Both the position numbers and the translations under genes were made by a program. Below, one piece after another: positions 1-48,542 of a stretch of 48,542 nt of DNA (positions are counted from its first letter, which is position 1; each line of letters opens with the position of its first letter). Below the pieces are notes generated by a model. The model was not told where the DNA came from, searched no databases, and worked only from the letters and a program-made list of their open reading frames with translations. The DNA is from Corynebacterium sp. (GTDB lineage: Bacteria; Actinomycetota; Actinomycetes; Mycobacteriales; Mycobacteriaceae), in NCBI RefSeq assembly GCF_030538285.1, contig NZ_JAUNUG010000017.1, positions 8,054-56,595 of the forward strand, in the 5' to 3' direction.

Positions 1-126
1 CTCCCCAGTGCAAGATCATCCGCAGAGAGACGATTCACGAGAATGTTGGGATTGTTGCCGACGGCTGATAAGACATTGGTGTCATGCCGCACCCCCAACT
101 CCAGGACGCCGCCGCTATCACCGGCG
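1..126 (-). pseudogene. Orphan toxin-tail remnant (cut by window edge)
   Basis: This stretch matches the extreme 3' end of the Rhs toxin gene at 1711-1836 at a distance of exactly 1710 bp (two 855-bp periods). It matches the second remnant at 856-981 base for base over what is visible. Read on the minus strand it encodes part of the last 54 residues of the toxin tip, but without the upstream catalytic VEVKN region, so it cannot be an active toxin. Its stop codon lies left of the window. Because each such remnant is followed (leftward) by an immunity gene, a third immunity copy probably lies just outside the window; that is inference. Confidence 0.75.
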
Positions 127-138
127 GGAAAAGTACTG

Positions 139-717
139 TCACTGAGATTCCGGCTCCGGCAGCCACATGTTCAATCCCCGCTCTGAGGCGATCTTCAGTA
201 CCCGTTCCCGGCTGAACGAGGTCTTCGCATACGGGCGGGTGATGAAAGGTGCAACGCTATCCCACTGCTCCTGTGTGAAAAGACGGGCCGCTTCAGTGTT
301 AAGCAAAGTTTGAGCGTGGGCATCCATGTACGGGAACAGATCCACCAGATCAGCCACCCGCTTTTTACTCGTCCCCACAACAATCCTCAACCAGGAGACC
401 AGAGCGGCCGAACCATTCCTATCGTCTGGGACTTCACGCAACGCCGCTGTCATCTGCTCCCACATGTCCCGATGATGCGGTTTGATGTGCTCCCGCAGCC
501 CCCACCCGAAATCCGAGATCGCGTACGGGCAGTCCCGTAGAGCACGGACTACCGCCGCCGCCTCTGAAAGATAGGCACGAACCAACTCATCCGAGACCGA
601 GTCATAGCGACGAGGCAGCGGGGCGGGTAGTCCCGCTTCCACCAGAGCCCGATTCACTCTTTCGGCAATGAGCCTTAACTCCTCGTTGTCCCGCTGAATA
701 GCAGAATAATCTTCCAT
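139..717 (-). CDS. Rhs-toxin immunity protein, copy 1
   Basis: The product is a 192-aa soluble, acidic, probably helical protein with no signal peptide. I chose ATG 717 (protein starts MEDYSAIQ) because AGGAGG sits 9 nt upstream; the frame stays open further but with no ribosome site. It lies directly downstream of a polymorphic Rhs toxin and is duplicated, the classic position of a cognate immunity protein that would neutralise the nuclease tip in the producer. I do not recognise the family by motif. Residues 1 to about 107 are identical to copy 2; the C-terminal part differs in clusters (AHAQT versus GEAQR, KTSFSR versus REAFGW). The immunity role is inferred from position and duplication. 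Confidence 0.75.
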   Translation of the reverse strand: MEDYSAIQRDNEELRLIAERVNRALVEAGLPAPLPRRYDSVSDELVRAYLSEAAAVVRALRDCPYAISDFGWGLREHIKPHHRDMWEQMTAALREVPDDRNGSAALVSWLRIVVGTSKKRVADLVDLFPYMDAHAQTLLNTEAARLFTQEQWDSVAPFITRPYAKTSFSRERVLKIASERGLNMWLPEPESQ

Positions 718-812
718 ACCTGAATTCCTCCTAAATGAGTTTATTGATCCGACTGCGCAACAGAGCACATGGGCAGCGCACCGCCGCTTTGATGAGAGGC
801 GTTGTCGGCCTG

Positions 813-981
813 CTAGACGAAGAACTTCACCGTGTCACTGTCAATGAGATGTTGTCTCCCCAGTGCAAGATCATCCGCAGAGAGACGATTCACGAGAATG
901 TTGGGATTGTTGCCGACGGCTGATAAGACATTGGTGTCATGCCGCACCCCCAACTCCAGGACGCCGCCGCTATCACCGGCG
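813..981 (-). pseudogene. Toxin-tail remnant 2
   Basis: On the minus strand this encodes a variant of the toxin's last 54 residues, ending in the same SDTVKFFV and stop, 96 nt upstream of immunity copy 1. It has substitutions relative to the live toxin tail (GDSGG for GDRGG, ELGVRHD for ELWVRHD, SAVGNN for STVADN). It has no start codon with a ribosome site and lacks the catalytic motif. It is identical to the remnant at 1-126 and different from the live tail, so the two remnants are more closely related to each other than to the intact gene. Confidence 0.8.
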
Positions 982-1836
982 GGAAAAGTACTGTCACTGA
1001 GATTCCTGCCCCGGCAGCCACATGTTCAATCCCCGCTCTGAGGCGATCTTCAGCACCCGTTCCCAGCCGAACGCCTCCCTCGCATACGGGTCGGTAATCA
1101 AAGGCGCAACGCTATCCCACTGCTCCTGTGTGAAAAGACGGGCCGCTTCAGGGTTGAGCAATCTCTGAGCTTCTCCATCCATGTACGGGAACAAGTCCAC
1201 CAGATCAGCCACCCGCTTTTTACTCGTCCCCACAACAACCTTCAGCCAGGAGACCAGAGCGGCCGAACCATTCCTATCGTCTGGGACTTCACGCAACGCC
1301 GCTGTCATCTGCTCCCACATGTCCCGATGATGCGGTTTGATGTGCTCCCGCAGCCCCCACCCGAAATCCGAGATCGCGTACGGGCAGTCCCGTAGAGCAC
1401 GGACTACCGCCGCCGCCTCTGAAAGATAGGCACGAACCAACTCATCCGAGACCGAGTCATAGCGACGAGGCAGCGGGGCGGGTAGTCCCGCTTCCACCAG
1501 AGCCCGATTCACTCTTTCGGCAATGAGCCTTAACTCCTCGTTGTCCCGCTGAATAGCAGAATAATCTTCCATACCTGAATTCCTCCTAAATGAGTTTATT
1601 GATCCGACTGCGCAACAGAGCACATGGGCAGCGCACCGCCGCTTTGATGAGAGGCGTTGTCGGCCTGCTAGACGAAGAACTTCACCGTGTCACTGTCAAT
1701 GAGATGTTGTCTCCCCAGTGCAAGATCATCCGCAGAGAGACGATTCACGAGAATGTTGGGATTGTCTGCGACGGTTGATAAGACATTGGTGTCATGCCGT
1801 ACCCACAACTCCAGGACGCCGCCGCGATCACCGGCG
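982..1836. repeat. 855-bp tandem unit B (immunity copy 2 + live toxin tail)
   Basis: The second unit of the array. Its tail part (1668-1836) is the true 3' end of the Rhs toxin gene rather than a remnant. Homology to unit A ends at about 1836, inside the toxin tip and downstream of its predicted catalytic residues. Recombination between tails would therefore exchange or duplicate immunity genes without disturbing the active site. Confidence 0.85.
994..1572 (-). CDS. Rhs-toxin immunity protein, copy 2
   Basis: A 192-aa protein starting at ATG 1572 with AGGAGG 9 nt upstream, 95 nt downstream of the toxin stop codon. It is the copy adjacent to the live toxin and so the likeliest cognate immunity. 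The first ~107 residues equal copy 1; then come K-V for R-I, GEAQR for AHAQT, L-I-T-D for F-I-T-R, REAFGW for KTSFSR, and GQ for EP near the end. Most amino-acid differences fall in the last third, consistent with diversification of a toxin-binding surface. No known domain is recognised from sequence alone. Confidence 0.78.
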   Translation of the reverse strand: MEDYSAIQRDNEELRLIAERVNRALVEAGLPAPLPRRYDSVSDELVRAYLSEAAAVVRALRDCPYAISDFGWGLREHIKPHHRDMWEQMTAALREVPDDRNGSAALVSWLKVVVGTSKKRVADLVDLFPYMDGEAQRLLNPEAARLFTQEQWDSVAPLITDPYAREAFGWERVLKIASERGLNMWLPGQESQ

Positions 1837-2148
1837 TATGCGACAGCATCTTTGAGCTGCTGGGTATTGGCAAGATTCTTGACGTTCTTGACCTCTACCA
1901 GGTTCGCCTTGTAAGAACCGTCGGAGATCCGCAGTCCGTGGAGACCATCGTAATTGAGCCTTCTCCCGATCCCGTTCCGCCGCCCCAAGTCCCGCAGCTT
2001 TATATCAGTTGCCACCTCACCGATCTTGCCCTGGTTGAGAATATTCTTGACCCAATGCGGGGCATTAAGCGGGTACTGATACAACCCGAACTCGTCATAC
2101 CAGGTGACTGGACTAGTCACATACGCCTGCGCTGAGGCCAAGTTGGCA
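1668..2148 (-). other. C-terminal toxin tip, Tox-REase-7-like nuclease
   Basis: This is the variable tip after the Rhs DPMG motif. The sequence shows GEVATDIKLRDLG, then DGLHG, then LVEVKNVKNL, then TQQLKDAVAYA and LELWVRHDT. That arrangement (E, D, then E-x-K in a strand, followed by a Q-L-x-D helix) matches what I know of the restriction-endonuclease-like Rhs tip family Tox-REase-7 (PF15649). The predicted activity is metal-dependent nucleic-acid cleavage in target cells. It lies in the second frame, downstream of the frameshift. The assignment is by motif memory and would need a profile search. Confidence 0.65.
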
Positions 2149-5100
2149 CTGGCCCCCATGGGGTCCTGAGCTCCATACACCCCCAGGTGCGGGCTGTAGT
2201 ACCGGAAACGGTTGTACGCCCATCCGGACTCCTCATCCAGGTACTGTCCACGGAACAGCCAGGGGCACCGCGCCGTGCCCTGCCAGGCCCGACGTCCGAA
2301 AGCACTGTGCCGGGATACCCCGACAAGCTCACCGGTGCCAGGATCGAGCAGTTCCTGCGGGGCACCCGCAAGATCCGTGACCACCACATGGGATGCAATC
2401 GTGCCCACCCCACCGGAACCAGCCGAAGTCATGTCGATCTGCGCCGTAAGGTCCGTGGTGGCCGGATCCCGCACCCATACCAGGGAATCACCTACCTGGC
2501 CATCCTCGCCTACAGTCACCTGCTCGGCCACCAAATCGTTACCATGATGAAGGAACACTTTCCGCGACATAACTCGCCCGGTCGCCTGGTCAATCATCTC
2601 CTTGGCGACACGTCGTCCCAGGCCGTCATACAAGTAGCGCCATCCCCTGCCGGGCTCATCCGAAGACTCGAAAACCCACCGGCTGGCCGGTCGCCTCGTA
2701 GTAGAACTTCTGCACCAAGGGAGGCCTAGACACCCGACGGGTACGAGTCGTGGTGACACGCCCGGCGTCGTCATAGCTCACCGAGGTCCGGCCCACTCTG
2801 ACCGGCATGGTGCCACCGAATTCCGTGTTCTCTCCCGCCTTGACCCGCACGCCGGCTGCGGAATAGCGGAACTCTTCCAACGCGCTGTCCGCCTCCGGTG
2901 TATCCCCGAAGCCGTGCATCTGGTTCGCGGTGATCCGTCCCAGGTTGTCGTGCTCCAGGTGGCGCGTTCCCCGGAGGCGGTCGTCGATCTGCTCCAGAAC
3001 ATTGTCGGCCCGCCACCCGTACAGACGGCTCACCAAATCCTCGGTGCCGGCCGCACGCGGCGTCCGAGTGCACAGCGTGTCCGAAACGACGCGCCCCCTT
3101 TGATCATGCTCGAAATGGCGGGCCACATTGCCCGTCGACCAGGTGTTTCGATGTTGTCGGGAATCGACTCCCAACCGGACGTCGAGAACCTCTCGACCAT
3201 CAACATGCACCCGCTGGCCCACGATGCCTCCGGACCCGTCCCGGGTGTAAGTCTCCAGGTACTCCGTATCATCGGGGAACACCATTGCCTGGGTCGACGA
3301 TCCTACGGAGGAATCGACACCCTCCCGCGTGGTGAACGATTCCCCGGAGCTCAGAGTCACCGTCTCCCCGGTCCTCCGCCCGAAGGAGTCGAGCAGAAAT
3401 TCCACTGAGGCGGACTTGTTGACCACTGAAAGCAACCGGCCCAGAGAGTCCCTGCGATAATGCACGGTATCGAAGGCTGTCTCGACCCGCGTGAGGTGGC
3501 CGTCGGCGTCATAATAACGGGTCGCGGAGCCTGCGGCGTCCTGTTCCACCGACCACCAGCCGTCTGGGTCGATGTCGAACTCGGAAATGAAGCCGTTGAA
3601 ATCGGTTTCCCTGATCACTTCCCCGTCGCGGTTGCGCTCGTAGGTCCAGGTCCTGCCGTCAGCATTGGTCACACAGGTCAGTTCCATCTGAGTGTTGTAC
3701 TCGAAGGTGGTGATCCCACCTGCCACATCCTCCACCGCGCGTGCCTTGTCAAAGACGGTGAACTGTGTCCGGGTGACTCGTCCCAGTTCATCCACCCTCT
3801 CCACGGCGTTACCTTCACCGTCGTAGACGACGGTAGCGCTGGTCCCGTCGGGGTGGGTGATCTGATAGGGCCAGCCCTCCGGGGTGTAGTCGATGCGGGT
3901 ACAAGATCCGTCGGGTTCCATCACCTCGACAGGGAGCCCGTGCACGTTTCTCGTGTAGCTGGTGCGCCGACCGGCGGCATCGGTAACCGCGAGGATACGT
4001 CCTGCATCATCGCACTCGATGTGGACGACGCTCCCGTCAGGTTCGGTCACCGCCGTCGTCACTGCACCGCTGCTCCGCCACTCGACGTCGAAAAGCCGGG
4101 TGGCGCCGTCCGGCGCGGTCATGGACGTCACCAGACCTGCCGCGTCGACAGTGAACAGGGATTCCTGCCCGTCTCGCCCGATCACGCGGGAAGGGTTGCC
4201 CCAGGCGCCGGGCTCAATGACGATGTCGCTGCCGTCCGAGTATTCCTCTCGGATAACCAGCCCTTCATCATTTATGTGCGTTCTTCGCCACGAACCGGTT
4301 GGCCCCAGGTCACACACGATGTCGTGCCACTGGTTGTACTCGCGATCGAGAGCAGCTCCCCGGGGGGTGATCACGCGCCACACGTCACCGTTGGCTGTCG
4401 CGCGGTACACAGTGGGGCGCAGCTGACCCAACATGGAGTCAAACAGCCATTCCTCGGGGACCTGGTGATGGTCCTCGGACCGCGCCCCGTCACGCCCCCG
4501 TCCTGTGAGGCCGGCCGCGCGCAGACCGCCTGCCCGGAGCGCCTGGACCAGGGGGAGGCCCTCCAGCCTCTCGAGATAGTCCTCCACGACGCTGTCGCCG
4601 AGGTCGAGCGGGTCACCCCGGAACTGACCGACCGCTTCAATGGCGACGCACAAGGTGCCAGCGACCGGAGCATCATCTCCATCGTCGGGCAGCCACACCA
4701 CGGCATTGGGGAACATTCCCCCTGTACCGACCTGGGACACCACCCGACCTGCGTCATCCAACCGGTAGTGGTAGGACACGCCGTTGCGGTCGGTCCACGT
4801 GCGGAGACGACCCTGTTCATCGTAGATATAGGACAACTGCCCGGCCGCCGAGTTGATCACCCGCAGGAGTTCACCCGCCGGGCCATACTCGTAGCTGATG
4901 AGTCGTTGCGGGCTGTCCCCGGAAGGTGCATCGGTGTGAGATACCCACACCCCGGCCACCCGGGACACGCGCTCGTCCCACGTCAGCGACAGTGTCGTAC
5001 CGTCGGAACGGCGCAGGCGGACCATGTGACCGGTGGACTGGGAGTAGTCGTACTCGATCCAAGCCCCGGTGTGATGGACCTCGGCAGAGATGCCGATTTC

Positions 5101-6651
5101 GATTGCTTCGCCCATCTGCTCCGCGAGCGAACCGGTGCGGATGCCCATTCCCACCCGCGATCCGGTCAGGGCCGGGGAGTCGTCCGCGACCGGGGCGGAT
5201 GGCCGACGTTCGGCAGCCGTCCCGGCGATCGCGAACACCCACGTCAGCCCCTGGCGGATGTCCCTCACGCGGTAGGCTCCATCGGAATAGGACAGCCGCC
5301 ACGGGCGACCGTCGGCAACTACTTCGGTCCCGTCGTGGAGGGTAGCCGGGAATGTGATCACGGCCCCGTCCGGTGCGACCATGAGAACCTCTTCGGGCAG
5401 CACCTCCAGGCGGACGTCCATCCGCGACACCCAGCGCGGACCCAGCGCCCGACCCAGCTGGTGCCCCGAGTTGCAGTTGCGGTCGATCACGAGCGGTAAG
5501 ACACCGTCAATGCGGACATCCTCGACGAAATCGACGATGACCCCAGACGCCATGTCCACCGGTTCCAGACCTTGCACGCATTTGCTTCCCTTGGCCAGTG
5601 CCTTGACCGCTCCTTCCCCGAGACTTTCCGCCCCGGCTCGAACGCGAATTGCTGTGTCCGAGAATCTGGTGGACATCTTCGCAGCCATCGGGCCCAACTT
5701 GCCGAGTTTCGCTAGTTTCGCCAACCCACCCACGGCACCACAAGTGACCAGATCGAAGAGGAACTCCCCCCAGGACACCTCGCCGCAAGCAGCCAGCAAT
5801 CCCTTCAGTCCGACTCCCACCCCGATGAAGATCGCCCCCAACACCTGCAGTCCCGGGATAAACAACATGATCGAACCGATGATCTGCAACGCATCGGAGA
5901 TGATCTTCAGCAGCTCGGCATGCTCACCCACCCAGTCCTTGATGTCCTGCCACAACGCGGCCAGGCCCTCCGGGTTCTCCTCGAAGCGCTTGCGTGCCTG
6001 CGCCTGTACCACCGCCACCTGCGCGGTGACAGCCGCCCCCAGCTCCGCCTTGATCCCCTGCGAGGAGGCGATATCCCCCTCCCATACAGCCACCGCCGCG
6101 CTATGGCGGGCCTGGGCCGCCACGAACGCGGACTGCGCTGCGGCCGCATCAGCCTGCGCGGTGGCCGCCGCCGCCGCGGTCGCCGCATTCACACCCGGAA
6201 TAAGCGAGGTGGCTACCGCCGACGCCGTCGCCGCCTGCGCCGTCACCGCCGCCCGGGCAGCATTGAACTCTGCGGTGTTGTACCCCGCCACCGCGGCCTG
6301 GACCTCCGCGTGATCAATCACCGCCTTGAGCACCAAGGTCTCCATGAGCCCCAGTGCCTCCACGAGAGCTACCTGGTAGCGGCCAATCGCCTCACCGACG
6401 CCGGAGTGCGCCTGACCGGTGATATCCAGATGCGACGGGAACTGGGCGTGGACCAACTCCCGGTAACGATCACCCTCGGTGCCGATGAACCCACCATCGT
6501 TGATACCGCGCATCGCCGCAGCAGCCGTCAAGGCCTGCTCACCAAAGGCCACCCACCGGGCAGACGCGATACCAACCTCGCCGGGGTTACCACCGACGTG
6601 AAACTCCGAGGCCTTGTAATGAGCGAAAGGAAGCAAGGGCATAACCGGCAT
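1668..6651 (-). CDS. T7SS-type Rhs/YD-repeat polymorphic toxin, frameshifted
   Basis: A giant secreted toxin of about 1,660 codons in two frames. Order: WXG100-like helical N-terminus (about 1-110, with an AFGEQAL/W-rich stretch); Ala-rich helical segment (110-215); hydrophobic segments (about 240-300); a DUF6531-type module beginning EPVDMASGVIVD (about 365); YD repeats (YDEQGRL, YDADGHL, YDGLGRR); the Rhs core end YGAQDPMG; then a C-terminal tip of about 160 aa. The first frame ends in a stop at 2656-2658, but Rhs homology (SSDEPGRGW, YLYDGLGRR) resumes in the +1 frame. Removing one T from the GGGTTTT run (plus-strand 2671-2674) restores one continuous protein. Start ATG 6651 has only a weak AAAGG site 12 nt upstream; ATG 6642 is an alternative. 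Position after four WXG100-type genes and eccC suggests ESX export. It may be a pseudogene, slippage-expressed, or a sequencing error. Confidence 0.85.
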
Positions 6652-6708
6652 GACGATCAGGGACCTTTACTGGTAGCGGGGAGGGAAGCGGGCGTCGATT
6701 AGCAGGGT

Positions 6709-6999
6709 CTAGCCCTGGATGGCGGCGGAAGCGCGACCGCGGGTCTCGGCGACCGACGACGTGTTCTCATCAAGAGCTGCGCGGACCTGGCCGAGAATCT
6801 CCTTGATGTTGTTCGCCGCGGAGGACCAGCGGCCGTGGATGCCCTGATACTCCTCCTGCTCAGACCCTTCCCAGGCGGAGGCGAGCTTGCGAATGTCGGA
6901 GTCCATCTCAGAGAGGGTCGACTCGATCTGACTCATGACGGACTGCAGCTCCTGCGAAGAGGCGTCGGCGTCGGAATTGTTATACGCGTACACAGACAT
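6709..6999 (-). CDS. WXG100 family protein (EsxA/EsxB-like)
   Basis: A 96-aa helical protein with the WXG motif in the turn (SAWEGSEQEEYQ, W at about 43) and two flanking amphipathic helices, the standard length and layout for an ESX substrate. The C-terminus lacks an obvious YxxxD/E signal, so it may be the partner lacking the signal. It is 30 nt from the next upstream WXG100 gene, suggesting an obligate heterodimer pair, as in other ESX systems. Start ATG 6999 has AGGA 9 nt upstream. It immediately precedes the Rhs toxin and could help its export (inference). Confidence 0.9.
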   Translation of the reverse strand: MSVYAYNNSDADASSQELQSVMSQIESTLSEMDSDIRKLASAWEGSEQEEYQGIHGRWSSAANNIKEILGQVRAALDENTSSVAETRGRASAAIQG

Positions 7000-7029
7000 G
7001 ATGAATATTCCTGTTCTTTCTTTGGGGCG

Positions 7030-7365
7030 CTACAGAATGGCGCCGTCGTTGAACTGCATACCGGCGAACTTCTGCTGGAGAGCGGACGTCTGCTCCTCCT
7101 CGCCGGCCTGGTAGGCCTTACCGGCCTCGTCGACACGGCCCGTCAACTGCTCTAGGGCCTGATTGACCTTGTCCATGTTCTCCTTCCACGCCTGGGTCAT
7201 GTTGTCCCAGGCAGCAACGGAAGAACCCTTCCAGGACGCCTTCAACGGTTCGATGGCGGACATGAACTTGTCTGACTGCGCCTTCAACGACTCGTGATTG
7301 GCCTGCAGAGAGGACACATGGGAAGAAACTGCTGAATGTTCAACTGAGAGATGCTCGGAAGACAC
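7030..7365 (-). CDS. WXG100 family protein
   Basis: A 111-aa helical hairpin with WXG at the turn (ASWKGSSVAAWDNM). Residues after the second helix include AGKAYQAGEEEQTS, where Y-Q-A-G-E resembles the YxxxE export signal recognised by EccC. This makes it the likely signal-bearing member of the pair with the downstream 96-aa protein. The start is GTG 7365, preceded by AAAGGA 8 nt away. The leader contains the 13-mer CTACCAGTAAAGG, which is repeated just upstream of the Rhs toxin start. Confidence 0.9.
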   Translation of the reverse strand: MSSEHLSVEHSAVSSHVSSLQANHESLKAQSDKFMSAIEPLKASWKGSSVAAWDNMTQAWKENMDKVNQALEQLTGRVDEAGKAYQAGEEEQTSALQQKFAGMQFNDGAIL

Positions 7366-7497
7366 GATTTCAATCCTTTACTGGTAGATGTACGACAATC
7401 GGGGGTTGACAACGTGCACCCCGGATGAGGGGGTTTCATCGCCTGGAGATGACCGACCTCCAGGAACGTCACCGGTGGCACGCCGGTCGGGCAGGGA

Positions 7498-7800
7498 TCA
7501 GGTGGTGGATTCCAGGACCTCCACGATCGCGGTGCGGACCTCGGTGTTGCCTGTCTGGAAGGTCTCCAGCGCCCGTTTCATATCCCGCAGGATGCTGGAC
7601 ATGCTCCCCAACCCGGAGCGGATCTGCTGGTTGAGCTCGTAATAGGCATCCGCTTCCACCGCCACCCACTCCGGGCGCAAAGTTTCCATCTGCAGGTCCA
7701 TCGCCTCGATAGTCTCCGCGATGGAGGTGGCTGTGTCCGAGGCACTGGAATTGGAATCATCAGCGAGAGAATCCGTGAACGCGTACACACCGGCGGACAT
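7498..7800 (-). CDS. WXG100-like small helical protein
   Basis: A 100-aa protein beginning MSAGVYAFTDS, similar in its first residues to the 96-aa WXG100 protein (MSVYAYNNSD). It has a W at the predicted turn (RPEWVAVEADAYYEL) but the G of WXG is replaced (W-V-A). The start ATG overlaps the stop of the upstream gene as TGATG, so the two are translationally coupled. It looks like a second, diverged WXG100 pair with its upstream neighbour. Export by the EccC/EccD machine is inference from location and fold. Confidence 0.8.
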   Translation of the reverse strand: MSAGVYAFTDSLADDSNSSASDTATSIAETIEAMDLQMETLRPEWVAVEADAYYELNQQIRSGLGSMSSILRDMKRALETFQTGNTEVRTAIVEVLESTT

Positions 7801-8129
7801 CAGCCCTGCCCTCCCTCACGCAGGGCAGCAGCAAAGTCGTTGAAGCCCTGCGCACCCTGGGTGTCAAAATCCCCTACCATCTGGGCGATGGCACCGGAGA
7901 CGTCACCGAGGACACCGACGTTGTCGATGAGCGTGCGACGCGACGCCTCCCACTCCTGGAAGAACTCCGACACCGCCTCCCGCATCCGATGCCCATGCAC
8001 ATCATCGACCCCCATGATCGGAGCCACCCCCTGCTCCACGGAATCCAACTCAGTACGCATGGACGTCAATTGAGAGGCCAGTGTCTGCAGCTGCTCAACC
8101 GGCACCTGGATATGGTCACTGAAACTCAC
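7800..8129 (-). CDS. WXG100-related protein, EspC-like layout
   Basis: A 109-aa protein of two predicted helices with FFQEWEASRRTLIDNVGVLG at the centre. This resembles the tail end of the WXG100/ESX-associated families in which the W is followed by a long second helix (LGDVSGAIAQMV). The start is GTG 8129, with AGGAAGG upstream. It is coupled to the following 100-aa gene by a 1-nt overlap and probably forms its heterodimer partner. The exact family is uncertain. Confidence 0.75.
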   Translation of the reverse strand: MSFSDHIQVPVEQLQTLASQLTSMRTELDSVEQGVAPIMGVDDVHGHRMREAVSEFFQEWEASRRTLIDNVGVLGDVSGAIAQMVGDFDTQGAQGFNDFAAALREGGQG

Positions 8130-8168
8130 CGGTACTTCCCTTCCTGCTCATGTAAGCGACGCAATTCA

Positions 8169-8885
8169 TCACCGCACCGACACCAGACCTGCAGAATTTA
8201 CGGCCACCTCACGGCCCTCCGCGCCCTCCGGAGCTTTCGCCCCGATCCGCTCTCCCTGCCCTCCGGGAACCACCCGCACGCTGTTGACCAGGCGGGCGAC
8301 CACCTCGCCGACGATCTCGGCCAACTCCACTGTCGGGGCCGACCCGGAGATGATCAGCGTCCAGGTAGAATCCGGCAGCGGCAGATAGCCCTGGCGGGTG
8401 TACACGGGACGGCGATTGGTCAAGGGTCCGGAGAGTGCCTCCTGGTGTACGCTCAGCCAGGAGTTGCCCTCAGGAGTGCGCTTGATCTGCGGGTCCAGGT
8501 GGGCGAAAGCGTGCTGCGCGGGGGCCAGGCTGGCCCGGCGCGGCGCGGAGTCCTCCCACCTCAGTAAAAGGGTGGCGGCGGATACGGTGCCGTCGTCGAG
8601 AAGCCCGGGGAGGACGAGGGTGAGCAGCACCCCGGCGTCCTGGGCGGCGGTCACGGTGTGGGTGAGCTGCTCGCGGATGAGGCGTTTCTCGGCCGCGCGG
8701 AGACGGTGGCCGGGAAGATAATCCTCCGCGATGCGCTCCGCCTGCGACCGCCAGGTGGCGGGATGGGTGTCCAGGAGGATCCACGTGGAGGGCAGCTGCA
8801 CCCTCCACAGGAGATCCGGCCGTGGGGCGGCAGGGTGGAACTCCAGCAGGGGGACATCGGCTGCGAGGTCGTGATCGGCACTCAC
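8169..8885 (-). CDS. Unknown protein of the ESX locus
   Basis: A 238-aa soluble protein that I do not recognise. I chose GTG 8885 because AAGGAG lies 8 nt upstream; a longer version from TTG 8921 has no ribosome site. It contains an N-terminal segment LLEFHPAAPRPDLLWRVQLP, a helical middle rich in Arg and Gln (YLPGHRLRAAEKRLIREQL), and a C-terminal alpha/beta portion (STWTLIISGSAPTVELAEIV). There is no signal peptide or membrane segment, so it is probably cytosolic. It is first in the WXG100/toxin transcript, 39 nt before the next gene, so a chaperone or targeting role for the substrates is a reasonable guess only. Confidence 0.7.
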   Translation of the reverse strand: MSADHDLAADVPLLEFHPAAPRPDLLWRVQLPSTWILLDTHPATWRSQAERIAEDYLPGHRLRAAEKRLIREQLTHTVTAAQDAGVLLTLVLPGLLDDGTVSAATLLLRWEDSAPRRASLAPAQHAFAHLDPQIKRTPEGNSWLSVHQEALSGPLTNRRPVYTRQGYLPLPDSTWTLIISGSAPTVELAEIVGEVVARLVNSVRVVPGGQGERIGAKAPEGAEGREVAVNSAGLVSVR

Positions 8886-9008
8886 GCAGGGCGCTCCTTG
8901 TGGTCCAGGTGACGTTGACAATGGCTCACCCGGCAGAATGCCCCAATCCGCGCATCGTGTCAGTTCGAAAACACCGATTCACAGAGTTGACCTGCGAAAT
9001 CTCAACTA

Positions 9009-9037
9009 TCCATATGGCGCAGGCAGGATTGTCTCAA
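9009..9037 (-). promoter_or_regulatory. Predicted promoter of the WXG100/toxin operon
   Basis: On the minus strand a -35 TTGAGA (9037-9032) and a -10 TATGGA (9014-9009) are separated by exactly 17 bp. They sit in the gap between eccC and the 238-aa gene and read toward the WXG100 genes. The octamer AGTTGAGA recurs three times here (plus strand TCTCAACT at 9000, 9032 and 9042), one copy forming the -35 element. The others could be operator half-sites. Confidence 0.5.
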
Positions 9038-9081
9038 CTTATCTCAACTTTCCCCGGGAACCCCTCCCGCGGGAACTGCTT

Positions 9082-12000
9082 TTACACCCCCTCGCTTCCG
9101 CCCGAGTGATACGCCAGCTGCACCATGCGAACCCGCCCAGCACGGTCCACCCACTGGGCACGTCCCGGCGGTAGCTCGCGGAGGTACACCTTGGGCCAGA
9201 TCGCCCCCTCCTGACGGTCGCCGGAGAGCAACAACCCCTGCGCGCCCGCCTCGCGCACCCCCTGAATGAGCGGATCGTAGCTGGCACGCGACATGCCCGT
9301 CGAGCGCCGGGCGACAATGACGTGAAGCCCGAGGTCGGCGGCCTGCGTGAGAAAGGGCACAAAGGGACGCAGCGGATTGCTGGAGCCCTCAAGCATGTCC
9401 ACATCGTCGATGACCAGGTAGATGTCTGGACCCGTCCACCACGATCGGGTGCGGAGCTGTTCGACGGTGACATCCGCCGGCGGCAGTCGCCGTTCCAGTT
9501 CCTTGACAATGCCCTTCGTGAGGATGTCCGCCGACTTGTGCGTTCCGGCGTAGTCACCGAGAAATGGTTCGGGCACGAATCCCAGCAGCCCTCTCCGGAG
9601 GTCGAAGACACCGAACATGACCTCACCGGGCTTCTTCTCACGGATGATCTCACTGATGAGTGTGCGCAGCGTGGAGGTCTTTCCGGTACGAGCATCGCCG
9701 ACGATAAACAGGTGCCGCTGCGCACCGTCGAGATCGAATCGCACCCGCTGGAGAGTAGACTCCGCCACTCCCACCAGAGCCGGCGGGGCGCCGCGCTGCC
9801 CGGTCACCAGGTCGGCGTAGGTGACCATGTCGGGCAACATGCGTACCGACGGTGCCGTGGCCCCCTGCCAGGCACCGGCCACGGCGGCCACCAACGCACC
9901 GGGGGTGTTCTCCCGGATAACGTCGGGCTGGTCGACGGTGGGCAGCGAGACTTGACTGTAGAGCTCATCCGGTGTCAGCGCCCGGCCGGTGGGTTGCCCC
10001 TTCAAAGTGGCGGCTGGGCGGCGGCCGACGGAGGAGTCGATCGGATCATTGAGTTCCATTTCCACCCGCGTGCCGATCACCGCCTGCACCGGCAGCTTGA
10101 AGTCCGCCCACCGTCCCGAGGCGGCCACGACATGTATACCGTAACCGAGTCCACGTTCTGCGAGCTCGGTGACGGTGTCGGCGAGGTCATCGGCATCCCG
10201 CCGGAGCGCCGCCCACCCGTCGACGACGAGGAAAATGTCGGCAGCAGGCAGTTCGGGCAGCTGCCCGGCGGCATGCATGTGGCGCATCTGCTCGATGGAA
10301 GAGATCTCGTACGCTCCGAACAACCGCTCCCGCTCGGTGAGGAAACCGCGCATCTCGGCGATAAGTCGGCGGAGTTTGTCCTCGTCGAAACGGGTGGCCA
10401 CGTCACCGACGTGCGGCAGGCCCACGAGGTACCCGAGGGCACTGCCAGCCATGTCGAGTATGTAGACGTTGACCTCCTCCGGCGTGTGTGTGAGAGCGAG
10501 GGAGGTGACCAGGGTGCGCAGGACGGTGGTCTTGCCGGACTGCGGAGCTCCCAGGACCGCGACGTTGCCGCCAGCCCCGGACAGGTCGAGGACCATCGGC
10601 CCCTGCCACTGGTCAAGCGGATTGTCCTTCACCCCGAGGGGGACGTGCAGCAACGCTTCTCGACGCCCCGTCAACCCCCGGTCCGAGGTCAGTTCCAGGC
10701 GTCCCAGCGCGGCCTCCAGCCCCGCTGCCTCCGGCAGCGGTGGCAGCCAGATCTGGCGGGTCCGCTCGGCCGCGGGGGTGAGACGGGAGACGACGAGGTC
10801 GAGGGTGATGCGGGAGGAGCGGACCGGTGGTTCCCGCAGAGCCAACTGGGTGCGGTGGGCCTCTGCCCGGCGCGTCAGCCAGGCCTCGGTGGTGTTGCTC
10901 AGTTCCAGGGGCATGGGAACATCCGGCAGTTCGCGGTCGATCCGGCTAGCGGTGGACTGGTAGGTCCCCGAGACGTAGGCGGCCTTGAAGCGCTGGAAGA
11001 TGTCCGGGTCGACCTTGAGGTAGCCGGAGCCGGGAATCGGTGGCAGTTCATGGGCATCGGTGGTGCCGATCGCCTGGCGGGATTCCTGGGCGGAGAAGGT
11101 GCGCAGGCCGATGCGGTAGGACAAATACGATTCGAGACCCCGCAGCCGTCCCTCCTCCAGCCGTTGGGAGGCGAGCAGGAGGTGGATTCCGATGGAACGA
11201 CCGATGCGGCCGATCTGCACGAACAAGTCGATGAACTCGGGTTTAGCTGCGAGCAGCTCACCGAACTCGTCGATAACGACGAAGAGGACGGGAAGCGGGT
11301 CGCTGGTTTTCCCTTCGGCACGTAACTGCTGATACTGGCCGACATTGGCCAGGTTGCCGGCCTCCTGCAGGACCCGCTGGCGGCGCTGGATCTCCCCGAG
11401 GATGGAATCGTGGAGGCGATCGACGAGGCCGACGCCCTCCTCCAGGTTGTCCACAATGGCGGCAGTATGCGGCAGGGACTCCAGACCGGCGAAAGTGGCG
11501 CCACCCTTGAAGTCGACGAGCACGAGAGAGAGCAGTTCCGGCGGGTGGCAGACCACCTGGGAAAGGACAATGGTGCGCAGAACCTCGGACTTGCCGGAAC
11601 CGGTCGCCCCGACACACAGGCCGTGCGGACCCATACCGCCCTGCGCGGACTCCTTAATGTCGAGCGCCACTGGCGCCGCGGCTGCGTCGATGGCGAAAGG
11701 CACAGCCAGAAACTCCTCGCGGGGGCGGGGGGCCCATGCCTGCCGAATGTCGTAGGTGGCGAAATCCTCGATACCGAGCATGGCATCCAGCCCGATGGTC
11801 TGCTCCAGCGGGGCAGCGGGGGTGGCGTCCTCCACCAACCGCAAAGGTGAGAGCACGCGGGCAACGGACTCAGCGAGGGAGACGGGCACGGCGTCGAGAC
11901 GCCCGGCGGAGCCACCGTAGAGCAGACGTTCGACGTAGCCCGCCGGCCCCTTCTCCGGTTCGCGGATCTCACCGCGGTCGAGCAACTGTACGCGGAAGGC

Positions 12001-13113
12001 GCGGTTGGCGTCGAGAAGCACGCGCACATCGACGTGGGAGGGTTCGAGATGCTGGACGGAGGACGTGGCCAGCACCGTCACCCGCGCGTGGTCGGCGCTG
12101 GACAACTCCCCGAGGCGTTCAGCCAACCAGGCACCGTGGGGGGAATCCATGTCGACGACGACCAGCAGGGACGCCTCATCCAGGGACTGCGCGCCGAAGC
12201 GGGACTTTTCTTTCAGCTCGGCGGCGCGGCGGGCGATCTCTGTCAGCAAAACGGTAGCGGATTCCTCGTCGTGGGAGACCCCGCGGCGACCGATGGGCCC
12301 GTCGAAGTGCTCCTCGTCGAGCAGGTGCGGCAACCACAGCGCCCACGAGCCGGTCCCCCGCTCAGACAGGGGTAACGCCAGGTGCATCCGCAGGTCATCG
12401 GGAGCATGGAACACCGCCGCCTGCAGCAGCAGCGCACGGACCGCTTCCGCCGTCACCTCCGGCGGGCCCACGAGTGAGACCACGCCACGGGCGGGGACCG
12501 CCAGAGGTAGGGAATCGATGGAGCGTGTTCGCCGCAGCATCCGTTCCAGGTGGGCCTGGGCGACCGGCTCCACAACCTGCATGGGGTCACCACCGGGACG
12601 CACCTCAACCCCGCACGCCACCTCGCCGGTGCCCACCCCGAGGCGCAGAACGAGGAAATCCTCATCACCACGACGTCGCTCCCACAAGCGGTAGGGGTCA
12701 CGCACCACATCGCTGAGCGCCGTGGGCGCGGGGTTGCGCAACGCGGCCGCGCGCTGTTGATCCGCCGCCCGGGCACGCACCTCCTGTTCCTTTTCCTGCA
12801 GGTGCTCCAAGAATCGGGTCCGCTCCTCCTCCGCCCGCTTCCGGCTGCCGGTGCGGCTGCGGATGAACATGGCGATGGCGGCCAGCAGCATGAGGAAGAA
12901 CATCACCGCACCCACCGCCATGCGGATGGGGCTGCCGGAGGACATCATCATGAGCACCATGCCGGCGCCACCGACGACGGGCATGAGCATCATGAGCACG
13001 TTGCCACCCCCTCCACCACTGCGGACGGTGGGAACCGCCGCAAGGTCGACGGCATCTTCGGCGACCACGCTGCGCTGGAGGCGGGCCGGGCGGTGAACGA
13101 TCCGAATACTCAT
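9082..13113 (-). CDS. eccC: EccC, type VII secretion ATPase (fused EccCa-EccCb)
   Basis: The motor of the ESX channel, a 1,343-aa inner-membrane protein. Two membrane segments lie near residues 40-90 (VLMMLMPVVGGAGMVLMM, then AVGAVMFFLMLLAAIAMFI). Three FtsK/SpoIIIE ATPase domains follow, with Walker A at GATGSGKS (about 504), GAPQSGKT (about 856) and GDARTGKT (about 1141). Walker B-type strands are LVLVDFKGG and LFVVIDEFGE (domain 1), FLVVDGWAAL (domain 2) and YLVIDDVDML (domain 3). The single-chain form contrasts with the split EccCa/EccCb of mycobacterial ESX-1. The start ATG 13113 faces eccD. Domain 3 is known in this family to bind the C-terminal signal of EsxB-type substrates, and four candidates are encoded immediately downstream. 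Confidence 0.97.
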   Translation of the reverse strand: MSIRIVHRPARLQRSVVAEDAVDLAAVPTVRSGGGGGNVLMMLMPVVGGAGMVLMMMSSGSPIRMAVGAVMFFLMLLAAIAMFIRSRTGSRKRAEEERTRFLEHLQEKEQEVRARAADQQRAAALRNPAPTALSDVVRDPYRLWERRRGDEDFLVLRLGVGTGEVACGVEVRPGGDPMQVVEPVAQAHLERMLRRTRSIDSLPLAVPARGVVSLVGPPEVTAEAVRALLLQAAVFHAPDDLRMHLALPLSERGTGSWALWLPHLLDEEHFDGPIGRRGVSHDEESATVLLTEIARRAAELKEKSRFGAQSLDEASLLVVVDMDSPHGAWLAERLGELSSADHARVTVLATSSVQHLEPSHVDVRVLLDANRAFRVQLLDRGEIREPEKGPAGYVERLLYGGSAGRLDAVPVSLAESVARVLSPLRLVEDATPAAPLEQTIGLDAMLGIEDFATYDIRQAWAPRPREEFLAVPFAIDAAAAPVALDIKESAQGGMGPHGLCVGATGSGKSEVLRTIVLSQVVCHPPELLSLVLVDFKGGATFAGLESLPHTAAIVDNLEEGVGLVDRLHDSILGEIQRRQRVLQEAGNLANVGQYQQLRAEGKTSDPLPVLFVVIDEFGELLAAKPEFIDLFVQIGRIGRSIGIHLLLASQRLEEGRLRGLESYLSYRIGLRTFSAQESRQAIGTTDAHELPPIPGSGYLKVDPDIFQRFKAAYVSGTYQSTASRIDRELPDVPMPLELSNTTEAWLTRRAEAHRTQLALREPPVRSSRITLDLVVSRLTPAAERTRQIWLPPLPEAAGLEAALGRLELTSDRGLTGRREALLHVPLGVKDNPLDQWQGPMVLDLSGAGGNVAVLGAPQSGKTTVLRTLVTSLALTHTPEEVNVYILDMAGSALGYLVGLPHVGDVATRFDEDKLRRLIAEMRGFLTERERLFGAYEISSIEQMRHMHAAGQLPELPAADIFLVVDGWAALRRDADDLADTVTELAERGLGYGIHVVAASGRWADFKLPVQAVIGTRVEMELNDPIDSSVGRRPAATLKGQPTGRALTPDELYSQVSLPTVDQPDVIRENTPGALVAAVAGAWQGATAPSVRMLPDMVTYADLVTGQRGAPPALVGVAESTLQRVRFDLDGAQRHLFIVGDARTGKTSTLRTLISEIIREKKPGEVMFGVFDLRRGLLGFVPEPFLGDYAGTHKSADILTKGIVKELERRLPPADVTVEQLRTRSWWTGPDIYLVIDDVDMLEGSSNPLRPFVPFLTQAADLGLHVIVARRSTGMSRASYDPLIQGVREAGAQGLLLSGDRQEGAIWPKVYLRELPPGRAQWVDRAGRVRMVQLAYHSGGSEGV

Positions 13114-13156
13114 GGACAGTCAGCCTATCCGCCCTTTGTCAGGCAGGCATGAGAGT

Positions 13157-14563
13157 ATGTCCGGCATGGCCCCGATGTTCATCCGACTCAGCGTGGTGCG
13201 CGACGATCGGCAGCTCGACGTCAGTCTCCCCGCGCAGCGACCCGTCATCGACTTCCTCGATGACACCATCGCCCTCCTCAACCAGCGTGACAGCGAACCG
13301 GCCGCCCCCGGCGACACAGTCACCCACGCCCACACCTGGGCCCTGTCCTCCCCACTGACCGGCACCATCGCCCCCACCGCCACGCTCGCCGAACACGGCG
13401 TCACCGACGGGCAGCGCCTCTATCTCACCCCGCGTATCGACGCCGCCCACTCCCCCTTCGTCGACGACATCATGGCCGAAATGCGCGACACCGTCTCCGA
13501 CACCCAATGGAGCTGGTTCGGCGCCTCCCGCTCGGCGGGTCTGCTCATTGCCGGCGTCATCCTCCTCGCCCTGCTAGGCGGGGCGGCCGCTGCGTACACC
13601 CTCACCGGTCCCGCCGAGTGGAGTAACACCCGCCTCATCGCCACCGGGGTGCTCGCTACCCTCGGCCTCACCGGCACCGCCCTGTCCTTCTGGCAACCAC
13701 AGGGGTGGCTGCGCTGGGCAGGGCTGAGCCTTCCGTTGAGCGCGGCCATCATCGCCCTGCCGCTGCTCAGGGTGCTGCCTTCCGCGCAGTTCTGGCCCTG
13801 GTGGGTGGCCACCATCGCGGTGACCGCACTGGTCGTGCCCTGGGCCACCGGTCGCCGACAGCCCGGCGGTGGACTCGCCGGGGCGACCGCCCTGGTGCTT
13901 AGCGCGCTGCTCAGCGCGGCCGCCGGGGTGGCCGTGATTGTGGGGGCCAGCCCTCTGGCACTGGCGGCCTGGTCCGCGTGGGCACCGGTCCTCGTGCTGC
14001 TCAGCGCCCCCACTCTGGCGCTGTCGTCCACGGGGCTTCCCTCCCTACTGCGTCGCCACGATTCCGGTGACGCCGTACGTCGGGAGGACATCCGCCGCCG
14101 CACCCTGCGCACCGAATCTCTCAGCCGCGGACTAGTGTGGGCGGCGATCGCGGCAGCCGCCGCCATCATCGTCGTCCTCGCCCTCGGCCCTCATTGGCAG
14201 CAGGGGCTCATCCCGGCCCTGCTCTCGCTCGTACTGCTGCTCCGCACCACCGGTTTCGCCGACGCCCGCATCATCGTGCCTCTCCTCATCGTGGGCATCG
14301 GTGGCCTGAGTCTCAGTGCCGGCGCTTTCCTGTCCTGGTTTGTCCCCACCCCCGAGCACTGGGCCGCGTGGCTACTGTCCGGCGGGCTGCTCATCGTCTC
14401 GGTCATCGCTGTCCTGGGCCTACAGGGCCGCACGGCCGATGACCTGGCCGAAGCCCGCAACGCCAAGGTGATCGGCATGATCGACGCTGTCGTTTCTTTG
14501 GCGTTCATCCCGGTCATCCTCATCGCCCAGGGCGTGTTCACCTGGTACTGGGCCACGACATAA
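13157..14563 (+). CDS. eccD: EccD, type VII secretion membrane channel subunit
   Basis: A 468-aa integral membrane protein. The N-terminal ~85 residues form a ubiquitin-like YukD-type domain (FIRLSVVRDDRQLDVSLPAQ, ending GQRLYLTP). After a linker come about eleven hydrophobic helices, the first being GLLIAGVILLALLGGAAAAY. EccD makes up most of the membrane pore of ESX complexes. I place the start at ATG 13157 (AGGCAGG 9 nt upstream); the frame is open from 13112 but that would overlap the eccC start, and ATG 13166 is also possible. It is transcribed divergently from eccC, unlike the usual co-oriented order, so both must share a regulatory gap of about 43 bp. Confidence 0.93.
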   Translation: MSGMAPMFIRLSVVRDDRQLDVSLPAQRPVIDFLDDTIALLNQRDSEPAAPGDTVTHAHTWALSSPLTGTIAPTATLAEHGVTDGQRLYLTPRIDAAHSPFVDDIMAEMRDTVSDTQWSWFGASRSAGLLIAGVILLALLGGAAAAYTLTGPAEWSNTRLIATGVLATLGLTGTALSFWQPQGWLRWAGLSLPLSAAIIALPLLRVLPSAQFWPWWVATIAVTALVVPWATGRRQPGGGLAGATALVLSALLSAAAGVAVIVGASPLALAAWSAWAPVLVLLSAPTLALSSTGLPSLLRRHDSGDAVRREDIRRRTLRTESLSRGLVWAAIAAAAAIIVVLALGPHWQQGLIPALLSLVLLLRTTGFADARIIVPLLIVGIGGLSLSAGAFLSWFVPTPEHWAAWLLSGGLLIVSVIAVLGLQGRTADDLAEARNAKVIGMIDAVVSLAFIPVILIAQGVFTWYWATT

Positions 14564-14598
14564 ACGCCCGCCTTCCCGGTTCGGGGAAGGCGGGCGTT
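14563..14598. terminator. Bidirectional terminator between eccD and clpC
   Basis: A perfect 15-bp inverted repeat (AACGCCCGCCTTCCC, loop of 6 nt, then its complement) begins at the last base of the eccD stop codon. It lies between two converging genes. The GC-rich stem with AA/TT flanks fits a two-way intrinsic terminator. Confidence 0.9.
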
Positions 14599-14615
14599 GT
14601 CAGGGGCAAAAGGAG

Positions 14616-17339
14616 CTAGCTCTGCGGCGCCGGGGCAGCCCCACCTGCCGGACCGTCCTCGGGGTCGGTCGACAGGTCATCGGTGATCTCCGGGACATCG
14701 GGGACATCCGGGGAAATGGTGTCCGGGTCGGCCTCCACATCACGCACGGCCTCGGCGGCCTCCGGGGAGATCTCCGAGAAAGTACCCTCCGGCAGCGGCT
14801 TCGGACGCGGGGTGAAGGTGAAGGAGGCACCGTCGGTGTCCTTCGACTCGCCGTCCCAGCCGTCGACGTCGACGGTGACGATCTCGCCGGCACCGAGCTC
14901 GCCGAAGAGGATCTTCTCACTCATGGCGTCCTCGACCTCGCGCTGGATGGTGCGGCGCAGCGGGCGGGCGCCGAGGACCGGGTCGAAACCACGCTGGGCC
15001 AGGAGTGCCTTGGCCTTGTCGGTGATCTCGATGCCCATGTCCTTGGCGGCCAGAGCCTTCTCGACGCGGCCGATGAGCAGCTCCACCATCTGGACGATCT
15101 GCTCGCGGGTGAGCTGGTGGAAGACGACGATCTCGTCGATACGGTTGAGGAACTCCGGCCGGAAGTGCTTCTTCAGCTCGTCGTTGACCTTGTTCTTCAT
15201 GCGCTCGTACTGGGCATCGGAATCCGTCTCCGCGGAACCGCTAAAGCCCATGCCGACGGCCTTCGAGATGTCCTGCGTGCCCAGGTTTGAGGTGAAGATG
15301 AGCACCGTGTTCTTGAAGTCGACGATACGGCCTTGGCCATCGGTGAGACGACCATCCTCCAGCACCTGCAGGAGGGTGTTGTAGATCTCCTTGTGGGCCT
15401 TCTCGATCTCGTCGAAAAGCACGACGGAGAACGGCTTACGGCGCACCTTCTCGGTGAGCTGGCCACCCTCCTCATAACCGACGTAGCCGGGGGGCGCGCC
15501 GAAGAGGCGGGAGGCGGTGAAGCGGTCGTGGAACTCACCCATGTCGATCTGGATGAGGGCGTCGTCCTCACCGAAGAGGAACTCGGCCAGAGCCTTCGAC
15601 AGCTCGGTCTTACCCACACCGGAGGGGCCGGCGAAGATGAAGGAACCGGAGGGACGCTTCGGATCCTTCAGGCCCGCGCGGGTACGGCGGATGGCGCGGG
15701 AGACGGCCTTGACGGCCTCGTCCTGGCCGATGATGCGCTTGTGCAGCTCATCCTCCATGCGCAGCAGACGCGAGGATTCCTCCTCGGTGAGCTTGAACAC
15801 CGGGATGCCGGTCCAGGAACCGAGGACCTCGGCGATCTGCTCCTCGCCGACCTCCGCGATCTCCTCCAGGTCACCGGAACGCCACTGCTTCTCCTTCTCG
15901 GAGCGCTCCTCGCCGAGCTTGCGCTCCTTGTCACGCAGACCCGCGGCCTTCTCGAAGTCCTGCGCGTCAATCGCCGCCTCCTTCTCGCGGCGGACATCGG
16001 CGATGCGCTCGTCGATCTCGCGCAGCCCCTCCGGGGCGGTCATCCGCTTGATGCGCATGCGGGCGCCGGCCTCATCGATGAGGTCAACGGCCTTATCCGG
16101 CAGGAAACGGTCGTTGATGTAGCGGTCGGAGAGATTCGCGGCGGCGGCCAGGGCACCGTCAGTGATGGACACGCGGTGGTGCGCCTCGTAGCGGTCGCGC
16201 AGACCCTTGAGGATCTCGATGGTCAGCTCGACGGAAGGCTCCGGGACCTGCACCGGCTGGAAACGACGCTCCAGGGCGGCGTCCTTCTCGATGTGCTTGC
16301 GGTACTCGTCCAGGGTGGTCGCACCGATGGTCTGCAGCTCACCGCGGGCCAGCTTCGGCTTGAGCAGGGAGGCGGCGTCGATGGCACCCTCGGCGGCGCC
16401 GGCACCGACCAGAGTGTGGATTTCGTCGATGAACAGGATGATGTCACCGCGCTGGTTGATCTCCTTGAGTACCTTCTTCAGGCGCTCCTCGAAGTCACCG
16501 CGGTAACGGGAACCGGCCACCAGGGAACCCAGGTCGAGGGAGTAAACCTGCTTGTCCTTGAGAGTCTCCGGGACCTTGCCGTTGACGATGTCCAGTGCCA
16601 GGCCTTCGACGACGGCGGTCTTACCCACACCGGGCTCACCGATGAGGACCGGGTTGTTCTTGGTACGACGCGAGAGCACCTGCATGATGCGCTCGATCTC
16701 CTTCTCACGGCCGACGACCGGGTCGAGCTTGCCGTCCCGGGCCGCCTGGGTGAGGTTGCGGCCGAACTGGTCGAGGACCAGCGAGTTGGAGCGGTCGCCC
16801 GGGCCACCCTGGCCCTGCGGGCCGCCGCGGGAGGCACCGGTACCGGCGCCGACGGGACCGCCGGACTCCGGAGAGCTCTCCGGGGAACCGCCCTGACCGC
16901 CCTCGTAGCCGGAGAGAAGCTGGATAACCTGCTGGCGCACGCGCGGCAGATCAGCGCCGAGCTTTACCAGCACCTGGGCTGCCACGCCCTCGCCCTCGCG
17001 GATGAGGCCGAGGAGCAGGAACTCGGTGCCAATGTACTTGTGGCCCATCTGCAGGCCCTCGCGCAGTGAAAGCTCGAGGACCTTCTTGGCGCGCGGGGTG
17101 AAAGGAATATGACCGGTGTGCGGCTGGGTGCCGTGACCGATGATCTCCTCGACCTCCTGGCGCACGGCGTCCAACGAAATGCCCATGGACTCCAAGGCCT
17201 TCGCGGCGACACCCTCACCTTCGTGGATAAGTCCGAGCAGGATGTGCTCGGTGCCGATGTAATTGTGGTTGAGCAGCCGTGCTTCCTCCTGCGCCAAGAC
17301 GATGACGCGGCGTGCACGGTCGGTGAACCGTTCAAACAT
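14616..17339 (-). CDS. clpC: ClpC, AAA+ unfoldase of the Clp protease
   Basis: A 907-aa cytosolic unfoldase that feeds ClpP. From ATG 17339 (protein [11 protein letters not shown]): two Clp_N repeats (about 1-145), AAA domain D1 with GEPGVGKT (about 210), an UVR-like coiled segment ([20 protein letters not shown]), domain D2 with GPSGVGKT (about 545), and the D2 small domain. The C-terminus carries an acidic, Pro-rich extension (about 45 aa) typical of corynebacterial ClpC. The frame runs 34 codons further upstream, but the Clp_N consensus begins at 17339 and AGGGG sits about 9 nt before it. ClpC is essential or stress-induced in actinobacteria and is normally near lysS; here they are about 14 kb apart. 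Confidence 0.98.
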
Positions 17340-17383
17340 GTCCGTGACCCCTAACCTTTGATTTAACTTGTCATCCACTCTAA

Positions 17384-17394
17384 CGCTAGGTGCG
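17384..17394. promoter_or_regulatory. Possible ClgR operator upstream of clpC
   Basis: CGC-N5-GCG (CGCTAGGTGCG) lies 45 bp upstream of the clpC start. In C. glutamicum clpC is activated by ClgR, whose operator, as I recall it, is built on CGC-N5-GCG. The spacing matches, but the inner positions agree only partly, so this is a weak candidate. Confidence 0.35.
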
Positions 17395-17566
17395 GGCAAT
17401 CTATTTGCACTCACTTGTTTCGACTGCCAATTTCGGAACATAAGTGCAGGCCACGGGCATGTACGCCTTTAGCGAACACCCACTGGCCACATGCGCAACT
17501 AGGGCCCCTCGCGTTTCGTTACCTTTCTGTTAGCATCGCCGGGACTACGACCAAGGAGCCCCGAAC

Positions 17567-18124
17567 ATGCGCATGCGCCGTCTGGCCGCCACCACGCTGG
17601 CACTCTCCCTCGCCCTGACCCTGCCGATCCCCCACGCGCAGGCCCAGCCTTTCGCGGGTTCCTCCCTGCCGCCGCTCCCGGAGATGCCGCAGCTGCCCCA
17701 TATTCAGATCCCGGACCTGCAGGTGTCGGTCATCCCGGGGCCGCAGAGCTCCAATGGCGATAAGCGGCATCAGCTTCTCGAGGCCACCAACCGCTACCGT
17801 GCCTCCCGCGGCCTTCCCCTGCTCGCCCGCCACGCCGCGCTGGACAACGTCGCGCAGTCCTGGTCGCATCACATGGCAGGACAGCGCCGCGTGCAGCACA
17901 ACCCCACCTACACGGCCTCCTACCCGGCGCATTGGCGTCGCGCGGGCGAGAACGTGGGCACTTTCAACCGCGAGGTATCCGCCCAGCAGATGCTGCAGGC
18001 GTGGCTGGATTCCCCCGTCCACCGCCGCCACCTGGACAACCCGCACTTCACCCACATCGGCCTGGGCTGGGCGGTCAACGCCCAAGGCGAGCTCTACGCC
18101 GCGCAGAACTTCGCGGCCTTCTAA
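17567..18124 (+). CDS. Secreted CAP (SCP/PR1-like) domain protein
   Basis: A 185-aa exported protein. Residues 1-26 form a Sec signal peptide (RRLAATTLALSLALTLPIPHA, cleavage near AQA). A Pro-rich linker follows, then a CAP domain from about residue 64 (HQLLEATNRYRASRGL) with the family motifs AQSWSHHMA, AGENVG and HRRHLDNPHFTHIGLGW, and a final YAAQNF. The CAP fold is an extracellular alpha-beta-alpha sandwich; bacterial members have unclear roles at the cell surface. The start ATG 17567 has AAGGAG 8 nt upstream. It is transcribed divergently from clpC and ends at its own terminator. Confidence 0.92.
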   Translation: MRMRRLAATTLALSLALTLPIPHAQAQPFAGSSLPPLPEMPQLPHIQIPDLQVSVIPGPQSSNGDKRHQLLEATNRYRASRGLPLLARHAALDNVAQSWSHHMAGQRRVQHNPTYTASYPAHWRRAGENVGTFNREVSAQQMLQAWLDSPVHRRHLDNPHFTHIGLGWAVNAQGELYAAQNFAAF

Positions 18125-18129
18125 GCACA

Positions 18130-18171
18130 ACTTCCGTTGACCCCTTATACAGGAGGTCAACGGGAGTTTTT
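18130..18171 (+). terminator. Intrinsic terminator of the CAP gene
   Basis: A 13-bp stem (ACTTCCGTTGACC with GGTCAACGGGAGT, one G-T wobble) around an 11-nt loop is followed by TTTTT. It begins 6 nt after the CAP gene stop codon. Confidence 0.85.
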
Positions 18172-18184
18172 CAGTGCCAACGGT

Positions 18185-18358
18185 TCAGCGCCAGAGCTTC
18201 CACCACGGGATATGCTCCACCGCGGCTTCCGGTTCTGGGTCGGGGACAGGTCCTAGAGTCTGCCCGGGGGTAGGCGCGGGAGCAGGCTCAGGCTCGGGAG
18301 CCTGAACGGGAGCTTCCGCCACCTCCGCGAACTCGGCGGGAACCGCCGCACGGTCACT
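18185..18358 (-). other. In-frame 57-codon Pro-rich extension after a TGA stop
   Basis: After the TGA that ends the leftward roadblock gene, the same frame stays open for 57 codons to a second TGA. It encodes an Ala/Glu-rich stretch, a PEPEPAPAPTP repeat, PDPEPEAA, and a final IPWWKLWR. Third positions are strongly G/C, as in true genes. No start codon with a ribosome site is seen, so it is not an obvious separate gene. It may be the original C-terminus of the roadblock protein cut off by a nonsense mutation, or be reached by stop-codon readthrough. Confidence 0.6.
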
Positions 18359-18733
18359 TCAAGCCAGGGAGTGCTTGCGGGTGTTGGCGTTGACGGCCGA
18401 GCGCAGCAGCGCGAGGTTGGAGCGGTCGGAGGCTACGGCCACGTAGACGAACAGGTTGTTGTCCAGCAGCTTGATCAGGTGCAGCTGATCGCGGAGGGTG
18501 AGCAGCATATCGACCAGGCCGCCTTCGAGGCCCAGGGCGTCCATGGTCTTGAACTTGGCCTTTACCATTTCGGAGTTGTAGGCGGCCGCGACGTCGAGAT
18601 CGAAATCGTGGGTGCGGGTGATGGACGCCAGGGACATGCCGGTATCCAGATCGACGACCGATCCACCGAGGAAACCATTGAGGTCATCAGCCACGCTGCT
18701 GAGGAAGTTGTTGAGATTCTCTTGCTGGGACAT
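18359..18733 (-). CDS. Roadblock/LC7-like protein
   Basis: A 124-aa protein starting at ATG 18733 (AAGGAA upstream). It begins with a short helix (MSQQENLNNFLSSVADDL), then a strand with GGSVVDLDTGMSLASI, a helix AAYNSEMVKAKF, and strands LRDQLHLIKLLDNNLFVYVAV, the alternation of a roadblock/LC7 domain. Such proteins bind or regulate small Ras-like GTPases, often as dimers. It is divergent to a GTPase plus a second roadblock gene, which supports a common complex. Its frame continues past the stop as a Pro-rich tail. Confidence 0.8.
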   Translation of the reverse strand: MSQQENLNNFLSSVADDLNGFLGGSVVDLDTGMSLASITRTHDFDLDVAAAYNSEMVKAKFKTMDALGLEGGLVDMLLTLRDQLHLIKLLDNNLFVYVAVASDRSNLALLRSAVNANTRKHSLA

Positions 18734-18892
18734 TAATCTTCCTTAAGGGTATATAAAGGGGCGCCGTCAGGCTCCACTGCCGTTTTCCCACCCCACCGTG
18801 GACGATGGGGTGTCTACCTGAGATTAGACAATTAGTCGGCTTCGTTCAATACTAGGGCGTGTCACTATCCACCTTTACCCGGAGGCCCTGCT

Positions 18893-19543
18893 ATGAAGCT
18901 TCCCCCGGTGCGGCGTCGGCGGCACGGAAAATTTGAAGAACTGTCCGTCGCGGATCTCGACCCCTACCTCACCGTCCCCAAAGACGCCATCGTCGGCTCC
19001 TACTCCGACGATGAGGTCGTCTTCCTCGGTCCCGTAGGCGTGGGCAAAACCACCGCCGTCGCCTCCTTATCGACGGTCGCCCCCATCACCACCGAAGTCC
19101 GCGCCGCCACTCCCGAGGACTTCTACGCCCGGTGGAAGACCACCACCACCGTCGGCATCGATTTCGGGGTATGGGACCGCCCGGACGGCACCCGGGTCGC
19201 GCTGTTCGGCACGGCCGGCCAGGATCGATTCGATGACTCCCGCGCCCCGGCATTCAACCCCGATGCCGCGATCGTGCTGTGGTTTTTCGGCTACTCCGAA
19301 CTACTCGCCGAGCAAGTCGCCGAGTGGCTGCCCATGGTCCAGGGCATCAATGCGCTCGATCGGCTGGTGGTGGCCGTCAATTTCATCGATCCGGCGGCCG
19401 CTGACCCGGTGCCGGCAATAAGGAATCTGCTGGCGGATCAGGGTCACCCGGATATCCCGGTGTCCGCCGCCGACCCGCGGGAAAAGGACGACGTCGCCGA
19501 CGTCGTTACGCAGGCACTGAACCTTCTGGAGGCACGACGATGA
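18893..19543 (+). CDS. Ras-like small GTPase (CvnD/MglA-type)
   Basis: A 216-aa cytosolic GTP-binding protein. Motifs: P-loop GPVGVGKTT (about 46), switch I threonines in TTTTVGIDFG, G3 FGTAGQDRF (a DxxG variant with G-T-A-G-Q), and a G4-like VNFID in place of NKxD. It has a positively charged N-terminus (PPVRRRRHGKF) that may contact membrane or DNA. The RBS is GGAGG 7 nt before ATG 18893. Its stop overlaps the next gene (ATGA). In Streptomyces conservons, GTPase (CvnD) and roadblock (CvnB) are encoded with a sensor kinase and a DUF742 protein; neither is here. The substitution in G4 could change nucleotide specificity. Confidence 0.88.
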   Translation: MKLPPVRRRRHGKFEELSVADLDPYLTVPKDAIVGSYSDDEVVFLGPVGVGKTTAVASLSTVAPITTEVRAATPEDFYARWKTTTTVGIDFGVWDRPDGTRVALFGTAGQDRFDDSRAPAFNPDAAIVLWFFGYSELLAEQVAEWLPMVQGINALDRLVVAVNFIDPAAADPVPAIRNLLADQGHPDIPVSAADPREKDDVADVVTQALNLLEARR

Positions 19544-20007
19544 CCATCTCACCCGTGGAAGAACTGGGCCGCCACCGCCGGATCCGGGGCCGCAACTTCA
19601 ACACCAACGACCTCGCCGCCGCCGCCCTGCCCTACATGTCCCGCATGCGACACCAGGTACCGGGCATCCACGCCGTCGTGCTCGGCACCGGCGACGGCAT
19701 CCACGTCTGCTCCATCGGCCTCAACGACGCCCTCGACGCCGCCCGCATCACCGCCCTCAACTCCTCCATGCTCGGCGTCTCCAGCGCCCTGGCACAGGTC
19801 ATTGACCCCCTCAAGGAAGAGGACCGCGACACCATCGTCACCGTCGCGATGCCCGACGAGGAATTCATGGCCCTGGCCCGCATCGAGCACGCCCCCGTCG
19901 GACACCTCGTGCTCAGCCTCTTCGCCCGCGACACCCAACTCGGCATGGTCGTCCACCAGACCCGCCAGGCTGCTGCCGCCCTGACGGAATGGCTGCTGGA
20001 GGATTAG
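19540..20007 (+). CDS. Roadblock/LC7 domain protein (CvnB-like)
   Basis: A 155-aa protein coupled to the GTPase by a 4-nt ATGA overlap. After an N-terminal linker (HRRIRGRNFNTNDLAAAAL) comes a roadblock fold: VPGIHAVVLGTGDGIHVCSIG, a helix DAARITALNSSMLGVSSAL, DTIVTVAMPDEEFMALARI and GHLVLSLFARDTQLGMVV. The last signature, strand then short turn, is like conservon CvnB proteins that act as GTPase regulators. The 3' end overlaps the convergent exporter gene by 4 nt. Confidence 0.88.
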   Translation: MTISPVEELGRHRRIRGRNFNTNDLAAAALPYMSRMRHQVPGIHAVVLGTGDGIHVCSIGLNDALDAARITALNSSMLGVSSALAQVIDPLKEEDRDTIVTVAMPDEEFMALARIEHAPVGHLVLSLFARDTQLGMVVHQTRQAAAALTEWLLED

Positions 20008-21425
20008 AAGGCCTGGCCCTCTTCCTGCTGCTCCTCGGCGACCTTGGTCACAAACGGGCTGGCCGCCAGCACCAGCACGGCCATCACCCCGGCGACGATG
20101 AAGGCGGAATGTGCGCCGTCCGCGGTGGCCTGCGCCAGGTCCGCGCCCCCAGCGGCCGCGGCCTGGGTGCCAAAGGACAGCGCCGCGATAAGGATGGCCG
20201 TACCGGCCGCTCCAGCCAGTTGCTGCAGCGTGGTGAGGATCGCCGAGCCGTGCCCGTAGAGATGCTTCGGCAGAGAACCCAGCGCGGTAGTCATCAGCGG
20301 GGTCATCATGAGCGCCAGCCCGAGGGAGAACACGATGTGCATCGTAATCACCTCCGCGATGGTGGAGGCGATATCCAACCGCGTCATCGACCACACGGCA
20401 CCGGCCAACAGCAGCGCACCGGGAATGACCAGCGGGCGGGGCCCGACGCGGTCATAGAGGCGACCGATAAACGGTGCCAGCAACCCCGAGGCCAGGCCAC
20501 CGGGCATGAGCAGCAAACCTGTGACCAGGGCGGTGACACCGAGGGCGGTCTGCAGGTAGATCGGCAGCACCATGACCACGCCGAGCAGCGTGCCCATGAG
20601 CAGCAGCGCCACCACCACCGACAGCGTGTAGTTACGGATGGTGAAGGGGCGCAGGTCCAGCAGCGGGGTCTTAAGCCGGAGCTGGCGCCACACGAACACG
20701 GCCAGCGCCAGCGCGCCGACAACCGCTACGCCGACCGCGACGGGCAGGTTGGTGCCCAGCGTCGATAGGGCATAAACGACGCCGCCGAAGCCGAGACCGG
20801 ACAACACCACGGACAGTGGGTCGAGCGGTGAGCGGGAGGTCTCGCCGATGCTGCGGATGTAGAAGGCCCCCACCACCAGTGCCACCGCGATCAGCGGCAC
20901 GACCAGCCAAAACAGCCAGTGCCAGGTGAATCGGTTGAGGATGAACCCCGATACGGTCGGCCCCAGCGCGGGCGCCACGGCCATGACAATCGAGATGACA
21001 CCCATGACGGAGCCACGCCGGTTGGCGGGCACCACGGTCATGGCGACGGTCATCAACAGCGGCATGATCAGCGCCGTGCCGGTGGCCTGCACGATGCGGC
21101 CCACCAGCAGAGCAGTGAACGTCGGTGCCCACGCCGCGACAATCGTGCCCACCAGGAAGCTGCTGACGGCAGCGAGGAACACCTGCTTCGTTTTAAAGCG
21201 CTGCAGGATCCAGCCGGTTGTCGGGATAACCACGGCCATGGTGAGCATGAAACCGGTGGTCAACCACTGCGCGGTCGTGGCCGGGATGTCGAAGTCAGCC
21301 ATGATCGACGGCAGAGCCACCGACAGGATGGTCTCATTGAGGAACATCACCAGCGCTGCGCTGACGAGAACGATGAGGATGATTTTGACGTCGGCAGGCA
21401 GGGCCTGCTTTTTTGCGGTGCTCAC
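20004..21425 (-). CDS. DHA2-family drug:H+ antiporter (MFS)
   Basis: A 473-aa membrane protein with about fourteen transmembrane helices, the EmrB/QacA (DHA2) pattern. The N-terminal helix pair reads SAALVMFLNETILSVALPSI, then the loop helix ATTAQWLTTGFMLTMAVVIP; motif C-like APALGPTVSGFIL follows. It would export hydrophobic or cationic drugs using the proton gradient. I chose GTG 21425, 5 nt after AGGAAGG; GTG 21431 is too close to that site. No regulator gene adjoins it. The substrate cannot be told from sequence. Confidence 0.92.
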   Translation of the reverse strand: MSTAKKQALPADVKIILIVLVSAALVMFLNETILSVALPSIMADFDIPATTAQWLTTGFMLTMAVVIPTTGWILQRFKTKQVFLAAVSSFLVGTIVAAWAPTFTALLVGRIVQATGTALIMPLLMTVAMTVVPANRRGSVMGVISIVMAVAPALGPTVSGFILNRFTWHWLFWLVVPLIAVALVVGAFYIRSIGETSRSPLDPLSVVLSGLGFGGVVYALSTLGTNLPVAVGVAVVGALALAVFVWRQLRLKTPLLDLRPFTIRNYTLSVVVALLLMGTLLGVVMVLPIYLQTALGVTALVTGLLLMPGGLASGLLAPFIGRLYDRVGPRPLVIPGALLLAGAVWSMTRLDIASTIAEVITMHIVFSLGLALMMTPLMTTALGSLPKHLYGHGSAILTTLQQLAGAAGTAILIAALSFGTQAAAAGGADLAQATADGAHSAFIVAGVMAVLVLAASPFVTKVAEEQQEEGQAF

Positions 21426-21508
21426 GCACACCTTCCTAAATATCTATATGAAAGAGGATCAGACTAGCGCCTACCGCGCGTCCACGCTAATCGACGTAGC
21501 CTGGACCC

Positions 21509-23374
21509 ATGCCCACCCCAGATGAACTGCGGAAACTGCTGGAACAGGGCGCCCGGACGCCAGTGACAATGCGCCTGGTGGGTGACATGGAGGTGGCCAT
21601 CCACGGGTGGGTGATCGAACCGAAACTCTTCCTCCCGCTGCGCCCTTCCGGCCTACGCATCGAGCGCACCGCCGACACGCTCCACGTGCCCGGCCGCCTG
21701 CGCCGCTCCCAAGACACATGCTGGGTTCGCGATGGCGACCGCACGTGGGTGCTCGATGTCTCGCAGCTTGCTGTCGTTGGCCCCGCACAGCTGTTTCTCT
21801 TCCCTTTACTTGTCGACGCCCCCGTAGCCCTCCCCGAACCCGGTGCCGTCGACGGTCGCCCCACCTGGGTGCTTACCGTCGACGATCACCGCGTGGAGAT
21901 CGATCAGGAGCACGGCGTGGTGGTGGCCGTGCAATCTGACTCAGGACGGGTAGAGGCGCGGGACCTGGACTTTCCCGAGGTGCTACCCGATCCGGCCTGG
22001 ACCGGGGAGGCACAGCGCTGGGTCTTCGATGACGGCCGCTTCCCGGAAGAGAAGGTCTTATTCCCTGACGCCCTGCCGGGTGAGATCTCGCAACTGCCAC
22101 CCGCACCCGTTTCGGAGCGCGTATTGCGGATCCACGTCACCACCTGGTCCCTGGAGGGTGCGCCCTTCGACTACCAGGTGGGCAAGACGGTACGCCTGCC
22201 GCTGGGACTGCGCACCAGTCAGCCGCCCATCGCCGGGCTGGAGACCACCCGGCGCGGCTGGATCCGCAACCTGGAGGAAGGGGTCGGGCAGCGCGGGTGG
22301 CCGGTCATCCTCACCGGCGATGGCTGGGCAGCTTTTGCCCACACTCCGCGCCCCCAGCTGAGAGAGGCTGAACTCACCGGCTGGTTCGCCCACGCCCCCT
22401 GGGAAGCGGAGACGGTGGTAAACGATCTGCGTATCGTGCGGATCTTCGGCGGCGTCGGCGGCCAGCGCGACCCGGAGCGTAGGTGGCAGGAGGTCTCGGA
22501 CACCGCGGACGCCTGGTCTTCGGACGGGATCTCGCTGCAGGAAGTCGTCCTCGAGGTCACGCTCGACAATGTGGAACGCCCGCCGCTTAAGAACACACCC
22601 TTCATCGGCGGTCGATGCCACGTGCGCGACGGCCACCTGTGGGTATGCCACCAGTACCTGCCGGTGCTGCGCTGCTGGGCGCTGTCTGACGGAAAGTACC
22701 TGGGCGAATCCCTCGTCCCAGTCCCGGTGCGCGAGGCCTGGGAGCTGGCCTTCGATGCCGATGTCATCGCCGTGCAGTCCCAGGGCTGGACCTTGGAACC
22801 CGGCGCTCACATGCTGGCTCCGGCCGAGGATTGGGTCCGCGCACCTGCGGCCGTACTACCCGCAGAGCTCGCCGGGGGTGCTGTCACCAGTTTCGGTGAC
22901 GGCTTCTACACCGTGTTCCGGGAGTCAGGCTGTGCCCTGGCCCGGCTCCGCGACGGCGAGCTGAGCGTGCGTGAGCTGCCTGCCGAGGGGATGAATGCCC
23001 TGGCTGTCACACGAATCGGGGATCGTGTGCTCGTGGAGAGTTACGGCGAGGTCCTCGTGCTGGACGATGACCTCGCCGTGCTGTCCGCGGAGCGCTCGGC
23101 GGTCCACGCCCCGGGCATTCCCCGCTGGCAGTCCACCGACGGCATCGCCTGGACAACCCTCGGCCGGACCCTGCGCTTCCACGTCCAGGACACCGGTGCG
23201 CAGCTCGGGGAGCTGACTATCCCCCAGGAGTTCGCCCCGGAGCACACGCGCGTGTTCGTCGACGAGAGCGAAGTGATGGTCCTCCTGCAGCGCTGGATTG
23301 CCCACCGGCGTGTCCCGGGGAGTGTCCACACCCTCCGCGGGGGTGTCTGGAGCAGTGTGCCGCTCGGGCATTGA
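21509..23374 (+). CDS. Unknown 621-aa protein, beta-rich
   Basis: I do not recognise this gene. The product has no signal peptide or membrane helix. It is rich in short strands joined by G-D and D-G turns (GWVIEPKLFLPL, DGRPTWVLTVDDHRVEID, TWSLEGAPFDYQVG). In its C-terminal half it shows repeated blade-like units such as GDRVLVESYGEVLVLDDDLAVL and FHVQDTGAQLGELTI, which suggest a beta-propeller. There are 13 nt between the putative promoter-proximal GTAGCC and ATG 21509 with no ribosome site, so the mRNA may be leaderless. It starts an accessory block reading rightward. Confidence 0.75.
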   Translation: MPTPDELRKLLEQGARTPVTMRLVGDMEVAIHGWVIEPKLFLPLRPSGLRIERTADTLHVPGRLRRSQDTCWVRDGDRTWVLDVSQLAVVGPAQLFLFPLLVDAPVALPEPGAVDGRPTWVLTVDDHRVEIDQEHGVVVAVQSDSGRVEARDLDFPEVLPDPAWTGEAQRWVFDDGRFPEEKVLFPDALPGEISQLPPAPVSERVLRIHVTTWSLEGAPFDYQVGKTVRLPLGLRTSQPPIAGLETTRRGWIRNLEEGVGQRGWPVILTGDGWAAFAHTPRPQLREAELTGWFAHAPWEAETVVNDLRIVRIFGGVGGQRDPERRWQEVSDTADAWSSDGISLQEVVLEVTLDNVERPPLKNTPFIGGRCHVRDGHLWVCHQYLPVLRCWALSDGKYLGESLVPVPVREAWELAFDADVIAVQSQGWTLEPGAHMLAPAEDWVRAPAAVLPAELAGGAVTSFGDGFYTVFRESGCALARLRDGELSVRELPAEGMNALAVTRIGDRVLVESYGEVLVLDDDLAVLSAERSAVHAPGIPRWQSTDGIAWTTLGRTLRFHVQDTGAQLGELTIPQEFAPEHTRVFVDESEVMVLLQRWIAHRRVPGSVHTLRGGVWSSVPLGH

Positions 23375-23635
23375 TACGGATGTACCCCTTTGTGTTCTCC
23401 CTTTCTCAGCAACCTGGGTTTTTAGGCAGCCCCGATTCACAAAGGGGCACGTCCGCACGCGCCCTTCGCCGCTGGAGCTACCAGCAGCCCCCCAGTGTGG
23501 GGAGCGCTCCCCTTTAGCGAGGCCGATAGCGGTGAGGGATGCGATACTCGTTACTAGAAGAAGCACCCAGAGTTATTCGAACAACTTTCGGGCCATCACC
23601 TAGCCAGCAGGTCTCACAGAAAGCAGCTTTCGATC
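23375..23635 (+). other. Gene-free leader with nested hairpins
   Basis: This 261-bp gap holds several inverted repeats. CCCCTTTGTG (23385-23394) pairs with CACAAAGGGG (23438-23447) across a loop containing GGGTTTTT. GGGGAGCGCTCCCC is a perfect 14-bp palindrome at 23499-23512. CCCC at 23490-23493 can instead pair with the first half of that palindrome, so the two folds exclude each other. Part of this must terminate the 621-aa gene; the rest is leader for the J-like gene. No coding region is seen. Confidence 0.55.
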
Positions 23636-24625
23636 ATGTCGCACTACAACCTCTACGACAGCCTCGGCCTCGACCGCACTGAGGATCCCGCTACCCTGCG
23701 CTCCCGCATCGATGAGCTGCTGGCCAGCGACAACCCCACCAACCTCGGGGGCCGCGAGGAGCTTTACATCGCCCAGCGTGTGCTCGGTGATGAGCAGCGT
23801 CGCGCCATCTACGACTCCCGTCTCGATGATCCGAATGCCCCGGAGGTGACCGTCGACGCCCTGCGCGAACTCTCGCATATCGAGTTCGGCGCGCCCACCC
23901 CGCAGCCGCAGCAGGCGGCCGCTACCGAGCACTTCGAGGCCCCCGCCCCGGGCGATTCGCCGCTCCCGCAGCAGGAGCAGCCCTACGACAACCGTTTCGA
24001 GAATCAGGTTCCGTCCGACGGCCCGGTTGCTGAGCCCGGCCCGGCAGGCGAGCGCAAGAGCTTTTCCTTCCCGCAGGTTTCGGGCATGTCCTCGAAGGCG
24101 CAGGGTCTGCCGAAGCCGGCGATCGCAGGTGCGGCTGTCGCGGGCATCATCATTTTGGGCCTGGTGCTGTGGGGTCTGTTCAGCTTGGTCGGGGGTGGCG
24201 GTGGCAAGGTGAAGTCTGTCGCCAATGAGTTCCTTGACTTGCGTACCGTCGCGGAGACGGAGGAGTGGCTTGGCGAGTATGCCGATCCGCGTGAGCGTGA
24301 CCAGATCAATCGTCAGCTGGATCTGCGGGGTGATTTCGCGGGTGTGGATAATTTCATGAGGGTCAATGATCCGCAGGTCGGCGACGTCGTCGATATGACC
24401 GGCCTGGTCCGTTCGGCGGTGTATTCCGATACGCGGGAGATCACTGAGCTTTTCGAGTCCGCCGGCATCAAGGGCATGGAGATGGTCATCGTCGAAGACC
24501 GTAACGGCAACGACACCGGTTACCGCCTGACCTTCGGCATCGATGAGCAGGGCCCCCAGCTGCTCGGAATTGACCGTGCTGTCCGGGTTGATGAGTCCGA
24601 GTTCCGCGACTACATCGAGAACTAG
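23636..24625 (+). CDS. Membrane protein with degenerate J-like N-terminus
   Basis: A 329-aa single-pass protein. Residues 1-65 (HYNLYDSLGLDRTEDPATLR ... AQRVLGDEQRRAIYDSRL) keep the helix I and 'L-x-D-x-x-R-x-x-Y-D' features of a DnaJ J-domain, but the invariant HPD is missing; the loop has SDNPTNLGG instead. A Pro/Gln-rich linker precedes a membrane helix at about 162-185 (AIAGAAVAGIIILGLVLWGL), then a 135-aa extracytoplasmic alpha/beta domain ends DESEFRDYIEN. The next gene follows after 3 nt. The arrangement cytosolic regulator domain / helix / outer domain is shared by the next gene. Confidence 0.75.
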   Translation: MSHYNLYDSLGLDRTEDPATLRSRIDELLASDNPTNLGGREELYIAQRVLGDEQRRAIYDSRLDDPNAPEVTVDALRELSHIEFGAPTPQPQQAAATEHFEAPAPGDSPLPQQEQPYDNRFENQVPSDGPVAEPGPAGERKSFSFPQVSGMSSKAQGLPKPAIAGAAVAGIIILGLVLWGLFSLVGGGGGKVKSVANEFLDLRTVAETEEWLGEYADPRERDQINRQLDLRGDFAGVDNFMRVNDPQVGDVVDMTGLVRSAVYSDTREITELFESAGIKGMEMVIVEDRNGNDTGYRLTFGIDEQGPQLLGIDRAVRVDESEFRDYIEN

Positions 24626-24628
24626 GCC

Positions 24629-25771
24629 ATGACTCTCCCTGACCGGATCGACACGATCCTCAACGACGAGCACTTCGAGATCTTCTCGGCCACCGTCGAC
24701 GGCACGCCCGTCACGGTGCAGGTCTTCCACTCCCCTCTTGACGATGCCGACGCCGCCGCTTTCCGCCGTGACATCCAGGGCATGGCGTGGATCACCGATC
24801 CGCCGTTCTCCTTGTTTCGCACTGGCGGTATCACTGATGACGGCCGCGCGTTTGTGGTCCGTGATCAAGCTCCGGCTCCGTTGTTGTCGTCGTTGTCTTC
24901 GCTTGACGACGCCCGCCAGCCCCTCACCATCCTCGCCGGCGTCATCGATTCCCTCGCTTCCGCCCCGGCGGGGCGTTTCCTCGGCCATGGTCTGCGCGCC
25001 GACGCCATCGCCGCCCCCGCCTACCTCCTGGCATCTGGCCCGGTGCCCCCGGGTCTGCCCCGGACCGATCCGGTGGAGGCCTTCCGCGACATTGTCACGC
25101 AGCTGAGCGGCCAGGACGCCCCTGCGGCTGACACCGCACGGGGTGTGCTCGACGGGTTGCGGGCCCCGGAACCAACACCGGAGCCAACGCCGGAGCCGTC
25201 CCCGGTGCAGGAGACCCGCGAGTTCCGCCCCGGCGAGCAGCAGGCTCCGGCTCAGCCTCCGCAGCAGTACTTCCCGCCGCAGCAGCCGGCTCGCAAGAAG
25301 AAGCGGACGGGGGCGATCGTGGCGTCGATAGCCATTGTGGGATTGCTCATCGGCGGTGGTGTGTTCGCGGCTTCCTACTTCCTGCCCGCGTGGAACGACG
25401 CGGAGCAGGAGATCGTCGACGCGTTCCCTGACATGACCGGCATGCGCAGTGGCCTGCCCGGCCACAATGGGCTGACTTGTCAGTCCCGGGACACGGATGA
25501 GGGACAGCTGGCGAAGATCACGTGCTCGGATTCCGAGCTCGGTGTGAGCATCATGAGCTGGCCCGATGCCGCCACCCGCGACGCGAGCGTGCCCGCCGGG
25601 GAGACCGTGGAGATCGCTAACGATTCCTGCACCCTCATCAGCACCGAACTCGCCGACCAGGAAAACCCTTCCTACATTCTCGCGCCTACCGACGCCCGCA
25701 CCGAGCGCTTCTCCCTGCTCGTCTGGGGCCCCGACGCTGAGCAGCAACGTCTGGCGCTCCCGGTGTGCTGA
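24629..25771 (+). CDS. Membrane protein with truncated pseudokinase-like domain
   Basis: A 380-aa single-pass protein. The N-terminal ~165 residues align by eye with a protein kinase: FEIFSATVDGTPVTVQVF (strand beta-3 with Q for the catalytic K), AAFRRDI (helix C), DDGRAFVVRDQ (hinge), ILAGVIDSLASA and FLGHGLRADAIA in place of the H-R-D loop. No DFG or activation segment follows. Then come a TPEPTPEPSP linker, KKKR, a membrane helix at about 228-250 and an outer domain with three cysteines. It recalls the EssB/YukC design of Firmicute type VII systems, but I do not claim homology. The start ATG is 3 nt after the preceding stop. Confidence 0.72.
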   Translation: MTLPDRIDTILNDEHFEIFSATVDGTPVTVQVFHSPLDDADAAAFRRDIQGMAWITDPPFSLFRTGGITDDGRAFVVRDQAPAPLLSSLSSLDDARQPLTILAGVIDSLASAPAGRFLGHGLRADAIAAPAYLLASGPVPPGLPRTDPVEAFRDIVTQLSGQDAPAADTARGVLDGLRAPEPTPEPTPEPSPVQETREFRPGEQQAPAQPPQQYFPPQQPARKKKRTGAIVASIAIVGLLIGGGVFAASYFLPAWNDAEQEIVDAFPDMTGMRSGLPGHNGLTCQSRDTDEGQLAKITCSDSELGVSIMSWPDAATRDASVPAGETVEIANDSCTLISTELADQENPSYILAPTDARTERFSLLVWGPDAEQQRLALPVC

Positions 25772-25772
25772 C

Positions 25773-27266
25773 ATGAGCTACGACTGGGGTATCCCGCAAA
25801 CCCAACCCGCACCGGTTAAGAAGCGGCGCCGTGGCCTCATCGCCGTACTCGCGTTGATCGTGGTGGCCATCGTCGCGGCGATCACCTTCCTCGTACTACC
25901 CACCGTGCTGCGCACACCGGCCGGGCTGTCCGCGAGCCAGATGCGCGGCGCCTTCCAGGACGGCCAACTCACCGACTGCGACCTCGGCGAAGAGTTCTAC
26001 CGCACCGCCGGCATCACCAACCTCAGCACTGGTGACGACGGCTGCGCCGGCGAACTCCCCCGCGAAGGCGGTGCCGCACAGGTCATCGTGATCACCGAGA
26101 AACTCGAGGTCATCGAGCTTCTCGACGCCACCCCCTCCGACCCTGAACTCACCCTCTGGAAACAGGGCCAGGCGCCCGTATTCACCCAGGCAGCGGCCGA
26201 AACACCCGCAGAGCCCGACATGTGCACCCTCGCCGCCACCGACGGCCCGCTGCGCGGAGTGAGCATCCAGACCGACGCCAACTGCGAAGCCCTTTACCCG
26301 CTGGCCCGCCACCTCATCAACGCCGCCCGCTGGATCCAGTCCCAGGAAGGCTTCGGCCGCTTCAACGCTTTCGCCTCCCTCGACCTCCTCAACATCCCCA
26401 CGCCCGAGGTGCTGCCCGCACTGGTGGAAAGGGATGCCGCGGAGTTCTTGTACACCGCAGACGAGCCTTGGTGGGAACTCGAGTTCAACGAGGGCCTCTG
26501 CAGCTTTGAGGATCGAGCAGGGGAAGCGGATTATTTCATGTGCGGATTTCGTACCCCTCCGTCGAACGCAGCCGAGGTGGAATGGACATCGAATGGGACC
26601 GGCCCAGCCAATGTCGTGGTATACGAACAAGGGCGGGGATTCGATGAGGAGGGTCACTCCGGCGCGAACATCAGAGGTACTAGCCCCACTCTCCTCAATC
26701 CAGGAGAAAAGGTGCGATTCGGTGATTTCCTGATCGAGAGGTTTGCCGATAAGCACCTGCGTGTCACCAAGGAGGGAGAATCCTTCGAGCGCCGCGACGA
26801 CCTCCTCACCATCCGCAACGCCGCCGGCAGCGACGACAACCGTGCCGCTGGCCGTGATGACCGCCGCGACGCGGATGAGTTCGTGTTCATCGACAACGAG
26901 GACACCACGTGGTGGGGAGTCCGCCACGAGTCCATGACCTGTCTTTTCGCCGAACGGCGCAGGAATCCCCAACGTTTCGAGGGATGCGAGTTCTATCTGG
27001 TCGACAACACGCAGTCGGTAAGCGAAGGGGGGCTCCCACCCACAGACTCCAATTCACTCACCTACGAAGAGGGTGAAGGATTCCGGCAGTCGGTAAACCG
27101 GGCAGAGACTTCCTTCGGGACTAGCGCTCCCACGTTGGGACGCGGTGAAAGTGTGGCCATCCGCGGCATGCTTTTCGAGCACTCCCCCAACGGCGAATTC
27201 CGTGTGACCCGCGGCCAGGATTCCTTCCACGTCCGCGACCGCATCCTCACCATCAACAACACTTAA
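25773..27266 (+). CDS. YDWG-family membrane protein, two outer repeats
   Basis: A 497-aa protein beginning MSYDWGIPQ, then KKRRRG and a membrane helix (LIAVLALIVVAIVAAITFL, about 20-40). Type II or N-in topology is suggested by the basic cluster. Outside are a CDLGEEFYRTAGITNL domain, a region AARWIQSQEGFGRFNAFA, and two copies of a ~135-aa unit. Each unit contains a W-W or cysteine pair and ends in the signature L-x-x-G-E ... F-R-V-T-x-x-x-x-S-F ... L-T-I-x-N. I do not recognise the family. The start ATG 25773 is 1 nt after the previous stop, in a frame that is open further upstream only as a shadow of the neighbouring gene. Confidence 0.82.
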   Translation: MSYDWGIPQTQPAPVKKRRRGLIAVLALIVVAIVAAITFLVLPTVLRTPAGLSASQMRGAFQDGQLTDCDLGEEFYRTAGITNLSTGDDGCAGELPREGGAAQVIVITEKLEVIELLDATPSDPELTLWKQGQAPVFTQAAAETPAEPDMCTLAATDGPLRGVSIQTDANCEALYPLARHLINAARWIQSQEGFGRFNAFASLDLLNIPTPEVLPALVERDAAEFLYTADEPWWELEFNEGLCSFEDRAGEADYFMCGFRTPPSNAAEVEWTSNGTGPANVVVYEQGRGFDEEGHSGANIRGTSPTLLNPGEKVRFGDFLIERFADKHLRVTKEGESFERRDDLLTIRNAAGSDDNRAAGRDDRRDADEFVFIDNEDTTWWGVRHESMTCLFAERRRNPQRFEGCEFYLVDNTQSVSEGGLPPTDSNSLTYEEGEGFRQSVNRAETSFGTSAPTLGRGESVAIRGMLFEHSPNGEFRVTRGQDSFHVRDRILTINNT

Positions 27267-27275
27267 GGCAATGCA

Positions 27276-28346
27276 ATGACTTATGACTGGGGTATCCCGC
27301 AATCCCAACCCGCACCGGAGAAGAAACGACGCCGCGGACTCATCGCCGTGCTGGCGTTGATTGTGGTCATCATCGTTGCGGCGATCACCTTCCTCGTGCT
27401 GCCCACCATGCTGCGCATGCCCGCCGGGCTGTCCGCGAGCCAGATGCGCGGCGCCTTCCAGGACGGCCAGCTCACCGACTGTGACCTCGGCGAAGACTTC
27501 TACCGCACTGCCGGCATCACCAACCTCAGCACCAGTGACGAAGGATGCGAAGGCATTATCGACGATGGTGAGAAGCAGGCCCGTGTTCTCATCGTCGTCG
27601 AGGAACTCAAGGTCATCGAGCTTCTCGACGCCACCCCCACCGACCCCGAGCTCACTCTCTGGAAGCAGGGCCGGGCACCCCTGCTCACCCAGGCGACGGC
27701 CGAGTCGGACATGTGCACCCTCGCCACCACCGACGGTCTCCTGCGGGGCGTAAACATCCAAACCGACGCCAATTGCGAAGCCCTTTATCCCTTGGCCCGC
27801 CAGCTGATCAACGCCGCCCGCTGGTTCCAGTCCCAGGAAGGCTTCGGCCGCTTCAACCCCTTCGCTGCTCCGGACTATCTGGACATCCCCGAACCGGTGA
27901 TCACCTCCACCCTGGCGCAGCGGGATTCGGAGGATTTTTATGTGTGGCCCGATTCAGCACCCTACGCAACTAGCAGATGGTGGACTGTGGAATTAGACGG
28001 CGTCCTTCAATGCTCTTTAGGAACCGATCCTGATCCACAGACGATAGATCAGTTTAGCTGCTTCTACCTGGGCATTTCCGAGCCAGATATGGTCGAAGTC
28101 GAGGAATCACACGGCGGTGGTTTCCACCCTGCCAATTTCATCAAGTACGAGGCAGGTTCCGGTTTCAGCCAGGGGGCGCTGGCCCTCGGCCATTACGATG
28201 ATCATCCACCCCTCCTCCAATCCGGTGAAACTCTGACCGTGGGTGATGTCGTCTTCGAGCATTTCCCCGATGGCGAGTTCCGCGTTACAAGCGGCGAGGA
28301 CTCATTTAGCGTCATCGACCGCAAGCTCACCATCAACAACAGCTAA
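27276..28346 (+). CDS. YDWG-family membrane protein, one outer repeat
   Basis: A 356-aa paralogue of the preceding gene; about the first 190 residues are nearly identical (MTYDWGIPQSQPAP, same helix, same CDLGEDFYRTAGITNL). It carries a single C-terminal unit (LLQSGETLTVGDVVFEHFPD, then RVTSGEDSFSVID and LTINNS). Start ATG 27276. The strong DNA identity with the upstream gene shows recent tandem duplication and gives a substrate for recombination, as seen in the next, deleted member. Function is unknown; a surface or periplasmic binding role is a guess. Confidence 0.82.
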   Translation: MTYDWGIPQSQPAPEKKRRRGLIAVLALIVVIIVAAITFLVLPTMLRMPAGLSASQMRGAFQDGQLTDCDLGEDFYRTAGITNLSTSDEGCEGIIDDGEKQARVLIVVEELKVIELLDATPTDPELTLWKQGRAPLLTQATAESDMCTLATTDGLLRGVNIQTDANCEALYPLARQLINAARWFQSQEGFGRFNPFAAPDYLDIPEPVITSTLAQRDSEDFYVWPDSAPYATSRWWTVELDGVLQCSLGTDPDPQTIDQFSCFYLGISEPDMVEVEESHGGGFHPANFIKYEAGSGFSQGALALGHYDDHPPLLQSGETLTVGDVVFEHFPDGEFRVTSGEDSFSVIDRKLTINNS

Positions 28347-28355
28347 GGAGCCACA

Positions 28356-28532
28356 ATGTCCTACGACTGGGGCGTCCCCCAACAACCCGCACCGACCATG
28401 CTGAACCCGGGCGAACAGATGACCCTGGCGGGCACCACCATCGCTCTCACCGCTGAGGGTGAGATCAAGGTGACCAAGAACGGTGATTCCTTCAGCATCA
28501 TCGACGACGAGCTCACAATCAACAACGGTTAA
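28356..28532 (+). CDS. 58-aa deleted YDWG-family protein
   Basis: A small open frame with a good ribosome site (AAGGAG, 5 nt before ATG 28356). Its first 13 residues (MSYDWGVPQQPAP) are the family N-terminus, joined directly to the last 45 residues of the family signature (MLNPGEQMTLAG, then KVTKNGDSFSIID and LTINNG). The membrane helix and the whole outer domain are missing. Either it is a decayed gene that still translates, or it is a small cytosolic protein retaining the two conserved ends. It is followed 9 nt later by the next gene. Confidence 0.75.
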   Translation: MSYDWGVPQQPAPTMLNPGEQMTLAGTTIALTAEGEIKVTKNGDSFSIIDDELTINNG

Positions 28533-28541
28533 GGTTCCTGT

Positions 28542-29129
28542 ATGACTAACCCCTGGCACACCCCGCCCACGAACCCGCCAGCGCCCCGCGGTAACCGGGT
28601 GGTTCCGGTGCTGATTGCAGTGGTGACGCTCCTCGCGGTGGTGGCGGCGGGAACGATCGCCTGGCTGATCATGAGCGGCCCCGCGCAGAACTCCACCCCT
28701 TCCAGTGAGCCCGTGGTGGTGCTGCGGGAAACTACCGCGGTTACAGAGGCCGCCGAACCGACAGCCACTACCGCCACGACCACCAGTACGGTGACCACTG
28801 CGGCGGCGCCGGAGGAGGCGGCGTCGATAAGCAATTATGCCGGGATGCAGGCCACCACCCCGGCTTGCAACGGCGAGGTAGTGCTCATCATCGAGTCGGT
28901 ACTCGATGACCCGGAACGGCTGCGTGAGGTGCTCGCCGCGAACCCCGGATCGACGTTCTACCTGCCGGGTGCGTGCCCGTCACTGCGTGCGCGTATCGAC
29001 GGCCAGGACATCTACCCCGTCGTGCGTGAGTACGGTTCCGACGTCGCAGGTGTCTGTGCGGCGGCTGCTGGCGGGGGCGGGAACGCGCGCATCCTTAACC
29101 AGGACACGTCCTTCCCGTCGCCGTGCTGA
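28542..29129 (+). CDS. Unknown single-pass membrane protein, Thr-rich stalk
   Basis: A 195-aa protein: short cytosolic MTNPWHTPPTNPPAP, a membrane helix at about 21-45 (VVPVLIAVVTLLAVVAAGTIAWLI), a Thr/Ala-rich stalk (about 50-95, TATTATTTSTVTTAA) and an outer domain of ~95 aa with cysteines at CNGEVV, GACPS, GVC and the last residue. The stalk resembles mannosylated regions of actinobacterial surface proteins. A similar C-terminal domain with C-N-G-E and P-x-x-C-x-S pattern occurs behind some actinobacterial kinase genes, in my memory. Its last 150 nt overlap antisense with the DUF418 gene. Confidence 0.78.
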   Translation: MTNPWHTPPTNPPAPRGNRVVPVLIAVVTLLAVVAAGTIAWLIMSGPAQNSTPSSEPVVVLRETTAVTEAAEPTATTATTTSTVTTAAAPEEAASISNYAGMQATTPACNGEVVLIIESVLDDPERLREVLAANPGSTFYLPGACPSLRARIDGQDIYPVVREYGSDVAGVCAAAAGGGGNARILNQDTSFPSPC

Positions 29130-30296
29130 GAAATCGGCCAGCTTGTCCACAGTGTCGTGCCACACCAATTCCACCGGCCCCCGGCGGAAGAAGTGCAGCC
29201 ACACTGCGGACAGGGTGATCAGGAAACCGGCGATACCCAGGTAGATCGCCAACGTGGCCACCAGGGACCAGGGACCCTGGATCTTCGCGCTCACACCAAA
29301 GCCCCAGTCGTAGAAGATGATGGAGGCGATGAGGTTCTGCAGGATGTAGTTCGTCAGCGCCATCCGGCCCACCAGCGACAGACCGTGGCCCATCAGGCCG
29401 ACGCGCTCCCGGTGCACGTAGAAGGCGGCGACGGCGGCGAGCAGGCCGAACGCCACGATCGTCGACGTGCCGTAACGGGTAATGAAACCCCCGGAATCGG
29501 ACAACCGCAGAGCCCAGTCCACCGGGAAACCGACACCGAAGCCAACACCCATGACGATGCGGCGCAAACGACGACCCTCGGGGAGGAACAGCCCGGCGCG
29601 GTACAGGTGCGCGCCGACGAGAAACAGGCCCAGGCCCATGACGAACATGACCGGGATCTCCCCGCGCCCGCCGATGAAATCCTGCACGCGGGAGACGAGC
29701 ATGCCCCAGTAGGACTCGGTACCTGCGAAGGTGGGGGCGGCATCGAGACGGTTGGCGTCGACCGGCAACTCCGCCATCTCGACCGGCCAGAGCCTGTCCA
29801 GGATCGACGGCACCAAACTCATCGAGGCCAGAACCACCAGATGCGCGCCGAGCCCGATAAACATCCAGATCTTCTGCACCTTCGGGCTCTTCGCCATCAC
29901 CGCTGCGACAACCAGGGCTGTCAGGCCGTAACCCATCAGCACGTCGAACTCGAAGATGAAGATGTAGTTGAGCAGGCCGTCGAGGATGAGGATGCCCGCG
30001 CGCCACGGGTAGCGGCCCGGCCAGGACTCACCACGGCGCAACGCAGACTGACGCTGGATCTCCAGGCCAATGCCGAACATGATCGTCAGCAGTCCAATGA
30101 ATTTGCCGTCCGTGAACAGCAGCAGGCCGGTCTCCGCGATGCGGTTGAACACGGCGAGCGCGCCTTCTGCTTGCCCGGCGTCCGGGTCGAAGGCGGACTC
30201 CGAGAAGATCCAGATGTTGGTGAGCAGCGTGCCCAGGATCGCGATACCGCGGAGCACGTCAAGGGCGATGATACGCCTGCGAGGGGAAGTGGTCAT
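28980..30296 (-). CDS. DUF418-type integral membrane protein
   Basis: A 438-aa multi-pass protein. It starts RRRIIALDVLRGIAILGTLL, the hallmark N-terminus of DUF418 proteins (heparan-acyltransferase-like), followed by about ten hydrophobic helices. The C-terminal DUF418 signature reads GRMALTNYILQNLIASIIF and WLHFFRRGPVELVWH. The family would normally end soon after this; here about 55 further codons follow (SARRREGRVLVKDARVPAPA ...), and all of that extension lies antisense over the neighbouring 195-aa gene. I suspect loss of the original stop. Start ATG 30296. Role unknown; possibly envelope acylation or solute transport. Confidence 0.88.
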   Translation of the reverse strand: MTTSPRRRIIALDVLRGIAILGTLLTNIWIFSESAFDPDAGQAEGALAVFNRIAETGLLLFTDGKFIGLLTIMFGIGLEIQRQSALRRGESWPGRYPWRAGILILDGLLNYIFIFEFDVLMGYGLTALVVAAVMAKSPKVQKIWMFIGLGAHLVVLASMSLVPSILDRLWPVEMAELPVDANRLDAAPTFAGTESYWGMLVSRVQDFIGGRGEIPVMFVMGLGLFLVGAHLYRAGLFLPEGRRLRRIVMGVGFGVGFPVDWALRLSDSGGFITRYGTSTIVAFGLLAAVAAFYVHRERVGLMGHGLSLVGRMALTNYILQNLIASIIFYDWGFGVSAKIQGPWSLVATLAIYLGIAGFLITLSAVWLHFFRRGPVELVWHDTVDKLADFSARRREGRVLVKDARVPAPASSRRTDTCDVGTVLTHDGVDVLAVDTRTQ

Positions 30297-30569
30297 ACGC
30301 TCAACCTAAAAAGTATTTCTGGGGCAACGCTGGGGTGTTTCGCCTGAGAAAGGATGCGTGACCTGGCATTTTGCGTCTGCGGCTGGGATTTCTATGCGAT
30401 CGAGCGCGTGGGGTCCAGCGAACTCCCAGCTTGAGTACCCGCGAGCGGGGTCAGGTAACGCCCCTAAGGCCCCTGAGAAACCCCGCGGGGAGTAGTCCCC
30501 GAAAACTCGCCGGATGCTCTTCAACCACAGATACTTGAGGCAGAACAGCCGAGAAGAAGGAGCCAGAAC
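30297..30569 (+). other. Gene-free divergent promoter region with hairpins
   Basis: This 273-bp gap separates the leftward DUF418 gene from the rightward 375-aa gene. It contains CCCGC-GA-GCGGG near 30438, CCCCGCGGGG near 30480 and an adjacent GGGGAGTAGTCCCC, so a GC-rich hairpin cluster precedes the YDWG gene. AAGGAG 7 nt before ATG 30570 is the ribosome site. No coding frame is convincing. Confidence 0.5.
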
Positions 30570-31697
30570 ATGTCCGGATACGACTGGGGAGTCGCCCCAC
30601 AGCAACCCGCCGGATCGACACCGGTTGCGCCCGCCCCGCAGCAGAAGCGCGGCGTGCCCAAGGGCGCGCTCATCGCCGGTGGCGCGATCCTGGGAGTGGT
30701 GGCGCTGGGCTTCGGCGGGTTGATGGCCGCCTCCGCCATGCGTGGAGGCCCCGACAACCCCGCCGGTGTCAGCGATGAGCAGGCCGCCAGCTACTTCGAC
30801 GGGTATTCGTTATCCACCTGCGATTTCGGCGAGGAGTTCTACGAGAAGGCCAGCATCCATGAGGTGGAGGTCACCGAGAACGGGTGCGTCGGGTGGACCA
30901 TCCCGGAAGAGGGGCAGCCGAGTGTGCGGGTGTGGATGGAGGAAACGGAGAAAGAGCACAATTCCAACGACTCCACCGCTGTGGAAGGAGTTCCTGGCTG
31001 GAGCCAAGTCACTGGCTATAACGATCGACTCCCAGGCAACGTCACTTACGCAACTACTCACACCTCTGAACAATTCTGCCGGGCCTGGTCAAGTTCCTCA
31101 CGCATCGGGGACTGGGTGCTCGCTTCCCCGGGCGGGTGTGGCGTGCTCACCCCGCTTGCCGGCCAGCTGGAGAACCTCAACCGGCAGCAGACGTGGAACG
31201 ACGCGGACCGGGGTTTCTTCGATTTCGACGAGCATCCCGGCTACCTGGAAGTTAGCTCCCCAAACGCCAGCCTTTACACTACTGAGGACTGGACGGCAGG
31301 GACCACAGTGGATCCGGGTTCAGCCATCGCTTCGGAGCAGTCCGACTTCTCGGGGTCGACGGTTGCCGTTGGTTCTGTCCGGATCGAGGGTGACCAAATC
31401 TGTCTCGACGCCACCTTTACCCTGGGCGAAAACAGCAGCCGGTACTCGAATACCTTTCATCTTCCCAGTTTCACAGTGCAATTCGCCACCGCCGAAAGAG
31501 CGCCGTTGCAGGACAGTGTCCCAAGCCGATTGGAGCTCCAGGTTGGTGAGAGCTACACCTACCAGGCCTGCGGCCAGGCACCGGTGACGGTCAGGGGCGC
31601 AGATCTGCTGGTCGAGGATTCCCGTGGGTGGAGAAACGCAAACCAGCCCGCCTGGCGTTTCCCCGCTTCCCAGGTGGCGGGCGGGGAAACGGCCTGA
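30570..31697 (+). CDS. YDWG-family membrane protein, distant member
   Basis: A 375-aa protein beginning MSGYDWGVAPQQPAG, then KRGVPKG and a membrane helix (ALIAGGAILGVVALGFGGLM, about 33-55). It shares the N-terminal motif and the juxtamembrane segment YSLSTCDFGEEFYEKASI (compare CDLGEEFYRTAGI) with the tandem family upstream. Its outer domain is different, with QLENLNRQQTWNDADRGFFDF and four or more cysteines. It is transcribed from its own leader. The C-terminus runs to within 4 nt of the convergent lysS stop. Function unknown; conservation of the intracellular N-terminal motif suggests a shared cytosolic partner. Confidence 0.82.
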   Translation: MSGYDWGVAPQQPAGSTPVAPAPQQKRGVPKGALIAGGAILGVVALGFGGLMAASAMRGGPDNPAGVSDEQAASYFDGYSLSTCDFGEEFYEKASIHEVEVTENGCVGWTIPEEGQPSVRVWMEETEKEHNSNDSTAVEGVPGWSQVTGYNDRLPGNVTYATTHTSEQFCRAWSSSSRIGDWVLASPGGCGVLTPLAGQLENLNRQQTWNDADRGFFDFDEHPGYLEVSSPNASLYTTEDWTAGTTVDPGSAIASEQSDFSGSTVAVGSVRIEGDQICLDATFTLGENSSRYSNTFHLPSFTVQFATAERAPLQDSVPSRLELQVGESYTYQACGQAPVTVRGADLLVEDSRGWRNANQPAWRFPASQVAGGETA

Positions 31698-31701
31698 GGG
31701 T

Positions 31702-33270
31702 CTACTTCTGCTCGGGCTTGACGATCGGGAAGAGCACCGTCTCACGGATGCCCAGCCCGGTCAGGGCCATGAGGAGGCGGTCGACGCCCATGCCGATGCC
31801 GGAGGTCGGGGGCATGCCCTGCTCCATCGCGGCGAGGAAATCTTCGTCGAGGACCATGGCCTCATCGTCGCCGCCGGCGGCCAGGCGGGCCTGGTCCTCG
31901 AAGCGTTCGCGCTGGATGACGGGGTCGACGAGCTCGGAGTAGCCGGTGGCCAGCTCGAAGCCGCGGACGTAGAGGTCCCACTTCTCGGTCACGCCCGGCT
32001 TGGAGCGGTGCTGGCGGGTGAGCGGGGAGGTCTCGACGGGGAAGTCCTTGACGAAGATGGGGCCGTCCAGCTGGTCTTCACAGAGCAGCTCCCAGATCTC
32101 CTCGACGAGCTTGCCGTGGCCCCAGCCGCCCTTGGCGGGCACGTCGAGGCCGATGGCGTCGGCAATCGCCTTGAGTTCCTCGACGGTGGAGTCGATGGTG
32201 ACTTCCGGCTGGCCGGGGAACTTGCGGGCCAGGGCCTCGTTGAGGGAGGGGTACATCTCGATCTCGGTCCACTCGCCACCGAGGTCGTATTCGCGGCCGT
32301 CGGCAAGCGTGACCACGTGCGAGCCGAACACATCCATGGCCACGGCCTGGATGAGCTCGCGGATGGTACGCATGCCGGTGTTGTAGTCACCCCAGGCCTG
32401 GTAGGTCTCCAGCATGGCGAACTCCGGCGAGTGCGAGGAATCGACGCCCTCGTTGCGGAAGTTGCGGTTAACCTCGAAGACCTTGTCGATGCCGCCGACC
32501 ACGCAGCGCTTGAGGTAGAGCTCCGGTGCGATACGCAGGTAGAGGTCGATGTCGAGGGCGTTGGAACGGGTCTCGAAGGGGCGCGCGGCGGCGCCGCCGT
32601 GCAGGGTCTGCAGCATCGGGGTCTCGACCTCGAGGAAGCCCTCCCCTTCGAGGTGATTGCGCAGCGCGCGCATCACTTTGATGCGGGTCATGGCGTTGGT
32701 GCGTGCCTGCTCACGCATGATGAGGTCCGTGTAGCGGTGGCGCACGCGGGTGTCCTCGGACATGTCGGCGAACGCCACGGGCAGTGGGCGCAGCGCCTTG
32801 GCCGCCATCTGCCAGGAGGCGGCCATGATGGACAGCTCGCCGCGTCGAGAAGCAATAACCCGGCCCCGCACCGACACGAAATCACCGAGATCAACGTCGG
32901 CCTTCCAGGAATCCAGCGCCTCCTGCCCGACCTCAGCCAGCGACAACATCGCCTGCATGTGGGTGCCGTCGCCGTCCTGCAGCGTGGCAAAACACAGCTT
33001 GCCGGTATTGCGCATGAAGATGAGGCGACCGGCGACGGCCACCTCAACATCGGTTTCCTCGCCCGGGGCGAGGTAGGTCACGCCTTCCCGCTTATCGACG
33101 TCCCCCTCCTCCCCCACAACCTCGAACTTCGCACGCAGCTCACGCAGCGAAATGGTGCGGTCGACGGCGACGGGGTAGGGCTCGACGCCGGCGTCGATAA
33201 GCTTCTGTCGCTTCTCACGACGGATGCGCAACTGTTCGGGGAGGTCCTGGGGATTCTTCTGCTCGCTCAC
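31702..33270 (-). CDS. lysS: Lysyl-tRNA synthetase, class II
   Basis: Charges tRNA-Lys. The 522-aa product has the N-terminal OB-fold anticodon domain ([18 protein letters not shown], about 120-140) and the class II core: [21 protein letters not shown], motif 2 [20 protein letters not shown] and motif 3 [14 protein letters not shown] chose GTG 33270 (protein begins with [12 protein letters not shown]), with GGAAG just upstream; a frame to 33345 has no support. It reads leftward and shares a divergent promoter region with the SPFH gene. Confidence 0.98.
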
Positions 33271-33321
33271 GGCTTCCAAGGGTAGTCGATGGGCAGGGTG
33301 CGGGCTGAATCGTCCAACGCC

Positions 33322-33360
33322 TTGTAATCTGATATCAGATTCCACTATTCTGATATCAGA
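33322..33360 (+). promoter_or_regulatory. Twin palindromic operators over the SPFH promoter
   Basis: A perfect 16-bp palindrome AATCTGATATCAGATT (33326-33341) and a second TCTGATATCAGA (33349-33360) have centres exactly 21 bp apart, two helical turns. They overlap a plausible promoter, TTGTAA (33322) and TATTCT (33346) with an 18-bp spacer. The gene two places downstream encodes a ribbon-helix-helix DNA-binding protein, the natural candidate to bind here cooperatively and repress its own operon. Binding is inferred. Confidence 0.75.
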
Positions 33361-33388
33361 TTAACTCACACCCCTTTAAGGAGCCATC

Positions 33389-34351
33389 ATGAGCACTCCG
33401 CACGTACCCGAAGCCGAGGTCGCCGACCGCCCCGTCGGACACGAGGGAGGCAAAGTCGGGATCACCGAACGACCCGCCTGGGCCGGCGGCACCGCACTCG
33501 CCGCCCTCGTCCTCGTCGGCGCCCTGGCACTCCTGGTCGGCGGCACCGCACTGGCCATCTGGGGTGGCGTCCGCGCCGACGCCGGCGACACGGGAGTACC
33601 ACTCATCATCCTCGGAATTCTGGCCATCCTCGCCGCGGTCATCCTCCTGCCGATGATCCGCATCATCTCCCCCGGGCACACACACGTCGTCCAGTTCTTC
33701 GGCCGCTACCTGGGCACCAACCGCCATACCGGCCTGTCCCTCGTGCCGCCGCTGGCCACCTCGAAGAAGGTGAGCGTGCGCGTACGCAACTTCGAAACCA
33801 ACCAGATCAAGGTCAACGACTTAGGTGGCAATCCGATCATGATCGGCGCCATCATCGTCTGGCAGGTCGCCGACACCGCCAAAGCCACCTTCTCCGTCGA
33901 GGACGTCGAGGAGTTCATCCACTCCCAGTCCGAATCCGCCCTGCGCCACGTGGCCGGCAGCCACCCCTACGACGGTGGCACCGCCCAGCTGCCGTCCCTG
34001 TCTGGATCCACTGACCTGGTGTCCCGCGAACTCGCCGAAGAGGTCGCCGCCCGCGTCCGCATCGCCGGCCTGGAGATCCTCGAGGCCCGCATCTCCGCCC
34101 TGTCCTACGCCCCCGAGATCGCCCAGGCGATGCTGCAGCGCCAGCAGGCCGGCGCCATTGTCGACGCCCGCGAGACCATCGTCGACGGTGCCGTCTCCAT
34201 GGTCGAGTCCGCCCTCGATGAACTGGAGAAGAAGCAGATCGTCGACCTTGATCCCGAACGTCGCGCCGCGATGGTGTCCAACCTGCTCGTCGTCCTGTGC
34301 TCCGACACCAACGCCCAGCCGATGATCAACACGGGTAGCCTCTACACCTAA
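33389..34351 (+). CDS. SPFH/band-7 domain membrane protein
   Basis: A 320-aa protein anchored by two N-terminal helices (about 34-60 and 68-90; LAALVLVGALALLVGGTALA, then IILGILAILAAVILL). The SPFH domain follows: ISPGHTHVVQFFGRYLGT, RVRNFETNQIKVNDLGGNPI, AIIVWQVADTAKATFSVEDV, then a coiled-coil ending AGAIVDARETIVDGAVSMVE. Family members oligomerise into membrane microdomain rings. AAGGAG lies 5 nt before ATG 33389. The next gene, an RHH protein, begins on the base after the stop codon; this SPFH-RHH pairing recurs in actinobacteria as I recall. Confidence 0.93.
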   Translation: MSTPHVPEAEVADRPVGHEGGKVGITERPAWAGGTALAALVLVGALALLVGGTALAIWGGVRADAGDTGVPLIILGILAILAAVILLPMIRIISPGHTHVVQFFGRYLGTNRHTGLSLVPPLATSKKVSVRVRNFETNQIKVNDLGGNPIMIGAIIVWQVADTAKATFSVEDVEEFIHSQSESALRHVAGSHPYDGGTAQLPSLSGSTDLVSRELAEEVAARVRIAGLEILEARISALSYAPEIAQAMLQRQQAGAIVDARETIVDGAVSMVESALDELEKKQIVDLDPERRAAMVSNLLVVLCSDTNAQPMINTGSLYT

Positions 34352-34546
34352 ATGGCCCGCAAAAACATCCCCCTGCGTATTGACCCGGCGGTGCACGAAG
34401 CCATCGCCCGGTGGGCGGGTGATGAGGCACGCAGCGTCAACGCCCAGATCGAGGTCATGCTGCGGGATTCCCTCCGCCGCGCCGGCCGCCTCCCCCGCAA
34501 CGTCGGCGACCTGCCCCGACGCGGTCGGCCGCCGAAAGAGGATTAG
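34352..34546 (+). CDS. Arc-type ribbon-helix-helix DNA-binding protein
   Basis: A 64-aa protein: beta strand KNIPLRID, helix [15 protein letters not shown], helix [19 protein letters not shown], then a basic tail ([10 protein letters not shown]). This is the whole Arc/MetJ-like fold, which works as a dimer on short repeated operators. The start ATG touches the stop codon of the SPFH gene, so expression is coupled. The likely targets are the two palindromes in front of the operon. The tail could add non-specific DNA contact. Confidence 0.9.
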
Positions 34547-34556
34547 CCTTCACCCC

Positions 34557-35054
34557 ATGGACACCCTGGAAGCCATCACCACCGGCGCGGCCGCACTCCT
34601 GCTTGTTGTCGGCGTGTTGGGCACGATCATCCCGATCCTGCCTGGTTCGCTACTGACTATCGGCACCCTGCTCGTGTGGGCGTGGGTGCTGGGGTCGGCG
34701 GCGTCGTGGACCGCCGGGCTCATCGGTATCGCCCTGGCCGTGGTGGGGATGAGCGCCTCGGCGATCCTCACCGGCCGGAAGATGCGCCGCGAACAGATTC
34801 CACGCGGCCCGGTGCTGTTCGGCGTGGTGGTCGGCGTGGTCGGCATGTTCATCGTGCCGGTGGTGGGGCTGTTTCTCGGTTTCGCGCTGGGATTGCTGCT
34901 CGCCGAGTACGCCCGGCGGAGGGATCTGGCCGCGGCGTGGCGTTCCTCGGTGGAGGCCATGAAGTCGATGGGCTTCGGCATGCTCATCGAGTGCGCGTGT
35001 GCTTCACTGGCCACCTTCGCGTTCGTGGTGGGCGCGATCGTGCACCTCACCTAA
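34557..35054 (+). CDS. DUF456 family membrane protein
   Basis: A 165-aa protein with about five membrane helices (TGAAALLLVVGVLGTIIPIL, then a Gly-rich helix VLFGVVVGVVGMFIVPVVGL). The 'G-x-x-x-P-x-x-P-G' pattern in helix 1 (GTIIPILPGSLL) is typical of DUF456. I start it at ATG 34557, 11 nt after the RHH stop; the frame is open further upstream but only as a shadow of that gene. Function is unknown. Confidence 0.88.
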   Translation: MDTLEAITTGAAALLLVVGVLGTIIPILPGSLLTIGTLLVWAWVLGSAASWTAGLIGIALAVVGMSASAILTGRKMRREQIPRGPVLFGVVVGVVGMFIVPVVGLFLGFALGLLLAEYARRRDLAAAWRSSVEAMKSMGFGMLIECACASLATFAFVVGAIVHLT

Positions 35055-35058
35055 GCGG

Positions 35059-35144
35059 GCTGTCCATTTGGACCTGACACTAGATCGACAAAATCCCAGG
35101 ACGAGCCGAATCTGGGCGATTAACGTCAGGTCCAAATGGACAGC
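35059..35144. repeat. Long inverted repeat between converging genes
   Basis: GCTGTCCATTTGGACCTGAC (35059-35078) is repeated as its perfect 20-bp complement at 35125-35144 around a 46-nt centre that also holds a small CCCAG/CTGGG stem. Each arm is itself nearly palindromic (GTCCA-TT-TGGAC). There is no T-run, so it is not a textbook terminator; a REP/MITE-like element is possible. Confidence 0.7.
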
Positions 35145-35165
35145 GGCGGGGGTTAGCTGCGGGGG

Positions 35166-36590
35166 TTAGCCGCGGGCCCACCACTTGTCGAGGGTGAGGT
35201 TGGCGACGGTGACGTTGTCGATGAAGTCACCGCGGACCTTGTCGGTGCCGGTGACGGCACCGAGGATGTCCTGGCTGCCGGCGCCGCGGAAGAAGAACGG
35301 CACGACCATGTTGGTGTGGTTGCCGGAGTAGTAGTCGTGCTCCGGGGTAGCACCCTTCTCACCGGTGAGGGCGTTGTAGACCGCGCCCTCGGCGGCGCCG
35401 GAAAGGTAGCCGGTCTCATGGTCGGCGGTGACGATGAGCAGGGTCTCGTCCCAGGAGGAGTTTGCCTCGACCCAAGCGACGACAGCCTCGACGGCCTTGT
35501 TGAACTCGCGGACCTCCTCGATGTCGCGGGAGATGTCGTTGGCGTGGCCGGCCCAGTCGATGGCACCTGCCTCGATCATGAGGTGGAAGCCGTCCTCATC
35601 CTGGCCGAGCACGTTGAGGGCGCCCTTGGACATGGTAGCGAGGTCGACGACGTCGTTCTGCGGGATGCTGTACGGCGCGGTGGACTCACCGGAGCGGCTC
35701 TGCTGCAGGGTGGAGGCAGCCTGGGCGAGGCCGAAGTAGCGGGTGTCGGCCTTGACCTCACCGGCGGCGAGGGCGGCGAAGGCCTCGTCGTTGTCGAAGT
35801 ACTCGAAGTCGGTGTCACCGGCGACGAGGCTGTTGTACTCAGCTTCGGCGATGTACTTGTAGTCGGCGACGCTCAGCTCGGCGTTGTCGTCGCTGAAGAA
35901 GGGGTGACCGGCACCCATGATGACGTCGAGGTCGCCGTTGATCATCTGGCGGGCGATGCCGTGGTAGTCGTTGCGGCTCTGCACGTGTGCGGCCCAGGCG
36001 GCCGGGGTGGCGTGGCTGAACGGGACGTCGGAGACAACACCGGCGGACTTGCCCTGCTCCTTGGCGCGCTCGGAGGTGTTCTCCAGGGCCTGACCGGCGG
36101 AGTTGACGCCGAGGCTGCCGTTGGAGGTCTTGGTGCCGGTGGCCATGGCGGTGCCGGCGGCGGCGGAGTCGGTGAAAGACTCCTTGACGTAATTGTGGTC
36201 GGCCCAGGCGCGATCAACGTCGTAGGAGTTGCCCTCCTGGAAGGTGGTCATGGCCAGCTTGTTCCAGCCGGCACCCTCGTAGACCTGGACTGCGTTGCCG
36301 TCGGCCATGGACAGGTCGGAGCCGACCTCGCCGGCGACCTGGTAGCGGGTCTGGCCGGAGTCGTAGAGGTTGGCGGCGGCGACGTGGTTGTAGCCCATGC
36401 CGTCACCGATCATGTAGATGATGTTCTTTGGCTCACCGGCGCCGATGATCGGCTGGGCGGCGTCGGAGGAACCGGAGCTGAGTGCGGAGGAGCCGGAGAA
36501 GGCGGCGGCCGGGGAGAAGAGGCCAGCGGCGAGGGTGACGGTTGCGGCGGTGGCGAGGACGGTGCGGGGGATGCGGCGGAACGCAGACAT
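35166..36590 (-). CDS. Secreted alkaline phosphatase (PhoA type)
   Basis: A 474-aa exported phosphomonoesterase. Residues 1-30 are a signal peptide (TVLATAATVTLAAGLFSPAAA). The metal and active-site motifs of the family are present: YMIGDGMGYNHVAAANLY, the nucleophile serine in TDSAAAGTAMATG, HATPAAWAAH, EAGAIDWAGHANDI and TADHETGYLSGA. It releases phosphate from organic esters outside the membrane. I start it at ATG 36590 (AAGGAA 4 nt upstream), where the signal peptide begins. It follows hmp in the same direction but behind a hairpin, so it is probably its own transcript, as expected for a phosphate-starvation gene. Confidence 0.94.
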   Translation of the reverse strand: MSAFRRIPRTVLATAATVTLAAGLFSPAAAFSGSSALSSGSSDAAQPIIGAGEPKNIIYMIGDGMGYNHVAAANLYDSGQTRYQVAGEVGSDLSMADGNAVQVYEGAGWNKLAMTTFQEGNSYDVDRAWADHNYVKESFTDSAAAGTAMATGTKTSNGSLGVNSAGQALENTSERAKEQGKSAGVVSDVPFSHATPAAWAAHVQSRNDYHGIARQMINGDLDVIMGAGHPFFSDDNAELSVADYKYIAEAEYNSLVAGDTDFEYFDNDEAFAALAAGEVKADTRYFGLAQAASTLQQSRSGESTAPYSIPQNDVVDLATMSKGALNVLGQDEDGFHLMIEAGAIDWAGHANDISRDIEEVREFNKAVEAVVAWVEANSSWDETLLIVTADHETGYLSGAAEGAVYNALTGEKGATPEHDYYSGNHTNMVVPFFFRGAGSQDILGAVTGTDKVRGDFIDNVTVANLTLDKWWARG

Positions 36591-36691
36591 GTATTTCCTT
36601 GAGGTCGGTGTGCCGGAGACAGAAACCGGGCCCCCACCAGGTCCTATACCGTGGTAGGGCCACACCGTGAAGGTACGTGCCTGCCGTTAAG

Positions 36692-36726
36692 CGGGACTGA
36701 CGATCACATTAATATCGTCAGTCCCG
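36692..36726 (-). terminator. Hairpin after hmp
   Basis: CGGGACTGACGAT (36692-36704) and its perfect complement (36714-36726) are separated by 9 nt (CACATTAAT). It lies 25 bp beyond the hmp stop, in the leader of the phosphatase gene. There is no T-tract on the transcribed strand, so it may stabilise the mRNA end or act in the phosphatase leader instead. Confidence 0.55.
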
Positions 36727-36750
36727 TACATGACGGGAAGGTTAAGCCGC

Positions 36751-37926
36751 TTAGCCGAGCAGCCAGTCGTTGGGCGAGAACAGCTCGAAATGGACGGACT
36801 TCGGGGCCTTGTCCTGCGGGAGGGCCTGCAGGTCAGAGCGGACGGCCTGCAGGAAGGCGTTGCCGCCGCAGAGGTAGACGTCGGAGCCGGCGAGGTCGTG
36901 GGCGGCGACGTCGATAAGCTGCCCTTCTGAACGGTAACTATGGGCGACGGTAACCTCCGGCAGCCGCTCGAGCAGCGCGGTGGTCTGGCCGAGCTGGGCG
37001 TGGGTGGCCGCGGAGTCGTCGGCGTGCAGGTAGGTGGTGCGACGCTCGGAGCCGGTGGCCGCCAGGTGGGAGAGCATGCCGACCATCGGGGTGGAGCCGA
37101 TGCCGGAGGAGATGAGGACGACGGGGGCGTCGTCGTCGATAAGCACGAGGTCGCCGGCCGCCAGCGTGGCCTGGATGGTGTCGCCGACGGCGACGTTGTC
37201 GCGGAGGTGGGTGGACACCTCGCCTTCCGTTTCTACGGCGATGGTGTAGCGGCCCGGCTCCTGGCCGATGATGGAGTACTGGCGGAGCTGGCGGGCGCCG
37301 TCGGCAAGCACGACGCCGATGGAGGTGTACTGGCCCGGGCGGGCCTGCGTGAGGTCTCCTTCGAGGGTATAGGTGGTGACAGTGTCGCTTAATTCCTGCT
37401 TATCGACGACCGCGACTTCCCTGAACACATCCCCATCCTCGACGCCGTCGGAAGCATAGAGCTTCTTCTCGTAGGCAATAAGGACATCGGCCATGATCCA
37501 GTAGACCTCGGACCAGGCGGCGGCCACCTCTTCGGTGACCACGTCCGCGCCGAGGACCTCGGCGATGGCGGAGAAGAGGTTCTCGTAGACGATCTGGTAC
37601 TGATCCTCGGTGATGCCGAGGGAGACGTGCTTGTGGCCGATGCGGGCGAGCAGGTCAACAGGGTCGGGGGCGGTGGGGTCGACGAGCATGGTGGCAAAGG
37701 TGGCGACTGAGGCCGCGAGGGCTTTCTGCTGCTCACCGGACTTCTGGTTGCCGCGATTGAAGGTGTTGGCCAGCAGTTCGGGGTGGTTGCCGAACATGGT
37801 GCGGTAAAAGGTCTGCGCGATGGTGGCGATGTTCGCGCCGACGGCCGGCAGGGTGGCCTTGACGATCTCCTCGTGCTCCGGGGTGAGCTGGCGGTCGCGG
37901 GCGGTGGGAAGTGCAGTGGTGTACAA
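36751..37926 (-). CDS. hmp: Flavohemoglobin, NO dioxygenase
   Basis: A 391-aa cytosolic enzyme that oxidises NO to nitrate with NAD(P)H and O2. Globin domain 1-150 with the proximal-His region RIGHKHVSLGIT; FAD-binding domain with RQYSIIG; NAD domain with SSGIGSTPMVGML and YLCGGNAFLQAV. The start is TTG 37926, 5 nt after AAGGAG; no ATG/GTG fits better. It is divergent from phoX, and the gap contains a large palindrome that may bind its regulator. Confidence 0.95.
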   Translation of the reverse strand: MYTTALPTARDRQLTPEHEEIVKATLPAVGANIATIAQTFYRTMFGNHPELLANTFNRGNQKSGEQQKALAASVATFATMLVDPTAPDPVDLLARIGHKHVSLGITEDQYQIVYENLFSAIAEVLGADVVTEEVAAAWSEVYWIMADVLIAYEKKLYASDGVEDGDVFREVAVVDKQELSDTVTTYTLEGDLTQARPGQYTSIGVVLADGARQLRQYSIIGQEPGRYTIAVETEGEVSTHLRDNVAVGDTIQATLAAGDLVLIDDDAPVVLISSGIGSTPMVGMLSHLAATGSERRTTYLHADDSAATHAQLGQTTALLERLPEVTVAHSYRSEGQLIDVAAHDLAGSDVYLCGGNAFLQAVRSDLQALPQDKAPKSVHFELFSPNDWLLG

Positions 37927-37952
37927 GAGGGCTCCTTGGTGGGGTGACTGTA

Positions 37953-38005
37953 CTCCCGCCCGATATTAAACGGATTTATCCGTGTTTAATAGATGTGTGC
38001 GGGAG
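37953..38005. promoter_or_regulatory. 53-bp imperfect palindrome between hmp and phoX
   Basis: Outer arms CTCCCGC (37953-37959) and GCGGGAG (37999-38005) enclose TATTAAACGGAT (37964-37975) and ATCCGTGTTTAATA (37978-37991), complementary apart from a 2-nt insertion. AT-rich TTTAATAT on the hmp strand could be its -10. In C. glutamicum hmp is repressed by ArnR; whether this is such a site I cannot tell. Confidence 0.55.
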
Positions 38006-38131
38006 ATCTACGCCACACATCCCAGCCAAAATTGTCCAGCTATTCACCTGAGCGTGGCCTTAATTCTGCCTTTCCCCTTTAGGGTTCCGAACGTCATATC
38101 ATTACCCCTCCTTTAGATACCGGGAGTCCCC

Positions 38132-40213
38132 ATGTCCCTACAGGGTCGCAACCTCTTCCGCAACAAATTCACCTCCTCCCGCAGCTCTTTGACCTGCACC
38201 TACAAGTGCGGCAACGCCTGCTTCGGCGAGTGCGAGAACAAGTCCGACAACCCCTACTTCGGCGACCTCATGTCCCGCCGTTCCGCGCTGAAGGCCGGCG
38301 GACTCACCGTCCTCACCGTCGGTGGCGGCGCCGCTTTGGCCGCCTGCTCCCCAGCCAACGAGTCCGCCTCCACCGCCTCGTCCGCCGCCACCACCGGCGT
38401 CGGCGGCCCGGAAGAGCACACCTCCGCCAAGGGCCTGCAATTCGACATGGTCGCCCCGAACGAGGACGACACCGTCACCGTCCCCCACGGCTACGAGACC
38501 TCCGTGCTCATCGCCTGGGGCGACCCGGTCATCGAGGGTGCCCCGGAATTCGACATCAACAACCAGACCCTGGAAGCCGCGGAGCAGCAGTTCGGATTCA
38601 ACAACGACTTCGCCGGTCTGCTCCCCCACCCGGACGATGACAACCGAATGGTCTACGTCTGCTCCCACGAGTACACCACCGAGCCGCAGATGTTCCCAAA
38701 CTACGACGCCGACAACCCCACCGAGGAGCAGGTGCGCATCGGTATCGCCAACCATGGCCACACCATCCTCGAGGTGTCCAAGGTCGGCGACACCGGCGAG
38801 CTCAAGCGCGAGTTCGGCCCGCTCAACCGCCGTATCACCGGCACCACCGAATTCAAACTCGTCGGCCCGGGCGCCGGTTCCGATTACGTCAAGACCGACG
38901 CCGATCCCACCGGCACCACCGTCCTGGGCACCTTCAACAACTGCTCCGGCGGTCTGACCCCGTGGGGCACCATGCTCTCCGGCGAGGAGAACTTCGACAT
39001 CTACTTCGCCAACGCCGACGGCATCACCGATGAGCGCACCCGCACCTCCGTCGACCGCTTCGGCGCCGCCGAGGGCGAGTCCGACCGCAAGTGGGAGCGT
39101 TTCGACGAGCGCTTCGACCTGGCCAAGCACCCCAACGAGTTCAACCGCTTCGGCTACCTCGTGGAGATCGACCCCTTCGACCCCACCTCCACCCCGGTCA
39201 AGCACATGTCCAACGGCCGCTTCAAGCACGAGGCCGGCAACGTCCACATCACTGACGACGGCACCGTCGCCTGCTACTCCGGAGACGATGCCCGCTTCGA
39301 GTACCTCTACAAGTTCGTCTCCACCAAGAAGATGATCGAGGGCGATCAGGCCCACAACATGACCATCCTCGACGAGGGCACCTTGTATGTCGCCTCCATG
39401 GAGGGCAACTCCCCGCAGGACGAGATCGACGGTTCCGGCGAGCTCCCCTCCGACGGCGCCTTCGACGGTGAGGGCACCTGGCACAAGCTCATGACCGTCG
39501 ACGCCGACGGCAACGCCGAGTCCCACGTCGACGGCTTCACCGGCGAGGAAGTGGCGATCTTCACCCGCGAGGCCGCCGACGCCGTGGGTGCCACCAAGAT
39601 GGACCGACCGGAGGACGTCGAGGTCTCCCCGACCACCTCCAAGGTCTACATGGCCCTGACCAACAACAAGTACCGTGGCGCTGCCGAGAAGTCCCAGGAA
39701 GACGTCATGGAGTACGCCCCGGTCAAGGAGAACAAGAACGGCCTGGTCATGGAGATCGAGGACGATCACGCCGGCGAGAAGTTCACGTGGAACCTGGTGC
39801 TGGTCTGCGGCGACCCGGACGAGGCGTACACCTACTTCGGCGGCTTCGATAAGGAGAAGGTCTCCCCCATCTCCTGCCCGGACAACCTGGCCTTCGATGA
39901 GCACGGCAACCTGTGGATCTCCACCGACGGCAATGCCCTCGGTTCCAACGACGGCCTGTATGCCATGACCGTCGAGGGTGAGAACCGCGGCGAACTCAAG
40001 TGCTTCCTCACTGTTCCCTACGCGGCTGAGACGTGCGGCCCGATCGTCGAGAAGCAGCGTGTCCTGGTCAACGTCCAGCACCCGGGCGAGACCGATGAGG
40101 CGACTGTCGAGGAGCCGGCGTCCCACTGGCCGGGCGGCGGCGACTCCAAGCCGCGTCCGGCAGTGGCACAGGTGTGGAAGGCGGATGGCGGCGATATCGG
40201 TATCGACGTCTAA
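38132..40213 (+). CDS. phoX: PhoX-type alkaline phosphatase (DUF839), Tat-exported lipoprotein
   Basis: A 693-aa phosphatase of the PhoX family, which use Ca/Fe cofactors rather than Zn. A ~45-residue N-terminal region with a Cys cluster (TCTYKCGNACFGEC) precedes the twin-arginine signal SRRSALKAGGLTVLTVGGG and a lipobox-like LAAC. The catalytic part is the PhoX beta-propeller: GFNNDFAGLLPHPDD, NRMVYVCSHEYTTEPQMF, NCSGGLTPWGTMLSGEENF and PDNLAFDEHGNLWISTDGN. Start ATG 38132. With the PhoA-type enzyme 2 kb away it gives two unrelated phosphatases for phosphate scavenging. Confidence 0.95.
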   Translation: MSLQGRNLFRNKFTSSRSSLTCTYKCGNACFGECENKSDNPYFGDLMSRRSALKAGGLTVLTVGGGAALAACSPANESASTASSAATTGVGGPEEHTSAKGLQFDMVAPNEDDTVTVPHGYETSVLIAWGDPVIEGAPEFDINNQTLEAAEQQFGFNNDFAGLLPHPDDDNRMVYVCSHEYTTEPQMFPNYDADNPTEEQVRIGIANHGHTILEVSKVGDTGELKREFGPLNRRITGTTEFKLVGPGAGSDYVKTDADPTGTTVLGTFNNCSGGLTPWGTMLSGEENFDIYFANADGITDERTRTSVDRFGAAEGESDRKWERFDERFDLAKHPNEFNRFGYLVEIDPFDPTSTPVKHMSNGRFKHEAGNVHITDDGTVACYSGDDARFEYLYKFVSTKKMIEGDQAHNMTILDEGTLYVASMEGNSPQDEIDGSGELPSDGAFDGEGTWHKLMTVDADGNAESHVDGFTGEEVAIFTREAADAVGATKMDRPEDVEVSPTTSKVYMALTNNKYRGAAEKSQEDVMEYAPVKENKNGLVMEIEDDHAGEKFTWNLVLVCGDPDEAYTYFGGFDKEKVSPISCPDNLAFDEHGNLWISTDGNALGSNDGLYAMTVEGENRGELKCFLTVPYAAETCGPIVEKQRVLVNVQHPGETDEATVEEPASHWPGGGDSKPRPAVAQVWKADGGDIGIDV

Positions 40214-40264
40214 CGTTTTCAGGCAACGAGAGGTTCCCGCACCCCCGGAAGCGACGCCCACCGC

Positions 40265-40278
40265 CACCCCCGGGGGTG
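40265..40278 (+). terminator. Hairpin after phoX
   Basis: CACCCCCGGGGGTG is a perfect palindrome about 50 bp past the phoX stop, followed by CTTT. It is flanked by GACGC and GCGTC, which extend the stem. The T-run is short, so the call is moderate. Confidence 0.5.
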
Positions 40279-40330
40279 CTTTGCGTCACAAGTCAGTTTG
40301 GTCAGACATCACTCCAATGTGCTGGACTAA

Positions 40331-40346
40331 TGTAACTGTTGTCACA
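40331..40346 (+). promoter_or_regulatory. GlxR (CRP-like) site upstream of cstA
   Basis: TGTAA-CTGTTG-TCACA matches the GlxR consensus TGTGA-N6-TCACA at 9 of 10 fixed positions. It lies 108 bp before the cstA start. GlxR is the cAMP-responsive global regulator of corynebacteria and commonly controls carbon-source genes. Confidence 0.6.
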
Positions 40347-40362
40347 ATCAACCCTGGCCAAA

Positions 40363-40380
40363 CAGTGACCTGGGCCACTG
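40363..40380 (+). promoter_or_regulatory. Second palindrome upstream of cstA
   Basis: CAGTGACCTGGGCCACTG is palindromic except for one position. Read as AGTGA-N6-CCACT it is a poorer GlxR match, 32 bp downstream of the stronger site (about three helical turns). It could be a second GlxR site or the target of another regulator. Confidence 0.4.
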
Positions 40381-40453
40381 GATATGACACTCTAAGTTAC
40401 GGCATTCACCCATTGGGGCACATCCGCCCCATGAGACACACAAGGGACGGACC

Positions 40454-42169
40454 ATGAACTCACTTGTCCTGGTAGTCATCGGCGTCGGCATGATGCTCGG
40501 CGGCTATCTCCTCTACTCCCGCTTCCTCGGGAGCAAGGTGTACCAGCTCTCCGACGCCTACAAGACCCCCGCCCACACCATGACCGACGGTGTCGACTAC
40601 GTCCCGACGAACAAATTCGTCCTGTGGGGCCATCACTTCACCTCCGTCGCCGGCGCCGCCCCCATCGTCGGCCCGGCCGTCGCGGTGATCTGGGGCTGGT
40701 TCCCGGCATTCCTGTGGGTGACCATCGGTACCGTCTTCATCGCCGGTATGCACGACTTCGGCGCCCTGTGGGCCTCCCAGCGCCACAAGGGCCAGTCGAT
40801 CGGCACCCTGTCTGGCCGTTACATCGGTAACCGCGGCCGCAACCTCTTCCTCGTGGTCATCTTCCTGCTGCTGCTCATGGTTGTCGCGGCCTTCGCGGTG
40901 GTCATCTCCAACCTGCTGGTCTCCACCCCCACCGCCGTCATCCCGACCTGGGGTGCGATCATCGTCGCCCTGTTCATCGGCCAGGCCATCTACCGCCTCA
41001 AGTGGAACCTGCCGCTGGTCTCGGTGGTCGGCGTGGTCGTGCTCTACGCACTCATGATCATCGGCGACCGCTTCCCCATCGAGCTGCCGGACTCCATCCT
41101 CGGCCTGTCCCCCAACGCCTTCTGGATCATTGTCCTGTTCATCTACGGCGGTATCGCCTCCCTGCTGCCGGTGTGGGTGCTGCTTCAGCCGCGTGATTAC
41201 ATCAACGGTCTGCAGCTCTTCGTCGGCCTGGGAATCCTCTACGGATCCTTCCTTCTCACCGCCCCGACCATCGTGGCCCCCGCCATCAACGCGAACGTCC
41301 CCGAGGGCACCCCGCCGATCTGGCCGCTGCTGTTCGTCACCATCGCCTGCGGTGCGATCTCCGGCTTCCACGGCATCGTCTCCTCCGGTACCTCCTCCAA
41401 GCAGCTGGACAAGGAGACGGACGCCCGTTTCGTCGGCTACTTCGGCGCTGTCGGTGAGGGCCTGCTGGCCCTGGGCACCATCGTCGCCACCACCGCCGGT
41501 TTCCGCACCATCGCCGACTGGGAGGAGATCTACCAGGCCTTCAACGACGGCGGCGTCAACGCCTTCGTGCAGGGTGGTGGCAACCTGATGAACCAGGGAC
41601 TCGGTATCCCGCCGAGCCTGTCCGCCACCATCCTGGCCACCATGGCCGTGCTCTTCGCCGCCACCACCATGGACACCGGCGTGCGTCTGCAGCGTTTCGT
41701 GGTCCAGGAGATCGGCGAGATCATGGGCGTCAAGCTCAACGCTCTGGCCGCCACTGCGGTCGTCATCGTCGTGGCACTGGGCCTCACCTTCTCCGCGGGT
41801 GGCGACGGCTCCGGCGGCATGCTCATCTGGCCGCTGTTCGGTACCACCAACCAGCTCATGGCGGCGCTGACACTGTCCATCATCTGCGTCATTCTCACCC
41901 GCCTGCGTCGTCCGACGTGGCCGGTGCTCATCCCACTGTTGTTCGTTCTGGTTGCGTCCCTGTGGGCCGCTATTGTGCAGGTCCGCGGGTTCTGGGACAC
42001 GCAGAACTGGCTGCTGCTCATCATCGACCTGGTCATCATCGTCGCCGCCATCTGGGTGACCATCGAGGCGTTTGCCGCCATGAACCGTGCCCGCAAGGAG
42101 GACCCGGTCGTGTGGACGGATGAGGACACCGACGCCCCCGCCCCGGTCGTCGTCGCGAAAAAGCTTTAG
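40454..42169 (+). CDS. cstA: CstA, carbon-starvation / pyruvate-type transporter
   Basis: A 571-aa inner-membrane protein with many hydrophobic helices. Family motifs: GVDYVPTNKFVLWGHHFTSV and AGAAPIVGPAVAV near the start, SGFHGIVSSGTSSKQLDKE, TMDTGVRLQRFVVQE and WPLFGTTNQLMAALTL. CstA/BtsT proteins import peptides or pyruvate. Start ATG 40454. It leads an operon with the small CC-star gene 4 nt after its stop and an ArsA-like ATPase, and it is preceded by GlxR-like sites, which fits carbon-source control. Confidence 0.96.
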   Translation: MNSLVLVVIGVGMMLGGYLLYSRFLGSKVYQLSDAYKTPAHTMTDGVDYVPTNKFVLWGHHFTSVAGAAPIVGPAVAVIWGWFPAFLWVTIGTVFIAGMHDFGALWASQRHKGQSIGTLSGRYIGNRGRNLFLVVIFLLLLMVVAAFAVVISNLLVSTPTAVIPTWGAIIVALFIGQAIYRLKWNLPLVSVVGVVVLYALMIIGDRFPIELPDSILGLSPNAFWIIVLFIYGGIASLLPVWVLLQPRDYINGLQLFVGLGILYGSFLLTAPTIVAPAINANVPEGTPPIWPLLFVTIACGAISGFHGIVSSGTSSKQLDKETDARFVGYFGAVGEGLLALGTIVATTAGFRTIADWEEIYQAFNDGGVNAFVQGGGNLMNQGLGIPPSLSATILATMAVLFAATTMDTGVRLQRFVVQEIGEIMGVKLNALAATAVVIVVALGLTFSAGGDGSGGMLIWPLFGTTNQLMAALTLSIICVILTRLRRPTWPVLIPLLFVLVASLWAAIVQVRGFWDTQNWLLLIIDLVIIVAAIWVTIEAFAAMNRARKEDPVVWTDEDTDAPAPVVVAKKL

Positions 42170-42173
42170 CACC

Positions 42174-42437
42174 ATGTCATTCCGGGAGAAGTTCCGCGCA
42201 TTCACGGACGGGCTCACCGAGTTTTACGCGGGCCCGTACCGCGCGACCTTCGTCAAGGCACGCCAGCAGGAAGATGACCTGTTCATGATGCTGGTCATGT
42301 CCGAGGCCCTCGGCGTGCCCAACCCGGCCAGCTACTACACGCTGGAAATGCTGCCCATCATCTACGAGGACTTCCACGCCTGGCACTGCCGCATGGGCAT
42401 GGAGCATTCACCCCTGGAGAACATTCAGTGCTGCTAG
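42174..42437 (+). CDS. CC-star small protein, CstA partner
   Basis: An 87-aa soluble protein ending in Cys-Cys directly before the stop codon (IQCC). Sequence: REKFRAFTDGLTEFYAGPYR, a helix QEDDLFMMLVMSEALGV, YYTLEMLPIIYEDFHAWHCR. It corresponds to what I know as the 'cory-CC-star' family. E. coli pairs cstA with ybdD, whose product likewise is tiny and ends in C-C, so this is probably the functional counterpart of that CstA partner. It starts at ATG 42174; the terminal TGC TGC TAG overlaps the start of the ATPase gene by 10 nt. Confidence 0.85.
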   Translation: MSFREKFRAFTDGLTEFYAGPYRATFVKARQQEDDLFMMLVMSEALGVPNPASYYTLEMLPIIYEDFHAWHCRMGMEHSPLENIQCC

Positions 42438-43387
42438 AGCTCATCGGATCCACCCGCATCGTGTTCTTCGGGGGCAAGGGTGGCGTGGGCAAGACCACCG
42501 TCGCGTCCTCCACGGCGACCGCCCTGGCCGCCGCCGGCCGGCGCGTGCTGCTGGTGTCCACCGACCCGGCCCACAATCTGGGGCATCTGTGGGAGCAGCG
42601 CATCGGCGACCATGTCACCCCGGTCCGCGAGAATCTTGATGTCCTCGAGCTCGACCCGGCGGAGACCACCCGTGCGCATCTCAAGGCCGTCGGCCACACA
42701 ATGCGGCAGATGATGCCGGAGCACCTGCACGGTGAGGTGAGCAAGCATCTGGAGCTCTCCGCCCAGTCACCGGGCACGCACGAGGCGGCGGTGCTCGAGC
42801 GGATCGCGGAGATCGTCGCCGGTTCTCAGGACTACGACCACGTCGTCTTCGACACCGCCCCCTCCGGCCACACCTCCCGTCTCATGGAGCTGCCCGAGCT
42901 CATGGCTGCCTGGACCGATGGTCTGCTCGATCGGCGTGACAAGTCGGAGCATCTCTCCGCCGTGGTGCGTGGGCTCTCCCCCACGGGCCGCGACCGTGTC
43001 GCTGCCGCGGAGGATCCCGTTGACCGCCGTAACCAGCAGTTGCGTTCCATCCTGCTCAAGCGGCGCCAGCGTTTCACCCAGCTTCGCGACGTCCTCCGTG
43101 ACCCCGCCCAGTGCGTCTTCTTCATCGTGCTCACCGCCGAGCGCCTCCCCGTTCTGGAGACCGGCGAATTCCACGCCGAACTCCGAGCGGCGGGTGTGCG
43201 CGTCGGCGGCCTGGTGGTCAACCGCCGCTCCCCGGCGGATCAGGGCGAATTCCTGGCAGAACGCCGCTCGCTGGAGGATGCAGCCCTGGAGAAGCTGCTT
43301 ATCGACGTCCCCGTCGTCCAGCTCCCCCTCCTCCCCCGCGATGTCAGTGGTTTGGACGAGGTGGAGGATTTCGCGCAGCTGCTCTAG
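42428..43387 (+). CDS. ArsA/GET3-family ATPase
   Basis: A 319-aa deviant-Walker ATPase. FFGGKGGVGKTTVASSTATA (about 14-33) is the ArsA/GET3 P-loop, STDPAHNLGHLW the switch I region and VVFDTAPSGHTSRLMELPE the switch II. It has one ATPase unit, like GET3, and no As-binding cysteine set is visible, so arsenite pumping is unlikely. The start is GTG 42428, overlapping the Cys-Cys-stop of the upstream gene. The close coupling suggests that it works on the CC-star protein or on CstA. Confidence 0.9.
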   Translation: MLLELIGSTRIVFFGGKGGVGKTTVASSTATALAAAGRRVLLVSTDPAHNLGHLWEQRIGDHVTPVRENLDVLELDPAETTRAHLKAVGHTMRQMMPEHLHGEVSKHLELSAQSPGTHEAAVLERIAEIVAGSQDYDHVVFDTAPSGHTSRLMELPELMAAWTDGLLDRRDKSEHLSAVVRGLSPTGRDRVAAAEDPVDRRNQQLRSILLKRRQRFTQLRDVLRDPAQCVFFIVLTAERLPVLETGEFHAELRAAGVRVGGLVVNRRSPADQGEFLAERRSLEDAALEKLLIDVPVVQLPLLPRDVSGLDEVEDFAQLL

Positions 43388-43402
43388 CGGCCCCGCCCGC
43401 GA

Positions 43403-43448
43403 GTTCGTGCATATCCCCTGTACACATGCATGGCAGATATACACGAAC
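43403..43448. repeat. Inverted repeat between converging genes
   Basis: GTTCGTGCATATC (43403-43415) and GATATACACGAAC (43436-43448) are complementary but for one base, with a 20-nt loop containing TGTACA and ATGCAT. It lies 16 bp after the ATPase stop and just before the end of the convergent GAF gene. There is no T-tract; it probably serves as a two-way end of transcription. Confidence 0.6.
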
Positions 43449-43458
43449 GCCGGGGGTG

Positions 43459-43974
43459 CTACAGCTCCGGGATCGAATGGGCGATGGCCCACTCGGGTCC
43501 GTGCTTGTCCCGGATGACCGCGAGCCCATTGCTCCACAGCAAACGGAGCAAGGCGCTCAGCTCTCCGACGAAAGCAGACTCCTGGAGCAGTTCATATGTT
43601 CTGGCGTCTACCCCTCGAGCCTTTTCGGACTCGATAACGACGATCCCCACGGCGTCCCCCTCGCGGTCCAGTCTGAGAGCGACCATACTCCGCGAATGCA
43701 TTTTGAGGTTCTTCGTCTCTTCGTCTCCGAAAGCCCATTTCTCGACGTTGTCTTGGTCCCATCGAGCGCGGATTTCGGGTAAGGACAGTTCAACGGCAAA
43801 CCCCTCCTTCCATGCCCGCGCAATTATTCCTTGACCATCCGGATAGCGGTGACGTCCCGCCATTTGAAGGGTCGGATTCGCCGACTTCCGGGAAATGGGG
43901 ACCAACTCGTGGTTTTGTCGATCCCGACAGTAGACCGTCAGGCGGATTCTTGTGACGCGTTCTTCTAACGTCAA
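43459..43974 (-). CDS. GAF-domain-like protein
   Basis: A 171-aa cytosolic protein. The central part reads as a GAF sensor fold: RIRLTVYCRDRQNHELVPIS, YPDGQGIIARAWKEG (the typical G-x-G-I-x-G/A-x-A-W), SMVALRLDREGDAVGIVVIES and ARTYELLQESA. No output domain is attached, so it would act through a partner. The start is TTG 43974, with GGGGAG 4 nt upstream and an in-frame stop a short way before it. It follows the 102-aa gene after 30 nt. The ligand is unknown. Confidence 0.7.
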   Translation of the reverse strand: MTLEERVTRIRLTVYCRDRQNHELVPISRKSANPTLQMAGRHRYPDGQGIIARAWKEGFAVELSLPEIRARWDQDNVEKWAFGDEETKNLKMHSRSMVALRLDREGDAVGIVVIESEKARGVDARTYELLQESAFVGELSALLRLLWSNGLAVIRDKHGPEWAIAHSIPEL

Positions 43975-44004
43975 GCTTCTCCCCTCTTCCCCCGATTGGC
44001 ATAC

Positions 44005-44313
44005 TCAGGCAGGTAGCAGCAGGTTGCTTCCCTGTTCAAAATGCTCACCGGAGGAAGCCATCCGGCGAATCATCTCATTCACAAATTCGTCGAGGGCATC
44101 CTGGGCTTCACCGAAACTCGCACCGGAGGCACGAAGGTGAATGACCAGTTCTCCTGAACCAGTCCCTTCGATGAGGCCTATCCATTCGACGTCAGTAGAT
44201 GACATCATCTCCAGGGTCTTCCTGAGTTCCACGGCCAGAGCCTCCCGGGCTTGCGGAGGCGTGACGGAGATGGACAATTCAGAACGTAGCTTCTTGAGGG
44301 CGTGCCGCGGCAT
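44005..44313 (-). CDS. Unknown 102-aa protein paired with GAF gene
   Basis: A small soluble protein starting at ATG 44313 with AAGGAG 8 nt upstream. The frame is open far beyond, but only as a shadow of panC. Sequence features: basic start RHALKKLRSELS, helix REALAVELRKTLEMM, strand EWIGLIEGTGSGELVIHL, helix EAQDALDEFVNEMIRRM. No family is recognised. It and the GAF gene form a two-gene leftward unit between the ATPase and the panC operon; small-partner/sensor logic is a guess. Confidence 0.7.
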   Translation of the reverse strand: MPRHALKKLRSELSISVTPPQAREALAVELRKTLEMMSSTDVEWIGLIEGTGSGELVIHLRASGASFGEAQDALDEFVNEMIRRMASSGEHFEQGSNLLLPA

Positions 44314-44432
44314 TCTTCGTTCTCCTTCCTGGACGTGTACTGATGAGATATTCGCCATCATAAGCCACCCGCACGACACATCGGCGCCCACCACGGGCGG
44401 GCGGGGAGGGCATTCGCGGCAAACTCTTCCGC

Positions 44433-44759
44433 TTATCGACGCCCCGCCCACCGCCACACCGCCACCGACACGGCGAGGCCCATATAGAGCAGTGCCAACA
44501 GATACGAGGCGATGACGGGGTGGAATACCGTGGTCTCCGGGATGCTCCGGGCCCACCACACCGAGGCCACGCCCACCGTCAATCCGGTTCCGGCCAGGAC
44601 TGCAGCGTCGAAGCCATTCAATCTCCGGCGCTGAAATGCCACGGACCACACCACTACCAGGGCGAACAGCACGCAGCCCGCCCCGAAGAGCCACCAGACA
44701 TCGCCCCACATCCCACCGAGCACCACAGTCAGCGCCACCAGCGTCCCCCAACGCATCAC
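44433..44759 (-). CDS. Small membrane protein after panC
   Basis: A 108-aa protein with three or four membrane helices (LVALTVVLGGMWGDVWWLFG, CVLFALVVVWSVAF, VIASYLLALLYMGLAVSVAV). It starts at GTG 44759, 2 nt after the panC stop, or at ATG 44756; GAGG precedes both. It is the last gene of the folate/pantothenate operon. Function unknown. Its stop codon is part of a GCTTATCGACG motif. Confidence 0.75.
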   Translation of the reverse strand: MMRWGTLVALTVVLGGMWGDVWWLFGAGCVLFALVVVWSVAFQRRRLNGFDAAVLAGTGLTVGVASVWWARSIPETTVFHPVIASYLLALLYMGLAVSVAVWRWAGRR

Positions 44760-44761
44760 GC

Positions 44762-45565
44762 TCAGCCCTCGATGTTGCGGAAGCCGATGCCGAGCGGCAG
44801 GCCGACGTTGTCGGTGAGGCGCACCCCGCCGACCAGCGCGGAGACCAGCAGTCGGGCATCGCCCTGCGCGGGGGCGTCGCCGAGGTCGAGGCCGCGGACC
44901 GCGAGGTAGTCGACGTCGACACCCGCCTCGTCCAGGACCGTCCGGGCCACCGACAGCACGGCCTCGGCGCCGTGTTCGGCGGAGTGGGCCCCGGCGGTGA
45001 GCGCTGCGGATATTGCCAGCGCTTGCTCGCGGGCCGATTCCTCCACGCGCGTGTTGCGCAGGGACAGGGCCAGCCCATCAGGCATGCGGACGGTGGGCAC
45101 ACCGTGCAGTTTCACCGGCAGGTGCAGGTCCGTGATGGCGGCCTGCAGCGCCCGCATCTGCTCGTAGTCCTTCTCCCCAACCACCACATCGGTGGGCCCG
45201 ACCGCGTTGATCAGGCTCAGCGCCAAGGTCAGCTCCCCGGCCACCTCAGCAACCGGCTCGAGGTCGTGATCCACGGGCTGGACCAGCGTGCGCAGGCCGC
45301 GGGGCCACAGTTCATCCTGGGTGTAGGTGCAGATGGCGTCGACGTGGGCGTCGATAAGCAATGAATGATCGGAGCCCGAAAAGGCGACAATGACCACCGC
45401 CCGGGGGATGCGCTGCGCTGCGCGGATGAGCGCGAGGTGGCCGGCGTGCGCGCCCGAACCGAGCGGCACGAGGACGACGGGGCGGCCCGTCTTACGCATG
45501 GCTCGGGCCAGCACACCGGCCTGCGCGAGCGAGAATTCCCGCGCCTGACCTGCTTCGAAGCTCAC
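44762..45565 (-). CDS. panC: Pantoate-beta-alanine ligase, diverged
   Basis: A 267-aa enzyme that joins pantoate and beta-alanine with ATP to give pantothenate. HIGH-type motif GAHAGHLALIRAAQ, VVVGEKDYEQMRAL and PTVRMPDGLALSLRN (usual DGLAMSSRN) are present, so the fold is clear but several usually fixed residues are changed. The RPGHF element is replaced by PVDHDLEP. The start is GTG 45565 with GGAGGAG 5 nt upstream, overlapping the DUF2520 gene by 4 nt. Activity is likely but should not be taken for granted. Confidence 0.88.
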   Translation of the reverse strand: MSFEAGQAREFSLAQAGVLARAMRKTGRPVVLVPLGSGAHAGHLALIRAAQRIPRAVVIVAFSGSDHSLLIDAHVDAICTYTQDELWPRGLRTLVQPVDHDLEPVAEVAGELTLALSLINAVGPTDVVVGEKDYEQMRALQAAITDLHLPVKLHGVPTVRMPDGLALSLRNTRVEESAREQALAISAALTAGAHSAEHGAEAVLSVARTVLDEAGVDVDYLAVRGLDLGDAPAQGDARLLVSALVGGVRLTDNVGLPLGIGFRNIEG

Positions 45566-46266
45566 AGTTTCTCCTCCTGGATGGCCCACAGTTCAATGTC
45601 CTGGTTGTGCTGGGTTTCCGCGACGCGGCGCAGCACCTGCCGGAAGGCGCGGGCCTGGCCGGGATTGTCGATGGACTCCCACTGGGCGCGCAGGGACGCG
45701 GCGTCGGGAAGCCGGGGCAGGCTGCCTCGGGAGGCGGCGATGTCATCGGCCTCCTGGATGTCGCCGACCACGTCGCTGAGCATCCGCACTGCGTCGCGCC
45801 CAAGCGATTTCACGGCCTCCACATAGGTGATGGCGGCGGCGAGACGGACCCGGTCCTCGTCGAGGCACGGCACACCACTCGCCCCGAGCTCGCCGAGCAG
45901 CAGCTCCGCGATCGTCTCACCAACCTCATCGACAGTGGTCACCGCCCAGCGGATGGGGCTGAGCTCACCGAGTGCGATGACGACCGCGCCGGTGACCTCC
46001 AGCGGGTCCATGATGAGCACCCCATGCTGCAGGGAGGTGTGGATGAAGATCTGCCCGCGCCGGGCACGCTCCGCCAGCCGCTCGATCGCAGATTCCAGCA
46101 GGGAGTCCCGCACCTCCAGCACCACCAGATCAAGATCCTCGAAGGCGGGCGGGGCCGGGTCGTAGTCCATGTAGGACACGTCGTGGCCGACCTTCGACAA
46201 CAGGTCGGGCAGGGAGGATGTGCGCGAGTCGCCGTACACGCCCACCCGCATCCGCGGGGCGCGCAC
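45562..46266 (-). CDS. Rossmann-like / DUF2520 protein
   Basis: A 234-aa protein with an N-terminal Rossmann strand-loop (RMRVGVYGDSRTSSLPDLLS), DLDLVVLEVRDSLLESAIERL, and the helical C-terminal domain of 6-phosphogluconate-dehydrogenase-like proteins (AAAITYVEAVKSLGRDAVRM). In actinobacteria this gene regularly precedes panC. The usual GxGxxG is reduced to G-V-Y-G-D-S, so cofactor binding is doubtful. It starts at GTG 46266, overlapping the previous stop by 1 nt. A role near pantoate formation is suggested by position only. Confidence 0.85.
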   Translation of the reverse strand: MRAPRMRVGVYGDSRTSSLPDLLSKVGHDVSYMDYDPAPPAFEDLDLVVLEVRDSLLESAIERLAERARRGQIFIHTSLQHGVLIMDPLEVTGAVVIALGELSPIRWAVTTVDEVGETIAELLLGELGASGVPCLDEDRVRLAAAITYVEAVKSLGRDAVRMLSDVVGDIQEADDIAASRGSLPRLPDAASLRAQWESIDNPGQARAFRQVLRRVAETQHNQDIELWAIQEEKL

Positions 46267-47078
46267 TAGGCGTCCTTGTTCGCGCGGGCGAGCAACTCGG
46301 CGACAGTCAGTCCGCTGGTGTTTTCGTCCCGGCGGCGACGTCCGCGGCTTTCCGGTTCCGGCTCGGTCTCCGGTTCCGGCTTCTCGACGACCGGCTCGGG
46401 CTCCGGCTCCACTTCCGGCTCGGGCTCAGCTTCCCGTTCCGGCTGCCAAGACACCGTCTGGAATGCCCCGGTGTTGAAGGGGCGTGGCTCGGTGGCCTGC
46501 TGCTTTTCCCGGATGAGGTCGGCCAGCGGGTTGGACTGCGGGCGGGAGGGCTGCTGGCCGAGGCGCCCGGCGACCGCATCCGCCGAGGGGGCGCCGAAGC
46601 TGGGCTCGGGCTCGGGTACGTCGGATTCCTCCGGCGCGAACGTCGACTCCAGTTCCTGGATGCGGTGGGCGTGGGCGCGCACGGCTGCGGGCTGGTACTC
46701 GAAGGAACGGCCGGCGAGGTTTTCCAGCTGGGCACGGATGCCCGCCAGTTCCCGCTGGATGTCCTCGAGGACGGCGGTGTCGCGGGAGGGCTCCGGCTTT
46801 TCCAGCGCGCGGACTTCCTCGCGGACCTCTTCGCGGGCTTCGGCGCGGGCGAGTTCGGTGCTCAGGGCGAGTTCCTGGCGGGCGGCCTCGGCATCGCGGC
46901 GGTAGCGGAAGACGAGGAAGAAGCCGATGATCGCCGCCCACAGGGCCGCCAGGAGGGCGATTTTCAGGGCTCCGTCGCTGTCGGTGAACAGCATGACGAT
47001 GCTCGCAATGAAGGCCAGAACGATCAGGATGACCAGCATCACCTGGCTGCGGTCGACGCCACCTTGCTCCTCAGTCAT
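46266..47078 (-). CDS. DUF6779-like membrane protein with acidic tail
   Basis: A 270-aa protein: two N-terminal membrane helices (VMLVILIVLAFIASIVMLF, then IALLAALWAAIIGFFLVF), a charged coiled coil (AEAREEVREEVRALEKPEP, about 78-115) and a long acidic Pro/Glu repeat region (EPEPEVEPEPEPVVEKPEPE) before GLTVAELLARANKDA. I start it at ATG 47078; upstream frame is a shadow. Membership in DUF6779 is my recollection of the gene at this position in corynebacteria. A scaffold role at the membrane is plausible but unproven. Confidence 0.75.
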   Translation of the reverse strand: MTEEQGGVDRSQVMLVILIVLAFIASIVMLFTDSDGALKIALLAALWAAIIGFFLVFRYRRDAEAARQELALSTELARAEAREEVREEVRALEKPEPSRDTAVLEDIQRELAGIRAQLENLAGRSFEYQPAAVRAHAHRIQELESTFAPEESDVPEPEPSFGAPSADAVAGRLGQQPSRPQSNPLADLIREKQQATEPRPFNTGAFQTVSWQPEREAEPEPEVEPEPEPVVEKPEPETEPEPESRGRRRRDENTSGLTVAELLARANKDA

Positions 47079-47088
47079 GTGTCCTACC

Positions 47089-47556
47089 TTAACCCGCCGC
47101 TTCGCCCTCGGCGGGCGGCGGTGTCTCGCAGTGTCGTTCGAGGTACAGGCCCGCGGCGGCGAGCGCCACCCCACCCACCGTGGAGGCGAGGACGCCGGGG
47201 AGGTCATCGGCGGCGGCGATGAGGTCGCCGGCACGCGGGATGATGTAGGTGGCCATGCCGAGGTAGGCGCCGCCGATGACGGCGCCGGTCCACGCGGAGG
47301 CTTTGCCGATGACCAGGAACTGGGCGGCGGTCACCGGGCTGAGCTGGGAGCGGTCCTGGCCGATGCCGCCGTCACCTTTGCGGTCGCGTACGCGCCAGGC
47401 CAGGGCTATGCACACGATGGTCATCACCCACAGGGTGACGGAGACGGTCACCGGGATCGAGGTCATCGAGCCGTAGAGACGCCAGGTGAGGATCGCGGCG
47501 ACGGCGGCGATGAAGCCTCCGACGGCGATGAGCGCGGCGATCGACGTCCGTTTCAT
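47089..47556 (-). CDS. DUF3180 membrane protein
   Basis: A 155-aa protein with four membrane helices (SIAALIAVGGFIAAVAAIL, VTVSVTLWVMTIVCIALAW, a Gly-rich LVIGKASAWTGAVIGGAYLG, and VLASTVGGVALAAAGLYLE). The G-x-A-x-A-x-x-G-A motif and its location right after folK identify DUF3180. The start ATG 47556 overlaps the folK stop (ATGA). Function unknown. Confidence 0.88.
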   Translation of the reverse strand: MKRTSIAALIAVGGFIAAVAAILTWRLYGSMTSIPVTVSVTLWVMTIVCIALAWRVRDRKGDGGIGQDRSQLSPVTAAQFLVIGKASAWTGAVIGGAYLGMATYIIPRAGDLIAAADDLPGVLASTVGGVALAAAGLYLERHCETPPPAEGEAAG

Positions 47557-48029
47557 AAGCACCCCACTTCCACGATGGCGGCGACGTCGGCGGGATCAAG
47601 CGCAGCAAGAAGCTTATCGACGCCGCCCCCACCCAGCATCGCCTCCGGGTCCGCCGCCAGCCAGGGCACGAGGACGAAGGCGCGTTCGTGGGCGTGCGGG
47701 TGCGGGAGGGTGAGCACCGGGTCATCGGATTCGATGCCGTCGATGGTGACGATGTCCACGTCGAGGGTGCGCGGCCCCCAACGGCGCACGCGCACGCGTT
47801 CGGCCTCCTCTTCCAGGCGCTGGCCGCGGCGCAGCAGTTCCAGCGGGGTGTCCTCGACCTCGACAATGAGCACGGCGTTGAGGAACTCGTCCTGGTCGGT
47901 CACCCCCCACGGCGGGGTGGAGTACACGGGGCTTAAGGCGATGATCTCGCCAGCGAACTCATCGCGGACGCGGCGTAGCAGCGCCCAGCGGTCGTCCATG
48001 TTCGACCCGATCGACAGCACGGCGCGCAT
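47553..48029 (-). CDS. folK: HPPK, 6-hydroxymethyl-dihydropterin pyrophosphokinase
   Basis: A 158-aa folate enzyme that transfers pyrophosphate from ATP to the pterin. Motifs: SIGSNMDDRWALL, SPVYSTPPWGVTDQDEFLNAV, VRRWGPRTLDVDIVTIDG and LPHPHAHERAFVLVPW (the D-x-D and R residues bind Mg-ATP). It starts at ATG 48029, overlapping the folB stop by 1 nt, and its stop overlaps DUF3180. Confidence 0.97.
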   Translation of the reverse strand: MRAVLSIGSNMDDRWALLRRVRDEFAGEIIALSPVYSTPPWGVTDQDEFLNAVLIVEVEDTPLELLRRGQRLEEEAERVRVRRWGPRTLDVDIVTIDGIESDDPVLTLPHPHAHERAFVLVPWLAADPEAMLGGGGVDKLLAALDPADVAAIVEVGCL

Positions 48030-48421
48030 CAGGCGAACCTGTACGAAGCTTCTCGACGCTTCCGCGAACGCCTCGCCACCACCGCCACATCGGCGAAGGC
48101 GTGCGGGATGGGGGCCTCCGGCTTGTGGATGGTCACTTCCACCGCGTGGAGGATGTCGAAACCGGCCATGGCGCGTTCGGCGATCTCCACGGCGACGGTC
48201 TCGATGAGATCGCGCGGCTCACCTTCGACGACCTCGACGGCCAGCTGCGCGAGCTCCGCGTAGTTGACGGTCAGGTGCAGGTCATCGGAGGCGGCGGCCG
48301 GGCCGATCTCCAGCCAGCAGGTTATGTCCACGATGAAGGTCTGGCCGTCGCGGCGTTCCTCGGGGAAGACCCCGTGGTAGCCGAAGCAGGACAGGCCGGT
48401 GAGTTCGATACGGTCAGCCAC
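48029..48421 (-). CDS. folB: Dihydroneopterin aldolase
   Basis: A 130-aa enzyme that cleaves dihydroneopterin to the hydroxymethyl pterin used by FolK. Motifs: IELTGLSCFGYHGVFPEERR (conserved GxHGxxxxE), VNYAELAQLAVEVVEG, LIETVAVEIA and EVTIHKPEAPIP (catalytic K). I chose GTG 48421, with GGAGG 5 nt upstream, inside the 3' end of folP (8-nt overlap). Confidence 0.96.
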   Translation of the reverse strand: MADRIELTGLSCFGYHGVFPEERRDGQTFIVDITCWLEIGPAAASDDLHLTVNYAELAQLAVEVVEGEPRDLIETVAVEIAERAMAGFDILHAVEVTIHKPEAPIPHAFADVAVVARRSRKRREASYRFA

Positions 48422-48542
48422 GGCTGCCTCCGGCGTTCCACAGCGCGGCGACGTCGACGGCGTCACGGGAGACGGGGACGTTGTGCACGCGCACTCCCCA
48501 GGCGCCCATCTGCGCGGAGATGGCGGTGACGGCGGCGGTGGC
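48414..48542 (-). CDS. folP: Dihydropteroate synthase, C-terminal fragment
   Basis: The window ends inside this gene; the last 42 codons are visible. The sequence (AVTAISAQMGAWGVRVHNV, then VSRDAVDVAALWNAGG) carries the R-V-H-N/D-V and D-A-V-x-V-A-x-x-W end of DHPS, whose Arg and His bind substrate phosphate. It condenses p-aminobenzoate with the pterin. Its stop overlaps the folB start region. Confidence 0.93.
   Translation of the reverse strand, partial: ATAAVTAISAQMGAWGVRVHNVPVSRDAVDVAALWNAGGSRG

Follow-up and report, generated by a model that had tools for sequence, protein, structure and literature searches.

A highly iterated 11-base word of Corynebacterium, present in two dialects, is a probable DNA uptake sequence

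The best-known DNA uptake sequences (DUS and USS) are those of two Gram-negative families, with a density of about one per kb, and ComP is an example of a receptor that reads an uptake word. The Corynebacterium word described here, GCTTATCGACG, is unrelated in sequence to the DUS of the Neisseriaceae (GCCGTCTGAA and its dialects), belongs to another phylum, and is sparser. As described in the available part of PMC3630211, the DUS shares with it a short asymmetric form, very many copies, common intragenic copies, lineage dialects with an invariant core, and the inverted pair at a terminator, the last being rare in Corynebacterium. In the accessible portion of PMC1626085, the DUS lacks a compositional tail, whereas the Corynebacterium word has one; the same portion describes USS and DUS with an excess of perfect over one-mismatch copies, and gives for the Pasteurellaceae USS (AAGTGCGGT and the Apl type) a core with asymmetric 3' motifs and no orientation bias, both shared with our word, together with two subclade spellings for which an uptake preference was demonstrated. 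These two spellings are comparable to the two Corynebacterium dialects, which are known from sequence alone; the USS differs in its unrelated sequence and in its AT-rich 3' flank, that of Corynebacterium being C-rich. Cyanobacterial HIP1 (GCGATCGC) is likewise a highly iterated genome-wide word (available part of PMC4390886). It is a palindrome tied to methyltransferases, in contrast to the Corynebacterium word, which is asymmetric and has a tail and dialects. The actinobacterium Micrococcus luteus also has comEA, comEC, and Tad/Flp pilus genes, and its transformation requires the Flp/Tad pilus (accessible part of PMC6370729); no uptake sequence was mentioned for it in the available part of PMC6667448, in which the term "uptake sequence" appeared 0 times. 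The literature matches listed included no report of natural transformation in Corynebacterium, and none of their titles or abstract openings named an uptake sequence for this genus or for actinobacteria. All that the available part of PMC5217627 gave were motif pairs related to CRISPR from three Corynebacterium; that of PMC11651106 mentioned neither competence nor transformation. The literal 11-mer occurred once each in two papers on other subjects among the matches listed.

The window, that is, the whole stretch of 48,542 nucleotides analysed, contained 10 exact copies of GCTTATCGACG, compared with a mean of 0.03 and a maximum of 1 in 100 dinucleotide shuffles, and 26 matches with at most one mismatch (0.78 expected). 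The family GCTTNNCGAYG had 26 sites in the window, including the 10 exact copies, and eight of the 26 lay before 28.8 kb; any single degenerate site may be due to chance. The ten sites given in an earlier note on this DNA proved exact in every coordinate and strand, and fell in differing reading frames as it had claimed. The exact copies were as follows.

28822..28832, minus strand: outside genes called by a simple gene finder
33090..33100, plus strand: antisense in the class II (D, K, N type) tRNA synthetase gene 31705-33270
33192..33202, minus strand: sense in the class II tRNA synthetase gene 31705-33270
36909..36919, minus strand: sense in the globin-domain gene 36754-37926
37134..37144, minus strand: sense in the globin-domain gene 36754-37926
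37398..37408, plus strand: antisense in the globin-domain gene 36754-37926
43297..43307, plus strand: sense in the ArsA-type ATPase gene 42428-43387
44431..44441, plus strand: outside genes called by the simple gene finder
45349..45359, minus strand: sense in the pantoate ligase gene 44765-45565
47612..47622, plus strand: antisense in the predicted gene 47556-48029

The degenerate family members were as follows.

4086..4096, minus strand: GCTTTTCGACG
8594..8604, minus strand: GCTTCTCGACG
10655..10665, plus strand: GCTTCTCGACG
12009..12019, minus strand: GCTTCTCGACG
15410..15420, minus strand: GCTTTTCGACG
24901..24911, plus strand: GCTTGACGACG
26117..26127, plus strand: GCTTCTCGACG
27620..27630, plus strand: GCTTCTCGACG
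32298..32308, minus strand: GCTTGCCGACG
32843..32853, minus strand: GCTTCTCGACG
37299..37309, minus strand: GCTTGCCGACG
40045..40055, minus strand: GCTTCTCGACG
43081..43091, plus strand: GCTTCGCGACG
45702..45712, minus strand: GCTTCCCGACG
46379..46389, plus strand: GCTTCTCGACG
48048..48058, plus strand: GCTTCTCGACG

The 2.95 Mb genome from which the window was taken contained 782 copies of GCTTATCGACG (393 forward and 389 reverse; one per 3.8 kb), and the reversed control 1; for the family GCTTNNCGACG, there were 1964 copies and 64 of the control. A genome-wide frequency near expectation, which the earlier note had named as evidence against its claim, was not found, 782 being approximately 400 times the shuffle-based whole-genome figure. 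The distribution was genome-wide and not regional. Exact copies were absent before 28.8 kb, as that note had also claimed; the genome-wide rate would have predicted 7.6 there (Poisson 0.0005, for a pattern seen post hoc). Both strands were balanced over 101 Corynebacterium genomes (7644 forward, 7709 reverse). When the strand skew, a check proposed in that note, was examined in the complete genome G005, the 94 sites showed no half-chromosome skew (permutation p 0.63), and a replication-strand signal was rejected on this ground. The word is asymmetric and is not a palindrome.

By thresholds on word counts, the 101 genomes were classified as C type (75 genomes with 280 to 1964 copies of GCTTNNCGACG each, median 1091), T type (five genomes with the sister dialect GCTTNNCGATG, three of them strong, with up to 1021 copies), or neither (21 genomes, 15 of which formed one clade). 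The harmless environmental species C. lubricantis and C. flavescens were assigned to the C type from 12 and 7 family words, respectively, and no T-type word in 22 kb. The two dialects, CGACG (C) and CGATG (T), were built on a common core. On the tree of 98 genomes, dialect required 9 parsimony changes, compared with a mean of 23 and a minimum of 19 in 200 shuffles. In 30 other genera of the family that were sampled, the 11-mer had 0 to 7 copies; when GCTTNTCGAYG was counted in 394 genomes from the class, only the two Corynebacterium genomes among them stood out (1561 versus 23, and 653 versus 17), the highest genome of another genus giving 193 versus 58. The same sites changed dialect between related species: at orthologous sites compared from T type to C type with the remaining motif kept, position 10 was C in 111/124 and T in 13/124, whereas CGATG elsewhere corresponded to C in 104/1071. 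Conservation at orthologous sites was a check proposed in the earlier note; among 120 comparisons between close pairs, the C-type word was kept in 57, compared with 33 expected. A search for a replacement word in the motif-less clade revealed nothing comparable in G030 and G054, for each of which 120 kb was scanned (best z approximately 8, versus 48 in the genome of the window); the other 13 members were covered through their pooled comEC neighbourhoods. The words enriched in G039 resembled a compositional effect of its 76% GC content.

These results could also be expected of a binding site for a chromosome-organising or nucleoid protein placed along the chromosome, the specificity of which was altered in some lineages; such a site would be genome-wide on both strands, conserved at orthologous sites above controls, and capable of a dialect change. 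We consider this unlikely. The known segregation signals KOPS, matS, and parS are skewed, regional, or palindromic, and the word, with neither skew nor palindrome, is unlike them; nucleoid and segregation sites usually number fewer than about 1000 per genome, a level exceeded by the median family count in the 75 C-type genomes; and absence from a clade of 15 genomes would be odd for a basic chromosome function. A Chi-like recombination word for a repair nuclease such as AdnAB would also be short, asymmetric, and very frequent. Chi-type words are oriented with replication, however, and the lack of skew at the 94 G005 sites, together with a loss and respelling among related species that would be unexpected of such a word, makes this explanation improbable.

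The core was GCTT-NN-CGAYG, with GCTTATCGACG as its best form in the genome of the window, and it was followed by a C-rich, G-poor 3' tail of approximately 25 bases, which was C-rich at positions 13, 16, 22, and 25 in both dialects. The period-3 C signal of the tail came partly from third codon positions in the most frequent frame; antisense and non-coding copies had a likewise C-rich, G-poor tail. The earlier note had described the second base 3' of the word as C and the first as never G, which held for all ten window copies; a genome-wide sample of 106 copies showed a preference rather than a strict rule (C 83%; G 8%). Another candidate role is self-marking through a DNA methyltransferase or a restriction system, of the kind suggested for HIP1. 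It would agree with a highly iterated word that varies by lineage, but the word is not palindromic, and 11 bases with a tail exceed the usual length of methyltransferase sites, so that we regard this possibility as no less improbable than a Chi-like word.

Synonymous codon shuffling left approximately 4 genic copies, compared with 102 observed, and the peptides Leu-Ile-Asp-(A/V/G/D/E) were encoded by the word in 58 of 78 cases (1.2 expected). Protein sequence thus failed to explain the copies, as the earlier note had argued, and so did codon-pair bias, which it had considered a possible refutation; a codon or codon-pair origin was ruled out by this shuffling. Sense orientation was found for 68 of the 102 genic copies and antisense for 34, and 22 of the 68 sense copies lay in the first fifth of the gene, a mild excess; of 125 exact copies, 23 lay wholly or partly beyond predicted genes, and non-coding sequence made up 11.9% of the bases sampled. 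An RNA- or codon-level signal, such as codon-pair bias, a rut-like C-rich element, or a stability element, would fit the sense excess, the position early in genes, and the C-rich, G-poor tail; the removal of the signal by synonymous shuffling and the antisense and extragenic copies with unchanged tail already disfavoured it, and we consider it very improbable. Genic density increased with GC content, being three times as high in the top quartile as in the bottom one, and reached its minimum in the most codon-typical genes (1.85 per 10 kb, versus 3.76). Because the tail is C-rich and the most codon-typical quartile had the lowest density, these gradients do not provide a clean test of depletion in foreign DNA. 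The low density in codon-typical genes was contrary to a simple core-gene preference.

Within the sampled 367 kb, there were 106 perfect and 133 one-mismatch copies, or 58 of the latter if position 5 was ignored, and the perfect-copy excess of the Pasteurellaceae USS was not clearly seen in the Corynebacterium word. Only 1 inverted pair was found among 125 exact copies in the genome of the window; among 853 degenerate sites from 99 loci, pairs at most 40 bases apart were 7 converging, 4 diverging, and 1 tandem. One inverted pair formed a terminator-like hairpin. Spacing regularity gave p values of 0.005 in the sample from the genome of the window, 0.48 in G005, and 0.10 in the degenerate family. 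Dispersal of a tiny mobile element, which the many identical copies might recall, was the least probable explanation and already disfavoured, since there was no flanking homology past the compositional tail around the sampled copies, copies lay in frame within genes, and variants occurred at orthologous sites.

The earlier note had raised a possible DNA-level role in uptake, methylation, segregation, or recombination; such a role was supported, and we infer the function itself from the pattern. Uptake was favoured among these four because of the absence of skew in G005, the absence of a palindrome, the site-wise switching of dialect, the asymmetric flank, and the genus-wide competence genes. 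From the sequence evidence, the word is probably a DNA uptake sequence of Corynebacterium, with a probability of roughly 0.72. Weighing against this reading are the larger number of one-mismatch than perfect copies, the rarity of inverted pairs, the lower density than that of USS and DUS, a spacing that is regular in one data set out of three, the low density in codon-typical genes, the partly codon-derived signal of the tail, the competence genes kept without the motif, the C-type genomes with no clear Tad match, and the similarity of Flp and TadE across dialects. ComEC was found in 101/101 Corynebacterium genomes and a TadA-type ATPase above the cut-off in 97/101; the genome of the window has ComEA, ComEC, and Tad genes including TadA, as known from the genes alone. 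Because comEC and TadA were present in most motif-less genomes, these genes do not separate the motif groups, and loss of Tad or ComEC was rejected as the cause of motif loss. Among C-type genomes, G071 and G075 gave no T2SSF match, and G021, G075, and G092 no TadA over the cut-off, the assemblies of G075 and G092 being incomplete. TadA of G071 lay at a contig end. In a comparison aimed at the receptor, Flp and TadE were nearly alike in G005 (C type) and G006 (T type); G053 and G031 gave no hit with a simple pilin filter.

As an uptake sequence, the word would be read by a specific putative receptor, with the Tad/Flp pilus, ComEA, and ComEC as the likely uptake machinery, and its copies would have been produced by uptake-driven drive. 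A receptor of the competence machinery preferring the tag would bind and import same-dialect DNA more often; tagged DNA, imported and recombined more, would let copies spread wherever coding permits, through mutation and biased recombination and not transposition. A shift in receptor preference would then cause the genomic copies to drift to a new spelling, giving the two dialects. We further consider it fairly probable, with somewhat less confidence than for uptake itself, that an ancestral uptake sequence, the first in actinobacteria and read by a Tad/Flp pilus, is present in most Corynebacterium, that C-type species (C. tuberculostearicum and C. kefirresidentii) and T-type C. macginleyi and its relatives switched at orthologous sites and thereby became sexually isolated, and that one large clade lost the system.

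The origin of uptake sequences is an old question. If the reading is true, Corynebacterium would supply an independent case from the actinobacteria, with an uptake machine that is probably different, two dialects, and relatives that switched or lost them, and the coevolution of receptor and genomic word would become testable by comparison. Corynebacteria, including human commensals, would then share DNA through natural transformation, with the dialects setting the lines of exchange, and the word would provide a simple genetic tool for harmless Corynebacterium species.

The ten copies of the over-represented 11-mer (the word) in the window were all exact, as the earlier note had claimed, and far above the 0.03 expected by chance; when one mismatch was allowed, 26 window matches were found against 0.78 expected. 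The window lies on contig 33 of an assembly of 2.95 Mb in 94 contigs, and the closest named relatives of its PhoX were Corynebacterium, with C. pollutisoli at the top (81% identity). The genome-wide count that the note had called for gave 782 copies (393 forward, 389 reverse), against 1 match for the reversed word. A 367-kb sample of this genome (19 fetched stretches and the window) contained 106 perfect and 133 one-mismatch copies, the mismatch falling at position 5 in 75 of the 133. The flanks of the 106 copies showed no homology except a compositional tail, which was C-rich and G-poor and reached about position 34 on the 3' side. The position rule proposed earlier, C at position 13 and never G at position 12, was strict within the window but only a preference genome-wide (C in 83% and G in 8% of the 106 copies); G was likewise rare at position 0 (6%).

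Within the sample, the frame reading Leu-Ile-Asp held 52 of the 106 copies and the two further sense frames 5 and 4; another 20 and 9 were antisense by frame, and 16 lay outside genes; the single unobserved frame was the one that places a TAA stop inside a gene. The period-3 C signal of the tail in the commonest frame reflected partly codon third positions, and the tail was present also in antisense and intergenic copies. Codon usage was analyzed in 407 kb (21 stretches and the window; 369 genes predicted by a purpose-made simple codon-score finder), where 102 of 125 copies fell within genes. A codon origin of the word was ruled out, in agreement with the note's view that protein sequence does not explain the copies, by synonymous shuffling within genes, which left about 4 copies of the 102 (20 shuffles). 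Peptides of the form Leu-Ile-Asp-(Ala/Val/Gly/Asp/Glu) were spelled by the word in 58 of 78 cases against 1.2 expected, and CTT encoded 65 of 102 leucines of Leu-Ile-Asp versus 5.5% of all leucines.

The stretch from 28.8 to 47.7 kb held every exact window copy. Eight of the ten were within genes, including those for a tRNA synthetase, a globin-domain protein, an ArsA ATPase and a pantoate ligase. Their absence from the first 28.8 kb was confirmed (7.6 expected), and three genes in that part matched no Pfam family. One stretch within it may be an acquired island:

Window 2656-13113: RHS-repeat protein gene and large FtsK/SpoIIIE-domain gene (EccC-like by inference)

The whole gap, noticed after the fact, would fit acquired DNA, but a Clp ATPase gene lies there too.

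Among 101 Corynebacterium genomes, GCTTATCGACG was present in 97, at 0 to 782 copies with the maximum in the window's own genome. Position 5 tolerates variation, since GCTTGTCGACG was also common (up to 352 copies). In 75 genomes, counts of the family GCTTNNCGACG ran from 280 to 1964 and exceeded the reversed control by a factor of 3.7 or more. Sampling of 30 other genera in the taxonomic family gave 0 to 7 copies of the 11-mer per genome. In a draw of 394 genomes from the class, GCTTNTCGAYG stood out in the two Corynebacterium included and in no others (1561 vs 23 and 653 vs 17); outside the genus the count peaked at 193 vs 58. The related genomes G063, G064 and G083 used almost the A form alone (GCTTATCGACG 285, 246 and 292 copies vs GCTTGTCGACG 1, 2 and 5), their spelling being stricter than elsewhere in the genus.

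A second dialect, with CGATG in place of CGACG (T type and C type), was represented by GCTTGCCGATG and GCTTGTCGATG, which were enriched in genomes nearly devoid of C-type words. Copies of GCTTNNCGATG, with a lenient reversed control in brackets, numbered 1021 (7) in G006, 736 (19) in G094, 680 (7) in G053, 213 (25) in G073 and 159 (10) in G084, and 12 to 159 in the remaining 96 genomes. By set thresholds, 75 genomes were C-type, 5 T-type and 21 neither (motif-less). Three T-type genomes were clear and G073 moderate; G084 is classed by its absence of C-type words, because its count is no higher than that of the C-type G011 (159). Eight C-type genomes held 118 to 159 T-type words, perhaps as relics or as double specificity.

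In a midpoint-rooted tree of seven proteins of the comEC neighbourhood from 98 genomes (G078 and G092 absent, G081 a fragment), both deepest branches contained motif-bearing genomes. The root was reconstructed by parsimony as C-type, and the states needed 9 changes on this tree; 200 label shuffles needed 23 on average and never fewer than 19. One fully supported clade took in 15 of the 21 motif-less genomes:

G024, G028, G040, G095, G003, G030, G017, G072
G010, G066, G033, G015, G054, G079, G076

A search of 120 kb in each of two members turned up no replacement word.

For the phoX region, from whose 25 Corynebacterium records 8 were excluded, five T-type records (C. macginleyi, three isolates and one MAG) were compared with twelve from C-type species, five of them classed by counting and the others taken as C type from another result and their names. 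The 684 site comparisons comprised 331 unaligned, 229 with the motif lost and 124 with it kept outside position 10. Of these 124, 111 had C and 13 had T at position 10; at CGATG elsewhere, T was kept in 946 of 1071 and C found in 104. Six orthologous sites underlie the 124 comparisons, five of them with C in most cases and the sixth mostly with T; none is from L081, and independent switches are therefore few. GCTTRTCGACG was kept at 57 of 120 orthologous positions in 36 close, non-independent pairs, against 33 expected from control 11-mers containing TCGA.

Summed over the 101 genomes, 7644 copies were forward and 7709 reverse, and the complete genome G005 showed no half-chromosome skew at 94 sites (p 0.63). 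Spacing was over-regular in three contigs of the own genome (62 sites, CV 0.71, p 0.005), but no such regularity showed in G005 (p 0.48) or for the degenerate family (p 0.10). An inverted pair between the end of lepA and a convergent gene formed a perfect hairpin followed by Ts, and comparable hairpins occurred in G063 and G064; such pairs were rare, with 1 found in the 125 exact copies of the own genome. Among 853 degenerate sites in 99 loci, pairs within 40 bases were converging in 7 cases, diverging in 4 and tandem in 1.

ComEC matched in all 101 genomes, a TadA-type ATPase exceeded the cut-off in 97 (exceptions G021, G024, G075 and G092), and T2SSF matched at E 0.001 in 96. In the own genome, CpaE-like Ssd, TadA, an adjoining DEAH helicase, ComEA (helix-hairpin-helix part) and ComEC (N-terminal part) scored above the NCBIfam cut-off; matches to TadE and to the models of full-length ComEA and ComEC stayed below it. 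Its putative TadB, TadC and Flp matched no NCBIfam model, and the T2SSF search located two TadB/C-like stretches. A TIGR03817 helicase ('helicase/secretion neighborhood' family) adjoins the Tad pilus locus (L065:12593-14974). Of the 15 genomes in the motif-less clade, 10 had a partial TadA match, 4 a nearly full one of low score and 1 none; ComEC open frames exceeded 650 aa in all 15, longer than in most other genomes; these traits may simply follow phylogeny.

In the comEC neighbourhoods of 98 genomes (1.95 Mb), TTATCCACA, which we take to be a DnaA-box-like word, clustered upstream of comEA, with 102 of 124 occurrences at -400 to +150 of the start of its open stretch (own site L046:8075, C64). 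Of the 98 genomes, 69 had it near comEA, often paired: 55 of the 73 C-type, 4 of the 5 T-type and 10 of the 20 motif-less genomes. This clustering suggests that the competence operon may be under DnaA control.

In Micrococcus luteus, natural transformation is served by a Flp/Tad pilus (excerpt of PMC6370729). Excerpts of PMC1626085 and PMC3630211 describe USS of Pasteurellaceae and DUS of Neisseriaceae as over-represented words whose asymmetric core occurs on both strands, with asymmetry also on the 3' side, with dialects, and in genomes that carry competence genes, all of which the word and its genomes share; perfect-copy excess, pairing at terminators, regularity of spacing and a preference for non-coding DNA were only partly matched. 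Preferential uptake, the deciding property, is inferred from this likeness; the word is therefore regarded as a candidate and not enrolled as a proven member, and with a probability of roughly 0.72 it would work like a DNA uptake sequence.
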